This document shows, piece by piece, positions 1 to 64,000 of a DNA stretch of 64,000 nt (positions within the stretch are counted from its first letter, which is position 1; the number at the start of each line of letters is the position of its first letter). Source of the DNA: Vibrio taketomensis (GTDB lineage Bacteria; Pseudomonadota; Gammaproteobacteria; Enterobacterales; Vibrionaceae); contig NZ_AP019650.1 of assembly GCF_009938165.1 (NCBI RefSeq), positions 1,277,332 to 1,341,331 of the forward strand. The letters run 5' to 3'. A model generated the notes under the pieces. It was not told the origin of the DNA. It made no database searches and was given only the letters and a program-made list of their open reading frames with translations. The position numbers were made by a program, and so were the translations under genes.

Positions 1-116
1 TTTTCACAAAGCGCAGGTTGTACTATAAAAACGCGGCAAATTTAGAGTATACGACCATCCAAGCTTAGCTGCTGCTCACTTCCTTTCGATATCAGCAGTT
101 CGATTTAAAGTAATAC

Positions 117-1115
117 ATGAAGAAAATTATAACCTTAAGCCTTATTTCACTACTTAGTGGTTGTTCGGTGGTTCGCCAAATCGGTGAGATCCCAAGCTGT
201 GACACCCGCGAGATTGATAGCACCAAACAACAACTGGAATTTATGCTCAGTGTCTCACCATCGAGCTGTTTTGATTCCGTCAATATTGACCTATCCAAGC
301 ATCGCTATACGGCAGCGCAGATTCAGCAACAAATAAACAGTTGTAATGTTGCAATGATGCCAATGCTGACTTCACATGACCAAGATATTCTCGACCATGG
401 GTTTATCGAGCAAATGAAGCAACTCGCGCATTTATATCAAACCCAATACCAAGAGCTGACTAAAGAGCACCAAGATTGCGCAGAGCACGATATGCGTGCC
501 TACCGAGATTTTAACGCTTGGATACCAAGCATTATTAAGCGAGCGGATAAATTAGAGCGACACAATCAGTTGGTGGAAGAAAAGCGCCTTGAATACAAAA
601 ATGAACTAGAAAAAGAAGCGAAAAAACAAAAGATTATCGAAGAAAACAAGCGCAGGGTATCAGCAGACATCGCGGCTCGACAGCAGTACTACCAATCGTT
701 ACCACAGCTACATAAAACCAACGGCAACCTGCTTTATGCCATCACGGATGTTGAGCTTAACCATCACGTTGCTTCGTCATGCTTTACGTTACCAAGCATC
801 GAAACCGTCATTGATGTGAAGGTCACAAACTTAAGCACGGATAAAGGAGAGTTGGTCAACTGGTCTAACGTAAATAAATTTGGCTCGCAAAAAGAAGGCT
901 ATATGCATGTGTACGCAACACGTGCACGTTTAAGTGATGAGCAAGGTAAAAACCTAGACGTACGTGGCGGCGCTGAGTTTAAAAATCTCGCGCCAGGGCA
1001 ATCCTTCACCACCTCTCTTCGCACCGACCAAGTGATCGATAGCTCAACGCTTAACCTATCGATCCCGGTAGGGTTCGCGCAATTTATCGACTTCAACATT
1101 CCACTTAAAAAATAA
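117..1115 (+). CDS. Putative lipoprotein with central coiled coil
   Basis: I do not recognise the family of this 332-residue protein. It starts with a lipoprotein signal peptide: MKK, a short hydrophobic stretch and the lipobox LLSGC, so Cys16 is probably lipidated and the protein anchored in an envelope membrane. Residues about 145-190 are very rich in Lys and Glu and look like a charged helix or coiled coil. The C-terminal third (from about 220) looks beta-rich and carries a few Cys residues. It stands alone, with the next gene on the opposite strand. The envelope location is well supported; the function is unknown. Confidence 0.75.
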   Translation: MKKIITLSLISLLSGCSVVRQIGEIPSCDTREIDSTKQQLEFMLSVSPSSCFDSVNIDLSKHRYTAAQIQQQINSCNVAMMPMLTSHDQDILDHGFIEQMKQLAHLYQTQYQELTKEHQDCAEHDMRAYRDFNAWIPSIIKRADKLERHNQLVEEKRLEYKNELEKEAKKQKIIEENKRRVSADIAARQQYYQSLPQLHKTNGNLLYAITDVELNHHVASSCFTLPSIETVIDVKVTNLSTDKGELVNWSNVNKFGSQKEGYMHVYATRARLSDEQGKNLDVRGGAEFKNLAPGQSFTTSLRTDQVIDSSTLNLSIPVGFAQFIDFNIPLKK

Positions 1116-1216
1116 CCACATCTGCGCCTGCAACAAAACAAGCGGGCGCACTAATCAATCTCTTCAAAACGCGTTTTACGCAAGGTTAAATAACTCAATG
1201 GCACTTCGGGATATCT

Positions 1217-1516
1217 TTATTTATCCCAATAAACGTTTGCTTTGTTACCAAATTCAACAAACTCGGTTTGCTTTGACTTAGCGTACTGTTGAGCGATTTT
1301 TTTACCGTGAGCGGTCAAGCAAACGCCACAAACACAATCAGGACATGTTAGCGCGACTACCTGATTTTCGGCCAACTCGGCATCAGTAGCTGAGTGTAGA
1401 CGAAATAGATTCCTCTCAAAACTTGGAACCTGACCACTTCCCTGACATCGAGAACAAATCGTTGTGATGGGTTGGCTATCCAGTCCTTCAAGTCGGTGCT
1501 CAATTATCATCTTCAT
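1217..1516 (-). CDS. Small hypothetical protein with Cys-x-x-Cys pairs
   Basis: This 99-residue protein has a CSRCQGSG element near residue 21, as in DnaJ-type zinc ribbons, and a second cluster CPDCVCGVC near residue 58. The paired CxxC motifs suggest that it binds one zinc ion. No other domain is recognisable. It lies beyond the terminator of the sulfoquinovose operon and is probably a separate transcript. The role is unknown; the Cys spacing is the main reason to believe it is a real gene. Confidence 0.55.
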   Translation of the reverse strand: MKMIIEHRLEGLDSQPITTICSRCQGSGQVPSFERNLFRLHSATDAELAENQVVALTCPDCVCGVCLTAHGKKIAQQYAKSKQTEFVEFGNKANVYWDK

Positions 1517-1698
1517 TCCTTAACCTAATTGCGGTCAGGTTTACATTGACTCATTGCTATGCTGAATGTCCATCTTGCTTACGCAAAAAGCCGACTGATG
1601 TCGGTTTAATCGCAATTGCATTTAATGAGATGCATCGCCAATCACTCTTCTGATCTAGGCGGAAAAGATTGATGCAGTAACCCACGAATTTGGCGCAT

Positions 1699-1726
1699 AA
1701 AAAAAGCCTCTCATTCGAGAGGCTTT
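1699..1726 (-). terminator. Rho-independent terminator of the block A operon
   Basis: Read on the minus strand, AAAGCCTCTC and GAGAGGCTTT form a 10-bp stem with a 4-base loop followed by a run of T. It lies about 25 bases after the stop codon of yihS and ends the aldolase-TRAP-EIIB-yihS transcript. Confidence 0.9.
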
Positions 1727-1750
1727 GGACTACATCCATTTAAAACTTAA

Positions 1751-2997
1751 TTACTGCATGTTCTTATCTAGTAGACCCGCAGCTAGTGCTGGTGCTAGAC
1801 CTGGAGTTAGCGGTAGACGTGGAATCACCAGACAGTGCATTAGGTGGTAAATGTCTTGTTTACCATCCCATACAACGCTTGTGCCCGCTTGGTTATTTAC
1901 ATCAAGCTCTTGCCACCATGAACAACCTTCGTAGTCAATTAGGTAAGTACGGCAGTAATCCCACCATGTACGGTACCAATCTTCGTATTTCTTCTCACCA
2001 GTAACCGCGAACAGCGCGTATGCAGTACCGATTGCTTCTACTGGAGCCCAACGGATACGCTCACGAACCACTGGTTGACCTTCCCAGTCTACTGAGTAAA
2101 CAAAGCCAGGTGCGCCGTCTACGTGCCATGCGTCACGTACTGTTGCGTCAAATAGACCAATCGCGTCTTCTAGTAACCATTCTGGGCACTCTGCACCGAT
2201 TTCTAGTAGCGTTGCACGTAGATGACAGATTAGACGGCCCCACTCGATCCAGTGACCAGGTGTACCGCCGTACGCACGGAAGTGGCTCGCTGGTGTTTCT
2301 TTGTTGTAGTCTGGTAGTGGGTTCCAGTTTGAATCAAAGTGCTCGTTTACACGGTAGCTTAGGCTCTTCGCAGTCTTGTTGATCATGAATTCAGTGATGT
2401 TTAGAGCGCGATCTAGCCATTTCTTATCTTTAGTTACATCGTAAACGATTAGGAATGCTTCAACCGAGTGCATTGCCATGTTACCGCCACGGTAGTCTTC
2501 AGTTTCAGTCCAAGCCTGATCCCATGACTCGTAACACATTTGCTTTTCTTCAACCCAGAAGTGTTTTTCGTACACTGTGATTGCTTCATCTAGAAGCGCT
2601 TTAGCACGTGGGTGACCAGTGGTCACTGCACTTGCCGCACCTAGTAGTACGAAAGCGTGTTGGTAACCTTGCTTAGAAGAGTCAACAATACCTTCACCAG
2701 AGTTGTCGATCGTTGCGAACCAGCCACCGTGAGTGTGGTCTTTTAGTGGACCTTCAAGTGCAGCAATACCGTGTTCTACTAGGTCGTAAGCACCTGGCGG
2801 CCCATATGTGCTAGTGCGTAACAGTGAAGCATACGTGCCGTGATCCATAGGCGTGTGCCCATCTCTTCACGAATGTTACCGTTGTTACCCACCCAACCAA
2901 ATCCGTTTGGCACGACAGAGCGACGGCCGAATTCAAAGATACGATCTGTTTCAGTATCAAGCCAAGAGGTATGAGATTTGGTGTTAATCCATTTCAT
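1751..2997 (-). pseudogene. yihS: Sulfoquinovose isomerase YihS, split by a single-base frameshift
   Basis: The two reading frames together give a protein of about 415 residues that follows E. coli YihS closely from end to end (N-terminus [13 protein letters not shown], then [29 protein letters not shown] and [10 protein letters not shown]). YihS is an AGE-family alpha/alpha-barrel isomerase that converts sulfoquinovose to sulfofructose, the first intracellular step of sulfo-EMP glycolysis. The N-terminal 72 codons are in one frame and the rest in another. The break lies near 2796-2800, where HMGR should run into PGAYD, and one added base in the C run of the coding strand restores the frame. 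It is the last gene of the minus-strand operon. It is either truly inactivated or carries a sequencing error; I favour error because the rest is perfectly conserved in style. Confidence 0.85.
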
Positions 2998-3072
2998 ATT
3001 TGTTTCCTATGTATTTCTTTTACTAATGTAAATTTGGTTTTATCTTGGGCAGCAGAATGACTGTTTTGATTA

Positions 3073-3339
3073 TCAGTTTGCTGCTTGAGTTCGTATTTCT
3101 TCAGCTAGGTTATGCACATCAAAGAAAACCACTTGAATTTGGTTTTCCGGCAAGCGAATAAAACCTAGTGCACCTTGACGACGTAGTAAGCCTTCATTAA
3201 CGATTTCTAAATCTTTAACTTGGATACGTAGACGAGTTGCGCAGTTGTCGATTTTGCCCGCTACGATGTTCTCTACACCGCCCATCGCTTTAAGGATTTT
3301 TTGAGCTTTAGCTTGTAAATTGCCTTTATCGTTGATCAT
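3073..3339 (-). CDS. Stand-alone PTS EIIB domain (glucose-family type)
   Basis: The 88 residues make up one IIB domain: GGVENIVAGKIDNCATRLRI carries the phosphorylatable Cys (about residue 35) in the usual context C-x-T-R-L-R. No EIIC or EIIA domain is encoded nearby. It sits between the TRAP binding protein gene and yihS in one operon, with a strong Shine-Dalgarno (AGGAGA) before the ATG. A lone EIIB cannot transport on its own. It may take part in phospho-signalling to a regulator, partner with EIIC/EIIA encoded elsewhere, or have another binding role. The domain call is firm; the role is open. Confidence 0.8.
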   Translation of the reverse strand: MINDKGNLQAKAQKILKAMGGVENIVAGKIDNCATRLRIQVKDLEIVNEGLLRRQGALGFIRLPENQIQVVFFDVHNLAEEIRTQAAN

Positions 3340-3396
3340 CGACTTTCTCCTGATGGTGAAAGTGCCAAGTGTTTCTTGACACTTATCAACCTGGTA

Positions 3397-4443
3397 TTAC
3401 ATGGTTAGCTTGTAAGAAGCTTCGATTTGAGCTTCACAAGATTTGATTTCGTTGTTGAAACGCTCCAACCACTGCTTGCCTTCCGCATTCGCATTTGCAG
3501 CCCAGTCATCGATAACCGGTTGCGTTGCTTGAATGAACGCTTCTTTTTCTTTTTCAGTTGGGTTGTAAATCTTACCGTTAGACGCTTTGAACGTTTCGTA
3601 AGACGCGTATTCGTTATGTTTAGGGTAAGCGTTTAGGTATTGCTGCTGACCTTTGATTGCGTCAAGAACGATGCGTTTTAGCTCTGGAGATAGCGAATTG
3701 AATTTCGCATCAGACATTACCCAAGCGCCACCCATGTAACCGTGGCCATCAAGCGTTAGGTAATCCAAGCTTTCGTGTAGACGGCTTTGAATGATATCGA
3801 CGATACCGTTCTTAGTGCCTTCTACTACGCCCGTTGAAAGCGCGGTGTAAACTTCAGGGAATGCCACCGGTGTTGGTGCGCCTTTTAGCTCACGAACAAG
3901 ATCTTGCTGAATTTTCGCTGGTACAGTACGGATTTTTAATCCCGCTACGTCTGCTGGAGTACGGATTTCTTTATTGTTAGTCGCAAAGTTACGCCAGCCA
4001 CCAGAGTTCGCAACCATCATCAAACGTACGTTTGGAGCTTTCTTCAGTACGTTATCACGCACTTCAGACATGAACTGATCGTTACCGTATACACACTCAG
4101 CTACACGGTCATTTGGCAGTAGGTATGGTAGGTCAAATGACTCTGCTGGGTTCCAGTAGTAAGCAATTTCCGAAACCGTCGTTGGGAAGTAATCAAACAT
4201 ACCCGCTTGGATTCCGGCAATACATTCTTTACCTGAACCACATAGCTGACCTGAACCGTAGATGTTTACTTTTAGCTCGCCGTTAGAACGCGTTTCTAAG
4301 TGGTTCTTGAAAACAAGTAGAGACTGGTGGTTATAGCTCTCTGGAGACGTCAAGTGCACAACGTTGAATTCAACCGCAGCGGTTGCTGCTGCACTTGCGA
4401 ATAGACCTGCCGTGGTCATTAGAGCTAATAGTGTCTTTTTCAT
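3397..4443 (-). CDS. dctP: TRAP transporter substrate-binding protein (DctP family), copy 1
   Basis: This 348-residue protein has a cleavable signal peptide (to about residue 23, ATAAVEF) and a DctP-fold body. The conserved segment KIRTVPAK carries the Arg that in TRAP binding proteins pairs with the acidic group of the ligand. It should capture the substrate in the periplasm and deliver it to DctQM, encoded just upstream in the same operon. The setting between aldolase, EIIB and yihS makes sulfoquinovose or a related sulfonate the likely ligand. TRAP systems (HpsKLM) are also known for dihydroxypropanesulfonate, so that is an alternative. It is a close paralogue of the protein at 38959-40008. 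The start has an AGGA site upstream. Confidence 0.88.
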   Translation of the reverse strand: MKKTLLALMTTAGLFASAAATAAVEFNVVHLTSPESYNHQSLLVFKNHLETRSNGELKVNIYGSGQLCGSGKECIAGIQAGMFDYFPTTVSEIAYYWNPAESFDLPYLLPNDRVAECVYGNDQFMSEVRDNVLKKAPNVRLMMVANSGGWRNFATNNKEIRTPADVAGLKIRTVPAKIQQDLVRELKGAPTPVAFPEVYTALSTGVVEGTKNGIVDIIQSRLHESLDYLTLDGHGYMGGAWVMSDAKFNSLSPELKRIVLDAIKGQQQYLNAYPKHNEYASYETFKASNGKIYNPTEKEKEAFIQATQPVIDDWAANANAEGKQWLERFNNEIKSCEAQIEASYKLTM

Positions 4444-4470
4444 AACTTTGTCCTAGATAGGTAATTTTTG

Positions 4471-4498
4471 TTAGCGGCACCAGACGCAGTGCCGCTAA
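4471..4498. promoter_or_regulatory. Intercistronic hairpin between dctM and dctP
   Basis: TTAGCGGCAC and GTGCCGCTAA form a perfect 10-bp stem with an 8-base loop. There is no T run in the direction of transcription, so it is not an obvious terminator. It probably protects the 5' end of the dctP message, which would raise binding protein over membrane subunits. Confidence 0.6.
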
Positions 4499-4509
4499 AA
4501 CTCAATCCG

Positions 4510-5799
4510 TTACATAATGCCAGCCAGTTTAGGTAGGCCGATTACCAGTGATGGGAAGAATGAAATCAGGAAGATGATTGCCATTTCAACGATTAGGAAT
4601 GGAATGATTTTCTTAGAGATTTCTGACACTGAAATTTTCGATACACCTGATGCGACGAACAGTACTAGACCCATTGGAGGAGTTGCCAAACCGATTGAAA
4701 GGTTTGCACACATCACCACACCAAAGTGAACTGGGTCGATACCCGCAGCCGTCATGATTGGCGCGAAAATTGGAGCGAAGATCAGGATAGCTGGGCCCGC
4801 ATCAAGGAACATGCCGATGATAAATAGCAGTACGTTGATGATGGCAAACAGCAAGTAAGGGTTACTCGTAATGCCAGCCATAAAGTCAGCAACCATGGTC
4901 GACACACCAGATAGACTGATCAGTGACGCAAAACCACTTGCTGCTGCTACGATGATCAGAATCGATGCTGCGTTTACTGCCACTTTGGCAAATAGTGCGT
5001 ATGTCGCTTTAACGTTAGTTGCTTTGATGATGTATAGCGAAACGACGATTGCGTATGCTACTGCTACCGCTGCTGCTTCTGTTGGTGTGAAGATACCGCC
5101 GTAAATACCACCTAGAATAATTACTGGCGTCATTAATGGTACGATAGCAAGACGGAATGCTTGACGACGTTCCATTGCTGGCGCACGTTCCATTGGCTGT
5201 ACTTGAGGGTACTTAGCGATTTGGAAACGGTTCATGATCATCAGACCGATACATAGAATGATGCCTGGAGTCACACCTGCCAAGAACATCGCAGCGACTG
5301 ACGTGTTCATTACGAACGCGTAGATCAACATGATGCCTGATGGTGGAATGATGTTACCAAGTACAGTCGCCGCCGCTGTCAGTGCTGCTGAATAACCGGT
5401 ATCGTATTTGTACTTTTGCATCTCAGGGATAAGCATGCCGCCGATCGCTGATGTTGCCGCTACTGCTGAGCCTGTTAGTGCGCCAAAGATTGTCGCCGCA
5501 AGGATAACTACGTGACCTAAACCACCGCGCAGATGCTGTACCATGGTTTGAGCAAACGCGATGATACGTGGTGTGATACCACCCGCTGTCATACACTCAC
5601 CCGCTAACATGAAGAATGGCAGAGCAAGCAGCAGGAAGCTATCTAGACCAGAGTAAAGACGTTGGTACAGCATGTTCGCAAACAACATTTGGTCGTTTTG
5701 GAACAGCGTGATCATTGGAGATAAGCCCAATGTGAATAGTACTGGTACGCCGACAATAAGCAGTACTAAGAAATAAATTAGAAAGATTGGAGAAACCAT
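4510..5799 (-). CDS. dctM: TRAP transporter large permease subunit DctM
   Basis: The 429-residue sequence is almost entirely hydrophobic, with about 12 predicted membrane helices. It carries features of the TRAP large permease family such as FALGLSP-like and PSGIMLIYA segments and a conserved C-terminal APIMTAAGIDPVHFG stretch. It forms the ion-coupled transport channel in the inner membrane with DctQ. Its ATG overlaps the stop codon of dctQ (TAATG), showing translational coupling. It belongs to the aldolase-dctQ-dctM-dctP-EIIB-yihS operon. Since copy 2 of the binding protein (38959-40008) has no permease of its own, this DctQM may serve both. Confidence 0.92.
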   Translation of the reverse strand: MVSPIFLIYFLVLLIVGVPVLFTLGLSPMITLFQNDQMLFANMLYQRLYSGLDSFLLLALPFFMLAGECMTAGGITPRIIAFAQTMVQHLRGGLGHVVILAATIFGALTGSAVAATSAIGGMLIPEMQKYKYDTGYSAALTAAATVLGNIIPPSGIMLIYAFVMNTSVAAMFLAGVTPGIILCIGLMIMNRFQIAKYPQVQPMERAPAMERRQAFRLAIVPLMTPVIILGGIYGGIFTPTEAAAVAVAYAIVVSLYIIKATNVKATYALFAKVAVNAASILIIVAAASGFASLISLSGVSTMVADFMAGITSNPYLLFAIINVLLFIIGMFLDAGPAILIFAPIFAPIMTAAGIDPVHFGVVMCANLSIGLATPPMGLVLFVASGVSKISVSEISKKIIPFLIVEMAIIFLISFFPSLVIGLPKLAGIM

Positions 5800-6434
5800 T
5801 ATTTAACGCCCTCTAAAGATGCTACTGCAGGTTCAATTTGCGCGTCTTTGTCAGCCGCTTCAGAACTTGTATCTTGAATTGCTGATTGCTCATAAAGTGC
5901 AACCGTCGCTTGAGATTGAGAAACGTCAGTAAAGTCGCCTAGCGTGCCACGAATGCATTGAATGCTTTTCTGTAGCGCATAAACCATGGTGACTGCCATC
6001 ATTACAGGTGGAATGATGTAGATTACGTACATTGGAATTGGCAGACTGTCAGCCATTACAGAACCGGTGTTGTAGAAGTTCCAGCCAAACTTAATCCAAA
6101 CAGCAAATACGATGATTGCCGAGATATGACCAATTAGACCGAATAGTGAGAACAAGCGAGGTGCTTTCTTCTCTACAATTTCAGTCACGAACGTCATCGC
6201 AATGTTTTTGTCAGCCAAGTACACAAATGGAAGACATAGATAAGTCATGTAGATCATCAAGAAGCGCGCCGCTTCGTCTGTCCAGCTTAAAGGCACGTTA
6301 AACACGTAACGGAAGAGTACTTGAGCAACAACCATCGTTGTCATCACGAGAAGCAAAATACCTGCGACATGGCGCAGTACTTTCGCGACGGGGGTAGTTA
6401 CTGTATTCAATGCTTTTTCTAGGGTACGTAGCAT
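5799..6434 (-). CDS. dctQ: TRAP transporter small permease subunit DctQ
   Basis: The start MLRTLEKALN at 6434 is chosen because the frame upstream is short and unlike the family; an upstream extension to 6494 is open. The protein of about 211 residues has four membrane helices, and the LFRYVFNVPLSWTDE segment between helices one and two is typical of DctQ proteins. A hydrophilic Ser/Ala/Glu-rich tail of about 50 residues follows the last helix and is longer than usual. It pairs with DctM in the inner membrane. It is the second gene of the operon, after the aldolase, and its stop overlaps the start of dctM. Confidence 0.88.
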   Translation of the reverse strand: MLRTLEKALNTVTTPVAKVLRHVAGILLLVMTTMVVAQVLFRYVFNVPLSWTDEAARFLMIYMTYLCLPFVYLADKNIAMTFVTEIVEKKAPRLFSLFGLIGHISAIIVFAVWIKFGWNFYNTGSVMADSLPIPMYVIYIIPPVMMAVTMVYALQKSIQCIRGTLGDFTDVSQSQATVALYEQSAIQDTSSEAADKDAQIEPAVASLEGVK

Positions 6435-6517
6435 AGAATCACCATCATTTTTATATAGGGCTTTCGGGAAAAAGGGTGCCGAGGTAAGCAGCACCCGTGT
6501 CTTGTATTACTTTTTAG

Positions 6518-7378
6518 TTATGCTTTGCCGTTTGAACCAAACAGGCGAATCTTGTGGCGAACCACTTCTTTCATCGAAGCGATACCAGTGTTCATTACGT
6601 CTGCAAGTACGTAGTCTTTTGCGTTTGCTTGCCAGTGCGCTTGAACACCATCGATGAAGCCTTGACGCAGTTCAGTGTCAACGTTGATTTTCGCTACGCC
6701 GCGTTTCACAGCTTCGATAACTTGGTCATCTGGAACACCTGAACCACCGTGAAGAACGATAGGTTTTTTCACTGCTTCTTTGATTTCTGACAGACGGTCA
6801 AATTTCAATTGCGGTGTTGTTTTGTAAACACCGTGAGCAGTACCGATTGAAACAGCTAGGTAGTGAACGCCAGTGCGCTCAGAGAAATCTAGTGCTTCGT
6901 CTACTGTTGTGATCATTGCGTCTTTCTCATCAACAGTGATGTCATCTTCTGTGCCGCCGATCTTACCGATCTCACCTTCAGCACCTAGGCCTAGCGCATT
7001 CGCTACGTCTACAACGGCTTTAGTGATGCGTACGTTCTCTTCGAAATCAAGTGCAGAACCATCAAACATAAGTGATTGGAAATCACATGTTGCCGCTTCC
7101 ATGCATTGCTCAAACTTGCGGCTGTGGTCTAGGTGAACACACACTGGTACCGTGATTTGGTGGTATTCAATCAATGAATCAATCGCGTTGCGAAGTGGCT
7201 TCATGCCCATTTCGTTAATTGCTTTTTGACCGATTTGAATCATGATTGGTGATTGCTCTTCTTGAGCGGCAAGTAGAACTGCTTTAATCGTTTCTAGGTT
7301 GTGAGCAGTGAAAGCGCCGATTGCATAGCCGTTTTTCCACGCTTCATTAATCATTGTGTTACCAGATACGTAAGGCAT
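6518..7378 (-). CDS. Class II (zinc) ketose-phosphate aldolase, probable sulfofructose-1-phosphate aldolase
   Basis: This 286-residue protein is a class II aldolase of the fructose/tagatose-bisphosphate family: HLDHS at residues 82-86, the EGEIGKIGG loop at about 134-142, AHGVYK at 181-186, HGGSGVP at 210-216 and KINVDTELR after that. The His residues of these motifs are the zinc ligands in the family. It opens the operon with the TRAP genes and yihS. In E. coli the matching step, cleavage of 6-deoxy-6-sulfofructose-1-phosphate to DHAP and sulfolactaldehyde, is done by YihT, a class I enzyme. No yihT-like gene is seen here, so I infer that this enzyme replaces it. An ordinary tagatose or fructose bisphosphate activity cannot be ruled out. 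Confidence 0.85.
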   Translation of the reverse strand: MPYVSGNTMINEAWKNGYAIGAFTAHNLETIKAVLLAAQEEQSPIMIQIGQKAINEMGMKPLRNAIDSLIEYHQITVPVCVHLDHSRKFEQCMEAATCDFQSLMFDGSALDFEENVRITKAVVDVANALGLGAEGEIGKIGGTEDDITVDEKDAMITTVDEALDFSERTGVHYLAVSIGTAHGVYKTTPQLKFDRLSEIKEAVKKPIVLHGGSGVPDDQVIEAVKRGVAKINVDTELRQGFIDGVQAHWQANAKDYVLADVMNTGIASMKEVVRHKIRLFGSNGKA

Positions 7379-7480
7379 TGTTTTCTTCCTTAATTCTATT
7401 CGGTCATGAAGACCTTTATTTCGTTGTGGTCAAAGTTACCAAGCCAAGATGTCTATTTCTGTTAGCCGGATAACACTTCC

Positions 7481-7506
7481 TGTCAGTTTGGTGACATCAA
7501 TTGTCA
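7481..7506. promoter_or_regulatory. TGTCA-type operator candidate upstream of aldolase
   Basis: The words TGTCA, TGACA and TGTCA start at 7481, 7492 and 7502, about one helical turn apart. It resembles the elements near yihU, tauE and yihV but with 11- and 10-bp steps. It lies about 100 bases upstream of the aldolase start codon. Confidence 0.5.
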
Positions 7507-7643
7507 TAAATGCACTCGCAATCACAAAATGCTCAATAATTGATAAATTGCCATAGACTTCTGAATAAATTTGCAAGGCAAGCCCTGTTCAATAACATAT
7601 TTATACAAATGGCTATTGGCTGATTTCATTACCAAATTTCGCT

Positions 7644-7668
7644 CAACCCCTTTAAACATTAGGGGTTG
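7644..7668. promoter_or_regulatory. Stem-loop in the aldolase upstream region
   Basis: CAACCCCT and AGGGGTTG form an 8-bp stem around a 9-base loop. There is no T run after it on either strand. The role is unknown; it may be an mRNA leader structure or a protein binding site. Confidence 0.5.
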
Positions 7669-7748
7669 GGGGCAAAATTTAGAGGTATCGATTGTGATGC
7701 TAAATGGACTTCTCTTATTTTGCTGACAGGCTTATTTGAGATTCTTTA

Positions 7749-7784
7749 ACAGCCTTTTAGCGTCTAAAAAGACCTAAAAGGCTG
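7749..7784 (-). promoter_or_regulatory. Long stem-loop downstream of yihU
   Basis: CAGCCTTTTAG pairs with CTAAAAGGCTG over 11 bp, and an inner GTC/GAC pair continues the stem. It lies about 100 bases after yihU on the minus strand. It has only a weak T-rich tail, so it may be an imperfect terminator of yihU. Confidence 0.5.
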
Positions 7785-7827
7785 GGTATTTAAGATGGTA
7801 TTTGTAAGTAATTATCGTTCTTAACCT

Positions 7828-7860
7828 TGTCAAATAGTGTTCGATTTATGTCACTTAAGG
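7828..7860. promoter_or_regulatory. TGTCA-type operator candidate downstream of yihU
   Basis: TGTCA, TGTTC and TGTCA begin at 7828, 7838 and 7849, and the last is followed by CTTAAGG. The yihV upstream element has the same layout and nearly the same end (CTTAAAG). This is the second such site in the yihU-aldolase gap. Confidence 0.5.
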
Positions 7861-7885
7861 CTAATAAACTACCACTATCGGGCTA

Positions 7886-8779
7886 TTACTTAACTTTTGG
7901 CTCTAAACCTGAGCTCACGCGTAACTGCTCAAGTACTGCTGTCCAGTCTTGACGGCCGCGGCCTGCTGCACGAGTAAGGTTGTACATTTCACGCGCAGCT
8001 GCACCACATGGCATTGGAACGTTAACTTGGTTTGCAAGGTCGAGTGCGATACCTAGATCTTTATGTGCAAGGTCAACCATGAATACTGGAGATAAATCGC
8101 CAGCTAGCACTTTGCCAGGCCATGTTGTTGTGAAGTGACCTTTACCTGCAGGGGTGCCACTCATCACTTTCATTGATGTTTCCCAATCTAGACCGATAGC
8201 TTCAGACAGGGTTGCCGCTTCTGCAGACAATGCGTTTAGTGCGATACTCATGTAGTTGTTGATGATCTTAACGCGAATACCTTTACCCGCACCGCCACAG
8301 TCAACAGTCTCGTTACCCATGCAATCAAATAGTGGCGCAGCACGTTCAACTTGCTCTTTCGTACCGCCAGCCATAATAAGAAGTTCACCGCGGACAGCAT
8401 GCTCAGAAGTACGGCCAACTGGCGCTTCCATCATTGAAAAACCTAGCTCAGACATTTGTTTGATTAGGCTATCTGTTTCAAGCGGGTGGATAGTTGACAT
8501 ATCAATTAGAAGCGCGTTTTTGTCTAACGTCGTTGTTACGCCGTTCTCACCCAGAAGAACGTTTTTAACCAGTGTGCCGTTTGGCAGCATCGTTACAACA
8601 AACTCAGCGTCTAGTGCCGCTTCAGCTGGTGATGTTGCCGCTGTTGCGCCTTGCTCAACCAGTTGTTGAACCGCAGCTTGATTGATATCGAAAACTTTAA
8701 GAGTGTGACCACCTTTGATTAGATTTAGCGCCATTGGCGTGCCCATTTGACCTAAACCGATAAAACCAATCGTAGACAT
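7886..8779 (-). CDS. yihU: Sulfolactaldehyde reductase YihU
   Basis: This 297-residue beta-hydroxyacid dehydrogenase matches E. coli YihU nearly throughout. It has the nucleotide-binding [12 protein letters not shown] at residues 6-17, [46 protein letters not shown] with the family's catalytic Lys at about 171, and the C-terminal [11 protein letters not shown]. YihU reduces sulfolactaldehyde to 2,3-dihydroxypropane-1-sulfonate (DHPS) with NADH, the last step of sulfo-EMP glycolysis. It is a single-gene transcript between the aldolase operon and the glycyl radical operon, and a TGTCA-type element lies about 77 bases upstream. Its DHPS product is the expected substrate of the neighbouring glycyl radical enzyme. 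Confidence 0.95.
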
Positions 8780-8855
8780 TTTTAATTCCTTTCACGTTCG
8801 CGGATAAGTAAGTTGGGAGTAATATAAACATAAATGACATTCCCAACCATTACAC

Positions 8856-8881
8856 CTGTCACATTTTGTTGTTTTATGTCT
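8856..8881. promoter_or_regulatory. TGTCA-type operator upstream of yihU
   Basis: On the plus strand TGTCA, TGTTG and TGTCT begin at 8857, 8867 and 8877, exactly 10 bp apart. The 26-base block is identical at 25 of 26 positions to the reverse complement of 12927-12952, between the glycyl radical enzyme and tauE. Such identity between two promoters points to one shared regulator. Confidence 0.75.
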
Positions 8882-9106
8882 ACTTCAGTAATTTTATGAT
8901 TATAAATTGAGCTGAACTTCTTTTTGTAGTATTTGTAACAACAATATGATGCAACCTATCCATGCTTTATCCAGAAAATGCGTCGCCACGGCCACAGCAA
9001 ATCATGCTCAAGATAGACAAAGAGAGCATTGGTTATTTTGTTGTATGAAAATGAGAGTGAAAATAAAGACTGAGTAAATGAGAAAGGTTATGGCTAAAGT
9101 GAAAGA

Positions 9107-9132
9107 GATGACGAACAGCCGTATTCGTCATC
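9107..9132 (-). terminator. Probable terminator of the glycyl radical operon
   Basis: GATGACGAA and TTCGTCATC form a 9-bp stem with an 8-base loop about 30 bases after the activase stop codon. The minus-strand tail is T-rich but interrupted, so termination may be weak. Confidence 0.65.
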
Positions 9133-9163
9133 TAAACAAAACAAGAGAGTGATTTAAGCGTAA

Positions 9164-10118
9164 CTAAGCGGCGTCATGCTCTTTAGTGCCAACACAGCAA
9201 TTAATACCACGCTGGTTGAAGTACTCGGCAATATCACTCACCTGCTTTTGGAACTCATGACGATCAAATTTCAGGTCTTGCATTTTGTATGGCAAACCTA
9301 GCGACTGGTATTTTTCTTCGCCTAAGCGCATAAAACTCAGCAGCTGCAGCACATTGACTCGCCCGTTGAGCTCATTTTGAATGAAATCAGCGGTCGCGCT
9401 GATGTTCTCTTGATTATCATTGATACTCGGAATCACCGGAATACGTAAAATCAGCTCTTTGCCAAGCTCAGTCAGCGATTTAATATTTTTGTGAATCTTA
9501 CGATTATCCACTCCGGTATAACGCTTATGAGTCTCACTATCCATTAACTTGAGATCAGAGATAAACAGATCAGTGTAAGGCAATACCTTTTCTATCCGGT
9601 TCCAGTTTGCGTAAAAGCTTGATTCGAGACATGTGTGGATCCCCTCTTGTTTACAGGCTTTAAATAGCTCATAAACAAAATCGCTTTGCAGCAATGGCTC
9701 ACCACCCGATACCGTCACGCCGCCACCCGAGCGGTCATAAAATCCTCGGTCTTTGCGAATCAGCTCCATGCAGGCTTCAACCGACATATACTCGCCCCAT
9801 TGCTTGATCGCTTCTGAAGGACACTCTTCGACACAACTCAAGCAGCCCGTACATTGATGACGGTCGATACTCTTAAGCATCGAATCAGAGTAAATCAACA
9901 TCTTGTTGTCCGGGCAAATCTCCAAACAAGAACCACAATGCTCGGTGGAGATACATTTATTGTGGTAAACCCCAACCTCTATTCGACGCTTAAAACTCTC
10001 AGGGTTTCCGCACCAATCACAGCGCAGCGGGCACCCTTTGAGAAAGATTTCTGTGCGAATACCGGGCCATCATGAAGGGTAAATCGCTGAATATTTAAAA
10101 CAATTCTAGGTCTGACAC
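9164..10118 (-). pseudogene. Glycyl radical enzyme activase (radical SAM), disrupted near its start
   Basis: The intact frame covers only the part after the first cysteine cluster. Upstream, the same frame continues through GIRTEIFLKGCPLRCDWC with the radical SAM motif CxxxCxxC, then meets a stop. Two single-base additions, one in the CC at 10062-10063 and one in the AAAA at 10097-10100, restore a full protein. It then begins at a GTG (10118) behind a GAGG site and reads through NIQRFTLHDGPGIRT, the usual start of this family. Two ferredoxin-like clusters follow (C-x5-C-x2-C-x3-C and CTGCLSCVEECP), then SGGEPL. The activase installs the glycyl radical on the enzyme encoded upstream. As written it would lack the SAM cluster and be inactive. 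I suspect base-calling loss, not decay. Confidence 0.85.
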
Positions 10119-10213
10119 AATTAACCTCAACCGTTGTTTAAAAACACAAATACCCAAACCACCGATTCGTCCATAACGTGACAAATGGCAGCTTGGGTAT
10201 CACAACTGGTTAA

Positions 10214-12745
10214 TTAAAACCTAAGTTCAGTACGTTGAATCAAATCATCTTGCAATGGTTTACCCAGTTCAACGAAGTAAGCGCTGTAACCGGCGACACG
10301 CACCAACATGTCTTTGTATAGCTCAGGATTTTTCTGCGCAGCGCGCATTTTCTCTGAGCTCATAATGTTGAATTGCACGTGCATACCTTGCTTACCAATG
10401 TACTCATCAACAAAGCTCAGCAAAATATCACGACCTTCTACGCCAGATACCGCATCTTCAGGGAAGCGTAAGTTAAGCAGCGTACCGTTAGTCGCCAAGC
10501 TATGGTCAACTTTGGTTACCGAGTTAATCACCGCCGTTGGGCCGCTAATATCGTGTGAACCACCTGCCGTATGCACTGGCCCCATGTTGTCAGAAATTGG
10601 CTCACCGTTCTTACGGCCATCGAGTGATGCGTTGGTGTATAAGCCCATACCCACGTTCGCGTTTACAGTGTAAACACCCGGGCTAAATTTGCCGCCACGC
10701 GGGTTTTCACGTCCTTTAATATGACGGCAGTAACATTCAAACATGAATGAGAACAGCTCATCTGCTTCATCGATATCGTTACCGTAATGCGGGATCTTCG
10801 AGCTATTCACCAAAGCGTAGAGCTTCTGATGACCATCCCAGTTCTCTTTTACGGCATCAAGTAACTGTTTACCCGTGTATTTTTTGTCATCAAACATCAG
10901 CTTCTTGATCGTCGCTAATGAGTCAGCACAAGTTGCAATACCTGCTGCTTGCGGCGCGGTACCATTGTATTTTGCGCCGCCGTAAGTCATATCTTTACCG
11001 GATTCAATACAGCCTTCAAAGAACGCAGAAATATATGGCGTTGGTTTGATCATGCGGTGCATTTTGTCAGTTACGTTCAAGCAACTGCACAACTGATCAC
11101 ACCAATAAGCAAACTGCTTATCAACACTCTCAAGCACTTCTTCAAACGATTGGTACGTTTCAAGACTACCGGTATCAGGGCCAAGTTGCATGCCCGCATT
11201 CGGGCCAGATAGAATGCGACCACCGTTGATCACCATTTCCATCATCTTAACCGTATTCACGTAACCCGCATCTAACCAGCCGTGCTCTTTACCAGGAATA
11301 GTTGGTTCAACGCAGCCCACTACCGCGTAATCACGCGCTTCTTCCTGAGTCACGCCTTTACCCAACATCGCTTTAATCGCTGGGCCATCGTTAAATAGTT
11401 TCGGGTGGCCGTAACCTGCGCGTACACATTCAATAGTTTTTAGTTTTAGCTCAATTGGCGTTTTGTCATGCAGACGCACACACACCCAAGGGTTCATCAT
11501 GCGAGTATGTGCTGACGCTTCCAGCATCAACATAGTCAGATCGTTGGTCGCATCGTTACCGTGAATATCCACACCACCAATCGTTAAGCTCTCACCACCA
11601 AAACCGCGACCGTTACGTACTTTTACCGTGCCTTTGTCTTTAAGCTTGGTTGGGTTGTTCATTTTCACGTAAAGCACTTCAAGTACTTCTAGAACAAACT
11701 CTTTTGATACGCCATTCTCTTGCACATCTTTGGTGTAGAACGGCAGCATCCATTGGTCCATACGACCGTAAGAAATCGAGTGACCATTGCCTTCAATTTG
11801 CGTCATGGTGACCGCAAAGTTGAAGAGCTGGGCAGCTTGCCAGAATGTTTGGGGCACACCACCCGCAATTTGGTAACAGTTGGCTGACATCGCTTGCAGC
11901 TCGTTCTTACGCTTTTCATCGCTTTCATTAAACGCCATATCTTCAGCAAGCAGCGCATAACGAGTGATGTATTTGATTGCCGCTTCTAATGCAATAATGG
12001 TCGCTTTGTAGTAATCGCGCTTATCACAGTAATCTGGATCTTGTTTTGAAAGCTTGGCGAACGCTTCTTGCGCTTGGAGCAATACGCCGCCGTAGCCCAA
12101 AGTCATCAGTTTGTTAAAGTCCATCGCGAAGTGACCGATACCCGCGAAGTGGTAGTTATTGGTCTGAAAGACTTTCTCACCCATGTGAGAGCCTTTCTTC
12201 TGATCATCATCAAGATGCGCAGTAATGAACTCGTTGGCACTCTTACCTTTCCAGTAAGCACATAACTCTAAAATTTCTGCGCGATCTTGCTCATTACGAA
12301 TATAAAACTGATCGTTAGAACGCTCTTCAAACGGCGAGTTAAGAATCTCATCGATGATCCAATCCACTGAAAACTCAGGGTAAATCGGTGATGCTTTTGC
12401 CGGTGCGGCAATCTCACCCAGAATCAAATCTTCATCATAGATGTTTAACGTCGAGTTAAGCAGGATGTTTTCAAACGCAATCGCACACTGAAGAATACGC
12501 GGCATCGCATCGTTATCACGGTATGCCTCGGTGACTAAACGTAATCTCTCTACGTCAATGTCGTATGGTCTATCTAAAAATGTTTGACGTAGGCGGTTAA
12601 CACGCGGGAACGGAGACCAATCAGCATGACCTACTTCATAACCAAGGCCGTACACCTTATCTACGGCTTCAGTACCAATCGCATCGGTGTGCGCTGTCGT
12701 TTTTAGCTCAAACAAGCTCTCTTTGTCTGCTTGGAAGTTTTCCAT
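10214..12745 (-). CDS. Glycyl radical enzyme, probable DHPS sulfolyase (HpsG-like)
   Basis: The 843-residue protein has the glycyl radical enzyme landmarks: GCVEP with catalytic Cys478 and Glu480, and a C-terminal RVAGYSAYF in which Gly819 carries the radical. The start at 12745 has a GAGG site 7 bases upstream; an extension to 12772 is open but lacks one. Enzymes of this group cut C-O, C-N or C-S bonds anaerobically. The neighbours decide the guess: yihU makes DHPS, the activase gene follows, and a sulfite exporter is divergent. DHPS sulfolyase, giving hydroxyacetone and sulfite, fits best. DHPS dehydratase (HpfG) would need an aldehyde-oxidising partner, which is absent. Isethionate lyase or a diol dehydratase remain possible. 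Family certain, substrate inferred. Confidence 0.85.
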   Translation of the reverse strand: MENFQADKESLFELKTTAHTDAIGTEAVDKVYGLGYEVGHADWSPFPRVNRLRQTFLDRPYDIDVERLRLVTEAYRDNDAMPRILQCAIAFENILLNSTLNIYDEDLILGEIAAPAKASPIYPEFSVDWIIDEILNSPFEERSNDQFYIRNEQDRAEILELCAYWKGKSANEFITAHLDDDQKKGSHMGEKVFQTNNYHFAGIGHFAMDFNKLMTLGYGGVLLQAQEAFAKLSKQDPDYCDKRDYYKATIIALEAAIKYITRYALLAEDMAFNESDEKRKNELQAMSANCYQIAGGVPQTFWQAAQLFNFAVTMTQIEGNGHSISYGRMDQWMLPFYTKDVQENGVSKEFVLEVLEVLYVKMNNPTKLKDKGTVKVRNGRGFGGESLTIGGVDIHGNDATNDLTMLMLEASAHTRMMNPWVCVRLHDKTPIELKLKTIECVRAGYGHPKLFNDGPAIKAMLGKGVTQEEARDYAVVGCVEPTIPGKEHGWLDAGYVNTVKMMEMVINGGRILSGPNAGMQLGPDTGSLETYQSFEEVLESVDKQFAYWCDQLCSCLNVTDKMHRMIKPTPYISAFFEGCIESGKDMTYGGAKYNGTAPQAAGIATCADSLATIKKLMFDDKKYTGKQLLDAVKENWDGHQKLYALVNSSKIPHYGNDIDEADELFSFMFECYCRHIKGRENPRGGKFSPGVYTVNANVGMGLYTNASLDGRKNGEPISDNMGPVHTAGGSHDISGPTAVINSVTKVDHSLATNGTLLNLRFPEDAVSGVEGRDILLSFVDEYIGKQGMHVQFNIMSSEKMRAAQKNPELYKDMLVRVAGYSAYFVELGKPLQDDLIQRTELRF
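10662..10674. other. parS2-like palindrome inside the glycyl radical enzyme gene
   Basis: TTTACAGTGTAAA matches the Vibrio chromosome 2 centromere consensus (NTTTACANTGTAAAN) at every fixed position. It lies in the codons for VYTVN near the C-terminus of the enzyme, about 49 kb from the cluster of such sites at the end of the window. Confidence 0.6.
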
Positions 12746-12769
12746 AGCTAACCTCATGAAATATAGAAT

Positions 12770-12840
12770 CAAAATGCCAATGCTCGCGCCTACTCATTGG
12801 AGATTGGTCTTCTACGAGCGATTCAAACATTGGCATTTTG
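12770..12840. promoter_or_regulatory. Long inverted repeat in the leader of the glycyl radical enzyme gene
   Basis: CAAAATGCCAATG (12770-12782) pairs perfectly with CATTGGCATTTTG (12828-12840), and an inner GCTCG/CGAGC pair strengthens the fold. The base of the stem ends about 15 bases before the Shine-Dalgarno. In the mRNA it would form a stable leader stem-loop; as DNA it could be a pair of operator half-sites. Confidence 0.65.
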
Positions 12841-12926
12841 ACGACGTATTAAGGCCTAAAACACCAAGCCATTATAAAAAACCGCTCAATTTTGTCTGGG
12901 GCGATGGTCACAAATCGAAACCATAT

Positions 12927-12952
12927 AGACAAAAAACAACAAAATGTGACAG
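12927..12952. promoter_or_regulatory. TGTCA-type operator between the glycyl radical enzyme gene and tauE
   Basis: This block is the reverse complement of the yihU upstream element with one mismatch in 26. It lies about 70 bases before the tauE start and about 180 before the glycyl radical enzyme start. It could serve both divergent promoters. Confidence 0.75.
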
Positions 12953-13021
12953 ATGCAATGGTAATTAATCCTAATAAATTTATAGTGACGCTTCATTCAC
13001 TACGCTCTATCAAATGGATAT

Positions 13022-13762
13022 ATGGACACCACGATAATTCTCATCTCGTTGATCATAGCTCTGGCAGGCTTTACACAAGGTCTTACTGGGTTTGGGTCTG
13101 CACTTGTTTCCGTTCCCCTACTTTCTCTGATCGTAGGTGCACAAACGGCAGTGCCAATTGCGGGTATTTTTGGCTGGTTGGTAACACTACCAATCGTGTG
13201 GAAAATGCGACATTCAATTCAACGTCAAACCGGTTTGATCCTGTTTGCGGGTTCTGTACCAGCCTCTTTTGTTGGGGCAAAACTATTGGCAAGCATGCCG
13301 TCTCAATACATTTTGTTGACGATGGGTGCGGTGCTCATTATCTCAAGCATTCACTCGTTACGTGCAACTAAGCCTTTGTTTAAAGAGGCTTCTATGCCAC
13401 TAACGATCGGTGCTGGTTTTACCTCAGGCGTACTTGGAGCAAGTGTTGGTGAGTCAGGTCCACCAGTTATTGCTTACACATCAATGCAGCCTTGGACAGC
13501 GGACCAAACCAAATCAACGTTAGCGTTCTTCTTTATGCTACAAATGATTGGTGCCAACGTAAGCTTCTGGAATGAAGGCTTGATTACAGACGAAGTTGTT
13601 TCACACGTGATCTCTGCTCTACCTGCTTTCGCAATTGGTTTGGCAGGCGGTATGATCGGTTACCACTTCCTACAGAAGTACAAGATCGACTACCACAAGA
13701 TTGTGCATAGCTTCCTACTCGTCATGGGCTTTATGCTTGTGTTCAAAAATGTAAGTTTTTAG
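13022..13762 (+). CDS. TauE/SafE-family membrane protein, probable sulfite exporter
   Basis: This 246-residue protein is a TauE/SafE (DUF81) permease with about seven or eight membrane helices. The N-terminal GFTQGLTGFGSALVSVPLL is the first half of the family's internal repeat, and GFTSGVLGASVGESGPPVIAY at about residues 135-155 is the second. Members export sulfite or sulfoacetate, among other anions. It is divergent from the glycyl radical enzyme gene and shares an operator-like block with yihU. Export of the sulfite set free from DHPS is therefore the natural job. The ligand is inferred from position only. Confidence 0.85.
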   Translation: MDTTIILISLIIALAGFTQGLTGFGSALVSVPLLSLIVGAQTAVPIAGIFGWLVTLPIVWKMRHSIQRQTGLILFAGSVPASFVGAKLLASMPSQYILLTMGAVLIISSIHSLRATKPLFKEASMPLTIGAGFTSGVLGASVGESGPPVIAYTSMQPWTADQTKSTLAFFFMLQMIGANVSFWNEGLITDEVVSHVISALPAFAIGLAGGMIGYHFLQKYKIDYHKIVHSFLLVMGFMLVFKNVSF

Positions 13763-13792
13763 ACATTTCGAAATTTTTGGTGGATTTTAAAC

Positions 13793-13826
13793 AAACGGCA
13801 GTCATCACACTGCCGTTTTTGTTTAG
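13793..13826 (+). terminator. Rho-independent terminator of tauE
   Basis: AAACGGCAG and CTGCCGTTT form a 9-bp stem with an 8-base loop, followed by TTTGTTT on the plus strand, about 30 bases after the tauE stop. Confidence 0.9.
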
Positions 13827-13872
13827 GTACTCGTAGTCAATTAAGTCGACTTCATGGGAGACAGCGTCTCAC

Positions 13873-14643
13873 TTAGAAATTGAAGGCAAACCCTGCCCCT
13901 AAAGCACTCTCATCAAAATTGTAGTTGGAGATCGTTAAACCGTAACCCGTTTCAGCTTTGACATAGCCATTCAAACCTTGATAAAGCGGAAAACGCCACG
14001 ACACACGGTAAAACCCCTTCTCCCAGTCTTCGGTAAATAAGTTGGCAATGGTCAGCTTAATTTCCTGATTAGAAGATGGCTGCCAACCGAGTTCAACCTC
14101 CCCATACCCTAAGAAATCGACAATATCTGGGTTATATTTTTTGCTACCCACATTGACCCAAGGCTTAAAGCGTAAAAAGCCTTGATCAAATTGCCACTTC
14201 GCATCGGCATAGGCTCGGTTCCAACTGACCTCTTCATCGCCACCCGCACCATTAGATTGGTGTTCAAAGCCCAGTGAGACTTGCCAAATGTCATACACCA
14301 ATTGATAGAAGAGTTCGGGATTGTACTCATGATCTCGAAAGTAGGCGGAATCGTCATACGCTTCCCAGTTTGAACGCTGCGTATAGCCAACAAATAGACC
14401 GTGTTCATCCCATGTTAGCAGCTTGTATTTCACACTTAATTGAAATTGAACAAAGGTATCTTTTGCTGCGTGCCCATTTGGGTTGAGCGGTTCATAGCGG
14501 GCTTGATTTACTTTGCTTTCGTGGTAAACCGGCAATAAATAATTATCTCTATTGGCAGAAAAACGACTCTCTTCTGCATGGGAGGTAGAGAGGAACACCA
14601 CAGGTAATATCGGCACTACCCATCCAACGTTTAACCTCATCAT
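13873..14643 (-). CDS. pldA: Outer membrane phospholipase A
   Basis: The protein of about 256 residues has a signal peptide ending near SHAEE and then a beta-barrel sequence ending in Phe (GAGFAFNF), as outer membrane proteins do. The active-site signature is clear: GFEHQSNG holds the catalytic His and Ser, and SWNRAYAD holds the catalytic Asn and neighbouring residues. OMPLA hydrolyses phospholipids in the outer leaflet when the membrane is disturbed. Two adjacent ATGs (14643 and 14640) lie just behind AGGGGG. It forms a single-gene unit convergent with tauE. Confidence 0.93.
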   Translation of the reverse strand: MMRLNVGWVVPILPVVFLSTSHAEESRFSANRDNYLLPVYHESKVNQARYEPLNPNGHAAKDTFVQFQLSVKYKLLTWDEHGLFVGYTQRSNWEAYDDSAYFRDHEYNPELFYQLVYDIWQVSLGFEHQSNGAGGDEEVSWNRAYADAKWQFDQGFLRFKPWVNVGSKKYNPDIVDFLGYGEVELGWQPSSNQEIKLTIANLFTEDWEKGFYRVSWRFPLYQGLNGYVKAETGYGLTISNYNFDESALGAGFAFNF

Positions 14644-15062
14644 CTTCCCCCTTTTCATTCGAATTATTTCGTTAATTGCCAAATACCCTATCGGAAGTTT
14701 AGCTCCCAATAGTCAATCGTTATCTCTTATTTTCATTCACTTAGCTTGTCAGATTGCAATACAAACGAGGGCTCTCCGGACTGCAAGTCAAAGGGGAACT
14801 CCCAAAATTGCTACATATTTAAGTTAAGTCATTGTTTTTATCATGCTAGATCAAACGCGACAGCATAACAATAAACGCGAGACTCCATCATTGTGGGTAT
14901 ACACATCCTGATGCAAATGATGAGTGCATAAGAATAAAACGAAGGAAGATAACCTTTGTTAAACACCGTCCACTCTTGGCTTGTTACATAACCGCCATCA
15001 ATGAAATTTTTTAATCGTCCTTTAGGTCTTTTCCTACACACAAACAATGAGGTACATAAATT
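14644..15062. other. Intergenic region upstream of pldA and the DUF417 gene
   Basis: These 419 bases lie between divergent genes. No convincing ORF, RNA or repeat is seen. It should hold both promoters; a GAGGT site precedes the plus-strand gene at a long spacing. Confidence 0.5.
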
Positions 15063-15527
15063 ATGCATGCTGTAGAAAACGACGTTAGAAGAGACGACAC
15101 TAGAAGAGACAACATCGGATACCTAATCGGTGTTTTTGGCGTTTCACTGGTTCTCGCTTGGATTGGAATTTACAAATTCACACCGACTGAAGCTAAACTC
15201 ATTCAGCCGCTGGTTGAAAATCATTTCGCCATGGGGTGGTTGTATAACCTCATCTCCGTTCAAGCCGTATCCAATCTTATTGGAGCCACTGAAATCATTG
15301 TTGCTATTGGTCTTATTATTGGTATCAAGTACACCAAAATAGCCTATTTCTCTGGTATTGCGGCCGCACTTATCTTTGTCGTTACCTTAAGCTTTCTTCT
15401 GACAACGCCAAACACGTGGAAGGTCTCCGACGGCGTATTAGTGACCAATTTTTTCTTAGTGAAGGACATTCTATTTCTAGCAATAGCGGTGAGCGTTATC
15501 GAACGAAATAAACCTAGTAGACAATAA
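15063..15527 (+). CDS. DUF417 (YkgB/RclC-like) inner membrane protein
   Basis: The 154-residue protein has four predicted membrane helices. The conserved start of DUF417 is visible as LAWIGIYKFTPTEAKLIQPLVENH at about residues 31-54, and NLIGATEI marks the second helix. The E. coli member RclC protects against reactive chlorine in the inner membrane, but its mechanism is not settled. The charged N-terminus with repeated RRDDTRRD is unusual. It stands alone, with no rclR or rclA nearby, so a chlorine response should not be assumed. Confidence 0.75.
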   Translation: MHAVENDVRRDDTRRDNIGYLIGVFGVSLVLAWIGIYKFTPTEAKLIQPLVENHFAMGWLYNLISVQAVSNLIGATEIIVAIGLIIGIKYTKIAYFSGIAAALIFVVTLSFLLTTPNTWKVSDGVLVTNFFLVKDILFLAIAVSVIERNKPSRQ

Positions 15528-15660
15528 TTACTGAGCCCATTTTCACACCTTCCAAACTCACTTTTCGGCACGAGTGTTTTATGGAATCGCTCAATTAAAA
15601 AGTGTCTGCTTTAAATCGCTAGGTATACTCATACAAGGCATACCTAGCTTCAAGACTACT

Positions 15661-16668
15661 TTATGACAAACTAATTTGATTATTGAAATGTAGTAAGTGC
15701 TGCTTTACCTCATCTGACGCAAAAGAGCTATTTACACTGTAGGTGTATATTTGTTGGTAATCTTCTTTGGTCAACTTGAAGGTTTCGATAACCTTTCTCA
15801 CCTCATTTGTCATCGTGGTTTTAGAAACCGTTCTATTGTCAGTGTTGATCGTCACTACAATCCCATCTTGGTAAAATTCGCCAATTGGGTGATGCGAAAA
15901 TGCCTCGATACATTTGGTGTGGACATTACTTGTTGGACAGATTTCTAGAGCAATCGCCTGATCTTTTACAACTGAGTAGGCGTCGCTATGATCTTTCATA
16001 TGAACGCCGTGTCCAATGCGCTCAGCATTCAAAGTAGTAACAGCATCATAAACGTTCTTTCCATACCACTGTTCGCCAGCATGAACGGTCAATCGGTAGC
16101 CTTTATCTGCGGCATATTGAGTAAATTCTGGAAAATCAGCGCAGAAATCCGGCTTCTCACCACCAGCAATATCAAATGCCACAACACCATTATTTAACCA
16201 AGCAGCACCAGCATCAATGACCGCTTTGATCTGATCTTGGGGCATACCTCTGAGTACAGACAAAATGTAGTTACCATGAATATCATACATTGCCTCCGCT
16301 CTTTTCATCCCGCTGACAACACTTTCAATGATGTCGGAAATGCTTAACCCCAAATTTTGATGCAGTAATGGACCAAACCTAACTTCCAGATACTTTACAT
16401 TTTCATTTGCGGCATCTTCGAATAACTCAAAAGAAATGCGCTCTAACGTGTCTTTCGTTTGCATAACCTTGATTGGTAAATCGAAGCAATCGATGTATTC
16501 ATCGAGGTTCTGACAGTCTTCCGGAGCGGATAAAGCGCTTACTAGGGCGTCTTTATCCTCTTTTTTGGCCAAACCTTGCTTTACTGCGAGTTCAAAAATC
16601 GTTTCCGGTCTAACGCTGCCATCTAAATGGCAATGAAGATCAATTTTCGGCAGGGCTAAATAGTTCAT
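15661..16668 (-). CDS. add: Adenosine deaminase
   Basis: This 335-residue amidohydrolase has the adenosine deaminase motifs in order: KIDLHCHLDGS at residues 8-18 (metal-binding HxH), TVHAGEQ with metal His and catalytic Glu near residue 200, RIGHGVH, CPTSNVHT and INTDNR with the catalytic Asp. It converts adenosine to inosine in purine salvage. A LysR-type gene is divergent 102 bases away and probably controls it. Substrate variants such as adenine deaminase cannot be excluded by eye. Confidence 0.93.
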   Translation of the reverse strand: MNYLALPKIDLHCHLDGSVRPETIFELAVKQGLAKKEDKDALVSALSAPEDCQNLDEYIDCFDLPIKVMQTKDTLERISFELFEDAANENVKYLEVRFGPLLHQNLGLSISDIIESVVSGMKRAEAMYDIHGNYILSVLRGMPQDQIKAVIDAGAAWLNNGVVAFDIAGGEKPDFCADFPEFTQYAADKGYRLTVHAGEQWYGKNVYDAVTTLNAERIGHGVHMKDHSDAYSVVKDQAIALEICPTSNVHTKCIEAFSHHPIGEFYQDGIVVTINTDNRTVSKTTMTNEVRKVIETFKLTKEDYQQIYTYSVNSSFASDEVKQHLLHFNNQISLS

Positions 16669-16770
16669 ATCTCTGGTTCTAACTTGTGGATTTGACGGCT
16701 AATCTATCCAAAATAATGTATGATTTGAATTGACGATATTTCCATTAAACTATGAATCTGAGGAATAATT

Positions 16771-17730
16771 GTGGTCAATATTAATACCCTCCTAAAGTGT
16801 GATATGAACTTATTGCTCTGTTTTCAAGTGCTAATGGAAGAGCAAAATGTCAGTCGTGCTGCGCAGCGGTTATGTCTATCTCAATCTGCTGTTAGCAAAC
16901 AGCTCACTCGACTTCGAACATGGTTTGACGATCCTCTTTTCGAACGCTCAGCTAGGGGTTTGTTACCCACGCCAAAAGCACTATTCATTGCGCCACAGAT
17001 ACAAAAAATTCTCGTCAACGTGGAAATGTTGAATTGGGAAAAGGCGTTCACACCTTTCGAAAGTACCCGATCATTTCAACTAGAGTTAGTGGAAACGGCA
17101 TACAACTCAATTTATCCAAACATCGCCGTAGAAGCATTAACCCAAGCACCAAAGGTTGCTTTAAAAACAAAAACATGGAATGAAGACACATTCGAGCGCT
17201 TATTAAAACGAGATATTGATTTTGGTATCGGTATGGTCGAATTTGACGAAAGAGCGAAACTCCAAGTTCATCATCTCCCTAAAGAGCTAGAATGCGTCGA
17301 GGTAATGCGAGACCATGCGGTCTGCCTTATGCGTCCGGAGCATCCTGCATCCAAACTAGACTGGAATCTACAGACATTTTTGCAATTTCGTCATATACAT
17401 GTGATTACCGGAGGCGTGGGAAGTTGGCTTTTGTTTGACCTTCTCAACAATAAAGATATACAGCTTGATGTCGCCTTGAATGTGCCGGATCTAGGCAGCG
17501 CCATTACCGTTTGCCAGAAAAGCGATCTCCTTATGTGCTATCCATACAGCGCGGTGAAGAAAATTATCGAGGATGGTATTTTGATTGCGAAGCCTATACC
17601 AATAAGCTTAGAGCCTGGAGCGTTATTTCTATTTTGGCACAAGTACTTTAATACCGATCCTAGCCATGTGTGGCTGAAAGAGCTAATCATTGAACGTTGC
17701 AGCGTTCTCGGCAACGTGAATACAGAATAG
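16771..17730 (+). CDS. LysR-type regulator, divergent from add
   Basis: The 319-residue protein has a LysR winged helix in the first 65 residues (VSRAAQRLCLSQSAVSKQLTRLR) and a substrate-binding domain after about 90. The start is a GTG with GAGGA upstream. Sharing a promoter region with add, it most likely senses a purine-related signal, but this rests on position only. The N-terminal MNLLLCFQVLMEE context resembles the NodD/LeuO-like branch. Confidence 0.85.
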   Translation: MVNINTLLKCDMNLLLCFQVLMEEQNVSRAAQRLCLSQSAVSKQLTRLRTWFDDPLFERSARGLLPTPKALFIAPQIQKILVNVEMLNWEKAFTPFESTRSFQLELVETAYNSIYPNIAVEALTQAPKVALKTKTWNEDTFERLLKRDIDFGIGMVEFDERAKLQVHHLPKELECVEVMRDHAVCLMRPEHPASKLDWNLQTFLQFRHIHVITGGVGSWLLFDLLNNKDIQLDVALNVPDLGSAITVCQKSDLLMCYPYSAVKKIIEDGILIAKPIPISLEPGALFLFWHKYFNTDPSHVWLKELIIERCSVLGNVNTE

Positions 17731-17871
17731 ACCGGCACTGTGACGACAAAAATCTCGTCGAATAGGCTTGGCTTGAGGTGGCATTGTGTTACCGCATTTA
17801 GTCACTAAAACGTTACAACGTCCTCCCCTTATAGTGATAAAATCACCGCATCAGAATTATTGAGAGAATCT

Positions 17872-18210
17872 ATGTTTATCCATCATGTAAATGGCATCGA
17901 CTGGCTAGTGATTACCGCCTTTGAAGAATTCAAAACAATGTTTATCGAGGATGCGGGAACGATCCCCTCTTGCTTCTCTACGGCCAGTGAACTGAGCCTG
18001 ATTGATCAAGCCAAGCGCACTTATGGATATTTACCTTCACTTGATGGAGGAATAACCGATACAGGTACGTTTCAAAGTAAGGATAACGAAGAAGATTTGA
18101 ATCCACAGCTTGCTTGCCTTGTGGAGGGGCGTGGTCGAGTATTTATCTATCACGGCGGCTTTGTCGCGTTTGTCGATGACGAACAAACCTTTATTACGCG
18201 AATGAACTGA
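17872..18210 (+). CDS. Hypothetical acidic protein
   Basis: I do not recognise this protein of about 112 residues. It is soluble, acidic and has no signal peptide. The start at 17872 is preferred over 17860 because GAGAG lies 6 bases upstream. The C-terminal half ends GRVFIYHGGFVAFVDDEQTF. Neighbours are a LysR gene and a response regulator, neither clearly linked. Confidence 0.55.
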   Translation: MFIHHVNGIDWLVITAFEEFKTMFIEDAGTIPSCFSTASELSLIDQAKRTYGYLPSLDGGITDTGTFQSKDNEEDLNPQLACLVEGRGRVFIYHGGFVAFVDDEQTFITRMN

Positions 18211-18299
18211 CCTGTACTCTGTCTTTGAGCTCGGCAAGTCAATATCCCTAGCCGATAGCAAATCTATCCAACCCAATATCATTCATACTACAAATCATG

Positions 18300-18319
18300 A
18301 TTCCCGCATTAGCGGGAAT
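18300..18319. repeat. Small palindromic repeat ATTCCCGC-N4-GCGGGAAT
   Basis: An 8-bp perfect stem with a 4-base loop. The same stem recurs at 26513-26534. Both copies sit just outside genes, like small dispersed palindromes in other genomes. Confidence 0.6.
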
Positions 18320-18489
18320 AAATACCTTTGAAACATTCGATTCACCAATTGGGTCGTCACCATCACGGTACGCATACGTATTTCTAAGTTGTCAAAGTGT
18401 AACTCTTTGGTTAGTGTATTTACTTCACTGCAATACGGTTACATCTATTACTAATCAATAACATGCTCTCATTGTTTAGGAAAATGGCT

Positions 18490-19167
18490 ATGGCACACTC
18501 AAATACACTCCAGTTGTTACTTGTCGAAGACAATCTTGAATTGGCTGAAACGACTATCGAGCACTTTGAGTTAGAGGGTATTGGATGCGATCACGTCTCA
18601 AATGGTTCCGCTGCCCTCGATGTAATGGTGAAAGCTCACCCTGACGTGGTGATTCTCGATGTCAATTTACCCCGTTTTTCAGGTTTGGAAGTGTGTAAAA
18701 AATTACGAGAACAAGGTAATGATGTACCCATCATTATGCTGACTGCTCGTGATTCATTGGATGACAAAATTGCAGGATTTGAAGCAGGCGCTGATGATTA
18801 TTTGACGAAGCCATTCGCCTTTGAAGAACTGTTAATGCGAGTCAGAGTGCTCTCTCGTCGTCGCAGTGGTGAAGTGAACGTCATCACACTCAAAGATCTG
18901 CAAATGAATGTCAAAGAGCGCAACGTAAAGCGTGGGATGGATGAAATTAAACTCTCACCGACGGGCTACCGTATTCTCGAGGCGTTGCTGCGCTCAACAC
19001 CCAACCCAATCAGTCGAGAAGATTTGATCCAAAAGGTGTGGGGGGACGAACAACCCGATACCAACAGCCTAAAAGTACACATGTTTAAATTGAGGCACGC
19101 ACTTGATGCGAACTATGAGGAAAAGCTGCTTCACACAGTGAAAAGCTTTGGCTTTGTCCTCAGATAG
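18490..19167 (+). CDS. OmpR-family response regulator 1
   Basis: The protein has a receiver domain (VEDN acidic pair, DVNLP with the phosphorylated Asp near residue 54, TARD, KPF) and a C-terminal OmpR-type winged helix (GDEQPDTNSLKVHMFKLR). The start at 18490 has AGGA 8 bases upstream and fits the family better than 18463. It is a clear paralogue of the regulator at 20988-21671, and the same pattern continues into the DNA-binding helix. It is convergent with the pilin/two-component locus. No kinase adjoins it, so it may share the kinase at 19701-20978 or be an orphan. Confidence 0.9.
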   Translation: MAHSNTLQLLLVEDNLELAETTIEHFELEGIGCDHVSNGSAALDVMVKAHPDVVILDVNLPRFSGLEVCKKLREQGNDVPIIMLTARDSLDDKIAGFEAGADDYLTKPFAFEELLMRVRVLSRRRSGEVNVITLKDLQMNVKERNVKRGMDEIKLSPTGYRILEALLRSTPNPISREDLIQKVWGDEQPDTNSLKVHMFKLRHALDANYEEKLLHTVKSFGFVLR

Positions 19168-19246
19168 TGGCGGGTTTTAACATGCCGAGGTTTGAATACG
19201 CACTTCAGGCCAGTCACGTTTTGATACCTTACTTGGCATTGAAAGT

Positions 19247-19686
19247 TCACGCTTTTGCGTCTAAGTCTGAGGTAAAGAAAATATAAATATGATTGTTTGG
19301 TGTGCTTTTGTCGGTAAAAAACTCAGCCACACTCGGGTCTTTTTGCGCGGTGGTGAGTGACACAGCATCTAGATTTAACCACGCCAATACTTGTCGGTTT
19401 ATCTCATCAAAAGAATCACTGCCATCGACTCTTGGGTAACCATTTCTTAGCGGAATCATTACGCCATTAATGGCAATTTCCTGCTCACCATTCTCTAAAC
19501 CTTCAACAAGTACACGCGCATGCTCCATTTCGAGCCCTGACTGCATTGTTGCCGCGACACTTTCCATGATCGCAACTTTAGAATCGCGTTGGTAATTGAA
19601 AAACGAGGTGCGGCTAGCAGTGCCAAGATAGCCAGAATAACGAGCACAATGACGAGCCCGATGAGTGTAAAACCATTTTTCTTCAC
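19247..19686 (-). pseudogene. Type IV pilin-like protein, frameshifted
   Basis: The GTG-started N-terminus KKNGFTLIGLVIVLVILAIL is a prepilin leader plus hydrophobic helix, cut after Gly. The frame closes after 63 codons. In the next frame the protein continues as NYQRDSKVAIMESVAATMQ to a C-terminus of about 145 residues in all. One added base in the A run at 19599-19603 joins the two. Residue 5 of the mature pilin is Gly instead of the near-invariant Glu, so it may be a minor or initiating pseudopilin. It is the last gene of the locus after the sensor kinase. Confidence 0.75.
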
Positions 19687-19700
19687 ATTCGTTACCCACT

Positions 19701-20978
19701 TTACGCAAATATCACTTTAACCACGCGCCCATTTGTCAGTACTTGCTCTTGATAGTGCCAGAAGTACTTATCGCAGATTTGTTTGATCAACATTAGCCCA
19801 AGGCCAAATCCAGTGGTTTCATGGGTCAGATCGTTACTCACATCTTGATTTATAACCTCAACCTGCATATGACTTTGAGTGATGACCACCGTCCCCTCGA
19901 TCGTATGCTGAAAAGCATTGCGAATTAGGTTAGTCAGCACAATTTTACACATATCAGAAAGATGCAAGCACTCATAGCTATCAACGTGAATTTCCACTTC
20001 CACGGATTTTCCATCCAGCAGATAACGCTGCTCATTCACAACTTGTTCCACCAACATACCAAGACTTGTCATCGTCTCTTTCAGTTCGGTGGATTTTTCA
20101 TGGTTGAGCCATAGTAAACTCTCGCATAAATTCGACATCGCCACACTGTTGTTTTCGATTCTTTGCAGATTTTTCAACAATCGCTCTTTAGGCATATCGT
20201 TCGCGATCATTTTATTCATCAACTCAGCGTTTGATCGAATAACGGCAATCGGCGTGCGCAGTTCATGGCTTGCATATCGAATAAACTCTTTTTCTTTATT
20301 GACGCTTTTTTGCACCGCAGACAAGGAGTTATTAATGACTCGAGCCATCATATTCAATTCAGAGAACTTAAAGTCAGGCATCGTCGCTAAGTCGCTACTT
20401 TCTCGAATACCCATCGCCCAAGATTTTAGCTCTTCTACTGGCTTCGTCACTTTATGCAAAATGATGAACAAACCAATTAAGAAAAATGCCAAAAGTACGG
20501 CAACAAACAACAAGATATAATCCAGTTGTGGCAATAAATTTATGTTGAGCGTATCGGTCAATTCATCAAATTCATCTTTGTTTATCTTCACGGCCACATA
20601 TTTGGTAGACCCTGCAACATCCGTTTTAATCAACAAATAGATAAACCGATTAGGTTCTAAATCTTCGCTGTAGGACACTTCCGTAGATTTACAAAGCTCA
20701 CCCATCTTGATGCTATGTTCGTTGAACTTTAACTGGAAAATCAGTGGTAAGTCATTCCAACTTGACGTGATCACGAAAGGAGAATTGATTATCGGTTTGC
20801 CATCTGTCGGGTGTTCGGTTTCGGCCTTAATGAGCATCACGCCCTTAACCACCAAATCAACACCAATGTAAAGATTATAAGTACTGTAAGAGCCTGCAAC
20901 TGTCGCAAGTATCATCCCCAACGCGACAGAAACACTGATGACGTAAACTCTAAGGCTCTCTTTAATCTTCACTGGCAT
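19701..20978 (-). CDS. Sensor histidine kinase
   Basis: This 425-residue membrane kinase has helices at about residues 10-30 and 150-175 enclosing a periplasmic domain of about 120 residues. A HAMP-like linker follows, then HisKA with ASHELRTPIAV (phospho-His near residue 240), and HATPase_c with NLIRNAFQHT and GFGLGLMLIKQ. The response regulator gene lies 9 bases upstream in the same operon and is the cognate partner. The sensor domain is not recognised. Pilin-like genes on both sides suggest it responds to an envelope or surface cue, but that is only inference. Confidence 0.92.
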   Translation of the reverse strand: MPVKIKESLRVYVISVSVALGMILATVAGSYSTYNLYIGVDLVVKGVMLIKAETEHPTDGKPIINSPFVITSSWNDLPLIFQLKFNEHSIKMGELCKSTEVSYSEDLEPNRFIYLLIKTDVAGSTKYVAVKINKDEFDELTDTLNINLLPQLDYILLFVAVLLAFFLIGLFIILHKVTKPVEELKSWAMGIRESSDLATMPDFKFSELNMMARVINNSLSAVQKSVNKEKEFIRYASHELRTPIAVIRSNAELMNKMIANDMPKERLLKNLQRIENNSVAMSNLCESLLWLNHEKSTELKETMTSLGMLVEQVVNEQRYLLDGKSVEVEIHVDSYECLHLSDMCKIVLTNLIRNAFQHTIEGTVVITQSHMQVEVINQDVSNDLTHETTGFGLGLMLIKQICDKYFWHYQEQVLTNGRVVKVIFA

Positions 20979-20987
20979 ATCCTATTT

Positions 20988-21671
20988 TTACTGCTCTGCG
21001 CGCAGCACATAACCGAAATTGGGTAGCGTATGAATCAATTTGGTGTCGCGATCTTTATCAACCGCTTGGCGAAGTTTGAACATGTGCACTTTCAAACTAT
21101 TGCTCTCTGGTGATGCATCTCCCCATACCAAACGTATTATTTTGCTTTTACTTACCGGAGAGGGGCTCGCTCTCATCATCACTTTTAAAATGCCGTAGCA
21201 AGTGGGTGAAAGATTTAATTCTTGCCCACCTCGAAACACCGTTCGGCTCTCCAGATCCAGAACTAAATCATCAACCACAAACTGTGCTTGAGCGCCATTT
21301 CTGCGCTTGAGTAGCACCTGAACCCTTGCCATTAGCTCTTCAAGCGCAAATGGCTTAATCATGTAATCATCCGCGCCGACTTGGAAACCTGCGAGCTTAT
21401 CATTCAGGCCGCTGCGCGCTGTGAGAATCAACACCGGAAGATCAATTCCATCTAGACGCATCTCTTCGCAGACTCTCAACCCTGATAGCTGCGGTAAATT
21501 CACATCGAGAATAACCAAATCGTATTCATCAGAGCGCGCGAGTTTTAAGGCCAACATGCCGTTAGATACATGGTCACAATTGATCCCCTGCATCTCAAAA
21601 TATTCCATGATGGTCTTCGCTAGCTCAATATTATCATCGACCAACAATATATGTTTGTGTATTACATCCAT
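20988..21671 (-). CDS. OmpR-family response regulator 2
   Basis: The 227-residue regulator has a receiver domain (LLVDDN, DVNLPQLSG with phospho-Asp, TARSG, KPFALEEL) and an OmpR-type DNA-binding domain with the SNSLKVHMFKLRQAVD recognition region. It is co-transcribed with the downstream kinase and the upstream pilin-like gene (16-base gap). It is very like regulator 1 at 18490-19167, so duplication is likely and the two may bind overlapping targets. Confidence 0.93.
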   Translation of the reverse strand: MDVIHKHILLVDDNIELAKTIMEYFEMQGINCDHVSNGMLALKLARSDEYDLVILDVNLPQLSGLRVCEEMRLDGIDLPVLILTARSGLNDKLAGFQVGADDYMIKPFALEELMARVQVLLKRRNGAQAQFVVDDLVLDLESRTVFRGGQELNLSPTCYGILKVMMRASPSPVSKSKIIRLVWGDASPESNSLKVHMFKLRQAVDKDRDTKLIHTLPNFGYVLRAEQ

Positions 21672-21687
21672 TTACTTTATTCCATCA

Positions 21688-22230
21688 CTAACAATCTTCA
21701 GTCTCTAGGGTTGTTGTACTTTTACCTGTTCTCGTAGCGGTTGCAGGAGTGTAGTGAATCCGGCAATGAAACTCCGTTAGTTCATTCCAATCACCATCAA
21801 ATGGAGGAAAAATCCAAAAACCACCGTCGTAGTCAGTTTCAAAATTCAGGGCAGCAACGCCATGATAATCTTCATTAAGCGGCGCGACATCGGCATCAAC
21901 CAGTTGCTTAAATTGCGCAAATGCTTCATCGGGAAAGATGACAAACCAAGGGTAATTATCTTCGTTAGTTAGGCGAATTTGTTGACCGTTTACGACCAAG
22001 CAACGCATTTGGCTGTGATATCGGCATGGTTGAATATCCGCTGATGGTAGCTGTGACTTCATCGCAGCCGAAGCAAATGCTGAGTCGATTGCACCTTGAG
22101 TTGCCTTGAGTGTGGCGATTCTGGCTTCTGATTGTAATCCCATAAATTTAGGCACGGCAATCACTGCCAAGACGCCCAAAATTACAATCACTAGAACCAT
22201 CTCAAACAGCGTAAAACCTTTACTGTTCAT
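21688..22230 (-). CDS. Type IV pilin-like protein
   Basis: The 180-residue protein begins MNSKG-FTLFEMVLVIVILG: a short leader, the prepilin cleavage site and the Glu5 helix of type IV pilins and type II secretion pseudopilins. Its globular part has Cys pairs (residues about 73-81 and at the C-terminus). It could be assembled by a machinery encoded elsewhere, since no ATPase, platform protein or peptidase is in the window. It lies between an EAL-GGDEF gene and the two-component genes on one strand. Confidence 0.88.
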   Translation of the reverse strand: MNSKGFTLFEMVLVIVILGVLAVIAVPKFMGLQSEARIATLKATQGAIDSAFASAAMKSQLPSADIQPCRYHSQMRCLVVNGQQIRLTNEDNYPWFVIFPDEAFAQFKQLVDADVAPLNEDYHGVAALNFETDYDGGFWIFPPFDGDWNELTEFHCRIHYTPATATRTGKSTTTLETEDC

Positions 22231-22268
22231 AAAACCTCTAGAAATTTGAGACGTCCCTGTCTAATCAC

Positions 22269-23965
22269 TTAAATTACAAAATCAACGCTTCGCTGGCGTT
22301 TGATCTGACGCTTCGCCGCGTACATATTTCTGTCAGCAATTTCTATTGCCGTATGGATATCGTGATTACTCACTTTGGCGAGACCATAAGCAAACGATAA
22401 GTCGTAACCTTTTTTCGCAAAGTAAGACGCCATCTTGGCATTCAGTGAATTCAGTCTGTTTTCGATATCGTCATAGGCGGACGAATCAAAAATAATCACA
22501 AACTCATCACCACCATAGCGGATCACCAAGTCCTTCTCGCGCAGTGATGATTTCAGTAAACAAGCGAAATCCACCAAACAGCCATCACCAACTCGATGCC
22601 CATAGGTATCATTCACCGCTTTAAAGCCATTCATATCTAAAAACGCAACGATACGGTCGTCATACGAGCTCAATTGGTATTTTAAAAACGATCGGGTGTA
22701 GCACTTGGTTAACTCGTCTTTGCTCACATCCATTAGCCCCACATTTGATGGGCACACGGTGGTAATGATGAATTTCTTATCGTTGTAGACCATCTTCTCG
22801 CGAATGGTCTCGTACTCAACCCCATCAAAGAACTCTTTATCTTTGTGAAACATCAACTCGTCATCAAACAAGATGAACTTATCTTTCTCTAAACACAGGC
22901 GATAGCTTTCGTTCTCACTGATGATGTCTTGCGGATCGACGCCGACAATACTCGTTCCCACCAATTCTCGGTGCGCTGTGTTGTCGTACATCACAACCCC
23001 TTGCTCGTTACGAATAATGACCAGCTTTTCGGTTGAATCAATCAAGGACATCACACCATTACCAATGATGGTTGAATTATTGAAATAGATGTCGCGCAAG
23101 TTTTTCAGCGTCACGTTGATGTCTTGGTTATGCACCAAACCCAACAAATCGTTTTGCTCAATAAAACGGTTTACTGCCTCATCTCTGAGTGAGCCAACAT
23201 CGTTTTCTACCAAGAAGCTATAGAGCTTGTAATCCAAGTCCAAGCCTAGACGTTGAGCTTCCTCTAAATGCCTTTCTGGCGCCTGATTAACAAAGCTCTC
23301 TAACTGAACGATCTCTTCCAGCGGCATCGGTTTATAAAAGTAAAAACCTTGAATCACTGGGCTCTCAGCAAACAATTCAATCAACTCTTTCTGGCGCAGA
23401 TTTTCTACGCCTTCAAAATCACTTTACGAGTACACAAGGTGATGATTTTTGAGTAAAGAAAAGATAAATGTCTAAATTTGCTGTAATTGGTTTCGATGTC
23501 TTGAACCAAAGAACGGTCGAATTTCACTTCATCTGCGCCAATCGTTAAGGCGAGATCGGTGCGCGCAAAGTCTTTACCAAAGTCATCAATCGATATCTCG
23601 ATGTTGTTTTGTTTAAGCAGAGATACGTTATTAATAAACTTATCATTCAAATCCACGTCTTGGTGTTCAACCAATTCGAGAACAATGTGGTGATCTTTTA
23701 ACTGCCTAATCGCACTGAAAACGAAATAATCGTTCAACAAAGATGTTGGGTGAATATTGATAGAAACAGGAATCTTGATGCCATGTTGCTCGACGTCTTT
23801 CAGACATAGCTTCATCACCATCAGATCCAACGCCACTGTATTGGTTACATTGGCTAAGTATTCTGGTACGGATTGCATCGCGTTAACGGGTCTTAACAAT
23901 GCTTCAAGACCAACAATAACGTTGTCGTTCATCTTTGGTTGGTATAACAAGTAAAAATCAGACAT
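22269..23965 (-). pseudogene. EAL-GGDEF cyclic di-GMP protein, frameshifted
   Basis: Read across the break, this is a protein of about 565 residues with an N-terminal EAL domain and a C-terminal GGDEF domain, the reverse of the usual order. The EAL part shows YQPK, GLEALLRP, DDFGKD and KFDRSLV, then after the break QGFYFYKPMP. The GGDEF part shows an intact GGDEF and an REKD inhibitory site five residues before it. The frame breaks near 23414; one extra base turns VILKA-stop into VILEGVENLRQKELIELF. If real, the break separates the two domains. Both motifs are intact, so the repaired protein could both make and degrade c-di-GMP. Confidence 0.85.
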
Positions 23966-24199
23966 TAGAAACCTTCATGCTTTAGTAACCGTTGGAATAC
24001 GACCGTTGTCGCTCCAAGCCTGGGTTCACTCGCCTCTTGTTTCTTGTCATCCATCTAACAAGTTAAATTCCGTCTCAAAGCCTTTGCTTTAAGAGGCACA
24101 GTGTGTGATATGGTTCATATTTTAAGTTTTTGATGGTTAACGCTCAGTTAACGTTAAACCTTGTTTTGATGATTTATTTTTATCGTTTCAATAAATCAT

Positions 24200-24751
24200 T
24201 CACAAACAAAACAAACGCATCCTTGCGGTAAAGCTTTGCTTGATTCTATTTTGATAGTTTGGCTGGATGAGGTCATGACACTCTGTTGAGTTATCAACAA
24301 TGACAGCAACAGCGGCGCTCGATGTAGTCGCCTGTGAATACTTAAGACAAGATTGCTCATAACCTGACAAGCCAAAATAAATCACGCCGCTTATCGGCTC
24401 TGTTCGATACAGCCAATCTTGTTGTAAGCCACCAATCACTATCGAGAGGTCCTCCAGCGTCGCTTTTGGATAACCATAAGCAATATCTAAATCTGCGCGA
24501 CCATCCGCATCGGTATCGATACTGGTTTCACTCAAATGTTCAACGTCTAAGACAACCGCCTTGCTATACACTATCCCCATAGAACTGAGAAACGCCCCTT
24601 TCAAACCACTTATTGCCGCATCTCGCGCATCATCTTGCAGATTTAAAAAGCGCGGAGCCGCAGTAACGGACAATATGCCAAGGATGACAATAACGATAAC
24701 CAGTTCAATTAACGTAAACCCTTTTGCTTGCATCTGTTTTCCAACATTCAT
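24200..24751 (-). CDS. Type IV pilin-like protein
   Basis: The leader MQAKG-FTLIELVIVIVILGIL (start at 24733 or 24751) is a standard prepilin signal with Glu5. The 177-183 residue protein has two Cys in the second half (SCLKYSQ and TECHDL), spaced as in a disulfide-bonded D-region. It is the first gene of the locus and lies 234 bases before the EAL-GGDEF gene, in a gap where nothing else is seen. Its role is probably linked to the other two pilin-like proteins. Confidence 0.87.
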   Translation of the reverse strand: MNVGKQMQAKGFTLIELVIVIVILGILSVTAAPRFLNLQDDARDAAISGLKGAFLSSMGIVYSKAVVLDVEHLSETSIDTDADGRADLDIAYGYPKATLEDLSIVIGGLQQDWLYRTEPISGVIYFGLSGYEQSCLKYSQATTSSAAVAVIVDNSTECHDLIQPNYQNRIKQSFTARMRLFCL

Positions 24752-24981
24752 TCATAAAGACGTGAGGATGTACCGCAATTGGGTTGGGCACATCGGCAAA
24801 TTTTGGCGACTATATGCGGTGGCGAGTTAACGCAGGGTTAAGAAAACACGAACGAAGAAAATATTTCGCTTTTGGTCGACAACCAAACCTAATCTTGAGG
24901 TTTACTTACCCCCAGAGAAACCTCGAACACTTACTTTGCTATGGTTCGACAGACAAGCATATGAACAATCCATCAAAACGC

Positions 24982-25010
24982 TTGACAAGATCATTGACGA
25001 TCCTTAAATT
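24982..25010 (+). promoter_or_regulatory. Promoter of the tetR gene
   Basis: TTGACA and TAAATT are separated by exactly 17 bases. The TetR-type operator begins five bases after the -10 box, so a bound repressor would block transcription from this promoter. Confidence 0.65.
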
Positions 25011-25014
25011 ACAA

Positions 25015-25032
25015 ACCGACCGAACGGTCAGT
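25015..25032. promoter_or_regulatory. TetR-type operator 1
   Basis: The imperfect palindrome ACCGACCG-AA-CGGTCAGT overlaps the start of the tetR transcript. A closely similar palindrome precedes the GNAT gene, which supports autoregulation and control of the downstream genes. Confidence 0.75.
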
Positions 25033-25054
25033 TAACTTTCAACAAGTGAACACT

Positions 25055-25594
25055 ATGGACAAAAGACAGAACATTATTGACGTTGCGACTCGCTTATTTG
25101 CAGAGCATGGGTTTGAAAAAACACCGATTTCATTGATCTGTGAAGAAGCAGAAGTATCCAAAGGGCTCGTCTTTCACCACTTCAAGAACAAGAATGATCT
25201 GCTCAGAGAAGTGTTTGTTCATATCACATCTGTCATCGAGGAAGCGGATCAACAAGATGCAAATGTTGATGCCAATGAGATTCGAATGGAGTCATTAATC
25301 GACTCGATTTTCGAAGGCATGATGAAGCCAGAACATCGAAAGATGTACCAGTTTAACTTCAGTGTGATGGTGCATCCGACCACCAGAGCTATCGTGGTTG
25401 ACTTGATCGAAGATAGATACCGAGGATTGCAGGTGTCGACAGAAGAGGTGTTTCACGCTTTAGGGTATGAAAACCCGGCGGTCATCACCAAAATGTTTAT
25501 TGCCGAGATTGATGGCATTGCTATGAATTATCTGCTGAACGACGATTTCCCTATCAACGAAATCAAGCAAGAGTTTACGAAAAAATATTGCTAA
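25055..25594 (+). CDS. TetR-family repressor
   Basis: The protein of about 179 residues has a TetR helix-turn-helix in residues 5-50 (ATRLFAEHGFEKTPISLICEEAEVSKGLVFHHFKNK split over two helices) and a helical ligand domain. A GTG nine bases upstream is an alternative start. Matching operators sit at its own promoter and before the GNAT-yjhX genes, so it probably represses itself and them. The ligand is unknown. Confidence 0.9.
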   Translation: MDKRQNIIDVATRLFAEHGFEKTPISLICEEAEVSKGLVFHHFKNKNDLLREVFVHITSVIEEADQQDANVDANEIRMESLIDSIFEGMMKPEHRKMYQFNFSVMVHPTTRAIVVDLIEDRYRGLQVSTEEVFHALGYENPAVITKMFIAEIDGIAMNYLLNDDFPINEIKQEFTKKYC

Positions 25595-25605
25595 CTTCGC
25601 TGATG

Positions 25606-25635
25606 ATCACGCATTTCTCAATGCGTGATTTTTTT
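25606..25635 (+). terminator. Rho-independent terminator of tetR
   Basis: ATCACGCAT and ATGCGTGAT form a 9-bp stem with a 6-base loop, followed by six T. Confidence 0.9.
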
Positions 25636-25646
25636 AAAGCAAAATC

Positions 25647-25664
25647 ACCGACTGACCAGTCGGT
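25647..25664. promoter_or_regulatory. TetR-type operator 2
   Basis: ACCGACTG-AC-CAGTCGGT is a near-perfect palindrome with the same outer bases as operator 1. It lies 24 bases before the GNAT start codon. Confidence 0.75.
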
Positions 25665-25687
25665 TTATAATTAGAGAGACAAATAGA

Positions 25688-26197
25688 ATGAGCACTCCCT
25701 ATCAAATTCAATATGAGGCATTTGCAACAGCAGGCGGTCTTTATGATGAACGACATGCAAAACTGTATGCTGAATTTGCCGATGCGCTGATTGCCGACGG
25801 AAGCTATTCCATCGTGTATGAAGGTGTGGCGCACGCTTGCTATACACCAATCACGATTGATAAAGCACCGCACCTGAAATGTTATGTATTAGCGCCGCTT
25901 GCGGTACTTCCTCAGTTCCAAGGTAAAGGAATCGCAACACGACTAATGGAACAAGCCGAAAGCGAACTCGATGCTGATGTGATCTTTGTGATGGGTGAAC
26001 CTTTCCATTACGGTAATCGCTATAACACGCCACATAACGTCTTACCGCCGGTTAAAACCCTTGCACCTCTTGAATGTTGGTTCGCAAGAGAGTTAACACC
26101 AGGTGCGCTAGATAATCTCGGTGAATCAACCTCATCAGTGACAGGCCCTTACGCCTCTCCTTTGATGTGGGGTCACCCAAGTGAACAAGTTGAATAA
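25688..26197 (+). CDS. GNAT-family acetyltransferase
   Basis: This 169-residue protein carries the acetyl-CoA binding loop of the GNAT fold: LAPLAVLPQFQGKGIATRLM at about residues 75-95, with Q-x-x-G-x-G/A. The MGEPFHYGNRY stretch is typical of a YhbS-like subgroup. It follows a TetR operator and is followed by a YjhX-family gene 55 bases later. In E. coli the YjhX (TopAI) toxin is paired with YjhQ, which is also a GNAT protein. That similarity hints at a functional pair, but the family is large and the substrate is unknown. Confidence 0.85.
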   Translation: MSTPYQIQYEAFATAGGLYDERHAKLYAEFADALIADGSYSIVYEGVAHACYTPITIDKAPHLKCYVLAPLAVLPQFQGKGIATRLMEQAESELDADVIFVMGEPFHYGNRYNTPHNVLPPVKTLAPLECWFARELTPGALDNLGESTSSVTGPYASPLMWGHPSEQVE

Positions 26198-26252
26198 ATA
26201 AGCGAAGGGGCACAATGCTGCCCTTTCATCAACACAGTTAGAGATACATTCA

Positions 26253-26510
26253 ATGAATATTTCAAAACACGAACAGAGAGTTCTACACGTACTCGCACTA
26301 GGTGGCGAAATCCAATACGTGCGCAGTGACAATAGTAAAATCAGTCAAATATTTTGTTATTCCCGCGAAGGGCATATCCTGACGGATTGCTCCATGGAGG
26401 TATTTAAGCGCTTAAAGAGTAAAAAACTCATCAGTTCGAAAAAAAGCGCGCCATATCGAATCACAACATTAGGAGCGACGTCCGTCAGATCTCAAATGTT
26501 TCAGCGTTAA
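26253..26510 (+). CDS. yjhX: YjhX/TopAI-family protein
   Basis: The 85-residue protein follows E. coli YjhX (UPF0386): MNISKHEQRVLHVLALGG, CYSREGHILTDCSMEVFKRLK, then KKLI and PYRIT at matching places. E. coli YjhX has been described as TopAI, an inhibitor of topoisomerase I neutralised by the GNAT protein YjhQ. The gene follows a GNAT gene here, in the opposite order from E. coli. It may be a toxin-antitoxin pair or a regulatory pair; toxicity cannot be judged from sequence. Confidence 0.85.
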   Translation: MNISKHEQRVLHVLALGGEIQYVRSDNSKISQIFCYSREGHILTDCSMEVFKRLKSKKLISSKKSAPYRITTLGATSVRSQMFQR

Positions 26511-26512
26511 AA

Positions 26513-26534
26513 CATTCCCGCCCTTGCGGGAATG
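26513..26534. repeat. Palindromic repeat after yjhX
   Basis: CATTCCCGC and GCGGGAATG form a 9-bp stem with a 4-base loop. Its core is the same as the repeat at 18300-18319. There is no T tail, so it may be a dispersed palindrome serving as a shared 3' end for convergent genes. Confidence 0.6.
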
Positions 26535-26562
26535 ACCCGTTATCGATGGGAAACAGCAGAAG

Positions 26563-27504
26563 CTAAACATCCCAATAACACAAGGTCGAATCACTGGCAT
26601 GTGTAAATTTCTCAGCGAGAAAATCAATCACCACTCTGACTTTAGCGGCAAGGTTATCAGTATCGAGATACAAAGCGCTGATCAACTGCTGCTCTAAACT
26701 GGTCGAAACGAGATAATCTTCCATCACAGGGATCAGCTTGCCATTTTTTAGCTCCTCACCGATCAACCAAGTAGGAAAAACGACAATGCCGCTGCCACCA
26801 ACAGCGCCTGCCACCAGCGTTTCAGCATTATTACTATAGAGTGAGCCAGAAACCTCATACGGTTCTAACTTATCGCGCCCGATAAACCAGCGCTGCAAAC
26901 CGTTAGTGCCTTTGAACACCAAGCAATTATGTTGCTTAAGATCGTTAGGCTCCAATGGCGCCCCATAAGACTTAAGGTAACTGGGGCTTGCTGCCATCAC
27001 ATAACGCTGCTTACCAAAGGTTTTCATTCGCAGCGAAGAGTCTTGAGGTACACCAATGCGAATCATCAGATCAATCGCCTCTGCGGCGGGGTCTACAAAC
27101 GTATCGGTTTGCTGAATCTCTATTTTGAGTAGTGGATAACGCTCTAATATTTCCGATAAATAGGGCGCAATATGCAATCGGCCAAAAGCGACGGGGACAC
27201 TTAACTTAACCGTGCCACGAGGCGTGTCGGCACGCTGCTCTATACGCTCAACCACCAGCTCATACTGTGCAATGATTTCTGCACAATGCTTACCAAATGC
27301 AGCCCCTTCATCCGTCAATGATATGGAGCGCGTATGGCGGTGTAATAGTTTAGTGCCAACCTTCTCTTCTAGTTGAGATATTTTGCGAGAAACCGATGAG
27401 GGCGTCATATCTTGACGGCGAGCCACCTCAGAAAAATTGCCATATTGAATCGTCATCAAAAACAGTTTTATGTCGAGCAAGGACACATCGTAATTCACAA
27501 GCAT
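26563..27504 (-). CDS. LysR-type regulator (AaeR/DsdC-like branch)
   Basis: The 313-residue LysR protein has a winged helix in residues 6-65 (GNFSEVARRQDMTPSSVSRKISQLEEKVG) and a substrate-binding domain after about 90. The N-terminal SLLDIKLFLMTIQYGNFSEVARR pattern is common in regulators of transporter or detoxification operons. It follows the CMD/VOC/DMT operon on the same strand, separated by a terminator, and may control it. Confidence 0.88.
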   Translation of the reverse strand: MLVNYDVSLLDIKLFLMTIQYGNFSEVARRQDMTPSSVSRKISQLEEKVGTKLLHRHTRSISLTDEGAAFGKHCAEIIAQYELVVERIEQRADTPRGTVKLSVPVAFGRLHIAPYLSEILERYPLLKIEIQQTDTFVDPAAEAIDLMIRIGVPQDSSLRMKTFGKQRYVMAASPSYLKSYGAPLEPNDLKQHNCLVFKGTNGLQRWFIGRDKLEPYEVSGSLYSNNAETLVAGAVGGSGIVVFPTWLIGEELKNGKLIPVMEDYLVSTSLEQQLISALYLDTDNLAAKVRVVIDFLAEKFTHASDSTLCYWDV

Positions 27505-27540
27505 TCTCCTAATCGCGTTAGCTAAGCCTAAGGTCGAAAC

Positions 27541-27575
27541 ATAAAAAAAGACAAGCTAATAAATAACTTGTCTTT
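27541..27575 (-). terminator. Rho-independent terminator of the CMD-VOC-DMT operon
   Basis: AAAGACAAG and CTTGTCTTT form a 9-bp stem; on the minus strand it is followed by a run of seven T. It separates the operon from the LysR gene. Confidence 0.88.
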
Positions 27576-27585
27576 AGATTATCAA

Positions 27586-27909
27586 TCACGCCGTGAGAAT
27601 ATTTTCCGTGACAATAAAATGCGCATCTTCAGTAAATGACTGGAACTGCTCAACAATCTTCTGCATTACGTCTGTTTGAATATCACTCATAAAAGCATCT
27701 TCCGAGTCAATTTGAATCACTTCAAAGTAATCCCACGGAGATGGCTTGTCTTGACCAAACATACTGATGCTCTTGTAAACTTCAAATGAGGAAACGCTAG
27801 TCAGCTGATTTACGGTTGGCAGATCAGACTGCTTGGCCCATTCAAGATATTGAGCTTCGTTAGTGGTTGGTTTTAGGTTAAAAAATACCATTAAGGTTTT
27901 AGCTGACAT
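27586..27909 (-). CDS. Small alpha/beta-barrel-like protein (tentatively HapK/REDY-like)
   Basis: The protein of about 107 residues reads as a ferredoxin-like barrel with a central DYFEVIQID strand and a VEQFQSF helix. It recalls the REDY/HapK family by length and layout, but I am not sure. It ends the operon and its start overlaps the preceding DMT gene, so it is co-translated. Start codons at 27918 and 27909 are both possible. The function is unknown. Confidence 0.5.
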   Translation of the reverse strand: MSAKTLMVFFNLKPTTNEAQYLEWAKQSDLPTVNQLTSVSSFEVYKSISMFGQDKPSPWDYFEVIQIDSEDAFMSDIQTDVMQKIVEQFQSFTEDAHFIVTENILTA

Positions 27910-28420
27910 GCAGTGCATCCTTTGTCTGAGCGGTTGATGTTGGGTTTATGTCGCACGCAGCGGCTTTACTTGAGCGTTGCGTTTGACGGTTGGCTAGATA
28001 AATACATAACAAGGCACACGCAATACAGACCATTGCAGCAACACGCCAATAATTGAGTTCAATTGGTGGGTTGCCTAACCAGCCTTGTGTATCAATCACT
28101 AAGCTCATCATCATCTGCCCCAAAATGGTCGAAACCGTTGCAATTGCAACGCCTACTTTTGGCACTGCCGCGACCATCACGATCATGTAAACAATGCCAA
28201 ATAATGCGCCGGCTAATTGCCATTTTGGCACCGTAAACAATGTTGCTTCATAGCTCGGTTCAAAAAAGAAAATCAATAAACTCGTTACGACCGTGCCGAT
28301 ACTAAATGTCAGTAAAGCGCTTTCTATTACGCCGACTTTTGCACCCAGTTGACCATTTATCGCCGCCTGAGCACTGAGCGCCATACCCGATGCAATCGCG
28401 AGTATGATAATCAAGGTCAT
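27899..28420 (-). CDS. DMT-family membrane protein (DUF606/YdcZ type), half 2
   Basis: This protein of about 173 residues has five membrane helices and belongs to the DUF606 group of small drug/metabolite transporters (GMALSAQAAINGQLGAKVG start). Its ATG overlaps the stop of the preceding DMT gene (ATGA). Paired half-size DMT proteins usually form a heterodimeric exporter. A hydrophilic tail of about 30 residues is unusual. The substrate is unknown. Confidence 0.8.
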   Translation of the reverse strand: MTLIIILAIASGMALSAQAAINGQLGAKVGVIESALLTFSIGTVVTSLLIFFFEPSYEATLFTVPKWQLAGALFGIVYMIVMVAAVPKVGVAIATVSTILGQMMMSLVIDTQGWLGNPPIELNYWRVAAMVCIACALLCIYLANRQTQRSSKAAACDINPTSTAQTKDALHVS

Positions 28421-28860
28421 GATTGAGCTCCTAAATAGACAAAACAAAGCGCTAAAAAGATAAACACTAAACTCAGCACCCGTAGCGGGTTGGTCGTTTG
28501 CTTTGGCATCGCAAACCAGCCAAAATAGTCAATCGCAAAGCTCTTGGTTACTTGTCCTAACAACACGCAGATCATGCTCATCGCGACACCCAAAATTGGC
28601 GTGGATAACGTCAGCGCAACCACATAAATCGGCCCTAATAAGCCACCAATCAGTTGCCACTTAGGAATCGAATTCCAATCCGTAAATTTTCCGTGCGGGG
28701 TAAAATGGCGAATCAGCCAAAGCAATGCGGTGCCAACGCCAAAAATACTTAGCGTTGCCCACAAATGACCGACTTGCTCGCCAAGCGGTCCCAGTAGGCC
28801 TGCCTCAAAAGACAAGCCCATTCCGGCAACCACGATCAATAAAATGTAAATAACGTTCAT
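28417..28860 (-). CDS. DMT-family membrane protein (DUF606/YdcZ type), half 1
   Basis: The 147-residue protein has five predicted helices with the family signature GMGLSFEAGLLGPLGEQVG near the start and a GLLGPIYVVALTLS helix. It overlaps both neighbours by four bases (ATGA), showing tight translational coupling with the VOC gene before it and the second DMT gene after it. It likely forms an exporter dimer with the latter. Confidence 0.8.
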   Translation of the reverse strand: MNVIYILLIVVAGMGLSFEAGLLGPLGEQVGHLWATLSIFGVGTALLWLIRHFTPHGKFTDWNSIPKWQLIGGLLGPIYVVALTLSTPILGVAMSMICVLLGQVTKSFAIDYFGWFAMPKQTTNPLRVLSLVFIFLALCFVYLGAQS

Positions 28861-29372
28861 CGCGGGTCAAACAAAGCAACAGATGAGTGACGAGCGTACG
28901 CTTTACCATTTGGGTATGAGACCAACTCAAGTTGCATTCCCCACGGCGCCATAAAATAGACCCAAGACTCACCTTCTGTTGGCCCTTCCGTCATTACTGT
29001 TGGCTCGCCCAGAACTTCAATACCTTGTTGTTTCAGGTAGGTCACTGCCGCCGTCATGTCCTCAACGTAGAACGCCAGGTGGTGACCACCAATATCCGCG
29101 TTATTCGGTGCGGTTTGGTTACGATCTACCGTGTCTGCATATTCAAAGATCTCAAGGTTGATCCCCTTAGCATTCATCACAGCGATCTTGGTGATTTCAG
29201 CACGTGGATTCACGTTTAGATGATCCGCCATCCAATTGTCATCAGCAGCAAACGGGCCAAATTCGTAAGCCAATTCAAACTCAAAATGATCACGAAAGAA
29301 TGCAATCGCTAGATCAAGATTCGGCACCGTGAAACCAATATGATCCGGTTTTTTTAGTCCTGGAATCGCCAT
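28857..29372 (-). CDS. VOC (glyoxalase-like) superfamily protein
   Basis: The 171-residue protein begins IPGLKKPDHIGFTVPNLDLAIAFF, with the metal-binding His of the VOC fold, and later has GGHHLAFYVEDM with a second ligand and GMQLELVSYP with a Glu. This pattern suggests a metal-dependent lyase, dioxygenase or isomerase. Its start overlaps the stop of the CMD gene. With CMD and DMT partners, detoxification of a reactive small molecule is plausible. Confidence 0.85.
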   Translation of the reverse strand: MAIPGLKKPDHIGFTVPNLDLAIAFFRDHFEFELAYEFGPFAADDNWMADHLNVNPRAEITKIAVMNAKGINLEIFEYADTVDRNQTAPNNADIGGHHLAFYVEDMTAAVTYLKQQGIEVLGEPTVMTEGPTEGESWVYFMAPWGMQLELVSYPNGKAYARHSSVALFDPR

Positions 29373-29731
29373 TAGATGTCTCCTCGTTCATGACGGATTT
29401 TGTTTAGCGCGCCCATGGTGGTTGCCCCTTTGTTAAAGCCAGTGTAAACCGATGTGAAAACGATCAATTCTTCAAGCTCTGCGTAAGTCACACCTTGCTT
29501 AAGTGCCATATCAACGTGTGCACCAAACGGGTTCCCTTCACCAGTGACATTAAGCGCCATTTGATCAATCGCGATACTAATCAGCGCTTTGGTTTTCTGA
29601 TCGATAAGCGGCATACCCCATGCTTCACCGGCCACACGAACGGTCATATCTCCCCATACTGGATTAATTGATTTCAAGCCTTCAATTAGAGCGCTGTCAT
29701 CTAGCACTGCATTTTCATATTTCGTCGTCAT
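29372..29731 (-). CDS. Carboxymuconolactone decarboxylase-family protein
   Basis: The protein of about 119 residues has the CMD/AhpD helical fold: LISIAIDQMALN, NPFGAHVDMALKQGVTYAELEELIVF and a C-terminal GFNKGATTMGAL. The CxxC pair of AhpD is absent (the NPFGAHVD stretch lies there), so it is not an AhpD-type peroxidase. The start at 29731 has GAGAG upstream. It is the first gene of the CMD-VOC-DMT-DMT operon. Confidence 0.83.
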   Translation of the reverse strand: MTTKYENAVLDDSALIEGLKSINPVWGDMTVRVAGEAWGMPLIDQKTKALISIAIDQMALNVTGEGNPFGAHVDMALKQGVTYAELEELIVFTSVYTGFNKGATTMGALNKIRHERGDI

Positions 29732-29899
29732 ACTCACTCTCTCAATTGACAAATTTTGTACGTCTCAGCGGATGAGGGGCATTATAGAGAGCAAAGAATG
29801 GAGAAAAACTAGCGCAGCGGAACAGCACTTATGCAGATTTTGCACAAGTGACAACGAGGTTTAAAAAGCTAATTTGATCTTTGGTATCCAATCATTCCA

Positions 29900-29968
29900 T
29901 TTGCACAATCTTATGTTTGCAAAATTCGACATTTGCAGAATTAAACAATTGTAATATTCTGCAAATGT
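29900..29968. promoter_or_regulatory. Array of ArsR-type operator half-sites
   Basis: Three direct copies of TTTGCANAAT begin at 29900, 29916 and 29932, exactly 16 bp apart. The third is also one arm of a 13-bp perfect inverted repeat, ACATTTGCAGAAT (29929-29941) with ATTCTGCAAATGT (29956-29968). The array lies just upstream of the arsR-type gene, whose product probably binds it. Confidence 0.8.
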
Positions 29969-30000
29969 TATCTTACTGATTAGAACCAAGGATGTTAGCG

Positions 30001-30306
30001 ATGAACGAACAACAACTCGCAATTCAAGCCGATTTTTTTAAAGCTCTCGCTCACCCAGCTCGCCTGCAAATCATTATGTTGCTCGCTGAAGGTGAAAAAT
30101 GTGTCTGTGAAATCAATGATGCACTGACTCTTGATATGTCAGTGATTTCCCGCCACTTGAAGCAACTTCAAGACGTGAAAGTCCTATCTTCTGAACGCAA
30201 AGGCAAAAACGTTTTCTATAAACTTGAAATGACTTGTGTGCTCAATTTCATCGAGTGTAGCTATACCAAACAAAATCCAAATGTTTGCACTTGTGGTAGC
30301 TGCTGA
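30001..30306 (+). CDS. ArsR-family metalloregulator
   Basis: The 101-residue protein is an ArsR/SmtB winged helix: FFKALAHPARLQIIMLLAEG, CVCEINDAL, then SVISRHLKQLQD as recognition helix. Candidate thiol ligands are the CVC pair at about residue 34-36 and a C-terminal CTCGSC. The ATG at 30001 has AAGGA upstream. Its stop overlaps the start of the permease gene. The likely inducer is a soft metal, arsenite, or an organoarsenical. Confidence 0.92.
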   Translation: MNEQQLAIQADFFKALAHPARLQIIMLLAEGEKCVCEINDALTLDMSVISRHLKQLQDVKVLSSERKGKNVFYKLEMTCVLNFIECSYTKQNPNVCTCGSC

Positions 30307-31295
30307 TGCTAGAAGTATTCACTCACTTAGCTGATTTCATTACTTTTGGGATGCTGAATATGCAACCCGAAAGCAAATGGGCTAACAGCTTGCATTTCTT
30401 CATTGAAGATACGACGAAGATATTCGCGCTTCTGCTGATTTTAATTTATGTCATTGCGCTATTAAGGGCGGGGCTAAACCCAGAAAGAGTCAGAGATTAT
30501 CTGCAAGGAAAAAATCGCTTTCTCGGCTATTTCTTAGGTTCGGTTTTTGGTGCAATCACACCTTTTTGCTCTTGCAGTTCTATCCCTCTCTTTTTAGGGT
30601 TTGTTTCTGCTCGAATTCCCCTTGGAGTGACCATTTCATTTTTGCTTACCTCGCCTCTAATTAACGAAATCGCGTTGGTGATGCTGGGCAGTATGCTTGG
30701 TCTCAAGTTCACCATCATGTATGTGGTTGTGGGGATGGCATTAGGTATTCTTGGCGGCTTGGTGATTGATTGGTTTAAAGCCGAGCGCTGGCTCATTCCA
30801 GAACTTGCCAGCATGTACCAGCAAAGTACGGAGCCTAGTACCATTAATCATCAACCGCTGAAGCTATCACTTAAGCAGCGCCACGATTTCGCTCAGGATG
30901 AAGCGGTGACTATTTTCAAACGCATTTGGAAATGGGTAATTGTCGGTGTGGGTATCGGCGCTTTAATTCACGGCATGGTTCCTGCGGATTGGTTTGCCCA
31001 ACATTTAGGTCAAGGCCAATGGTGGAGCGTTCCTGCGGCAACGTTGGTCGGTATCCCTATGTATACCAATGCGACAGCCATTATTCCCATTATGAGCAGC
31101 TTATTGGCCAAAGGCTTACCTTTGGGAACCACGCTTGCATTCTGTATGAGTTCAGTGGCGGTGAGCATCCCTGAATTCACCATGCTCAAACAAGTCATGA
31201 CTTTTAAGCTTCTTGGACTGATTTTTGTTTATCTGCTGATTTCTATGTCAGTGATCGGATGGTTCTTTAATATGTTTAATCTTATAGGAATGTAA
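30306..31295 (+). CDS. ArsP/DUF318-type permease
   Basis: The 329-residue protein has about eight membrane helices and the family signature TPFCSCSSIPLFLGFVSARIPLG with a Cys-rich loop, followed by LLTSPLINEIALVML; a second related stretch GIPMYTNATAIIPIMSSLLAKG lies in the C-terminal half. Family members include ArsP, which exports trivalent methylated arsenicals, and other metal-linked permeases. It is between arsR and a thioredoxin-like gene in one operon. Substrate is inferred, not shown. Confidence 0.88.
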   Translation: MLEVFTHLADFITFGMLNMQPESKWANSLHFFIEDTTKIFALLLILIYVIALLRAGLNPERVRDYLQGKNRFLGYFLGSVFGAITPFCSCSSIPLFLGFVSARIPLGVTISFLLTSPLINEIALVMLGSMLGLKFTIMYVVVGMALGILGGLVIDWFKAERWLIPELASMYQQSTEPSTINHQPLKLSLKQRHDFAQDEAVTIFKRIWKWVIVGVGIGALIHGMVPADWFAQHLGQGQWWSVPAATLVGIPMYTNATAIIPIMSSLLAKGLPLGTTLAFCMSSVAVSIPEFTMLKQVMTFKLLGLIFVYLLISMSVIGWFFNMFNLIGM

Positions 31296-31296
31296 T

Positions 31297-31530
31297 ATGA
31301 AAAAGGTCGTTGTATACGGTTCAGGCTGCAAAAATTGCACAATCACTGCGGAAAAACTTCAGGCTTTTGCACAAGCAAATGGCATCGAAATCGAAGTAAG
31401 TAAAGAAACCAGCATGATGGCCATTATGCAAGCAGGAGTCATGAGCACTCCGGGCATCGCCATTGACGGAAAGGTTGTTCATACTGGTTCAGTGCCAAGC
31501 GATGCTCAAGTAGAAGCCATGCTGGCTTAA
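31297..31530 (+). CDS. Small thioredoxin-like redox protein (TM0996 type)
   Basis: The 77-residue protein has the thioredoxin fold with active site GSGCKNC (Cys12 and Cys15), and the cis-Pro context MSTPGIAIDGKVVHTG. It is one base after the permease stop. Such proteins accompany ArsR/permease operons and may reduce or hand on the substrate. Confidence 0.9.
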   Translation: MKKVVVYGSGCKNCTITAEKLQAFAQANGIEIEVSKETSMMAIMQAGVMSTPGIAIDGKVVHTGSVPSDAQVEAMLA

Positions 31531-31537
31531 ACTCGTT

Positions 31538-31570
31538 TCTCACTAAAATGCATTGTGCCTCTTAGTGAGA
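31538..31570 (+). terminator. Stem-loop after the arsR-permease operon
   Basis: TCTCACTAA and TTAGTGAGA pair over 9 bp around a 15-base loop, eight bases after the operon. There is no clear T tail, so termination is uncertain. Confidence 0.5.
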
Positions 31571-31593
31571 TTCAGCATCTACCGTTCTGTAAA

Positions 31594-31620
31594 TACAGAG
31601 ACGATACACTCGTCTCTGTA
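31594..31620. repeat. Perfect 11-bp inverted repeat
   Basis: TACAGAGACGA and TCGTCTCTGTA are separated by five bases. It lies between convergent genes and may be part of a bidirectional transcript end. Confidence 0.55.
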
Positions 31621-31690
31621 GATCGGTGATTGATGGCCAGCTTTAAGATTCATGGTAAGTAAACACTGCGACCAGAGCCTAGAGTCACTA

Positions 31691-32821
31691 TCATCGACTG
31701 CCTTTATTACGTAAGACGGTCACCAACAGCGTCGCGACACTACAAGCAAGTAATACGATTCCTAACTGCTGAATGCCACCAGCCAACGCTAGACCGCCGC
31801 CGATCATTAAGTAATACAACAACCCAAACAATGCTCCTGCACTGCCCACTTGCTGCTTATAATTCACCAAGGCAACACTCAATACATTAGGGATCGCGAT
31901 ACCAAATGCCACCACAACGAACATCATGGGTGCCACAAACCAGATAGAACCCTGCAGGGCATAAACCCCAACCGCACCGATTGTTAGTAATATAGCTGCG
32001 ACTAGCAATCGAGCGTCTTGCGCTACTTTTCGAGCAAGTAATGATTTATTTAAATAGCTGCCCAGCAACGTGCCAAGCCCTAACGCAATGCCACTGTAGC
32101 CAAATTGCTCTGAAGCGTAACCTAATTCACTAAAAGCAAACGCACCAAGTTGGTAATACGCAAAAAGCGCAATATTGTAGAGCGCGACCAATAACGCCGA
32201 GTACAAAATGTGTTTATCTTTAAGCATACGAAAGCTCAAGTGAACCAAGGCTACAGGCTGCGGTTCTTGCCGCGTTTCGGGCAATTTAAACAGGTTATAG
32301 CCCAATAACATCAGTGCCATCACAAAAAGCGCCAAGAACACCGAGTGATACCCGGCAATCGCAGTGAGTTGACCACCTAGCAGCATACCTAGTACAGGGC
32401 TAATGGCGATTCCTATTCCCATAAGGCTAAATACTTTAGCGAGCTCTTCACCGTTAAACACATCACGGAGCATGGTCTGTGTGACCACCGAGCCAACCGC
32501 AATACCAAAGGCACTGAGCGCACGAGCAAGCATGAGTACAGCGAAGTTATCAGTCAGCATTGCCACCAAAGCAGCAAAAGCGTAAATCAGTAACCCCACC
32601 AGCATGGTTGGTCGTCGACCAAATTTGTCTGCCAATATTCCCCATACAACCACGCCAAACGCAAAAGCGAGAAAGTAAACCGACAGCGTCTGAGCGGCTT
32701 GTGAGTCAGTGATTGCGAACGATTGAGCAATCGAGCCTAGAGCGGGGCTATATATGGTTTCTACCACTTGGGGAAACATCAACATTACCACCATCAACCT
32801 TAATGAAGGTTTGGTATTCAT
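31691..32821 (-). CDS. MFS multidrug-type efflux transporter (Bcr/CflA-like)
   Basis: The 376-residue protein has about 12 membrane helices. The A-like motif GILADKFGRRPTMLVG between helices 2 and 3 identifies the major facilitator family. The Bcr/CflA subgroup is suggested by the YSPALGSIAQSF start and by ARALSAFGIAVGSVVTQTMLRDVF. It is divergent from an AraC regulator 99 bases away, which probably controls it. The substrate is unknown. Confidence 0.87.
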   Translation of the reverse strand: MNTKPSLRLMVVMLMFPQVVETIYSPALGSIAQSFAITDSQAAQTLSVYFLAFAFGVVVWGILADKFGRRPTMLVGLLIYAFAALVAMLTDNFAVLMLARALSAFGIAVGSVVTQTMLRDVFNGEELAKVFSLMGIGIAISPVLGMLLGGQLTAIAGYHSVFLALFVMALMLLGYNLFKLPETRQEPQPVALVHLSFRMLKDKHILYSALLVALYNIALFAYYQLGAFAFSELGYASEQFGYSGIALGLGTLLGSYLNKSLLARKVAQDARLLVAAILLTIGAVGVYALQGSIWFVAPMMFVVVAFGIAIPNVLSVALVNYKQQVGSAGALFGLLYYLMIGGGLALAGGIQQLGIVLLACSVATLLVTVLRNKGSR

Positions 32822-32920
32822 CTTGAATCCTCATTCTTAATTAACTTGGCGCGCAGTATAAATGGGGCTACCCTTTACCCATTAACAACATAAAAACCAA
32901 AAACATCAAAATTCGGACAA

Positions 32921-33706
32921 ATGGCCATTATTGATCAGCAAATTGGATTCGATCCCGATCATTTAAACGCCCCTGTTATTGGTATTGCAGCCGACGTAGG
33001 CAAACATGACTCAGGCATGCACCATCATGAAAAAGGGCAATTACTCTTTGCTCCTCAGGGGTGTATGAGCTTTGCTTTAGACAATGCGTTATGCATTTTA
33101 CCGCCGACTAAAGCGGTGTGGATTCCACCATCAACCCAGCATCGAGCGATGATGACCAATGTCGTTGCATACCGCTCGTTATACTTCGATTGCTCGGTAT
33201 TTGACTGCCCACATGAGATTACCGTGATTGAAGTCGATGCTTTACTAAAAGCGCTTATCGATAAAATGGCACTATGGGCATGGGATAAACCTGAAGAGGA
33301 GACAACAAAAACCACGGCGCTATTTTGGGAGGAGTTTTATGCGGCAAAACGACACTCTTTCCAACTGCCTTTACCATCCCATCGCAGGCTCAAACCCTTC
33401 CGTGAACAGTTGATGCAGGATTCTTACTTAGTACCGGATCTTACTTCGCTAGCAAACTCCATCGGGGCAAGTAGTAAAACCATCACGCGCTTATTCAAAT
33501 CCGAAACCGGAATGTCGTATCAAGACTGGAAACAGCAATGGCGCTTGCTCAAAGCGATTGAATTACTTTCTCGTGAAATGCAAGTGAGTGATGTTGGCCA
33601 CCAGCTAGGGTTCTCTTCTGACAGTGCCTTTATTGCCTTTTTTAAGAAACAGACAGGGCGAACACCGCTGAGTTTTATCAATCATAAATCGCTGGTCTTA
33701 AAATAA
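32921..33706 (+). CDS. AraC-family regulator with cupin domain
   Basis: The 261-residue protein has an N-terminal cupin-like domain (HHHEKGQLLFAPQG and VWIPPSTQHRAMM) and a C-terminal AraC double helix-turn-helix, with SLANSIGASSKTITRLFKSE and VGHQLGFSSDSAFIAFFKKQ. Proteins of this layout are usual local regulators of an adjacent MFS gene, as here. Confidence 0.9.
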   Translation: MAIIDQQIGFDPDHLNAPVIGIAADVGKHDSGMHHHEKGQLLFAPQGCMSFALDNALCILPPTKAVWIPPSTQHRAMMTNVVAYRSLYFDCSVFDCPHEITVIEVDALLKALIDKMALWAWDKPEEETTKTTALFWEEFYAAKRHSFQLPLPSHRRLKPFREQLMQDSYLVPDLTSLANSIGASSKTITRLFKSETGMSYQDWKQQWRLLKAIELLSREMQVSDVGHQLGFSSDSAFIAFFKKQTGRTPLSFINHKSLVLK

Positions 33707-33751
33707 CCTGATTGGCTTGCACAAAGATCAATTAGACACTTAGATTGCAGC

Positions 33752-33782
33752 CATAAAAAAACGGCTTCCGAAGAAGCCGTTT
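33752..33782 (-). terminator. Rho-independent terminator of the block B operon
   Basis: ACGGCTTC and GAAGCCGT form the core of a stem with a 4-base loop, extended by A/T pairs; seven T follow on the minus strand. It ends the dctP2-yihQ-dhaKL-gldA transcript and may also serve the convergent araC gene. Confidence 0.9.
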
Positions 33783-33814
33783 CACGCCTTTTATTATACC
33801 TCAAACAAGAGGGT

Positions 33815-34897
33815 TTATAGACCTAGCTTATGCGCTGTTAGAATCGCTGCGTAAACAGACTTAGCTGTTACTGGGAAAGGCATATTGTGAATAGTTTCGC
33901 CTTCCGCACATGATGCTTCTGCCACTTCCATCAATTTTTCATGGTTAAGTTCTTTCACGCCCATTTGGTGTAGGTTAGTTGGTAGGCCTACTGCGCGGCA
34001 GAAGTTAAGTACTTCTTCGATTTCAGCTTGCGCTGCGTTTTCTAGTACTAGCTGAGTTAGCGTACCGAATGCCACTTTCTCACCGTGTAGCAGGTGGTGA
34101 CACTCTTCAAGCTTAGTTAGGCCGTTGTGGATTGCGTGTGCACCCGCAAGACCTGAGCTTTCAAAACCGATACCAGATAGGTAAGTGTTCGCTTCGATGA
34201 TGTTCTCAACCGCTTTGGTTGAGACACCATTTTCAACCGCTGCTTTTGCTTTTACGCCATCAGCGATCAGTGTTTCGTAACATAGTTTCGCTAGCGCTTG
34301 CGCTGAGCGAGTTGGTGCACCACCCGCCATTGTTGCTTTACCAGATAGGCCGTTTGCACGTGCTTCAAAGTAAGTTGATAGCGCATCACCCATACCAGCC
34401 ACTAACGTGCGTACTGGAGCCGCTGCGATGATGCCCGTGTCCATAATGACCATGTTCGGGTTTTGCGGGAATAGTAAGTACTCACTAAACTCACCTTCAG
34501 GCGTATAAATTACGGCTAGCGCTGAAGTTGGTGCATCAGTGGATGCGATAGTCGGTACGATAACGACTGGCACTTTTGCATAGTAAGCAACCGCTTTTGC
34601 TGTATCCAGTGTTTTACCGCCACCAAAGCCAATGATGACATCGTTGCCTTGCTCATTACGCACATCGATTAGACGCTCAATCTCTACGCGACAACATTCG
34701 CCACCAAAGGTATTGAAGTTCACTTCTAGACCTTCACCGACAATGCTCGTTTCCGCACGGTCACGTACTAAGCCCATTACGAAATCATCAGCGATTGCTA
34801 GTGGCTTTTTGCCAAATACCGATACGTATTTACCGATGTTGTCTAGTGAGCCTTCGCCTTGGATGTATTTGCTAGGAGAGATGATGATGTTATCCAT
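33815..34897 (-). CDS. gldA: Glycerol dehydrogenase
   Basis: This 360-residue iron/zinc-type alcohol dehydrogenase follows E. coli GldA throughout: KYIQGEGSL, GGGKTLDTAKA for NAD binding near residue 93, PTIASTDAPTSAL, and metal ligands Asp in GMGDALS, His in GAHAIHNG and His in LLHGEKV. It interconverts glycerol and dihydroxyacetone with NAD, and also reduces hydroxyacetone to 1,2-propanediol. It closes the operon that starts with a TRAP binding protein and sulfoquinovosidase. It can thus oxidise the glycerol released from sulfoquinovosyl glycerol, or handle the hydroxyacetone from DHPS cleavage. Confidence 0.93.
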   Translation of the reverse strand: MDNIIISPSKYIQGEGSLDNIGKYVSVFGKKPLAIADDFVMGLVRDRAETSIVGEGLEVNFNTFGGECCRVEIERLIDVRNEQGNDVIIGFGGGKTLDTAKAVAYYAKVPVVIVPTIASTDAPTSALAVIYTPEGEFSEYLLFPQNPNMVIMDTGIIAAAPVRTLVAGMGDALSTYFEARANGLSGKATMAGGAPTRSAQALAKLCYETLIADGVKAKAAVENGVSTKAVENIIEANTYLSGIGFESSGLAGAHAIHNGLTKLEECHHLLHGEKVAFGTLTQLVLENAAQAEIEEVLNFCRAVGLPTNLHQMGVKELNHEKLMEVAEASCAEGETIHNMPFPVTAKSVYAAILTAHKLGL

Positions 34898-34954
34898 GAT
34901 GGAATCCTTTTAAATTATTCTGTTTCTCGTCATCAAAAAATGACGTTATTGGAA

Positions 34955-34971
34955 GGGCGCAGCTTGCGCCC
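34955..34971. promoter_or_regulatory. Intercistronic hairpin between dhaKL and gldA
   Basis: GGGCGCA and TGCGCCC pair with a 3-base loop, and a smaller CGTCAT/ATGACG stem lies next to it. There is no T run, so it may stabilise or process the message. Confidence 0.5.
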
Positions 34972-34992
34972 CGATATAATTATTTGTGCCGA

Positions 34993-36615
34993 TTAGAACT
35001 GGCTGAATACTGTTTCTACCGCAAATGCGCCTGGATCTTTGGTGCCGTTTAGGCTGTCACTGTTAAGGTAAGAAGAGCGGCCTGCTTTCGCGCTTGTCAT
35101 ATTAACGGTCGCTTCTGCACCTGCTTTCGCCGCTGCGATTGCCGCAGTAAAGCCGTCTTGTGCCCAAGCTTCTAGTGCTGGGTGTAGTGCATCAATCATG
35201 GTGCGATCGCCCGGTTTCGCACCGCCGTAAGCCATCATTTGACCAAGACCTGCTTGTAGCGCTTGTGGCAAAGAACCGTTTTGTTCAAAGTCACGACCCG
35301 CCGCAGTGAACATGATAGAAAGTAGAACACCTGAAGAGCCACCCATTACAGAGGTTAGGCAATCTGCAATCGTCGTCATCAGTTTTGCTTTATCTTGAAG
35401 CGGTAGATTGTTTGCTTCGAGTTGAGCCAATACCTTGCGCGCACCGGCTGCAAAGGTAGAACCCGTATCACCATCACCAACGATTGAATCTAGGTGGTTT
35501 AGCTCACCCTCGATATCGATGATCGCTTGACATACTTTGCTTAGCACAAGTGCCGTTTCTTGGTCGTGCGATGGCATGTAAGCCTTCTTCGCGATTTGGT
35601 TTTGGCACTTAGTCACAGGCACTTCACGGCGTGCAACTGCACCTGGCCATGCCGCTGTTTCTACTGGAGAAACAAGCGCTTTAGCGATTTCTTCGGTCAG
35701 TTGAATTGTTGAGATAGAGAAGCCTTTCATGTCAATCGCCGTCATTAGCGCACCGCTTACGATGAACTTGGTGTTTTGACCCAGTTCAGATTCCATGACT
35801 TCTTTTGCAACAATGTTCATCTCGATTGGTGATAGGCCGCCAAGGTTGTTAAGTAGAATCGCATTGTCCGTGGTTGGTTTCGCTTCAAGTAGCTTGCTCA
35901 CCATAGTGGTCACAAGATCTTTTGCTTTTGGCAGATCGATCGTTTCGATGCCAGCTTCGCCGTGAATACCAAGGCCAAGCTCTGCTTTACCTTGTGCAAT
36001 ACGGTCGTTGCTTTCACCTGGTAGTGAACAGCTAGTCAGTGCCACACCGATAGAAGCGGTTTTTTGGTGTGCGTCGATTGCCGCTTGTTTTACTTCTTCT
36101 AGCGTGCCGCCGTTTTCAGCCACATAACCCGCTACTTTTTGCACAAACAATGTACCTGCGATGCCGCGAGGTTGAGGGTTGCCCGGAATAGAGATGTCAT
36201 CACCGACGACGATCAGATCAACCTTACGGCCCATCTCTTTGGCTTTTTCTACCGCCAGACCAAAGTTTAGACGGTCACCAGTGTAGTTTTTGATGATAAC
36301 AAGACAGCCTGCATCGCCAGTCACGTGCAAAATTGCGTTAAGTACTGAATCGACGCTTGGCGCAGCGAATAGGTCGCCACATACCGCAGCCGTTAGCATG
36401 CCTTTACCCACAAAACCTGCGTGTGCTGGCTCATGACCAGAGCCACCACCACAGATCAGTGCCACTTTATCTTTGTTCCAATCATTGCGAGCGACAACTT
36501 TGATGTCATTTTCAAAGTCGAGGAAAGTTAGGTTATCAAGAGTAGAGGTGTAAAGAGTGCCTTGGATTGAATCCATTACGAACGACTCTTTATTATTTAA
36601 AATTAGATCAGCCAT
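34993..36615 (-). CDS. ATP-dependent dihydroxyacetone kinase (DhaK-DhaL fusion)
   Basis: The 540-residue protein is a single-chain kinase of the Citrobacter type. The DhaK half has GGGSGHEPAHAGFVGKGML, GDDISIP and GIHGEAG with the His that binds the ketone covalently. The DhaL half has IVGDGDTGSTFAAG with Mg-ATP binding Asp residues and MGGSSGVLLSI. The ATG at 36615 has CTGGA upstream; a TTG at 36639 is possible. It phosphorylates dihydroxyacetone to DHAP with ATP. Between yihQ and gldA it completes a glycerol-to-DHAP route. Confidence 0.93.
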   Translation of the reverse strand: MADLILNNKESFVMDSIQGTLYTSTLDNLTFLDFENDIKVVARNDWNKDKVALICGGGSGHEPAHAGFVGKGMLTAAVCGDLFAAPSVDSVLNAILHVTGDAGCLVIIKNYTGDRLNFGLAVEKAKEMGRKVDLIVVGDDISIPGNPQPRGIAGTLFVQKVAGYVAENGGTLEEVKQAAIDAHQKTASIGVALTSCSLPGESNDRIAQGKAELGLGIHGEAGIETIDLPKAKDLVTTMVSKLLEAKPTTDNAILLNNLGGLSPIEMNIVAKEVMESELGQNTKFIVSGALMTAIDMKGFSISTIQLTEEIAKALVSPVETAAWPGAVARREVPVTKCQNQIAKKAYMPSHDQETALVLSKVCQAIIDIEGELNHLDSIVGDGDTGSTFAAGARKVLAQLEANNLPLQDKAKLMTTIADCLTSVMGGSSGVLLSIMFTAAGRDFEQNGSLPQALQAGLGQMMAYGGAKPGDRTMIDALHPALEAWAQDGFTAAIAAAKAGAEATVNMTSAKAGRSSYLNSDSLNGTKDPGAFAVETVFSQF

Positions 36616-36699
36616 AGTTATTCCAGAAATTTTGTTCAAACGAGTTTGGGGAGTACCTTCAAAATTGATGGCACTGATTGTTGTTTTAATAATGAATTT

Positions 36700-36729
36700 G
36701 GTTAGCCAGCCAAGACGGGCTGGCTAACC
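36700..36729. promoter_or_regulatory. Strong intercistronic hairpin between yihQ and dhaKL
   Basis: GGTTAGCCAGCC and GGCTGGCTAACC form a perfect 12-bp stem with a 6-base loop. It has no T tail, so it is probably a stability or processing element that sets relative expression. Confidence 0.65.
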
Positions 36730-36794
36730 CATTTCGTGACAACTTGTCATTGCAGTAAGCAAGTTACTCGCGGTGCCAAGTTGTTAGAGTACTA

Positions 36795-38801
36795 CTAGAA
36801 TTGCTTGATGCCAGCTAGCAATTCTGCATCCTGAGATTGCTTGCGGTAGAACACTGGTGGTTGACCGATTGGTGCGTCAACGCTCACCCAGCCACCTGTG
36901 AAGGTTTCACCAGTCCATACATGAACCCACTCATCTTCTGGCAGGTACAGTTCTTTCACTGTTTCACCTTGGTTGTACACCGGTGCAACCATCAAATCGC
37001 GACCAAATAGGTATTGGTACTGAATTTGGTACGCTTCAGAGTCTTGCTCGTAGTGCATGAACAGTGGGCGCTGTACTGGCATACCTTGGGTTGCGTTCTC
37101 TTCTACCGCTGCTTTGATGTACGGCTTAAGATGCTTGTAAATCTTAGTCATACGCGCTAAGTGAGCTAGCGTTTCAGCGTCTGTATCAAATTGGTGGTTA
37201 TCGCCTGGACGGTTACCTTCATGGCTACGCATGATTGGCGTAAATGCCGCCATTTCTGCCCAGCGTTGGAACAATTCTTTAGAACGAGTGTTACCGTGTA
37301 ACGTAGTGTAGCCGCCGATATCGCTATGGCTGATACCGTTACCCATTAGGCCAGCAGAAAGCGCAGCTGGAATAACCGAAGCTAGACCGTCGTCTTTTTC
37401 CCAGATAACCGATTGGTCGCCCGCCCATAGTGCGTGACAGTAACCTTGAATACCGGTGCCACCAGCGCGCATGAAGAATAGAATGTCATCAGTTTTACCC
37501 GCTTCTTCAATCGCTTCGTGTTGCACTTTCGCCCAACGGTAAGGCCATTTGTTGTGTTCAATTTCAGCGCTTACGCCGTTGTATAGAGAACAATCCGTTG
37601 GTAAGTACTCACCAAAGTCACCCATCCAGCCATCAAGGCCAAAATCGATCATGTTCTTCTTGATTACGCCTTTGTACCATTCACAGGCTTCAGGGTTGGT
37701 AAAGTCAACCACGCCACAGTCAAACTCACCAAAATCGACAACGTATTTAGAGCCGTCTTCTTTTGTAGCTAGGTAGCCTTTTTCAAACGCTTCGTTGTAT
37801 AGCGGGAAGTCTTCCAGAACGTATGGGTTGATGTAACCAAGGAAGCGCACGCCTTGCTCTTTTAGCTCATGGATTTTAGTGTCTAGACCAGGGTATAGGT
37901 CTGCATTCCACTGCCAATCCCATTGTAGGCGCTTACCGAATGACGTCATCTTGATGCCTTGCCAGTCTTGACACCATGCACCGGCAACTTCAACACCTGC
38001 CGCTTTTGCTGCTTCTACTTTTTCAATCGTGATATCCGTACCACCTTGAATACCCAGAATCACACCGTTGTAAACCCACTCAGGGAGTGCTGGTTGACGA
38101 CCAAATACACCTGTGATGTTCGTCATCAGTGCTGGGAATGATTCTTCTGCGTCAAACAGTAGATACTCAGGAATATTCCAGCATTGCAGCTCGTGGTACT
38201 CAGCGTGAGTAAAATCGAAATCTGCGTAAGCACGCGTTTCTAGGTGGCAGAAGTATTTCTTGTCAGAAACAAACGTTGGTTGTGGGTAGTTGGTGGTGTA
38301 GTAATCACCGCCCGCTTTGTCTTTGACGTCAGCTTGCCAAGTGGTGTAAGTGTTCTTGTTACGACCTACGCCTGGTTCAGAGCTCCATAGCGGGAAGTTT
38401 TTACCACGTAGGTTTAGGTAACTTAGCTGTTCGCCACAACCGTAAACCGCTTCTGACTCTGTCGCTGCTACACGTAGCCAAAAACGATTGTATTTCTCAT
38501 CCAGAGCTGTGAATTCAACTTTTAGACGAGACTCTGTCGTTTCAAACATACGCGCTTCTAGTACTGCTTCACCGTCAAGGTTGAAAGTCACTACGATTTG
38601 ATCTGCGCTCTCAGTGATAGAAAACTTCTTAAGCGGCAGACGCTCTGATACGTAATCAGAAATATCGAAGTTACCACGGTACATGTCAAAAGTGCCTTGG
38701 CCGATACCTAGGTATACCACAGGGCTTACTTGTGAGTGTTCAAATACAGTTCTGTTTTTATGGCTAATAGTAAAGCCAGAAGGGGTTTGGATAAGTTTCA
38801 T
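36795..38801 (-). CDS. yihQ: Sulfoquinovosidase YihQ (GH31)
   Basis: The 668-residue glycosidase follows E. coli YihQ. The catalytic nucleophile is in WMGDFGEYLPTD, the acid/base in WAGDQ, and the sulfonate-binding residues reported for YihQ are kept: Gln in CQDW, Arg and Trp in FGKRLQW, and Tyr in DIGGYTT. It hydrolyses sulfoquinovosyl diacylglycerol-derived SQ-glycerol to sulfoquinovose and glycerol. No signal peptide is seen, so it acts in the cytoplasm after uptake. It lies between a TRAP binding protein and the glycerol-using genes. Confidence 0.95.
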   Translation of the reverse strand: MKLIQTPSGFTISHKNRTVFEHSQVSPVVYLGIGQGTFDMYRGNFDISDYVSERLPLKKFSITESADQIVVTFNLDGEAVLEARMFETTESRLKVEFTALDEKYNRFWLRVAATESEAVYGCGEQLSYLNLRGKNFPLWSSEPGVGRNKNTYTTWQADVKDKAGGDYYTTNYPQPTFVSDKKYFCHLETRAYADFDFTHAEYHELQCWNIPEYLLFDAEESFPALMTNITGVFGRQPALPEWVYNGVILGIQGGTDITIEKVEAAKAAGVEVAGAWCQDWQGIKMTSFGKRLQWDWQWNADLYPGLDTKIHELKEQGVRFLGYINPYVLEDFPLYNEAFEKGYLATKEDGSKYVVDFGEFDCGVVDFTNPEACEWYKGVIKKNMIDFGLDGWMGDFGEYLPTDCSLYNGVSAEIEHNKWPYRWAKVQHEAIEEAGKTDDILFFMRAGGTGIQGYCHALWAGDQSVIWEKDDGLASVIPAALSAGLMGNGISHSDIGGYTTLHGNTRSKELFQRWAEMAAFTPIMRSHEGNRPGDNHQFDTDAETLAHLARMTKIYKHLKPYIKAAVEENATQGMPVQRPLFMHYEQDSEAYQIQYQYLFGRDLMVAPVYNQGETVKELYLPEDEWVHVWTGETFTGGWVSVDAPIGQPPVFYRKQSQDAELLAGIKQF

Positions 38802-38898
38802 TCGAACAGCTTCCGAAATTTAGAGAAAATAAGGGCGCACTTTTGGTTTTCACCGCAAGAGTCGTGCGCCTAGTTTGCTTATATCTGGATTTGGTTGG

Positions 38899-38947
38899 TT
38901 ACTGTTTGCCGCCGCGCGGTAATCTGTGAGGCCGCGTCAAACAGTAA
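38899..38947. promoter_or_regulatory. Large hairpin between dctP2 and yihQ
   Basis: TTACTGTTTG and CAAACAGTAA pair over 10 bp, with an inner CGCGG/CCGCG stem. It lies just after the binding protein gene, a common place for structures that protect the abundant binding protein message from decay. Confidence 0.65.
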
Positions 38948-38958
38948 GTACCTGAGAA

Positions 38959-40008
38959 TTATTTAAACTGAATGTCGTAATCAGCTTGGATCTTCGCTTC
39001 ACACGTTTTGATTTCATTTTCAAAACGTTGTAGCCATTTCTCACCTTCAGCGCCAGTTGCTGCTAAGAACTCAGCTTTTACAGGAGCAGCGGCAGTGATG
39101 AACGCTTGTTTTTCAGCTTCAGTTGGGCTGTAAACTTTACCGCCAGCTTTCTTAAACTCTTCATACGCTGCGTATTCGCGGTGTTTAGGGTAAGAACGTA
39201 GGTATTGGTTTTGTGCCGCAATACCATCGATAACCACTTGTTTCAGCTCATCTGGGAATGCTTTGAATTTCATGTCGTTGAATACCCAAGCGCCACCCAT
39301 GTAACCGTGACCATCAAGGATCATGTAACCGATACTTTCATGGAATTTGTTCATGATGATATCTACGATACCGTTCTTAGTACCGTCAACCATGCCTGTT
39401 GATAGCGCCGTGTATACTTCTGGCCATGCGATTGGTGTTGGTGCACCGCCCAGTGCTTTTACTAGGTCTTGCTGAGTTTTAGCTGGAACCGTACGCAGTT
39501 TTAGACCTTGTACGTCACCCGGAACCTTCACTTCTTTCTTAGTGGTTGCGATGTTACGCCAGCCACCAGAGTTAGAAACCGCCATTAGACGCACGTTTGG
39601 CGCACGTTGCATCAGCTCTTTACGTACGTCAGCAATAAGTTGTTCGTTGTCGTACACACACTCTGCTACGCGGTCATTTGGTAGCAAGTATGGAAGGTCA
39701 AATGCGCCTACTGGTTGCCAGAAGCTGCCGAGCTCAGGAATAGTAGTTTGGAAGTAGTCAAACATGCCTGCTTGTACCCCAGCGATACACTCTTTCGCGT
39801 TCGCACACAATTGGCCTGCAGGGTAGATATCTACTTGAATTTGGCCGTTTGAACGAGATTCAACATAGTTTTTAAGAACTAACAACGACTGGTGGTTGTA
39901 GCTGTCTGCTGTCGTTACGTGTGGAATGGTAAGTTTGTATTCCGCAGCGTTTGCAGCACCAGCTGCAAGAATTGAAGCAGTGGCAAGACCAAGTAGTGTT
40001 TTCTTCAT
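38959..40008 (-). CDS. dctP: TRAP transporter substrate-binding protein (DctP family), copy 2
   Basis: This 349-residue protein with signal peptide (to about AANA) is a close paralogue of the protein at 3397-4443. It has the same SYNHQSLLV start, QLC...KECIAG, LPYLLPNDRVAECVY and LRTVPAK with the ligand-binding Arg. It has no permease genes next to it and heads an operon with yihQ. It may use the DctQM at 4510-6434. Being tied to yihQ, it may prefer sulfoquinovosyl glycerol, while copy 1 prefers free SQ; this is inference. AAGGA precedes the ATG. Confidence 0.9.
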   Translation of the reverse strand: MKKTLLGLATASILAAGAANAAEYKLTIPHVTTADSYNHQSLLVLKNYVESRSNGQIQVDIYPAGQLCANAKECIAGVQAGMFDYFQTTIPELGSFWQPVGAFDLPYLLPNDRVAECVYDNEQLIADVRKELMQRAPNVRLMAVSNSGGWRNIATTKKEVKVPGDVQGLKLRTVPAKTQQDLVKALGGAPTPIAWPEVYTALSTGMVDGTKNGIVDIIMNKFHESIGYMILDGHGYMGGAWVFNDMKFKAFPDELKQVVIDGIAAQNQYLRSYPKHREYAAYEEFKKAGGKVYSPTEAEKQAFITAAAPVKAEFLAATGAEGEKWLQRFENEIKTCEAKIQADYDIQFK

Positions 40009-40094
40009 GTTGTTTCCTTATACATTATTGGTGCGGATCTTGAACTAGGATTCGTAGGGTTAGTAGCATCAAGAACCGTGGATACAAATAGGAA

Positions 40095-40622
40095 CTAATT
40101 TGTTTGAGCTTGTAATTTTTGTTGTTTTCTTAACCTAAAAATGGTGATTGTCAGCATGCTCGCATTGAACAAATCGTTAAGCAGCCCACCGTATGAACCG
40201 ACTAACGCCGCATTCACCATCCAAGTTAACGTGCAAATCAAAAACGCGATTCGCATACGCATACCTTCCGCAACAAACAAGGCATAACAACTGATGCATG
40301 ACGCGATGGCAGGTAATAGATCACGTGGCTCTGAGTAGAAATAGATACTCATGCCGATTTGCACGATGAGGAATAAGCAGAAGACGTGGTAACCTTTATA
40401 TTTGACCGAAACCAATGCGCGAAAAGAATTCACGAATAAGTTCAGTCCAGCAACCAAAGCGCCTAATAAGGTGTAATGAACCGCAAAGGTCAAGCAAGAC
40501 AAACAAATGAGGGCGCGCATGCGGTTATCATTTATTGTGGATGAAACGCATAGGTTTAAACCTAATGCTACAAATCCTAATGCTTGAACTAGAGTTTCAT
40601 TCATAAACAAATCTACGCTCAT
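40095..40622 (-). CDS. YgjV-like inner membrane protein
   Basis: The protein of about 175 residues has six predicted helices and resembles YgjV (Imp-YgjV family): LVQALGFVALGLNLCVSS near the start and NSFRALVSVKYKG between helices 3 and 4. The start is uncertain, with Met codons at 40682, 40622 and 40604. The function of the family is unknown. It lies upstream of dctP2 on the same strand with an 86-base gap and could be part of the same regulon. Confidence 0.75.
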   Translation of the reverse strand: MSVDLFMNETLVQALGFVALGLNLCVSSTINDNRMRALICLSCLTFAVHYTLLGALVAGLNLFVNSFRALVSVKYKGYHVFCLFLIVQIGMSIYFYSEPRDLLPAIASCISCYALFVAEGMRMRIAFLICTLTWMVNAALVGSYGGLLNDLFNASMLTITIFRLRKQQKLQAQTN

Positions 40623-40789
40623 TTCTCGACGAACAATCTGGTAATAGATTGAAGGTAACGGCAAGTTATACATAAAGTTCAATAACTTATAAATGTTAGA
40701 ACTTGTCGTTTTTCTTACATGAAATGACTATAAAATACATATTTGATTAGTTATAATGAATAAAATTCAGTTTTCGATTCCAAATTAGA

Positions 40790-41650
40790 ATGGATATAGA
40801 TTTACTTCGCACTTTTTGTCAGCTCGCGGAAGACAAGAACTTTCGAGTGGCCTCACAACACCTTTACATCACTCAATCTGCGCTGACGAAAAAGATTCAA
40901 CGCCTTGAGGAAAACTTAAATGTTGCATTATTTGATCGCGGTCGCCATGGCGCGGAATTAACCCCTATGGGTAAGGTTTTGCTGCCAGAAGCCAAGCGCG
41001 TCTTAAAAGGGTTTGAGTCATTTCAACGCTTGGCGAGTTTTGTTGCCGAGGGTACATCGGGCCACCTTAATATCGGCTTTGGTATTTCTTCCTTTCATGA
41101 AGCCCCCAACTACATCGCCAAATTTAAGCAAGAGTTTCCTAACGTACACGTTACGCTTAACGATTACCCATCACACAAGCTAGTTGAAGAATTACGTTTG
41201 GGTCAGTTGCAACTCGGGTTTGACCGTTTACCTGTTGAAGCCCCTTTAAAAGCCATTCCTCTCTTCTCTGACCGCTTAGCGATCGCGATTCATGAAGAAG
41301 AAAAAATAAACTTGGACAATTTATGGGCCTCACTCAGCCACTACAACTATTTAGGGCTGAGCCAAAGCAAAAACCCGACCTTGAATAAGCACATTGCCAC
41401 CTATTTATGGGAAGCAAAACAGCGACCTGTCGTGGTTGAAGAGGCACATGATTTGATCACCGCACTGGCACTGGTGTCAGCGCGTTTAGGCTACACCATC
41501 ATTCCTGCAAGTGTGGCTCGGATCAGCCAACCACAAATCCGTTTTATTCCTTTAACCGGAGAGCATGCCGAGTGGTCAGTCGGCCTACTATGGAATTCTG
41601 ATATCACAGATCCCGTACGCGAGGCCTTTATCCGTAAAGTCGAAAGCTAA
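40790..41650 (+). CDS. LysR-type regulator, probable regulator of SQ genes
   Basis: The 286-residue protein has a LysR winged helix in residues 1-60 (FRVASQHLYITQSALTKKIQRLEE) and a substrate-binding domain after about 90. It is divergent from ygjV-dctP2-yihQ and precedes yihV, the usual place for a local activator. E. coli uses a DeoR-type repressor (CsqR) for its yih genes, so control here would be different. Its ligand may be SQ or an intermediate. Confidence 0.88.
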   Translation: MDIDLLRTFCQLAEDKNFRVASQHLYITQSALTKKIQRLEENLNVALFDRGRHGAELTPMGKVLLPEAKRVLKGFESFQRLASFVAEGTSGHLNIGFGISSFHEAPNYIAKFKQEFPNVHVTLNDYPSHKLVEELRLGQLQLGFDRLPVEAPLKAIPLFSDRLAIAIHEEEKINLDNLWASLSHYNYLGLSQSKNPTLNKHIATYLWEAKQRPVVVEEAHDLITALALVSARLGYTIIPASVARISQPQIRFIPLTGEHAEWSVGLLWNSDITDPVREAFIRKVES

Positions 41651-41740
41651 CTATTTATATTTCTATACTCAAGTAACCATTCAGCCCACCTCACCGCAAT
41701 ACACCACAAACAAATGTGGGCTGAACCTAAACGTAAGCAA

Positions 41741-41772
41741 TGTCACATAATGTCATTATGTGTCACTTAAAG
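41741..41772. promoter_or_regulatory. Triple TGTCA operator upstream of yihV
   Basis: TGTCA occurs at 41741, 41751 and 41761, exactly 10 bp apart, and the last is followed by CTTAAAG. The inner bases also form CACATAAT-GTC-ATTATGTG. It lies about 90 bases before the yihV start and resembles the elements at 7828, 8856 and 12927. Confidence 0.75.
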
Positions 41773-41860
41773 TAATTTTTGTGACTATTAGCAAAGCTCA
41801 ATGTCGTAAATCAGGTATACTGCGCCTAAATCAATAACGTTTATGAACAAGAGAAATATT

Positions 41861-42748
41861 ATGTCTATTGCATGTTTAGGTATTACCGTACTAGATAGAA
41901 TTCAGCGTGTTGCAACGCTTCCAACCGTAGGTGGTAAGTACGTAGCAACGGATTACTACGAGGTTGGCGGTGGCCCAGCTGCAACGGCGGCAGTAGCGGT
42001 TGCTAAGCTTGGTCATCAAGTTGAGTTCATTGGCCGTGTAGGTAACGATTCTGTTGCGACAACGATGCTTGCCGAGCTAAGCAGCTACGATGTAAACGTT
42101 GAAAATATCGTACGCATCGAAGGCGCATCATCAGCATTCTCAGCGATCTTAGTTGACGATGAAGGCGAGCGAATGATCATCAACTTCCAAGATCCTTCTC
42201 TAAGCCGTGATCCGAAAGTATTAGAGTCTTTAGACTTTTCAAAATACACCACGATCCTAACTGACGTTCGCTGGCCAGAAGGTGCAAAATACGCACTTGA
42301 GCAAGCAAAAAAATTCAACATTCCTTCCGTGCTAGACGCTGACCTTTCACCGGATCCAATCGATGAGTTAGTAGAACTTGCTGATCACGTTGCGTTCTCT
42401 GAACCAGGCCTAGAGCGTTTTACAGGCATTACTGACCCAATCGAAGGTTTAAAAGCAGCACAACAAAGAACCCAAGGTATGGTGTACGTAACCGTTGGTT
42501 CTAAAGGGTGTTACTGGATTGAGAATGGCGAAATTCAGCACCAAGCGGGTCTAAAAGTCGATGTGGTTGATACAACAGGTGCCGGTGATGTTTTCCACGG
42601 CGCATTGGCAGTCGCCGTTGCGGAATCGATGCCAACTCGTGAGTCTATTATCTTCTCTAACACGGTAGCAGCGGTGAAATGTACTAAGCGCGGTGGTCGT
42701 GAAGGCATTCCAAGCCGTGAAGAAGTCGAACTGAAGCTTCAAAAATAA
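41861..42748 (+). CDS. yihV: Sulfofructose kinase YihV
   Basis: The 295-residue PfkB-family kinase follows E. coli YihV: MSIACLGITVLDRIQ, EVGGGPAATAAVAVAKLG, FIGRVGNDS, TDVRW, FSEPGLERFTG and DTTGAGDVFHGALAVAVA with the catalytic Asp. The start at 41861 has AAGAGA upstream and matches the N-terminus of YihV; the frame is open to 41843. It phosphorylates 6-deoxy-6-sulfofructose to its 1-phosphate using ATP. Its partners YihS, YihU and the aldolase are encoded 30 kb away. Confidence 0.95.
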   Translation: MSIACLGITVLDRIQRVATLPTVGGKYVATDYYEVGGGPAATAAVAVAKLGHQVEFIGRVGNDSVATTMLAELSSYDVNVENIVRIEGASSAFSAILVDDEGERMIINFQDPSLSRDPKVLESLDFSKYTTILTDVRWPEGAKYALEQAKKFNIPSVLDADLSPDPIDELVELADHVAFSEPGLERFTGITDPIEGLKAAQQRTQGMVYVTVGSKGCYWIENGEIQHQAGLKVDVVDTTGAGDVFHGALAVAVAESMPTRESIIFSNTVAAVKCTKRGGREGIPSREEVELKLQK

Positions 42749-42804
42749 TCCTACCTTTGGCTGTTGATACCTAGGCAACCGCTAAGGTATGAGTTTTATG
42801 CCAT

Positions 42805-42852
42805 AAATGGCTCTATTGATGTCTACATCGGGAAAATCAATATGAGCCATTT
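42805..42852. terminator. Bidirectional terminator candidate after yihV
   Basis: AAATGGCTC-TATTGAT pairs with ATCAATA-t-GAGCCATTT. A T-rich tail follows on the plus strand. It sits between yihV and the convergent thioesterase gene. Confidence 0.75.
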
Positions 42853-43270
42853 ATTTTCCCCTCTCTCCATTTTCGCACTCAATAAACTGACTCTTAGCGG
42901 TCGAGCAAACTCTTCCTTCAACCACTATTTGGCTTTGTAGTTCATAGATCTTGCGACGGGTATTGACCCATTGCGCCTCAACCTCCAGCAGTTTTCCAAG
43001 CGGGATGGGGTGATGAAAACGCGTTTCTAACTTAACCGTCATAGCGCAAATTTGGTGAGCAAACAGACAGTGCAGCATGGCACTATCATGCAACGCCGTA
43101 ATCAAACCACCTTGCATTACACCTGTAAAACCCTGCGCTTGGCGCGTCGCTAACACTTCAGCTCGCACTTGATACTCACCAGTGATGACAAATTCAAGCG
43201 ATTGCTGGCAAAAAAAAGGCTGTTGGCACACCACACATTGGGTATGATTGTCAGGTATTTGAAACGTCAT
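42851..43270 (-). CDS. Hotdog-fold thioesterase-like protein
   Basis: This 139-residue protein has the hotdog core GFTGVMQGGLITALHDSAMLHCLFA, where the family's Gly-Gly and acidic residue stand, and the following KLETRFHHPIPLG strand. An N-terminal CxxC (CVVCQQPFFC) is unusual for the fold and might bind a metal. The substrate is unknown; acyl-CoA hydrolysis is plausible. Confidence 0.75.
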   Translation of the reverse strand: MTFQIPDNHTQCVVCQQPFFCQQSLEFVITGEYQVRAEVLATRQAQGFTGVMQGGLITALHDSAMLHCLFAHQICAMTVKLETRFHHPIPLGKLLEVEAQWVNTRRKIYELQSQIVVEGRVCSTAKSQFIECENGERGK

Positions 43271-43298
43271 TGGTTACCCTTACCAAATGGGAGTGGTT

Positions 43299-43574
43299 AT
43301 GGCTCGTCCTAAAATTCATCGTCAAATCTGTACTAGAGCGCCTTACTCTTGTTTTAAGCCCAATGGCGTACCTATGCCTCAATTGCAGCAAATAGAGCTA
43401 TTAGCTGAGGAATTAGAGGCTTTGCGACTCGCTGACTTGGAAGGAATGAGTCAGCAAGACGCAGCAAAACAAATGCAGGTTTCAAGACAAACCTTTGCCA
43501 ACATCGTAAAACGAGCGCGTCAAAAAGTGGCACAGTGCCTAGTGGAAGGTCAGGCATTAATGCTTAACAAATAA
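43299..43574 (+). CDS. DUF134 (UPF0251) DNA-binding protein
   Basis: The protein of about 91 residues starts with the DUF134 signature MARPKIHRQICTRAPYSCFKPNGVPM, here at the start chosen from a GGGAG site. A sigma-70 region 4-like helix-turn-helix follows (SQQDAAKQMQVSRQTFANIVKRARQK). These proteins commonly neighbour NifX/NifB-domain genes and probably regulate them. Both occur here, convergent. Confidence 0.9.
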   Translation: MARPKIHRQICTRAPYSCFKPNGVPMPQLQQIELLAEELEALRLADLEGMSQQDAAKQMQVSRQTFANIVKRARQKVAQCLVEGQALMLNK

Positions 43575-43578
43575 CTGA

Positions 43579-43785
43579 CTACTGACCTTTAACGCTCGGC
43601 TCTTGAATCTGATACAGCGTCTTTTGGTGCTCATCGCATACTTCTTCACAGTTACACTCACGCTCAATATCCAGTTGCGCTAAGCCGCCACAACTGCCTG
43701 CAATTGGTCGACGAGAAAACATCACACCAATCGCCATCAGGCTAATGATCACAACAAACCCAATAATCGTCAGCAGCCAAGTCAT
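43579..43785 (-). CDS. NqrM-like (DUF539) protein
   Basis: The 68-residue protein has one membrane helix, then RRPIAGSCGGLAQLDIERECNCEEVCD. The GSCGGL motif and Cys pattern are those of NqrM, the factor that helps mature the Na+-translocating NADH:quinone reductase, perhaps through iron delivery. No nqr or apbE gene is nearby. This may be a second copy serving another iron protein. Its start overlaps the stop of the NifX-like gene. Confidence 0.8.
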   Translation of the reverse strand: MTWLLTIIGFVVIISLMAIGVMFSRRPIAGSCGGLAQLDIERECNCEEVCDEHQKTLYQIQEPSVKGQ

Positions 43786-44222
43786 TTCATAATCCTTTTG
43801 ATCGCAGCGAATCTTGCCGAAAGTGGACTGGAGAGCAACGAGGGTTTTGTCGCGCTTTTTTTATGACCACAGCATCCGCCTTGTTTACGCGGTTCGCGGC
43901 CATACTCAATGCTCGTTACCACATCAAGTTGCGAAAAATCTAACTCTTCGATCTGTGCTTTTGGTGGCGACATCAGTACCTTGAGATTGTGGTCAAACAG
44001 ACGCTGCAGCATTTTTTTACCGATAGAACGCACCACAACAGCTTCCACCTTGTGGCTTTGTAGAATTTGCATCCACTGTTTTTTACGGCCGCAAGTTGAC
44101 GGGGTCTCTTCAAAGGCGATCAAGTGGCGTGTCTGGGCTTGGTCATCAACAATCACCACATGCGGTGAACGAGAAAAATGGTTGGCGACGGCAAAATTTT
44201 GGCTAGGGATGGCGTAAATCAT
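43782..44222 (-). CDS. NifX/NafY-like (Fe-Mo cofactor binding domain) protein
   Basis: The protein of about 146 residues has the dinitrogenase FeMo-cofactor domain (IYAIPSQNFAVANHFSRSPHVVIVDD, later VVVRSIGKKMLQRLFDHNLKVL). A GGCCGHKK element near residue 125 may bind metal. The start at 44222 has AGGT upstream. It shares an operon with the NqrM-like gene and lies near DUF134, as is common. An iron-sulfur or metal carrier role is likely; nitrogen fixation is not implied. Confidence 0.82.
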   Translation of the reverse strand: MIYAIPSQNFAVANHFSRSPHVVIVDDQAQTRHLIAFEETPSTCGRKKQWMQILQSHKVEAVVVRSIGKKMLQRLFDHNLKVLMSPPKAQIEELDFSQLDVVTSIEYGREPRKQGGCCGHKKSATKPSLLSSPLSARFAAIKRIMK

Positions 44223-44299
44223 AGTGGCGTACCTATTCGTCAAAGCGAGCAATCAATCAAGATTGATCGGTGAATATTAGTCAACAGATAGCACACTAT

Positions 44300-44335
44300 A
44301 TTGCTAGTTATTGGCATATGCCAATAACTAGCAAT
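44300..44335. promoter_or_regulatory. 36-bp perfect palindrome
   Basis: The first arm is ATTGCTAGTTATTGGCAT and the second is its exact reverse complement, with no spacer. It lies 78 bases before the NifX-like gene and about 20 after the exonuclease stop. The central TTGGCAT-ATGCCAA may be the core of an operator, or the whole may be a cruciform or terminator. Confidence 0.85.
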
Positions 44336-44357
44336 GAGATCTTAGATTGCGCTCAAA

Positions 44358-45002
44358 TTATGCTTGAGGTTGGTAACGCAAAGCTTGTTTTCGAAGCAGA
44401 TTATCGATCGCTCCTTTCGGCGTTTTAGCGATTTTCATCATCAGCTCAAAGCTTGGTTCTGAGATCTGGTATTTAACTTTGAGAGTATCAAGTTGGATTT
44501 GCCACAAACGTGCCGTCATTTCAGCATCGGCTAATGCACGGTGAAATACACCATCATTATCAATGCGATGCGCACTGACTAGATCACCGAGTTTATGCGA
44601 CGTCAGTTCTTGATGCAGTCGACGTGATACAAGTAGGGAACAAGCAAACTGACCATCATAATTACGCTCAATCAACTCAAATTCCGCGTCTAGAAAGCGT
44701 TGGTCGAAAGACGCATTGTGCGCCAGCAAATTACTGCCTTGAATGAAATCAGCGAACTGATCCATGACTTCAGCGCAACTGGGTGCCCCATGCAGCATTG
44801 CGTTAGAAATTCCAGTGTAGCTTTCAATAAACCCACTGACGCGAAAGCCTGGGTTCATTAAGCTCTGAAAGCGATCAACGACCTTACCTTGGTGTAATTT
44901 AACCGCACCGATCTCGATGGCACGATCGCCTTGCTGTGGAGAAAGCCCGGTTGTTTCAAAGTCGAGCACAATAATCGAATCGGCATTAGAACAAATAGCC
45001 AC
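44358..45002 (-). CDS. DnaQ-type 3'-5' exonuclease
   Basis: The protein of about 214 residues has the DEDDh motifs: [14 protein letters not shown] near residue 12 (Asp and Glu), [14 protein letters not shown] (Asp) and [14 protein letters not shown] (His and Asp). The GTG at 45002 with AGGTG upstream is preferred to a longer frame start at 45104. It resembles the proofreading epsilon subunit family but lacks a polymerase partner here. It may act on DNA or RNA. Confidence 0.88.
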
Positions 45003-45118
45003 ACTACACCTAAAAATTGACCTAATTAAAGGTGAAGTGTACTGACCATTTACTACGGAAGCAAAACATCTATTCAAGGCATAGGAAAAGCGATTTTTGC
45101 CCACATGAGTGAGGCGAT

Positions 45119-45439
45119 TTATTTCAGCTTTGGACTCGCGACTTGCATGATAAAACGGACCAATATCGCTTGCGCCTCAGGGCTAAGCAAACGCGCAGCG
45201 GCGCAAAAATCGGCCGATGTGATGGGCTGTACCTCTTTGACATCTAAAGCAACATCCAAATCAGTCATGTTTAAAGCGCGTGTAATTGAGCGATATTGTG
45301 ACAACTTCATATCTGATTCTCCACGCTCAATTCGCTGATAAGTCTTGAGGCTCATTCCCGCTATTTCCGCTATTTGCTGCCCCGTCATATGTGCTGCCTT
45401 ACGACGCTCGATCAGTACCTTTACGATAGGATCAATCAT
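45119..45439 (-). CDS. XRE-family helix-turn-helix protein
   Basis: The protein of about 106 residues has an HTH_3 domain at residues 10-60 ([26 protein letters not shown]). AAGGGGG precedes the ATG at 45439. A short C-terminal helical tail follows. It lies about 110 bases upstream of the exonuclease gene on the same strand. Its target is unknown. Confidence 0.85.
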
Positions 45440-45582
45440 CTTTCCCCCTTCAGAAACGGACATATTTGACCTATTTAAGGCAATTAGTAGACCAAGTTAA
45501 CCAGTGGTTATTTACGCAGCGCATCTCAGCTTGAAAATAGTCTCTTTTTGAGTCACTTAACCTAAATAACCTTAATGATTAC

Positions 45583-45897
45583 ATGGATAAAAATAACAAT
45601 CACACCGATGCAAGTTGCGAAAATGAACATTGCAATTTGCAAATACTCTTTGCGCATTTGCTAAATGAAATTAAAGACAAAGCTGAGCAATCAGGAAACA
45701 ACACGCAAGAGCTCATTCATCGCTCGCAAAATAGGCTGCACAAATACAAAGACTTGGTGATTCATTTACCACACATCGATGAAAGTGAGGTGTTTCTCAT
45801 GTATACCTCGCTATCACCAGCCGAGCGTAAGTTTGCCAAAGCGGGGACAGAAGCGCTCTCTTTTGCCATTGATGCCTTAGAACAAGCGAAGTCGTAA
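45583..45897 (+). CDS. Hypothetical protein
   Basis: I do not recognise this 104-residue protein. It is mostly helical, with two Cys near the start (ASCENEHCNLQ) and a middle rich in His and Lys. It is divergent from the XRE gene with 143 bases between, so the XRE protein may control it. Confidence 0.6.
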   Translation: MDKNNNHTDASCENEHCNLQILFAHLLNEIKDKAEQSGNNTQELIHRSQNRLHKYKDLVIHLPHIDESEVFLMYTSLSPAERKFAKAGTEALSFAIDALEQAKS

Positions 45898-46065
45898 CCA
45901 TATTTACGCCCCTATTTTGGGGCGTGACTGTCTACATTTCCCCTCTTTCCCTATCAAAAGCACGATAGTTAATACCAAACTTGCACGCCATTGAATAACC
46001 TATCGTTTCAAACTCAGTTATGGTTTATCCTAACTTCTATAATTGTTTGTTATGGTAATCACGTC

Positions 46066-46956
46066 ATGCTTAACCCTGTTTGGTTAAAAACGTTTATCAC
46101 TCTGATAGAAACTGGCCATTTTACTCGTACCGCCGAGAAACTGTTTATGACCCAACCAGGGGTCAGTCAGCACATAAAGAAACTCGAAAGGGAATGTGGA
46201 CATTTGTTGATTGAGCGAAACAACAAAAGTTTTGATATCACCACTCAAGGTCAAGCAGTGTATGACTACGCGAAGAAGCAGCAACAATTAGAAGCGCAAT
46301 TGATTGCCGGGCTTGAACCAGACTCTCCATATAAAGGAACAGTTAGGCTGGCTTGTTCAGGATCTTTAGCTTTACTGCTCTATCCACACCTATTGGATCT
46401 TCAAGATCAGCACCGTGAATTGATCCCCCATATTGAAGCAGCGCCAAAACGTAAAGTGATCGCCGATATTCTCTCTGGTGACGCGGATATTGGCATTGTC
46501 ACCAGTATTCCGACAGATAAGCGTCTAGTCAGCCAACAGCTTTCGATCGAGCCACTATGCTTAATGCTGCCCCTGTCTGCAAACATCAGTGAATTCAACC
46601 TCAGCTCTTTAGAACATATCGGACTAATTAATCATCCCGATGCGGAGAACTATCTTTCTTTATATTGCGATCTGGCAGGAGAGCGCTGGCTACAAGAGGT
46701 ACGTTTCGACAAACTGCCAATCACCGGTTACGTTAATCAGCTCAGCCAAATATTATTGCCTGTAGCCAAGGGACTAGGCTTCACTGTACTGCCTATGAGC
46801 GCATTAGAGAATTTCCCGCATAAAGAACAAATAACGGTATATCAACCTCAAGAGCAGGTCTCTGAGACTCTGTATTTGATCACGAAACAGCGAGCCAACG
46901 CGCCACTGAGGTTCGCCACTGTGATAAATCAGATTGAATCGGTTCTTACAAGATAA
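46066..46956 (+). CDS. LysR-type regulator
   Basis: The protein of about 296 residues has a LysR helix-turn-helix in the first 60 residues (GHFTRTAEKLFMTQPGVSQHIKKLERECG). A start at 45991 would add a hydrophobic stretch that does not belong to the family, so 46066 is chosen. No divergent target is evident. Confidence 0.86.
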   Translation: MLNPVWLKTFITLIETGHFTRTAEKLFMTQPGVSQHIKKLERECGHLLIERNNKSFDITTQGQAVYDYAKKQQQLEAQLIAGLEPDSPYKGTVRLACSGSLALLLYPHLLDLQDQHRELIPHIEAAPKRKVIADILSGDADIGIVTSIPTDKRLVSQQLSIEPLCLMLPLSANISEFNLSSLEHIGLINHPDAENYLSLYCDLAGERWLQEVRFDKLPITGYVNQLSQILLPVAKGLGFTVLPMSALENFPHKEQITVYQPQEQVSETLYLITKQRANAPLRFATVINQIESVLTR

Positions 46957-46987
46957 GTCGCAACGAGAAAACGCGAGCCAGAAAATG

Positions 46988-47012
46988 AAAAAGAGCCATT
47001 AGGCTCTCTTTT
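46988..47012. terminator. Bidirectional terminator
   Basis: AGAGCC and GGCTCT form the stem with a 4-base loop. A and T runs flank it on both sides, serving the LysR gene and the small gene on the other strand. Confidence 0.75.
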
Positions 47013-47033
47013 CACACATCGAACAATTGGAAT

Positions 47034-47186
47034 TTATGCTTCTAGCACGTCTTGTCCTGTCATCTCACATACTAATAATGCTTCATCGATATCCACATGC
47101 ATGCCCATCATTGGCAAACCGTGGTGACAAACCCAAGAGCCCAAAAACACGCCGATAGCGACTGCCAGAAATGCTAAAACTAACAT
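47034..47186 (-). CDS. Small membrane protein
   Basis: The start at 47186 has a strong AGAGAGGT site and gives 50 residues: a single hydrophobic helix MLVLAFLAVAIGVFLGSW, then CHHGLPMMGMHVDIDEALL. Some Cys, His and Met residues could bind metal. I know of no function. Confidence 0.65.
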   Translation of the reverse strand: MLVLAFLAVAIGVFLGSWVCHHGLPMMGMHVDIDEALLVCEMTGQDVLEA

Positions 47187-47366
47187 AGCGTTACCTCTCT
47201 TTGGTTGTTTCGATATTATTAATTTACGCTCCGATAACGCGTTAGTCAATTAAGTGAATAACAAAATCGATACATCATCACAAAAAATATGCCAACCAAA
47301 CTTTTCATCTAAGACTATTTTTTGTTCGATTTTCCTTGATTAGAAACCGGTCACAATTTAATGTAC

Positions 47367-47388
47367 AAATCTGATCTAAATCACATCC
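47367..47388. promoter_or_regulatory. CRP-like binding site
   Basis: The core CTGATCTAAATCACA and its flanks match 18 of 22 positions of the E. coli CRP consensus. It lies in the 520-base gap between the small membrane gene (divergent) and the micropeptide gene. It could act on either side; an AT-rich inverted repeat (AAGATTTAA with TTAAATCTT) lies at 47489-47523. Confidence 0.6.
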
Positions 47389-47705
47389 CAACACTGGTGG
47401 TGAAAAGGCTCAGCATCAATTTTTGTTGGCATTATTCCTGCAAGAATTAAGGTGTGCGGCAAACGTTACGTTAAATTACTGTTTTGGTAAGATTTAATTT
47501 TTATGAATTTAAGATTAAATCTTGAAGACATCTTTATGATAGTGAGATGTCATCCATATTAAGAGTTCAAGACAACATAAATTCCGCATAAAAATGTGAC
47601 GAAAATCCTAGCTATCCGATAAAAACAAAGCTACATTCGAATAGTTCATGAGGAACTGTATTCACCCATGCTCATATCGGAGCAAGATTTTAGTGAGGGA
47701 ATATC

Positions 47706-47789
47706 ATGAAGAAAATGAGAAAAGCACAATTACATCGTATTCGCATCCAATACTGGAAAGAAGTGGCGAAACAAGTAACTAAAGCGTAG
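47706..47789 (+). CDS. 27-residue basic micropeptide
   Basis: The ATG follows GAGGGA at 7 bases and gives MKKMRKAQLHRIRIQYWKEV plus seven residues, rich in Lys and Arg and amphipathic as a helix. A Rho-independent terminator lies 23 bases after the stop, so a short dedicated transcript is likely. It could be a small protein, or a small RNA with coding capacity. No homologue is known to me. Confidence 0.6.
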   Translation: MKKMRKAQLHRIRIQYWKEVAKQVTKA

Positions 47790-47812
47790 TAATTCGTGTC
47801 TATGAAACGTCT

Positions 47813-47844
47813 AAGCTGGCCCTGATGCCAGCTTTTGCTTTTTT
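47813..47844 (+). terminator. Terminator of the micropeptide transcript
   Basis: AAGCTGGC and GCCAGCTT form an 8-bp stem with a 6-base loop; a T-rich tail follows (TTGCTTTTTT). Confidence 0.9.
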
Positions 47845-47947
47845 AGCGCCAAGTAAAACTGCCCGCGAAGCTATATTTTCTGCTGGCTAATCAAAGCCAA
47901 GCAAACCGACAGTCTGTCACTTATTAGAAAACTGCGTCTTTTACCCT

Positions 47948-48781
47948 TTAAGCAACACGATCGGTGGTTGGCAACGCTGCAGCTAACTCTTGTAAAATTG
48001 ATAATGTAGATTTGGCAAAAATGTGTTTGTCTTTCCACCCAACCAATTGCACCATTCTCACTTTTCCAGACAGTAGCGCTTGGCTTACGATACGATTCAC
48101 CATCTGCACATCCAGACTGCGCTCTGAACTGAGCTGTGATGGGCAACTTAATGACATTAAATCGATGTTGAGCACCACATGCTCACAATGTGCTAAATAG
48201 CTATCTATCTGCTCTTTCAAATGGAATCGTTGGGTAAATTGACACTCAGACAAGGTTAGCCAATCGCAGCCAAGATCTTCTGCATATTCAATGGTTTTTT
48301 CGTTTTGACGAGCACCATCAATGCCCATACAAAATAAGCGCAGATCATGAAAACGCGCCATGGCAAAATGATAGGCAGAGCCAAGCTCCGGCTCTAGTGT
48401 CGCTTTGATCTCAAATTGATTCCCAATATGAATCACACCAACGTCTTTACGATTCGCCATGATCAAAGGTAGTGCATGCAGCACGCCTTCCGTGCAGTTA
48501 CTGAATACGACAGGTAGGGTCTGCGATTCAAAATAACGGCTCAGATTCAATTGATAACGGCCAATCATTTGTTCAGATAAGCGATAATGACCACCGTTAA
48601 GCCAGCGTGTGTGCTTCTGCTCTGCCAACCATTCAAAGACATCTTGCAGACTTTGATCGGCCATTTCGAACTCAACTTGCTTCATGGGTTTAATCGATTG
48701 AGCAATACTCATCAATACCATTGGAAAAGCAGATGTATTAGCCACTCGTTGAGTTTTATTACGTCGAAATAGACCGAACAT
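47948..48781 (-). CDS. Degenerate ureohydrolase (arginase)-like protein
   Basis: The 277-residue protein has the overall plan of the arginase/agmatinase family, but the metal ligands are altered. The expected GGxHS, DAHxD and SxDxDxxDP places read GGHYRLS, GVIHIGNQFEI and NIDLMSLSCPS. The order, the GIDGARQNE and the TLSILQELAAAL end fit the fold. It is therefore probably catalytically inactive or has a new role. It is 5 bases after the IclR gene, in one operon. The family call is by pattern reading only. Confidence 0.6.
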   Translation of the reverse strand: MFGLFRRNKTQRVANTSAFPMVLMSIAQSIKPMKQVEFEMADQSLQDVFEWLAEQKHTRWLNGGHYRLSEQMIGRYQLNLSRYFESQTLPVVFSNCTEGVLHALPLIMANRKDVGVIHIGNQFEIKATLEPELGSAYHFAMARFHDLRLFCMGIDGARQNEKTIEYAEDLGCDWLTLSECQFTQRFHLKEQIDSYLAHCEHVVLNIDLMSLSCPSQLSSERSLDVQMVNRIVSQALLSGKVRMVQLVGWKDKHIFAKSTLSILQELAAALPTTDRVA

Positions 48782-48786
48782 ATTCG

Positions 48787-49512
48787 CTACCTTTCTGGGG
48801 GCAAAGCCCTAGCTGCTTGAAGGACGTGAAGAATGATCCTTTGCTGGTTTTGCTGAACTCGGTGTGCAGGTGCCATTACCGAAATCGCCCCGACCAGTTT
48901 AGATCCTTTCATCACTGGAGCACTGATGCCTGACACGCCAGGATCAATCTCCGATGTACTAAATGCGTATCCCTGCGCACGAATCGCCTCAAGATCATTT
49001 TGCCATTCGCTAATTCGATGAGCTTCACCGAAATGACGCAGGATTTTTTCACGCCTTTGGGCGGGCATGAAAGCCAGCATAACTTTTGAGGATGCGCCCC
49101 TCAAAAGCGGCTGGCTCTGCCCTTGAACATAGCTACAACGCAATGCTTGCATACTCTCTTTACGGCTTACGCAAAGAGCTCGGTAGCCTACAGGCACCAT
49201 ATATGCGGCCATTTCACCAGTTTGTTTTTGTAAACGGTTTAGCACTGCGTCGACCGCATCTAAATCGTGTTGGCTGGTTTCATAGCTGCGCATTAAAAGC
49301 AATGCAGCCGGACCGATGATCAAGGTTTTGTCACTTGGACTTTCCTCAATCAAGTTCCATTCTTTTAATAATTTGAGGTGTCGATACAGACTACTGATCG
49401 GCGTACCTAACATATCGCTAAGTGTCTTAGCGGTTACAGGCTCATCATTTACCGCAACTTGCATCAGCAATTGCAGTAACTTTTCATTTACCTGACCTGA
49501 ATTTTGTTTCAT
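48787..49512 (-). CDS. IclR-family regulator
   Basis: The protein of about 241 residues has an IclR winged helix in residues 10-70 (TAKTLSDMLGTPISSLYRHLKLL) and the ligand domain with LLRGASSKVMLAFMPAQRR and EIDPGVSGISAPVM. It precedes the ureohydrolase-like gene. A GTG at 49521 is an alternative start. It may sense a small aromatic or organic acid, but no target is known. Confidence 0.88.
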   Translation of the reverse strand: MKQNSGQVNEKLLQLLMQVAVNDEPVTAKTLSDMLGTPISSLYRHLKLLKEWNLIEESPSDKTLIIGPAALLLMRSYETSQHDLDAVDAVLNRLQKQTGEMAAYMVPVGYRALCVSRKESMQALRCSYVQGQSQPLLRGASSKVMLAFMPAQRREKILRHFGEAHRISEWQNDLEAIRAQGYAFSTSEIDPGVSGISAPVMKGSKLVGAISVMAPAHRVQQNQQRIILHVLQAARALPPER

Positions 49513-49890
49513 TGAATTCACACTGATGTTTTAACGTTTCAATTTGTATTGACCAAATCCTATTCCTAGAATATGAGAATTTATTATCACGCAGAATAAC
49601 GTTTTCTCATTATATAGGAATGATGAGCGATTTATTCATTTACCGTACTGAGGGATGCAAACGTTTAGCTAAAATTTGTCTTATTTAAGTAGGATTACAG
49701 GCAATAGATGGCGTGCAAATGAATATTTGGTGAAATGACGCAAGGGAAGTGAAAACAGCATTTCTTGATAGACGAGAAAAATAGAAAAGAAATATATCGA
49801 CGAATAACCAGTAGATTATGTGCCGATGTGGGTACCAACATAACGCTCAACGACCACACATCGACGCCAGTATTTAGCGAAAGTGAACAA
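49513..49890. other. Intergenic region upstream of the IclR gene
   Basis: These 378 bases hold the IclR promoter region and the 3' end of the FapA-like transcript. No convincing gene, RNA or repeat is seen. Confidence 0.5.
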
Positions 49891-51567
49891 CTAGATATCT
49901 TCTTCCAACATATCTTCATCGATAAGCGATTTGCAGCTGATTTTGTAGTGATCATAAGAAAATACCGCTGAGCCATGCACACGTTTAGTCGTGACTTTGT
50001 CTTCCCCAAACTGGACAATCACTCGGGTATACACTTTCTTCGTCGCTTGCACTGTATTTTCTTCTAGCAGACGGTCAAATTCTTCGGCATGCACATCGCG
50101 CGCAATCTTTATCTTTTCCATCTGAGCACTCGCTGTCGCTTTCTTCTTATCCAGCTTGGCTTCATCTTCTGGGTTGCGCTCAGCCTTAGGGCGTTTTTTC
50201 ATCTCGAGTTCTTTACGCACCAACCCCATCGTGACTTCTTGGGCGGTTTGATAGTGCTCTTTGTATTTAACTTGGCGCTCTTTGTGCATCTTGTAACGAG
50301 CAAAAGCGTGAACGTGCGTTGCGGTATCGCCTTCTACCCCCAAGTTCACACACACCACCTTGCCTCCAACCTTGGCGGTTCCGCCACTCAACGTACCTTG
50401 ACGGCCATTTGAGTCAGACACCGTCAGATCATTACCACAACGAATTTCGTTGTTCATACAGTGGATCTGCAGATCAATATTCTGCCCAGCTTGTAGCTCA
50501 GCAAATTGCGCATAGTTAGCCGAAATGGATCCTCCAGCTTTGACAATACAAGTTTTCTCTTGATCTTCAGAGACATTATGCCCAATGATCCCTTTACAGA
50601 TCTCTATATCACCTTGTGCTTGAACATCCGCAGATTCAACAAATCCATGAATGATCGCATTGCCCGTCACCCGCACTTTCATATCAGACTCGATGTTGCC
50701 CTTAACGATAAGGTTTCCTTTGAATTTGATATGTCCAGTCGCCACGCCGATGCTTTCCAGCACTAACACTTCGTCTACGTCGACACTGCATTGATGCAAA
50801 ATCGGCATGCCCGTTGTTGTCGCAACCAGAACATTGGGGTCACTCTCTGAAAACGCCGTGCCTTTGCCCTCTTTGAGAGGCAAATCATTTCCTGCACCAA
50901 CTTCTATTATTTTGCCTTGAACCGTTAGACCCGGTTCACCTTGTGTTGGTGGCATCTTACGCATCAATGGTTGCCCAACGGCCACGCTTACGGTTTCACC
51001 GAGATTAAGCATATCAACCTTGCCTGCTTCCTCTTCAACCGGAGCAAGTACTTGCTTTGAGATATCCTTAATCAATGGAATAAAACGCGCGTCACGCCCC
51101 TCTTTCGGCTTTTTACCCACAGCAACCGCTTGTGTGTATTTTTTCCCCGGTTTAAGTTGCGCGCTCACCGCCAACACTTTTTTAAGCGCTAATTTATTGA
51201 TACCTTTGGTCACCGAAGCAGAAGCCAGCGCATGGATAACTTTAGGACCATCAAGTGGCTTACCCCCATAGGCTCCTGTCACCACCATACTGGCTAACAT
51301 TCCGTCGTCTGAAATAACCATCTCAACATCGGCATCTAACTTTTCTGCGACAAGAACGCCCTTAAACGCTTCACCTTTCCCCTCTTTCGCTAATGTGAGA
51401 AATCTATGGACATCGTCCTGATGAACGAAATAAGACGCAGCGCCAAGTGACGCAACAGCTTCGTTAAACCCAACTAAATCCATATCACTTGGCAGTGACA
51501 TTTCTTTAGGCAGTTTCGCCATAATTTGTTTCTTATCGTCAGAGAAAACGACGATTTCTTCCCACAT
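49891..51567 (-). CDS. FapA-like DUF342 protein
   Basis: The 558-residue protein belongs to the DUF342 family. The middle shows the parallel beta-helix repeat pattern (GHIKFKGNLIVKGNIESDMKV, VTGNAIIHGFVESADVQAQGDIEI), and the C-terminal third is a charged coiled coil (residues about 430-510). Family members include FapA, which affects cell envelope or flagellar functions in Vibrio. The gene stands alone. Confidence 0.85.
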   Translation of the reverse strand: MWEEIVVFSDDKKQIMAKLPKEMSLPSDMDLVGFNEAVASLGAASYFVHQDDVHRFLTLAKEGKGEAFKGVLVAEKLDADVEMVISDDGMLASMVVTGAYGGKPLDGPKVIHALASASVTKGINKLALKKVLAVSAQLKPGKKYTQAVAVGKKPKEGRDARFIPLIKDISKQVLAPVEEEAGKVDMLNLGETVSVAVGQPLMRKMPPTQGEPGLTVQGKIIEVGAGNDLPLKEGKGTAFSESDPNVLVATTTGMPILHQCSVDVDEVLVLESIGVATGHIKFKGNLIVKGNIESDMKVRVTGNAIIHGFVESADVQAQGDIEICKGIIGHNVSEDQEKTCIVKAGGSISANYAQFAELQAGQNIDLQIHCMNNEIRCGNDLTVSDSNGRQGTLSGGTAKVGGKVVCVNLGVEGDTATHVHAFARYKMHKERQVKYKEHYQTAQEVTMGLVRKELEMKKRPKAERNPEDEAKLDKKKATASAQMEKIKIARDVHAEEFDRLLEENTVQATKKVYTRVIVQFGEDKVTTKRVHGSAVFSYDHYKISCKSLIDEDMLEEDI

Positions 51568-51813
51568 GCTTTATCCTAAATGGAGACAGTTCAACTTTGA
51601 GTGTATATAAGTTCTCGAGATATAAGTATGAAAGCGATAGCATTTTCAGGCATAAGTCAGTGAAAACTCGCCAAAGAGAAGTAACAAAGCGTGTCTGATA
51701 ACAAATCGACACTATTTTTTGATGCTCAGCTTACCAAAGTATGGTTTTAAAGAAGAAGAGATAATGCGTGGCGAGAGAATTCACCACGCTTTGAATCAAC
51801 ACGAGTTGAGGAA

Positions 51814-52350
51814 TTAGAAGTGGAAACGAGCACCGGTGTAGAAACCACCCACCTGCACTTTGTAATCGTCAAAATGCGCGGTTGCGATTTTATAGCCAAG
51901 ACCGATAGAGAAGCTCTCACCAATCTGATAACCAAATTCACCGCCTAGTTGATAACCTACTTTACTGTCATCTTTCATGCCCGCATCGGTAAAATCGATT
52001 TTCATATCACCAATACCTGCGATAACAGCAAGGTACCAGTTTTCTTCGTAAAACACCGGTTTTAGATTCAAAAATAGACCACGGCCATCAACGGTACCCG
52101 TCGTGAGGTCCGCTTCACCATAAAGGCTATATTCAAGCTCTGCGATAATGCTGACATTTTCTCTTGATTGCGTTTCATAACCCGCAATCAAGTTAAAACT
52201 GTTGTCGTTTTGCGATGACGACTCTAAACCGGATACGTCAAATTCAGTGTCGTTCTCAAAAGTAAAATCGGCTCCAACAAAGAAGCCAGGGTTTGCAAAT
52301 GCTGGCGTGCTAAGTAGCGCCGCAAGCAGAGTAAGATTCTTTATCTTCAT
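51814..52350 (-). CDS. Small outer membrane beta-barrel protein
   Basis: The protein of about 178 residues has a signal peptide (cut after AFA, before NPGFFVG) and alternating beta strands ending in RFHF with a terminal Phe. It resembles the 8-stranded OmpA/OmpW-like barrels. The ATG at 52350 follows AGGTG. Its role is unknown. Confidence 0.82.
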   Translation of the reverse strand: MKIKNLTLLAALLSTPAFANPGFFVGADFTFENDTEFDVSGLESSSQNDNSFNLIAGYETQSRENVSIIAELEYSLYGEADLTTGTVDGRGLFLNLKPVFYEENWYLAVIAGIGDMKIDFTDAGMKDDSKVGYQLGGEFGYQIGESFSIGLGYKIATAHFDDYKVQVGGFYTGARFHF

Positions 52351-52575
52351 CACCTAGATCCATCTGATGCTATAACATCATGACGTTAAACATTTTTATT
52401 AGGATCTGCAACGGAGTTTTCTTAGAGTGGATCGCAGTGATTTAAGAATTAAATTACATCATTACATTGTGCCGATCGATGCCTTAACAACCGCGTAAAA
52501 AAGCAAGCACTTCAAGCTGGGTGTACACTTTATGTTCAAGCTGCATCATCACGCAGGGTTCTGACTGGGAATACG

Positions 52576-55500
52576 GTGCCAATTCGACTCATTAAACTGA
52601 TAAAAAGCAATATTCTCATTCTCTTCGCCATTGGGTTTGTATTTTTTACACTCCCCACGATGGCTCAACCACTGCCCGATGTCGCAACAATACAAGCTAA
52701 CATTGACCAGCTGAATAGCGAATCCCCAAAAAACGAAACGTTGATCAACCAGTACACAAACTTGTTAACGCAAGTACAGCAGTTCGATCCTCTAGAAAAG
52801 CAACGTGACGATTACCGCAAGATCATTACTCAATTTCCAACTTTGCGTGAACGATTAGAAAATCAGATTAATGGCGTAGCGCAATTGGATCTCTTCAAAA
52901 CTCAAGACTTACGGGGTTATAACGATCTTTCTCAAGCGATAGCTTCGTTACAAGCCGCGCTTAGTGAATGGCGTACCAATGCCCAAGCGAATAACGATCA
53001 GGCGGGCAAACTTAGTCAAGAACGCACCTCTTTGCCAACTCAACAAGCACAATTAGATAAACAAATCGAGCAAGCGCTGCTGGTTAAAGCTGATCAAGGT
53101 GACCAAATCGACACGTGGTTAGAGAGCGCCAAGCTCAAGCTGCTTAAATTGCAAAAAGAAATGGTGTCCGCACAACTGCAAAGTTTGGATGAGCGCACTG
53201 AGTTGCTTAAGCTCGAACAGCAGCTCTTGGATCAAAAAATCCAAACCGCCACTCCTCTACTGGCGGATCTTCAAAAGCGGCTCACTCAAGTAGAACAACA
53301 ATCCGTTCGCGCCTTGATCGCCGAAGCGCTCGATCTTAGCCAACGATCTTCCGTTGATACGCCTAAACAACAAGCGCAAGTCGAACAGTTGCGTCAATAT
53401 GCCACTGAACTGGAACAAGTGCTGGATCAAATCGATCAAACACGTGAAGAAACACAAACAACTGACGCTAAGCGCCGCAGTCTCATCGAAGAGCAGCAAC
53501 TGATAAAACAGAACCTAACCTGGTTACGTGATAGCACCGCCTTTGGTGAATCCATTCGCGCTCAGTTGCAACGGCTACCAAACACTAGCGATAAAAGTAC
53601 GGTGCCGGATACCATTGCCAAAACACATATTCGCAAATACGAGATTAACCAACTTCTAGCAAAAGCCACAGGAAACAATACAGGGACAACAAAGAATAAA
53701 GAAACTGAGCAAATTCAAACCATTAGCCAGCAACTTTTGACCCAATTATCACAAGATTACGAGAAACTGCTTGTTGCGCTGGGCAAACTACAACTGGCAT
53801 TGAGTCAATACGATATTCAAGTTCAAGACGCGCGATCTTTTTTAAAAGAGCAGCAATTATGGACACGCAGTAATGTGCCACTCTGGCAACATCTCACTGA
53901 CTTTAGCTATAAGGTCTGGTTTGGCTCTGATGCTCCAGTCAAAGAAACGCTGGAACGCCTTTCGCACCACAAGGCCAAAATAGCCCTACCAGCGGTGATC
54001 ATATATTCTCTATTATTCTATTGGTTGTATCATAAACTCACCGCACATTCACGCCTATTACGCGATCGATTCAAGAAGGTATTTGGGCATCCAATCAAAG
54101 ATCGTTTCAAAAACAGTATCATTCTTCTGATATCGACGTTTGTTCGCGCTGTGATCTTTCCGCTCTGGTACGTCATCACCGCCCTATTGTTGTTCTGGCT
54201 ACTGCCTTCTGATAATCATATCGAATATCGCACGTTGATCATCGCCAGTTGCGTTGCTCTGTTTGTGGTTGAATTTGGTCATACGATCAGCAGCGATTGC
54301 GGTCTACTTGAGTTGCATCTCAACTGGCCCAAGCATTTGTGCCAATACTTACATCAGAAAAGTAAGCAGATTCGTTGGCCGCTCTGTCTATTTTTGTTCT
54401 CCATTTTTACCATTGAGTTAATCGCACAAAATAGCGAAGCAGAATCTTCGAGAATTTGCTTTCTACTCTTTATCATAGGCCTCAGTTACGCCTACAAGGC
54501 GCTTCTAAGGCCAGAACGTATACCATCGACCCTTCCTAGTACCATTGGGCAAGGATTCGGCCTGGTGCTTCTCAAGGGGCTTATTTTTGGCTCGATGTTA
54601 GCGATATTCATCATGGCTATCTTAGGGCTCTATATTGCTTCATGGATCCTACTTATTTACCAACAACTCACCATCCTCGTCGTTCTCGGGATTCTATTCG
54701 TATACCAACTCGCTGAGCGCTGGCTCAAGCTTGAACATCGCCAACTCAGTTATCAACGCTTGCTTGCACGCAGAGAGGAATTGATAGCCCAACAAAACAA
54801 ATTAGCGGAAGAGCCGCCCGAAATTGCGGAACTGCGCGAAGATTTCCCTGATGTGGAAGACCAAGGCATTGCCTCAGAACAAATCAGTGAACAGTCACTC
54901 ACATTACTCAAAGGACTTTCATTGATTGGGCTGGTGGTCGCGATTCTTACGTTATGGTCAAGCGCACTAGAGATGACAACCTGGCTCAACAAAGTTGTGG
55001 TGTGGCAAGTGAGTGAAACCATTAGTGGTGCAAACACGTTAGTCGACGTTACCTTGCAATCACTGATTTACGCATTGATTACTTTGCTGGTCACTATTGT
55101 TGGTGTTCGCAACTTACCAGGCATTTTAGAATTGTTGGTACTGCGTCGCTTAGAACTCTCTCCAGGAACGGGTTACGCTGTCACAACTTTGTTGCGATAT
55201 TTGATATTAATGACCGGTTTACTCAGCGCTTTCTCTATTCTTGGGTTTCAATGGTCTCGCTTACAATGGTTAGTTGCAGCGTTCGGGGTCGGACTCGGAT
55301 TCGGCTTACAAGAGATTTTCGCCAATTTTATTTCTGGGCTGATTTTGCTTTTTGAACGCCCAATACGTATTGGTGATATCGTCACGATTGATGATTTATC
55401 TGGAACAGTGAGCAAAATCGAAACGCGCGCAACCACCATCATCGATTGGGACAACAAAGAGATTGTGGTGCCGAATAAAACCTTTATCACGCAAAAGTTG

Positions 55501-55845
55501 ATTAACTGGTCTCTGAGCGATTCGATAACCCGTATCGTGATTCCGATCGGTGTCGCCTATGGTTCAGATGTCGAGAAAACCGAAGATCTACTTTATGAGG
55601 CCGCACAAGCCCACCCACTAGTGTTAAATGAGCCGCCACCTTCAGTTTATTTTCTCGCCTTTGGTGCCAGCAGTTTAGACTTTGAATTACGCATTCACAT
55701 TAATTCGATAGACCACCGCCTTTCAACCATTCATCTGATCAACAAAAAAATCGATGAATTGTTTAAGCAAAATGGTATCGAAATAGCCTTTCCACAAATG
55801 GATGTTCATGTTCGAGATTGGCCAAATGGAACCGCACCGGATTAA
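52576..55845 (+). CDS. Large MscS-family mechanosensitive channel (MscK/MscM-like)
   Basis: The 1089-residue protein starts at a GTG with TGGGA upstream. It has a signal peptide (to about MAQPLP), a large periplasmic coiled-coil region to about residue 460, then about ten membrane helices. The MscS domain at the C-terminus shows FGVGLGFGLQEIFANFISGLILLFERP (split in two helices) and IRIGDIVTI. It should release solutes during osmotic downshock. Length and layout are those of MscK/MscM. Confidence 0.9.
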   Translation: MPIRLIKLIKSNILILFAIGFVFFTLPTMAQPLPDVATIQANIDQLNSESPKNETLINQYTNLLTQVQQFDPLEKQRDDYRKIITQFPTLRERLENQINGVAQLDLFKTQDLRGYNDLSQAIASLQAALSEWRTNAQANNDQAGKLSQERTSLPTQQAQLDKQIEQALLVKADQGDQIDTWLESAKLKLLKLQKEMVSAQLQSLDERTELLKLEQQLLDQKIQTATPLLADLQKRLTQVEQQSVRALIAEALDLSQRSSVDTPKQQAQVEQLRQYATELEQVLDQIDQTREETQTTDAKRRSLIEEQQLIKQNLTWLRDSTAFGESIRAQLQRLPNTSDKSTVPDTIAKTHIRKYEINQLLAKATGNNTGTTKNKETEQIQTISQQLLTQLSQDYEKLLVALGKLQLALSQYDIQVQDARSFLKEQQLWTRSNVPLWQHLTDFSYKVWFGSDAPVKETLERLSHHKAKIALPAVIIYSLLFYWLYHKLTAHSRLLRDRFKKVFGHPIKDRFKNSIILLISTFVRAVIFPLWYVITALLLFWLLPSDNHIEYRTLIIASCVALFVVEFGHTISSDCGLLELHLNWPKHLCQYLHQKSKQIRWPLCLFLFSIFTIELIAQNSEAESSRICFLLFIIGLSYAYKALLRPERIPSTLPSTIGQGFGLVLLKGLIFGSMLAIFIMAILGLYIASWILLIYQQLTILVVLGILFVYQLAERWLKLEHRQLSYQRLLARREELIAQQNKLAEEPPEIAELREDFPDVEDQGIASEQISEQSLTLLKGLSLIGLVVAILTLWSSALEMTTWLNKVVVWQVSETISGANTLVDVTLQSLIYALITLLVTIVGVRNLPGILELLVLRRLELSPGTGYAVTTLLRYLILMTGLLSAFSILGFQWSRLQWLVAAFGVGLGFGLQEIFANFISGLILLFERPIRIGDIVTIDDLSGTVSKIETRATTIIDWDNKEIVVPNKTFITQKLINWSLSDSITRIVIPIGVAYGSDVEKTEDLLYEAAQAHPLVLNEPPPSVYFLAFGASSLDFELRIHINSIDHRLSTIHLINKKIDELFKQNGIEIAFPQMDVHVRDWPNGTAPD

Positions 55846-55862
55846 TGCGGTTCCTAATTTTT
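55828..55862 (+). terminator. Terminator of the mechanosensitive channel gene
   Basis: GGAACCGCA and TGCGGTTCC form a 9-bp stem with a 9-base loop that overlaps the stop codon; TAATTTTT follows. Confidence 0.85.
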
Positions 55863-55883
55863 GCGGACTATTGATCGGGAAAT

Positions 55884-56933
55884 TTATTGCGGAATCTCTA
55901 ATACGATTTTACCCACATGGCTTTTTTGCTCAAAAGCATGCTGGGCTTGATTGATCTGCTGTAATGGAAAAACTTCTGCAACCAAAGGTTTGATAGCACC
56001 TTGTTCGATACGTTTTACTAAATTTGCAAACACTTGTGGCTCTAACACAGTGCAGCCAAACAAGCTCAAATCTTTCAGATACAACGTACGTACATCAAGT
56101 TCAACCATCGCACCGCCAATCGCTCCTGAGACTGCATAGCGCCCTTTAGGCTTAAGTACTTCTAACAATATTGGCCATTGAGGGCCAGCAACCAAATCAA
56201 TCACAACATCGACGCTGTTTTTGCCAAGCTGATGACCTAAATCTGCACTGCGCTCGACCACTTCATCCGCGCCAATTGATCTCAGTAATTCCATTTTTGA
56301 TTCACTGGTTTGAGCAATCACTTTTGCGCCACGCGCTTTTGCTAATTGTACTGCAGCGGAGCCAACGCCCCCAGATGCACCAGTCACCAACACCGTGTCT
56401 TTGTCCGTCACATTGGCACGAGTCAGCATATTTTCAGCGGTTGAATATGAACAAGGAAAAGTCGCCAACTCAGTTGCTGTCAACGACGTTTGAATAGGAT
56501 ACGCATGTTGCTCTGAGACTAACGTAAATTGGGCAAAACCACCGTTACATTCAGAGCCGAAATACCATGGATTTTCAAGCGGCTCACCATTGACGAACTG
56601 CAAGCTCGGTTCAATCAATACACGCTCACCAATGCGCTTTGGATTCACTTGCTCGCCGACAGCGACAATAATGCCACACACATCTGCGCCTTGAATTAGT
56701 GGCAACTCCAGCGCCTTGCCTGACCAACTCGCGTCTTCACTGTCATTGTTACCTTTTGAATACCAGGCTGTGCGAGTGTTGATATCCGTGTTGTTCACAC
56801 CGGCTGCCAATACTTGAACAAGTACTTCATAGGATTTAGGTGTTGGGACGACGATATCTTCTCTGTAACGCAACATATCCGGGCCACCATGGCCAATGAG
56901 TTCTACCCCTTTCATGATCTTAGGAATATTCAT
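55884..56933 (-). CDS. Zinc-independent MDR oxidoreductase (quinone reductase-like)
   Basis: The 349-residue medium-chain dehydrogenase has GADVCGIIVAVG in the N-terminal domain and VLVTGASGGVGSAAVQLAKARGAKV for NADPH binding near residue 185. The zinc-binding Cys/His set of alcohol dehydrogenases is missing, which points to the quinone oxidoreductase group. Substrate unknown. Confidence 0.85.
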   Translation of the reverse strand: MNIPKIMKGVELIGHGGPDMLRYREDIVVPTPKSYEVLVQVLAAGVNNTDINTRTAWYSKGNNDSEDASWSGKALELPLIQGADVCGIIVAVGEQVNPKRIGERVLIEPSLQFVNGEPLENPWYFGSECNGGFAQFTLVSEQHAYPIQTSLTATELATFPCSYSTAENMLTRANVTDKDTVLVTGASGGVGSAAVQLAKARGAKVIAQTSESKMELLRSIGADEVVERSADLGHQLGKNSVDVVIDLVAGPQWPILLEVLKPKGRYAVSGAIGGAMVELDVRTLYLKDLSLFGCTVLEPQVFANLVKRIEQGAIKPLVAEVFPLQQINQAQHAFEQKSHVGKIVLEIPQ

Positions 56934-57147
56934 GATTCACTCTCCTTAATTTGTGCCCCTCATACCTTCGCATTATGCCGTGTCAGCATCAATCTTTTTT
57001 ACAAACGAATGTAGGGAACTAGAAAGCCACGACCACACGTTTTTTCTGCAAACTCAGACCACCGATAGAGCTTGAGCTCAGGATTTGAAATGCCATGCGA
57101 ATATGCACACCCAGCGCTGTTTATTTAATATCGTATTGAACCTTAAC

Positions 57148-57162
57148 TTTACAGTGTAAATT
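57148..57162. other. parS2 site 1
   Basis: TTTACAGTGTAAA flanked by C and T matches the chromosome 2 centromere consensus. It lies in the 315-base gap between the oxidoreductase and the partner-switching genes. ParB at 61804-62775 should bind it. Confidence 0.8.
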
Positions 57163-57248
57163 CAAAATAAGGGCGCACAAGATAACCAAGCAAGTAGCGA
57201 ACCCTTACGCTTCATTGCTTGGTTTAACGAAATGCTTGGCTAAAAGAA

Positions 57249-57764
57249 TTAATTTGAGGTTGGAAAACGATGAGCGTCATCAAAGCGATAAACAGCAGTA
57301 ACCTGTTTACCTTGTTTGGAATACTCTAATGATTCACAGAGTTCAGTGGCGAGAACAATACCTCTGCCATACGTAGTGGCGTCGGATTTGGTCTTTGGAT
57401 AATTTCGATAATCAAAACCAACCCCGTTATGCTCGACAATCATCGTTAGGCTATGGTCGCTAGGTTGATAATTTATCTTTAGTGTAATCCACGCATCTGT
57501 ATTCAACTCAACTAAGAGTTCTTCACGACGCTTGTAGTACAAAAAGAATCCCTCAGGTTGCTCTTTGATCTTGCTATCCATTTCTAACAAACCATGATCA
57601 ATCGCGTTCGTCAGCAATTCAGATAATACCGAACAAATGAGATCGAGGTGAGGTCCGCCTAATACAATACCGGAAAGATAAGCCCGCACGTTATTCATTA
57701 ACGGCGTAGACTTGATGACATTGGAATCGAAGCTAAGACAAGATTCGACAGGTATAGCTGTCAA
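57249..57764 (-). CDS. Anti-sigma-factor-like ATP-binding kinase (HATPase_c)
   Basis: The protein of about 172 residues has the RsbW/SpoIIAB-type ATPase fold: LSELLTNAIDHGLLE (N box), IVEHNGVGFDYR (G1) and TYGRGIVLATELCE (G2). The TTG start at 57764 overlaps the stop of the previous gene and has GGGGAG upstream. It should phosphorylate the STAS protein encoded at the start of the operon and bind it or another target. No sigma factor is near. Confidence 0.83.
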   Translation of the reverse strand: MTAIPVESCLSFDSNVIKSTPLMNNVRAYLSGIVLGGPHLDLICSVLSELLTNAIDHGLLEMDSKIKEQPEGFFLYYKRREELLVELNTDAWITLKINYQPSDHSLTMIVEHNGVGFDYRNYPKTKSDATTYGRGIVLATELCESLEYSKQGKQVTAVYRFDDAHRFPTSN

Positions 57765-58945
57765 TTTTTGCTCCCCACCAAGATCACACAACCCTTTCTT
57801 ACTTGAGATTGGAATTCCATCGAGATTATCGACAAATCGTCATCAACGTTCTTATTGGCAAATTCCCGCACCGATTGATACAAACCAGGAATGGAAAATC
57901 GTCCAGATTGCAGAGCTTGCTCCAAACGCTCTGGACCGAAATGCTCGCCTTGTTGATTCGCCGCTTCTATCACACCATCGGTATAGGCAATTAGCCTTTG
58001 CTGCGGGGCAAGTTTTAAATGGACTAGATTCGATTCAAACTGTTTGCTCGAAAGCACGCCCAATGGCATATGTCTCGATTCCAGTTTTCTTGCGATACTT
58101 CCATCTGGATTGAGAATATACGCATCGGGCAATCCGCCCCCCCACCACGACACTTCAAACCCGCTTGCTCGAATCTCAAAGATACTTGCTGCGAGCATCA
58201 TGCCGGTTGGTAAAAATCGATGCAGTACCTCATTCATCTCGCTTGCTATCTCACCGAGCGATAATCCTTTTGAAGCCATCGAAAAGAATGCTCGCGTCGC
58301 TGGTATCGCAGATATTGCCGCTGGCAAACCGTGACCCGTTGCGTCTGCTATAAGCACATAGACGCCGCCGTGAGGCCGATTCGCTACAACAATCAAATCC
58401 CCATTAAATATGGTTGAGGGCGTAGATATGTAATCAATGCCAAAAACATGGCTCACTTGATCACTCATCTCCTGTTTTAAATTGGAGAATATCGATTCGG
58501 CAATCGCGTAGTCATAACGGACTTGTTCATGAAACAGGCTCAGCTCATCACGCTGTGCCATAACTTCGTTATGCATAGTGACAATTCGGTAGTGTGCTTG
58601 AACCTTCGCGAGTAATACGCTGCTCTCTACTGGCTTTAATACAAAGTCATCCCCTAGAGCTAGGCAACGTTCAAATGAATCAAAGTCATCAAGTACGGTT
58701 AAAAAGATAATCGCTATATGTTGGTCCGGGAATGATGTCCGTATTTGCTGCGCCGTGGTAAATCCATTTTGCTCAGGCATCATTACGTCTAGAAGAACTA
58801 AATCCGGTAAGCTTTCCATTTCACGCATTGCATCGACAATACCGACCCCAGTGGCAAATGTATCGATGCGCGAACTGACGTGGTTGAGCATGATACGACA
58901 AAGCTCGCGATTAGTGGCTTGATCGTCGACTATCATTATTCGCAT
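57761..58945 (-). CDS. Response regulator with PP2C (SpoIIE-type) phosphatase
   Basis: The 394-residue protein has an N-terminal receiver domain (VDDQATNREL, LLDVMMPEQNG with phospho-Asp, LKPVESS) and a C-terminal SpoIIE phosphatase (FNGDLIVVAN, ADATGHGLPAA, LIAYTDGVIEAANQQGE, DDDLSII) with the metal-binding Asp residues. It probably dephosphorylates the STAS protein when the receiver is activated. The operon order STAS, phosphatase, kinase is that of partner-switching modules. Confidence 0.92.
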   Translation of the reverse strand: MRIMIVDDQATNRELCRIMLNHVSSRIDTFATGVGIVDAMREMESLPDLVLLDVMMPEQNGFTTAQQIRTSFPDQHIAIIFLTVLDDFDSFERCLALGDDFVLKPVESSVLLAKVQAHYRIVTMHNEVMAQRDELSLFHEQVRYDYAIAESIFSNLKQEMSDQVSHVFGIDYISTPSTIFNGDLIVVANRPHGGVYVLIADATGHGLPAAISAIPATRAFFSMASKGLSLGEIASEMNEVLHRFLPTGMMLAASIFEIRASGFEVSWWGGGLPDAYILNPDGSIARKLESRHMPLGVLSSKQFESNLVHLKLAPQQRLIAYTDGVIEAANQQGEHFGPERLEQALQSGRFSIPGLYQSVREFANKNVDDDLSIISMEFQSQVRKGCVILVGSKN

Positions 58946-58954
58946 TGGAACACC

Positions 58955-59254
58955 TTACTCAATAGTAAATTTTCTATCGAAACGGGAAATGGTGAGTACC
59001 TTCCGTACTTGGGGTAAAGTGTTGGTAAGTCGAATCGCACCATCTTGATGATCAAGGTAGTTTTGCATGTTTATCAAAATCCCTAATCCAGCACTATCAA
59101 TATAATCGACTTTGCGTAAATCAATCGTAAAACTGTAATCTCTCTTGTCCGAGTAGCAACGTTTAAAGTCGTGGATAAGATTGAATCCGAAAGCGCCATT
59201 GACAAATATCGTCACTTGCTTTGAAACTGTGTCGACTTCACTTTTTACAAGCAT
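58955..59254 (-). CDS. STAS-domain anti-anti-sigma-factor-like protein
   Basis: The protein of about 99 residues starts at 59254 behind GGGGGATGG. It has the STAS fold with the phosphorylation-site motif DYIDSAGLGILINM; the first Ser there is the predicted target. It is the first gene of the module and should be switched by the kinase and phosphatase downstream. Its output is unknown. Confidence 0.9.
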   Translation of the reverse strand: MLVKSEVDTVSKQVTIFVNGAFGFNLIHDFKRCYSDKRDYSFTIDLRKVDYIDSAGLGILINMQNYLDHQDGAIRLTNTLPQVRKVLTISRFDRKFTIE

Positions 59255-59482
59255 CCGCCATCCCCCGCTAATAATAAAAGCCACCATTCTAAGCGGCTTA
59301 TTAATTCGGTTTACACTAACTAAAGTTGCTTACAAGCTATTTAGAAACAATCATCGATATTCGACTGAAGTTGCCATGCTACGGATGAGAGGCAAATAAG
59401 TGAAAACCTAACCAACATCTATTTTGTTCTTGTTTTGAGTTTAGGAAGAAATACCTATTAAGCAAATGTTCAATAGCGGATG

Positions 59483-59503
59483 GTAGATGGTAGATGGTAG
59501 ATA
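59483..59503. repeat. Three tandem copies of GGTAGAT
   Basis: A 7-bp unit occurs three times in a row, in the 377-base gap that also holds the parS2 sites. Its role is unknown and it may be prone to length change. Confidence 0.7.
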
Positions 59504-59545
59504 AATTTTTCTGCACGCAAAATGCAGGGTCTAGTTATTTGTTAG

Positions 59546-59560
59546 GTTTACAGTGTAAAT
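59546..59560. other. parS2 site 2
   Basis: TTTACAGTGTAAA flanked by G and T. It is one of three sites within 90 bases, just after tmcA. Confidence 0.85.
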
Positions 59561-59574
59561 CGATACATTGATAG

Positions 59575-59589
59575 ATTTACACTGTAAAT
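59575..59589. other. parS2 site 3
   Basis: TTTACACTGTAAA flanked by A and T, 29 bases from site 2. Confidence 0.85.
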
Positions 59590-59617
59590 GAACTTCGGCT
59601 AAATACTCATACTATGG

Positions 59618-59632
59618 TTTTACACTGTAAAT
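59618..59632. other. parS2 site 4
   Basis: TTTACACTGTAAA flanked by T on both sides, 43 bases from site 3. It touches the last base of the tmcA stop codon. Confidence 0.85.
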
Positions 59633-61638
59633 CATGCTTTGCACGCTGAAGGCAGAGATTCAAGTTGCTGACGAAGTTGCGCCTCGACTTGTTTACGTCC
59701 CGGCAAAGAAAGTTCTTCAGCGCACTGTTGCCAATCCCAAAGTTGCAATACTCGGCGAATCAATAGCGTTTTGTTTTTATCAATATGGCTGGTTAACACG
59801 GCGGCTTCAATCAGCGGAGCAATATTCTCGAAACTGCTTCCCCCGTTAGCGTACGCATTTAGACGGGTCCGTTGTAAACAACTAAGGGATGCTTTAACTT
59901 TTGGCAACGCAGCAAGCAAGTCAACAATCAAATTTGCGTCGAGCTCAACAAAACACTCTTTAAGTTGATAGGTAAAATCTTGTGCCATAGAAATGACGGC
60001 TTCTTCTATCCAAGCCTGCTCCCCTTTCACCATGATTAACGAATGGGTGCCACTCGACTGATCACGAGAAGTACCGAGGCGGAGGGGACGGAAACCATTT
60101 GCCAACCAAAAGTGAAGTAATTCGCCTGTTACGCCAAAACTTGTCGACAGATAATCGTAACGACTAAGCACAGACAACTCACTCAAGATTCGACTACCAA
60201 TCCCTTGATTTTGTAATTGTGGGTGCACAGCAATACGCATGACACGTAAACTGGATGCCATTCCTGGTTGAGAGTCAGCTAAAATAGAACAAAGCGACGA
60301 CGCAACTAAGTGTCCTTTAGGTCGACGTCTTCCCAGCATAATATCTTCACTTAATGACTGTTCGAAACCACCCTCTTCTACTGCCACAATACAAGCAATA
60401 CACTGTTCTTCGAAAAATGACGCAAATAGCTTCACACTTGAATCACTGAGCAGCAGCATCAAATCGTTAGGCGTTGTTTGATAATGAGCATTCACGAGTA
60501 ACGCAAAACACTGCGCCAACAATTGAGGCTGAGTAAACAAGCTTTCTTTGTCGATTTCCGCTAAAGGAGCAAACGCGGTTGGAAGAACCTCAAACGGTTG
60601 TAATTCATAATCCAACAAAAATGTCTTAAATTGCCACTGCTCCAACGGATCGTTATCTGCCCAACGAATTGGCGATGTGATGTGTTCAAAACGGCTATTA
60701 GGACGATGTTGATTAAGCCACGATTGAAACTTCAAGGTAAATCCACGTCCACATCCTTCATAACCGTGGACCGTCGTAGCAAAAACAGCGCGATGAAAGC
60801 GTTCAACCATATTAATCAGCATGGGTAATGGAATCGCAGCAGCTTCATCGACCAACAACAAATCGCACTCCGGTTTTTGTCGCAACAATTCATCTGGTGC
60901 GACAAACTCAATGCTCGATTGCTGCCAAATGAGCCCAGTTCGGTTTTTCGTAGCTTGTGGTAACAAACGTTTCGCGTGTTCAAATAACGGGGCTATGTTG
61001 TGAATGGTTGGTGCAGTGACCACAATAAGTATGTTACGCGACGCCATTAATTGAGCGGCCGCGATACCGAGAGCACTGGTTTTGCCTCTTCCTCGGTCGG
61101 CAGTTAAAACTAAAGGTCGACGACGATGCCCTGTCACGACTTTATGCACCAATTCGATCGCTTGCGCTTGTTGCGAATAAGGGTCTTCGTGCGCAACTTG
61201 AACATCAAACGATGTCGATGATGGTATCTTTGCATGTTGCTCCAACACCACCAACTCTGTGAGCGCACGTAACAACCATTGTGCACCAAAATCACCCCCC
61301 AGTTTTTCGCTGTGAGTAAAGACCGCAAGGCCACCACCGCATAAAGTACCTAATACCGAAGTTATACTATTCGCATCAAAACCAGCACTCAAATCAATGA
61401 TCAAAAGCTGACATTCATGACCAAGTAACTTCTGTCCTTTTCCCATTGGACAAAATTGAGTAACAAATGGCAGTTCTTCTCCCCCAAGTTGAAAACTTGA
61501 GCCTTCAATGGTACTAGCCGCTAAGGAACAAAACTCGGTTTGCCATTGATTGTCACCTTGCAAACAGACACCAAAACGATGACGGTTGGCCTTGGCTAAC
61601 GACAATAATTGATTTAAATAGTGCTTATAATCTTGCAT
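59632..61638 (-). CDS. tmcA: tRNA(Met) cytidine acetyltransferase
   Basis: The 668-residue protein has the TmcA layout: a DUF1726 N-terminal domain, a helicase-like module with Walker A ADRGRGKTSALG near residue 185 and DLLLVDEAAAIPLP, then a GNAT domain with VHPQLQNQGIGSRILSEL near residue 475, and a tRNA-binding C-terminus. It makes N4-acetylcytidine at the wobble base of elongator tRNA(Met), using acetyl-CoA and ATP. It lies between the parS2 cluster and parB. Confidence 0.95.
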   Translation of the reverse strand: MQDYKHYLNQLLSLAKANRHRFGVCLQGDNQWQTEFCSLAASTIEGSSFQLGGEELPFVTQFCPMGKGQKLLGHECQLLIIDLSAGFDANSITSVLGTLCGGGLAVFTHSEKLGGDFGAQWLLRALTELVVLEQHAKIPSSTSFDVQVAHEDPYSQQAQAIELVHKVVTGHRRRPLVLTADRGRGKTSALGIAAAQLMASRNILIVVTAPTIHNIAPLFEHAKRLLPQATKNRTGLIWQQSSIEFVAPDELLRQKPECDLLLVDEAAAIPLPMLINMVERFHRAVFATTVHGYEGCGRGFTLKFQSWLNQHRPNSRFEHITSPIRWADNDPLEQWQFKTFLLDYELQPFEVLPTAFAPLAEIDKESLFTQPQLLAQCFALLVNAHYQTTPNDLMLLLSDSSVKLFASFFEEQCIACIVAVEEGGFEQSLSEDIMLGRRRPKGHLVASSLCSILADSQPGMASSLRVMRIAVHPQLQNQGIGSRILSELSVLSRYDYLSTSFGVTGELLHFWLANGFRPLRLGTSRDQSSGTHSLIMVKGEQAWIEEAVISMAQDFTYQLKECFVELDANLIVDLLAALPKVKASLSCLQRTRLNAYANGGSSFENIAPLIEAAVLTSHIDKNKTLLIRRVLQLWDWQQCAEELSLPGRKQVEAQLRQQLESLPSACKA

Positions 61639-61767
61639 ACAGTGATAAAACGCTTGGATTGAACTGACTTGATTTAGACTTAGTATACTTGCTTATGAGT
61701 ACTGCGAATAACTCTGATTTCAATGTCACTCGCACTAACTAATTCGATACCAAATTGCGGACATAAA

Positions 61768-61790
61768 AAAAGCCGCATAAAGCGGCTTTT
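61768..61790. terminator. Terminator of parAB
   Basis: AAAAGCCGC and GCGGCTTTT form a 9-bp stem with a 5-base loop; a T run follows on the minus strand. It ends the parA-parB transcript. Confidence 0.9.
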
Positions 61791-61803
61791 AGTAAAATGC
61801 GAT

Positions 61804-62775
61804 TTATTGAAGTTTACCTTCGATAAAGTTCAATAGCTCTTGCATGGTTGCATCATCAATCTTTTTGAGATTAAGAGTTAAATTACTGCCTTTACGAGCG
61901 TAACTTACACGACCTTTTATCAAATCAACTTTGTTGTTTGGGGTACGTTTGCTTGGCGCTAATTCTTCAATCCAAGCCTCAATCATTTCTGAAACATCTT
62001 TAGTGATACGCGCAACACCTTGAGCTTCACTACGTTGCCAAACAAAACCATTGTCATCGTGACACTTACCAAGCAATTGTTTGCGGTCAGCATGGGTCAA
62101 CTGACTAAATTGCTTGTGCAGCTTGACAATCGTTGGGCGACCTAAATCTGCTACATTTGGATAAGCTTGTAATAATTCTAGCGGTAAATCTGCCGCTTTT
62201 AGCGCACCACTTACTAGCGCTTCACTGCACTGGAACATTTTCGCTAACGCTTTTTGATCTTCCGCTTCACCGCTTGCTAGCTTTGCTTGCATCTCTTTAC
62301 CTTTCTCGTACAGCGATAGCGGCTTGTGCGCATTCGCCACATCAGAAAGGAATTTCGCATGTTCAGAATTGATGTTTTGACCAACATAAACCAAGAATGG
62401 TTTACCCGCCAAAATACACGACATACGACGACGGCTACCATCAAGAACTTCGATTTTACCATCTTCACGTAGACGACCTACTGCTGGGTATTGCTGACCA
62501 CGCTCACGAAGTGTCGTCAATACATCTGACAATGCGTGCTCATTTAAGAACGATTGTTCACGAGCATTTTCGGCAAACACGACGGTTTGGCTTTCCACTT
62601 TATCAGCGTCAATCTGAGTCAGTTTGAACTCAACCATCTCTTCTCCAGCAACCGACAGTTCAATCACTTGAGCCTGCTCTTTTGCCGCTTGTTGCGCTTC
62701 TTGAGGTGTGGTTGCGATGCGTTTGTTGCTCTTTCCAAACAATCTCGCATTCAAATCTGAGGTTTTAATTGCCAT
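61804..62775 (-). CDS. parB: Chromosome 2 partition protein ParB
   Basis: The 323-residue protein has the ParB nuclease-like N-terminal domain (ENAREQSFLNEHALSD, GRLREDGKIEVLDGSRRRMSCI) and a helix-turn-helix (ALAKMFQCSEALVSGALKAADL) for binding parS2. It starts 8 bases after the parA stop, so the pair is one operon. It should spread from the four parS2 sites at 57-60 kb. Confidence 0.95.
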   Translation of the reverse strand: MAIKTSDLNARLFGKSNKRIATTPQEAQQAAKEQAQVIELSVAGEEMVEFKLTQIDADKVESQTVVFAENAREQSFLNEHALSDVLTTLRERGQQYPAVGRLREDGKIEVLDGSRRRMSCILAGKPFLVYVGQNINSEHAKFLSDVANAHKPLSLYEKGKEMQAKLASGEAEDQKALAKMFQCSEALVSGALKAADLPLELLQAYPNVADLGRPTIVKLHKQFSQLTHADRKQLLGKCHDDNGFVWQRSEAQGVARITKDVSEMIEAWIEELAPSKRTPNNKVDLIKGRVSYARKGSNLTLNLKKIDDATMQELLNFIEGKLQ

Positions 62776-62782
62776 GAGTTAA

Positions 62783-64000
62783 TTACCCTTGGTTTAGTGA
62801 ATTCCAATGACTATGTAGTACGCGTTCTAACTCTAGCGCACTTTTTTGTACCGCATCTTGTGCAGTTGCAAGCGTCTTTTTACCGCCTTCAAAGTCATTG
62901 GTTGTTAAATCAAATACAGTGCTGTACGTATCGGCACACGTTTCAAATGCGCGGCTACGTGGAATCGTTGCCATCATCACTTGATCGCCCAACAGATAGT
63001 TCATTTCAGTCAACACTGAAACTTGCTTTTTGTTGTCATCTTCAAACATGGTTGGCATTAAACGCACGAACTCTAACCCTTTCCAATCATCTGGGAACAT
63101 CTCATAGACTGTTGGTAAATGTTGGAAAAAGTTAACCGTTGATGCCCAGTCTAGACGCTTAGCTGCACATGGAATAAGGAGTGCATTTGATGCATACATC
63201 GCGTTCCAAACCAATGGATCAACGTGTGGACCTGTATCAATCATGATGACATCGAAATCATCAGCAATCTTATCAATCAGCTTTTCTTTAAGCAGTTTTA
63301 CAATATCTAACGACTGGTTTTGTGATAGATTTTGCCATGCTTCCGCGTTAAACATCGCATCTTCAGGGAATGCCGATACTGTTTTTAAGTTTGGATACTG
63401 TGTTGGTAGCAACACATTTTTATGCAGGAATTCATTGGTAATCTCGACCCCTTCCGGCACGTTTTCTAGCATGACATCAACCGCTGAATAAATATTATCA
63501 TGATCAGTTAAGCTGATTTGCGGATTCAAAAATAGACGTAATGAACCTTGTGGATCCAAGTCGATAAGACAAATACGATAGCGCTTATCAAGGTTTAGCG
63601 CCAAACAAGCAGCCAAATGCACCGCAGTCATAGATTTACCCGTACCACCCTTTTGGTTCTGTACATTGATAATCCATGGTTTGTTTTCACCATTCTTTTT
63701 GCGTTCATGGAATTTAGCAACACCTGCCGCATCCATTAGCATGTGTGCTTCTTGAAGAGAAATCGAATAGTGATTGGCGTTGTTTTTAGTAAATTGGTGC
63801 CCGTCTGCTTCTAACTTACTAATTGCATCATCTAATTTACGACGAGTTAGACCAGAACGAGTTTCCATTAATGCTTTTGACATTGGTGGGAAATGGTCGT
63901 CACTTCGCTCTTCCAATACAATCTCAATGCGATCGGCTTGTACCTGAGCCGTCTGTTCTGCTAGCTGAATGAGATTCTCAATTGTTTGTTCTCTTTTCAT
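62783..64000 (-). CDS. parA: Chromosome 2 partition ATPase ParA
   Basis: The 405-residue protein is complete: its ATG is the last three bases of the window. After an N-terminal winged-helix region (residues about 40-90) it has the deviant Walker A QKGGTGKS at about 117-124, DLDPQGSLR near 150 and MIDTGPHVDPLVW near 245. This long P1-type layout is that of chromosome 2 ParA, which uses ATP to move origin-proximal DNA. Origin and rctB should lie just beyond. Confidence 0.95.
   Translation of the reverse strand: MKREQTIENLIQLAEQTAQVQADRIEIVLEERSDDHFPPMSKALMETRSGLTRRKLDDAISKLEADGHQFTKNNANHYSISLQEAHMLMDAAGVAKFHERKKNGENKPWIINVQNQKGGTGKSMTAVHLAACLALNLDKRYRICLIDLDPQGSLRLFLNPQISLTDHDNIYSAVDVMLENVPEGVEITNEFLHKNVLLPTQYPNLKTVSAFPEDAMFNAEAWQNLSQNQSLDIVKLLKEKLIDKIADDFDVIMIDTGPHVDPLVWNAMYASNALLIPCAAKRLDWASTVNFFQHLPTVYEMFPDDWKGLEFVRLMPTMFEDDNKKQVSVLTEMNYLLGDQVMMATIPRSRAFETCADTYSTVFDLTTNDFEGGKKTLATAQDAVQKSALELERVLHSHWNSLNQG

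Follow-up and report, generated by a model that had tools for sequence, protein, structure and literature searches.

Predicted TGTCA-repeat operator shared by sulfoquinovose and DHPS genes of Vibrio taketomensis, and a candidate CsqR-type regulator encoded elsewhere on the chromosome

In E. coli, the regulator CsqR is described as binding the gap between yihU and yihV and as being released by SQ, according to the available parts of two reports (PMC12608037, PMC8249747), and the available part of a third also reports CRP at this region (PMC5816610). Motifs composed of direct repeats with a period of 10-11 bp are given for the DeoR-family regulator RhaR in the accessible sections of PMC3870299. 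Sulfoquinovose degradation in coastal water has been reported for the genus Vibrio, and SQ raises the sulfo-EMP proteins of V. mediterranei, as stated in the portion at hand of PMC13372026. In Vibrio, the sulfo-EMP genes occur together with hpfG, and this enzyme set has already been described (PMC9594981, PMC11489063, both available in part). V. taketomensis possesses the same enzyme genes as this HpfG-extended sulfoglycolysis, whose control is not addressed in the available parts of these two papers.

The window, which is the whole 64,000-nucleotide stretch of V. taketomensis DNA that was analysed, harbours these genes in two blocks. The first block includes, on the minus strand, the class II aldolase gene ald (6518..7378; TIGR00167 above cut-off), yihU, encoding sulfolactaldehyde reductase (7886..8779; NF012005 above cut-off), hpfH, encoding the activating enzyme of DHPS dehydratase (9164..9925), and hpfG, encoding the glycyl radical enzyme (2S)-3-sulfopropanediol (DHPS) dehydratase (10214..12772; NF048009 above cut-off). 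The best profile of hpfH, NF048008, scored 444.7 bits for the open reading frame as listed, below the cut-off of 500. Reading the sequence by eye, the true start of hpfG is probably the ATG at 12745. On the plus strand follows tauE, encoding a sulfite exporter of the TauE/SafE family (13022..13762; PF01925). In the second block, the product of yihV (41843..42748, plus strand) shares 57% identity with the sulfofructose kinase YihV of E. coli, and NCBIfam assigns it only to the wider sugar kinase family. A gene encoding a LysR-type regulator (40790..41650, plus strand) precedes yihV. The window also contains an AraC-type regulator gene at 32921.

Three-box operators were found at three places in the window. 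One is located upstream of yihU (8857..8881, plus strand); it points away from this gene, like the old yihU/yihV gap of relatives, and about 123 bp upstream of yihU resemble that gap. Another, in the hpfG/tauE gap, points towards hpfG (12927..12951, minus strand), and the operator upstream of yihV consists of three perfect TGTCA boxes (41741..41765, plus strand). A recount of the sequence bore out the initial annotation, in which 8856-8881 and the reverse complement of 12927-12952 agreed at 25 of 26 positions and the boxes before yihV began at 41741, 41751 and 41761. In a crude count of matching letters over the three boxes (15 letters), the 64 kb stretch reached at least 13 twice, at 41741 and at 41751; eight random sequences of equal dinucleotide composition never did. 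At least 12 were reached at five places, compared with 0-5 places in the random sequences; sites 8857 and 12951, with 12 each, are therefore unremarkable by this count. With a matrix derived from relatives' sites, these two scored 41.2 and 41.5, and site 41741 scored 19.7, while the best match in five random sequences was 9.9.

In the 4.3 Mb genome, the pattern TGTCACATTTTGTYRNTTTNTGTC, allowing up to three mismatches, is present at four sites, and its reversed control at none, so that the motif is not equally frequent at random. When only the three TGTCA boxes were required, at up to two mismatches, the genome gave 11 matches and the control four. Three of the four sites are those at yihU, hpfG/tauE (12951, minus strand) and yihV; the fourth, outside the window, adjoins the DeoR-family gene csqR. 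Matrix scores before yihS, trapP and hpfH in the window, and before yihQ, dhaK, gldA and trapP2 in the second block, were at background level, and the second block thus carries the operator at yihV only. The proposal of a single regulator for both blocks is consistent with a shared site whose boxes lie one helix turn apart and which links genes of both, and in the second block it holds for yihV only.

The operator is conserved among relatives, in their orthologous promoters. The motif was detected in all 29 genomes with csqR, compared with four of 198 genomes without it (G061, G028, G187 and G225). These four stray matches are of the size expected by chance, because the reversed control pattern matches nine of 227 genomes, 52 times in G225 alone. 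Among same-genus relatives, the operator lies upstream of yihV in unchanged orientation in 28 of 29. In loci fetched by CsqR and not by the motif, the best matrix match falls within the yihU/yihV gap in 20/20 Vibrio-like loci and in 43/51 other gammaproteobacterial loci, where about 1.4% per locus would be expected by chance. Of 49 enterobacterial yihU/yihV gaps, 43 contain two TGTCA boxes at exactly 10 bp, and any other spacing occurs in at most four. The top match is a second array, TGTCTGTTTTTGATCGTATTTGTAAT, rather than the TGTCA pair in eight of 43 enterobacterial loci, and it runs in the opposite direction in two further loci. The V. mediterranei locus L155 possesses the operator with no mismatch. 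Within the fetched stretches, all 18 hpfG genes with their upstream region in view have a site within 500 bp (a 19th gene, cut by the stretch edge, was left out of the count); this count is not independent, because most stretches were chosen by a motif-scan match, and five csqR-anchored loci form the independent count. From these comparisons, the repeated TGTCA boxes are real and conserved predicted switch sites before genes for sulfosugar breakdown.

The csqR gene (C2:57611-58381) is located on the same chromosome outside the window, 79 kb or more from the gene set that it may control. Its product contains the DeoR domains PF08220 and PF00455, reached no NCBIfam cut-off in the profile search, and shares 47% identity with E. 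coli CsqR (YihW), of which it is the predicted ortholog; within its group it has diverged furthest. The predicted DNA-reading helix, VSTQTIRRDIKKL in V. taketomensis CsqR and its Vibrio relatives and VSTQTVRRDIRKL in E. coli, is the same as that of the CsqR regulon. The predicted sites lie in the yihU/yihV region, as in the CsqR regulon, and the boxes are direct repeats within the 10-11 bp period of the DeoR family. Of the same-genus relatives, 28 possess csqR, and in each of them the gene follows yihV directly. Site and csqR both accompany the pathway, and the binder therefore cannot be identified from co-occurrence alone; the same picture would arise with a universal regulator. Genome G171 encodes a CsqR with 39% identity and is devoid of the motif. 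Taken together, the protein reading the TGTCA boxes is very probably a CsqR-type repressor encoded outside the window, rather than the neighbouring LysR protein.

The LysR protein (40790-41650) had been named in the initial annotation as an unproven candidate for binding the boxes and controlling both blocks. It adjoins yihV in the window, and a LysR of at least 73% identity is found in 11 of the 28 csqR relatives, several of them in the same region. However, the other 17 of these 28 genomes have the operator and no such ortholog, so that this regulator does not occur wherever the site does, and G210 possesses a LysR with 80% identity despite being devoid of yihV, csqR and the motif. In relatives, the LysR gene adjoins ygjV/trapP2, apart from yihV, and the lysR/ygjV gap has its own conserved inverted repeat of the TGTAAG/CTTACA type. 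Such an inverted-repeat gap beside lysR is the kind of place where LysR proteins act, and it is probably the place of action of this one. The doubt already attached to the LysR protein was justified. Inverted half-sites of the T-N11-A type were not found in the boxes, which are direct repeats. On presence and absence, position and site type, we consider the LysR protein a very improbable reader of the boxes and place the CsqR ortholog in that role. Direct TGTCA repeats also make up the box of PhoB, with a period of 11 bp, and a winged-helix response regulator of this kind might read the sites. Nonetheless, the enterobacterial gaps have a spacing of 11 bp in only one of 49, and the four genome sites are all at sulfosugar genes; a Pho box was ruled out by the 10 bp spacing, and we give this reading hardly any credence.

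In addition to the boxes, the sites are accompanied by a CRP-like box. The CRP consensus is TGTGA-N6-TCACA, and boxes with at least eight of ten consensus letters (background 0.0005 per position) were recorded. Such a box lies at a fixed distance of 38-40 bp in 42 of the 47 sites of relatives, and the remaining offsets between 0 and 53 gave none. In the V. taketomensis genome three of the four sites have it, including hpfG/tauE (12897..12912, minus strand, offset 39) and yihV (41780..41795, plus strand, offset 39), with 8/10 letters each. The yihU site retains a decayed version with 5/10 (8895..8910, plus strand, offset 38). We propose that CsqR would bind the direct repeats, 10 bp apart on one face of the helix, and shut the yihU, yihV and hpfG/tauE promoters as well as its own. 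CsqR would come off in the presence of sulfoquinovose or a close derivative. In the absence of better sugars, activation would come from cAMP-CRP at the box that lies 38-40 bp away from the first repeat. A single regulator would in this manner join sulfoquinovose breakdown to the HpfG handling of its product DHPS. The fixed distance would also suit a dual regulator that acts with CRP in one composite complex, and not a plain repressor. We regard this as unlikely, since most of what the available parts of PMC12608037 and PMC8249747 report on E. coli CsqR describes an SQ-released repressor, and the yihU site in the window is without an intact CRP-like box.

The regulator module of V. taketomensis appears moved and diverged. 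Identity to relatives is 64% for csqR and 80% for yihV, compared with 97-99% for yihU and the aldolase; two genes that stayed in place, hpfH (82-83%) and trapQ (83-84%), likewise fall below their neighbours in identity. In the trees of csqR (support 100/99) and yihV (100/97), the V. taketomensis gene lies outside the clade of its nearest relatives, and the csqR branch is long. This divergence may reflect xenology or fast evolution. Beside csqR the operator was kept, and the csqR-galM gap contains a decayed yihV remnant, the only one among the stretches searched; none was convincing in the yihU/hpfH, lysR/yihV and yihV-downstream stretches. Tentatively, and with somewhat less than even confidence, a composite operator (CsqR triple repeat and CRP box at fixed distance) travels with sulfosugar/DHPS genes, and in this lineage a diverged copy took the place of the regulator, mutarotase and kinase, or was the source from which they were reshuffled, with the earlier operators still in place. 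If true, this would be a natural test of repressor drift or swap without loss of its sites.

Similar to E. coli, V. taketomensis encodes an orthologous DeoR-family regulator, which in both is associated with the same divergent gap, and TGTCA boxes 10 bp apart are present there too. V. taketomensis differs in that the boxes number three and are accompanied by a CRP-like box at constant distance, that hpfG/tauE is included, and that the regulator gene has moved away from yihV. The RhaR regulons, as described in the available part of PMC3870299, likewise combine a sugar regulator with a direct-repeat motif of similar period, whereas the sugar and the letters are others and the repeats are two instead of three. 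The shared predicted operator is an addition to the described HpfG-extended sulfoglycolysis in Vibrio. New are the operator sequence, hpfG inside the predicted regulon, and a regulator module that appears moved and diverged and lies next to a decayed yihV. The available parts of the cited literature do not state a binding motif for CsqR, and an operator open to testing is now proposed for it. In Vibrio, the glycyl radical enzyme HpfG falls under the same predicted sulfosugar switch, and a gene set whose own regulator had been lost is given a candidate one.

Related arrays had also been suggested at 7828-7860 and 7481-7506, and the former alone can be retained, as a weak conserved member. This array (7828..7853, plus strand), lying in the gap that separates yihU from the aldolase gene, has a matrix score of 0.7, at chance level within the window, and two TGTC/TGTY boxes at 10 bp in eight of nine aligned relatives. 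The array at 7481 is an inverted TGTCA/TGACA pair with a TGTCA 21 bp off, and was ruled out as a triple operator by the best matrix score in 7470-7520, -16.4. The wider aldolase promoter is conserved in relatives. Next to the 7481 array and before the aldolase gene, a conserved two-box element TGTCT-N5-TGTTA (7450..7464, plus strand) is possibly a weak site, with TGTC-N6-TGTTA present in 8/8 of the relatives whose aligned piece extends that far.

The TGTCA repeats reported in the initial annotation were present where it had placed them. Allowing up to three mismatches, the TGTCACATTTTGTYRNTTTNTGTC pattern matches the genome four times and its reversed control not at all. Three matches lie in the window, at 8857 (forward strand), 12951 (reverse strand) and, with three mismatches, 41741 (forward strand). 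The fourth lies outside it (C2:58840-58863 in chromosome coordinates, reverse strand), between a DeoR-family gene, csqR (C2:57611-58381, reverse strand), whose protein shares 47% identity with E. coli CsqR, and the mutarotase-type gene galM (C2:59012-60073, forward strand). A strict triple TGTCA with up to two mismatches gave 11 matches versus 4 in the control, and only 41741 is perfect, so counts of boxes are by themselves weak evidence. Strong conservation in the relatives' sites also extends ahead of the first box, where CC and AAC letters lie 4-10 bp before it (positions -10 to -4), with C at position -10 in 94% of 47 sites.

Among 227 genomes of the genus, own genome counted, yihV was present in 30 (E up to 1e-80) and csqR in 29 (E up to 1e-70), and csqR starts directly behind yihV in 28/28 relatives that have it. 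The motif (up to two mismatches) was found in 33 of the 227 genomes, comprising 29/29 with csqR and 4/198 without it (G061, G028, G187 and G225, one two-mismatch match each; Fisher p 1e-32, kinship not accounted for). The reversed control matched nine of the 227, and 52 of its matches fall in G225. Upstream of yihV, the motif occurs in the same orientation in 28 of 29 same-genus relatives, and was found neither in G171 nor in L014, a locus from another family. G171 (L127), the thirtieth yihV genome, is a natural negative, with a diverged CsqR (39% identity) and yihV (53-54%) and without the motif.

Loci were also chosen by a CsqR alignment search of named genomes (best 80 of 144), skipping three without yihU or yihV. 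Among the loci kept, the top matrix match of the whole locus fell inside the yihU/yihV gap in 20/20 Vibrio-like loci, including Photobacterium, Alginatibacterium and Reinekea, in 43/51 other non-alphaproteobacterial loci, and, with weak scores, in 5/6 alphaproteobacterial ones. A second array, TGTCTGTTTTTGATCGTATTTGTAAT, is the top match in 8 of those 43. The hpfG/tauE gap carries a site with 0-2 mismatches in 5/5 cases among the loci listed (L157, L161, L163, L170 and L222). E. coli and many enterobacteria (L114 among the loci) also have, between yihU and yihV, a second conserved array, TGTCTGTTTTTGATCGTATTTGTAATT, whose boxes are again 10 bp apart.

Co-occurrence of motif and csqR alone cannot name the binder, because site and regulator both accompany the pathway. 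Three further lines point to CsqR as the predicted binder. The operator is retained beside csqR where yihV has decayed and yihU is missing. Of 49 enterobacterial yihU/yihV gaps, one of them from E. coli K-12 and with three longer gaps set aside, 43 contain a TGTCA pair spaced 10 bp, and this gap is reported as bound by E. coli CsqR (PMC12608037, PMC8249747). Direct repeats with a period of 10-11 bp also have a reported precedent in the DeoR family (PMC3870299).

The proposed shared operator of both blocks is present at yihV, but not at the other second-block genes. At their starts, matrix scores (yihQ -16.2, dhaK 0.4, gldA -6.9, trapP2/ygjV -17.2) gave no operator site against the best scores in random sequences (4.2-9.9), so the operator joins yihV to the first block and not the second block as a whole. 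The lysR/ygjV gap (40690-40720) contains an inverted repeat of TGTAAG type, reading TGTTAG...CTTACA in the window and common to L106 and L107, which is perhaps a site of the LysR protein itself. As to the related arrays, the one at 7828 stands as conserved boxes, with two TGTC/TGTY boxes in 8/9 aligned relatives (G131 and G115 were excluded because other genes intervene), and may be a weak site for the aldolase operon. The array at 7481 did not stand as a triple repeat; nearby, conservation is seen in a two-box element (7450-7464) and in a TGTCA/TGACA pair. A AAGTGATACATAACTAACAGAAAT-like conserved element (7450-7479), in reverse reading two TGTY boxes 10 bp apart, lies 20-100 bp before the first ald/yihS operon gene in many relatives.

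Close relatives (L142, L147, L148, L139, L151) share the order yihU, site, yihV, csqR, galM, hpfH, hpfG, site, tauE. In the window, hpfH follows yihU, with yihV, csqR and galM missing from between, and a stretch of about 123 bp upstream of yihU has kept its match to the relatives' old yihU/yihV gap. The region C2:57.2-60.8k holds csqR, a yihV remnant, the operator, galM and a second ygjV gene together; its flanking genes adjoin in close relatives L239 and L240, and a third, L241, is arranged differently. The remnant, between csqR and galM (6383-7012 of L009, the own-genome stretch around csqR; C2:58.4-59.0k, outside the window), covers residues 162-270 (E 6e-11 against a small database; DNA 77% of 87 bp), and the working yihV adjoins lysR. 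Contig end and window end coincide; csqR and yihV would be about 79 kb apart on a circular chromosome, and are otherwise separated by 1.26 Mb of contig. Compared with G102 and G162, identity is 95-99% for yihU, aldolase and hpfG, 80% for yihV, 72-73% for galM and 64% for csqR, the latter being at least 90% identical among those relatives themselves; hpfH and trapQ, still in place, reach only 82-84%. The own CsqR deviates at 10 of 116 columns invariant in 25 others (one being only a GTG start), any other row at three at most. The csqR and yihV data fit either the transfer of a diverged copy or rapid evolution following the move. The two ygjV-type membrane protein genes (L009 8163-8678; window 40095-40682) share 61% identity, and each has part of the sulfosugar gene set nearby.

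The accessible parts of the literature on CsqR/YihW, hpfG and Vibrio sulfoquinovose or sulfoglycolysis (further background in PMC10991401, PMC9594981, PMC11489063, PMC13372026), where the main CsqR paper (Shimada 2019) appears through citations only, contained neither a statement of this operator nor hpfG under CsqR control. The motif may already be in print, since that paper is known only as cited and PMC8464067 points to sequence patterns for YihW in a supplement.

CRP binding is reported at E. coli yihU/yihV (PMC5816610). Thirty-seven stretches from relatives gave 49 operator sites, 47 distinct, and 42 of the 47 carry a 16-mer resembling TGTGA-N6-TCACA in at least 8 of 10 letters; counted from the first repeat, its offset is 38, 39 or 40, with none at other offsets from 0 to 53. 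The five sites without it are two before yihS, one within hpfG, one near yihQ and the true hpfG site of L151, which by eye matches at 7 of 10 letters. In the own genome, the box is not kept at the yihU site (5 of 10) and is retained at the hpfG, yihV and csqR sites (8 of 10).
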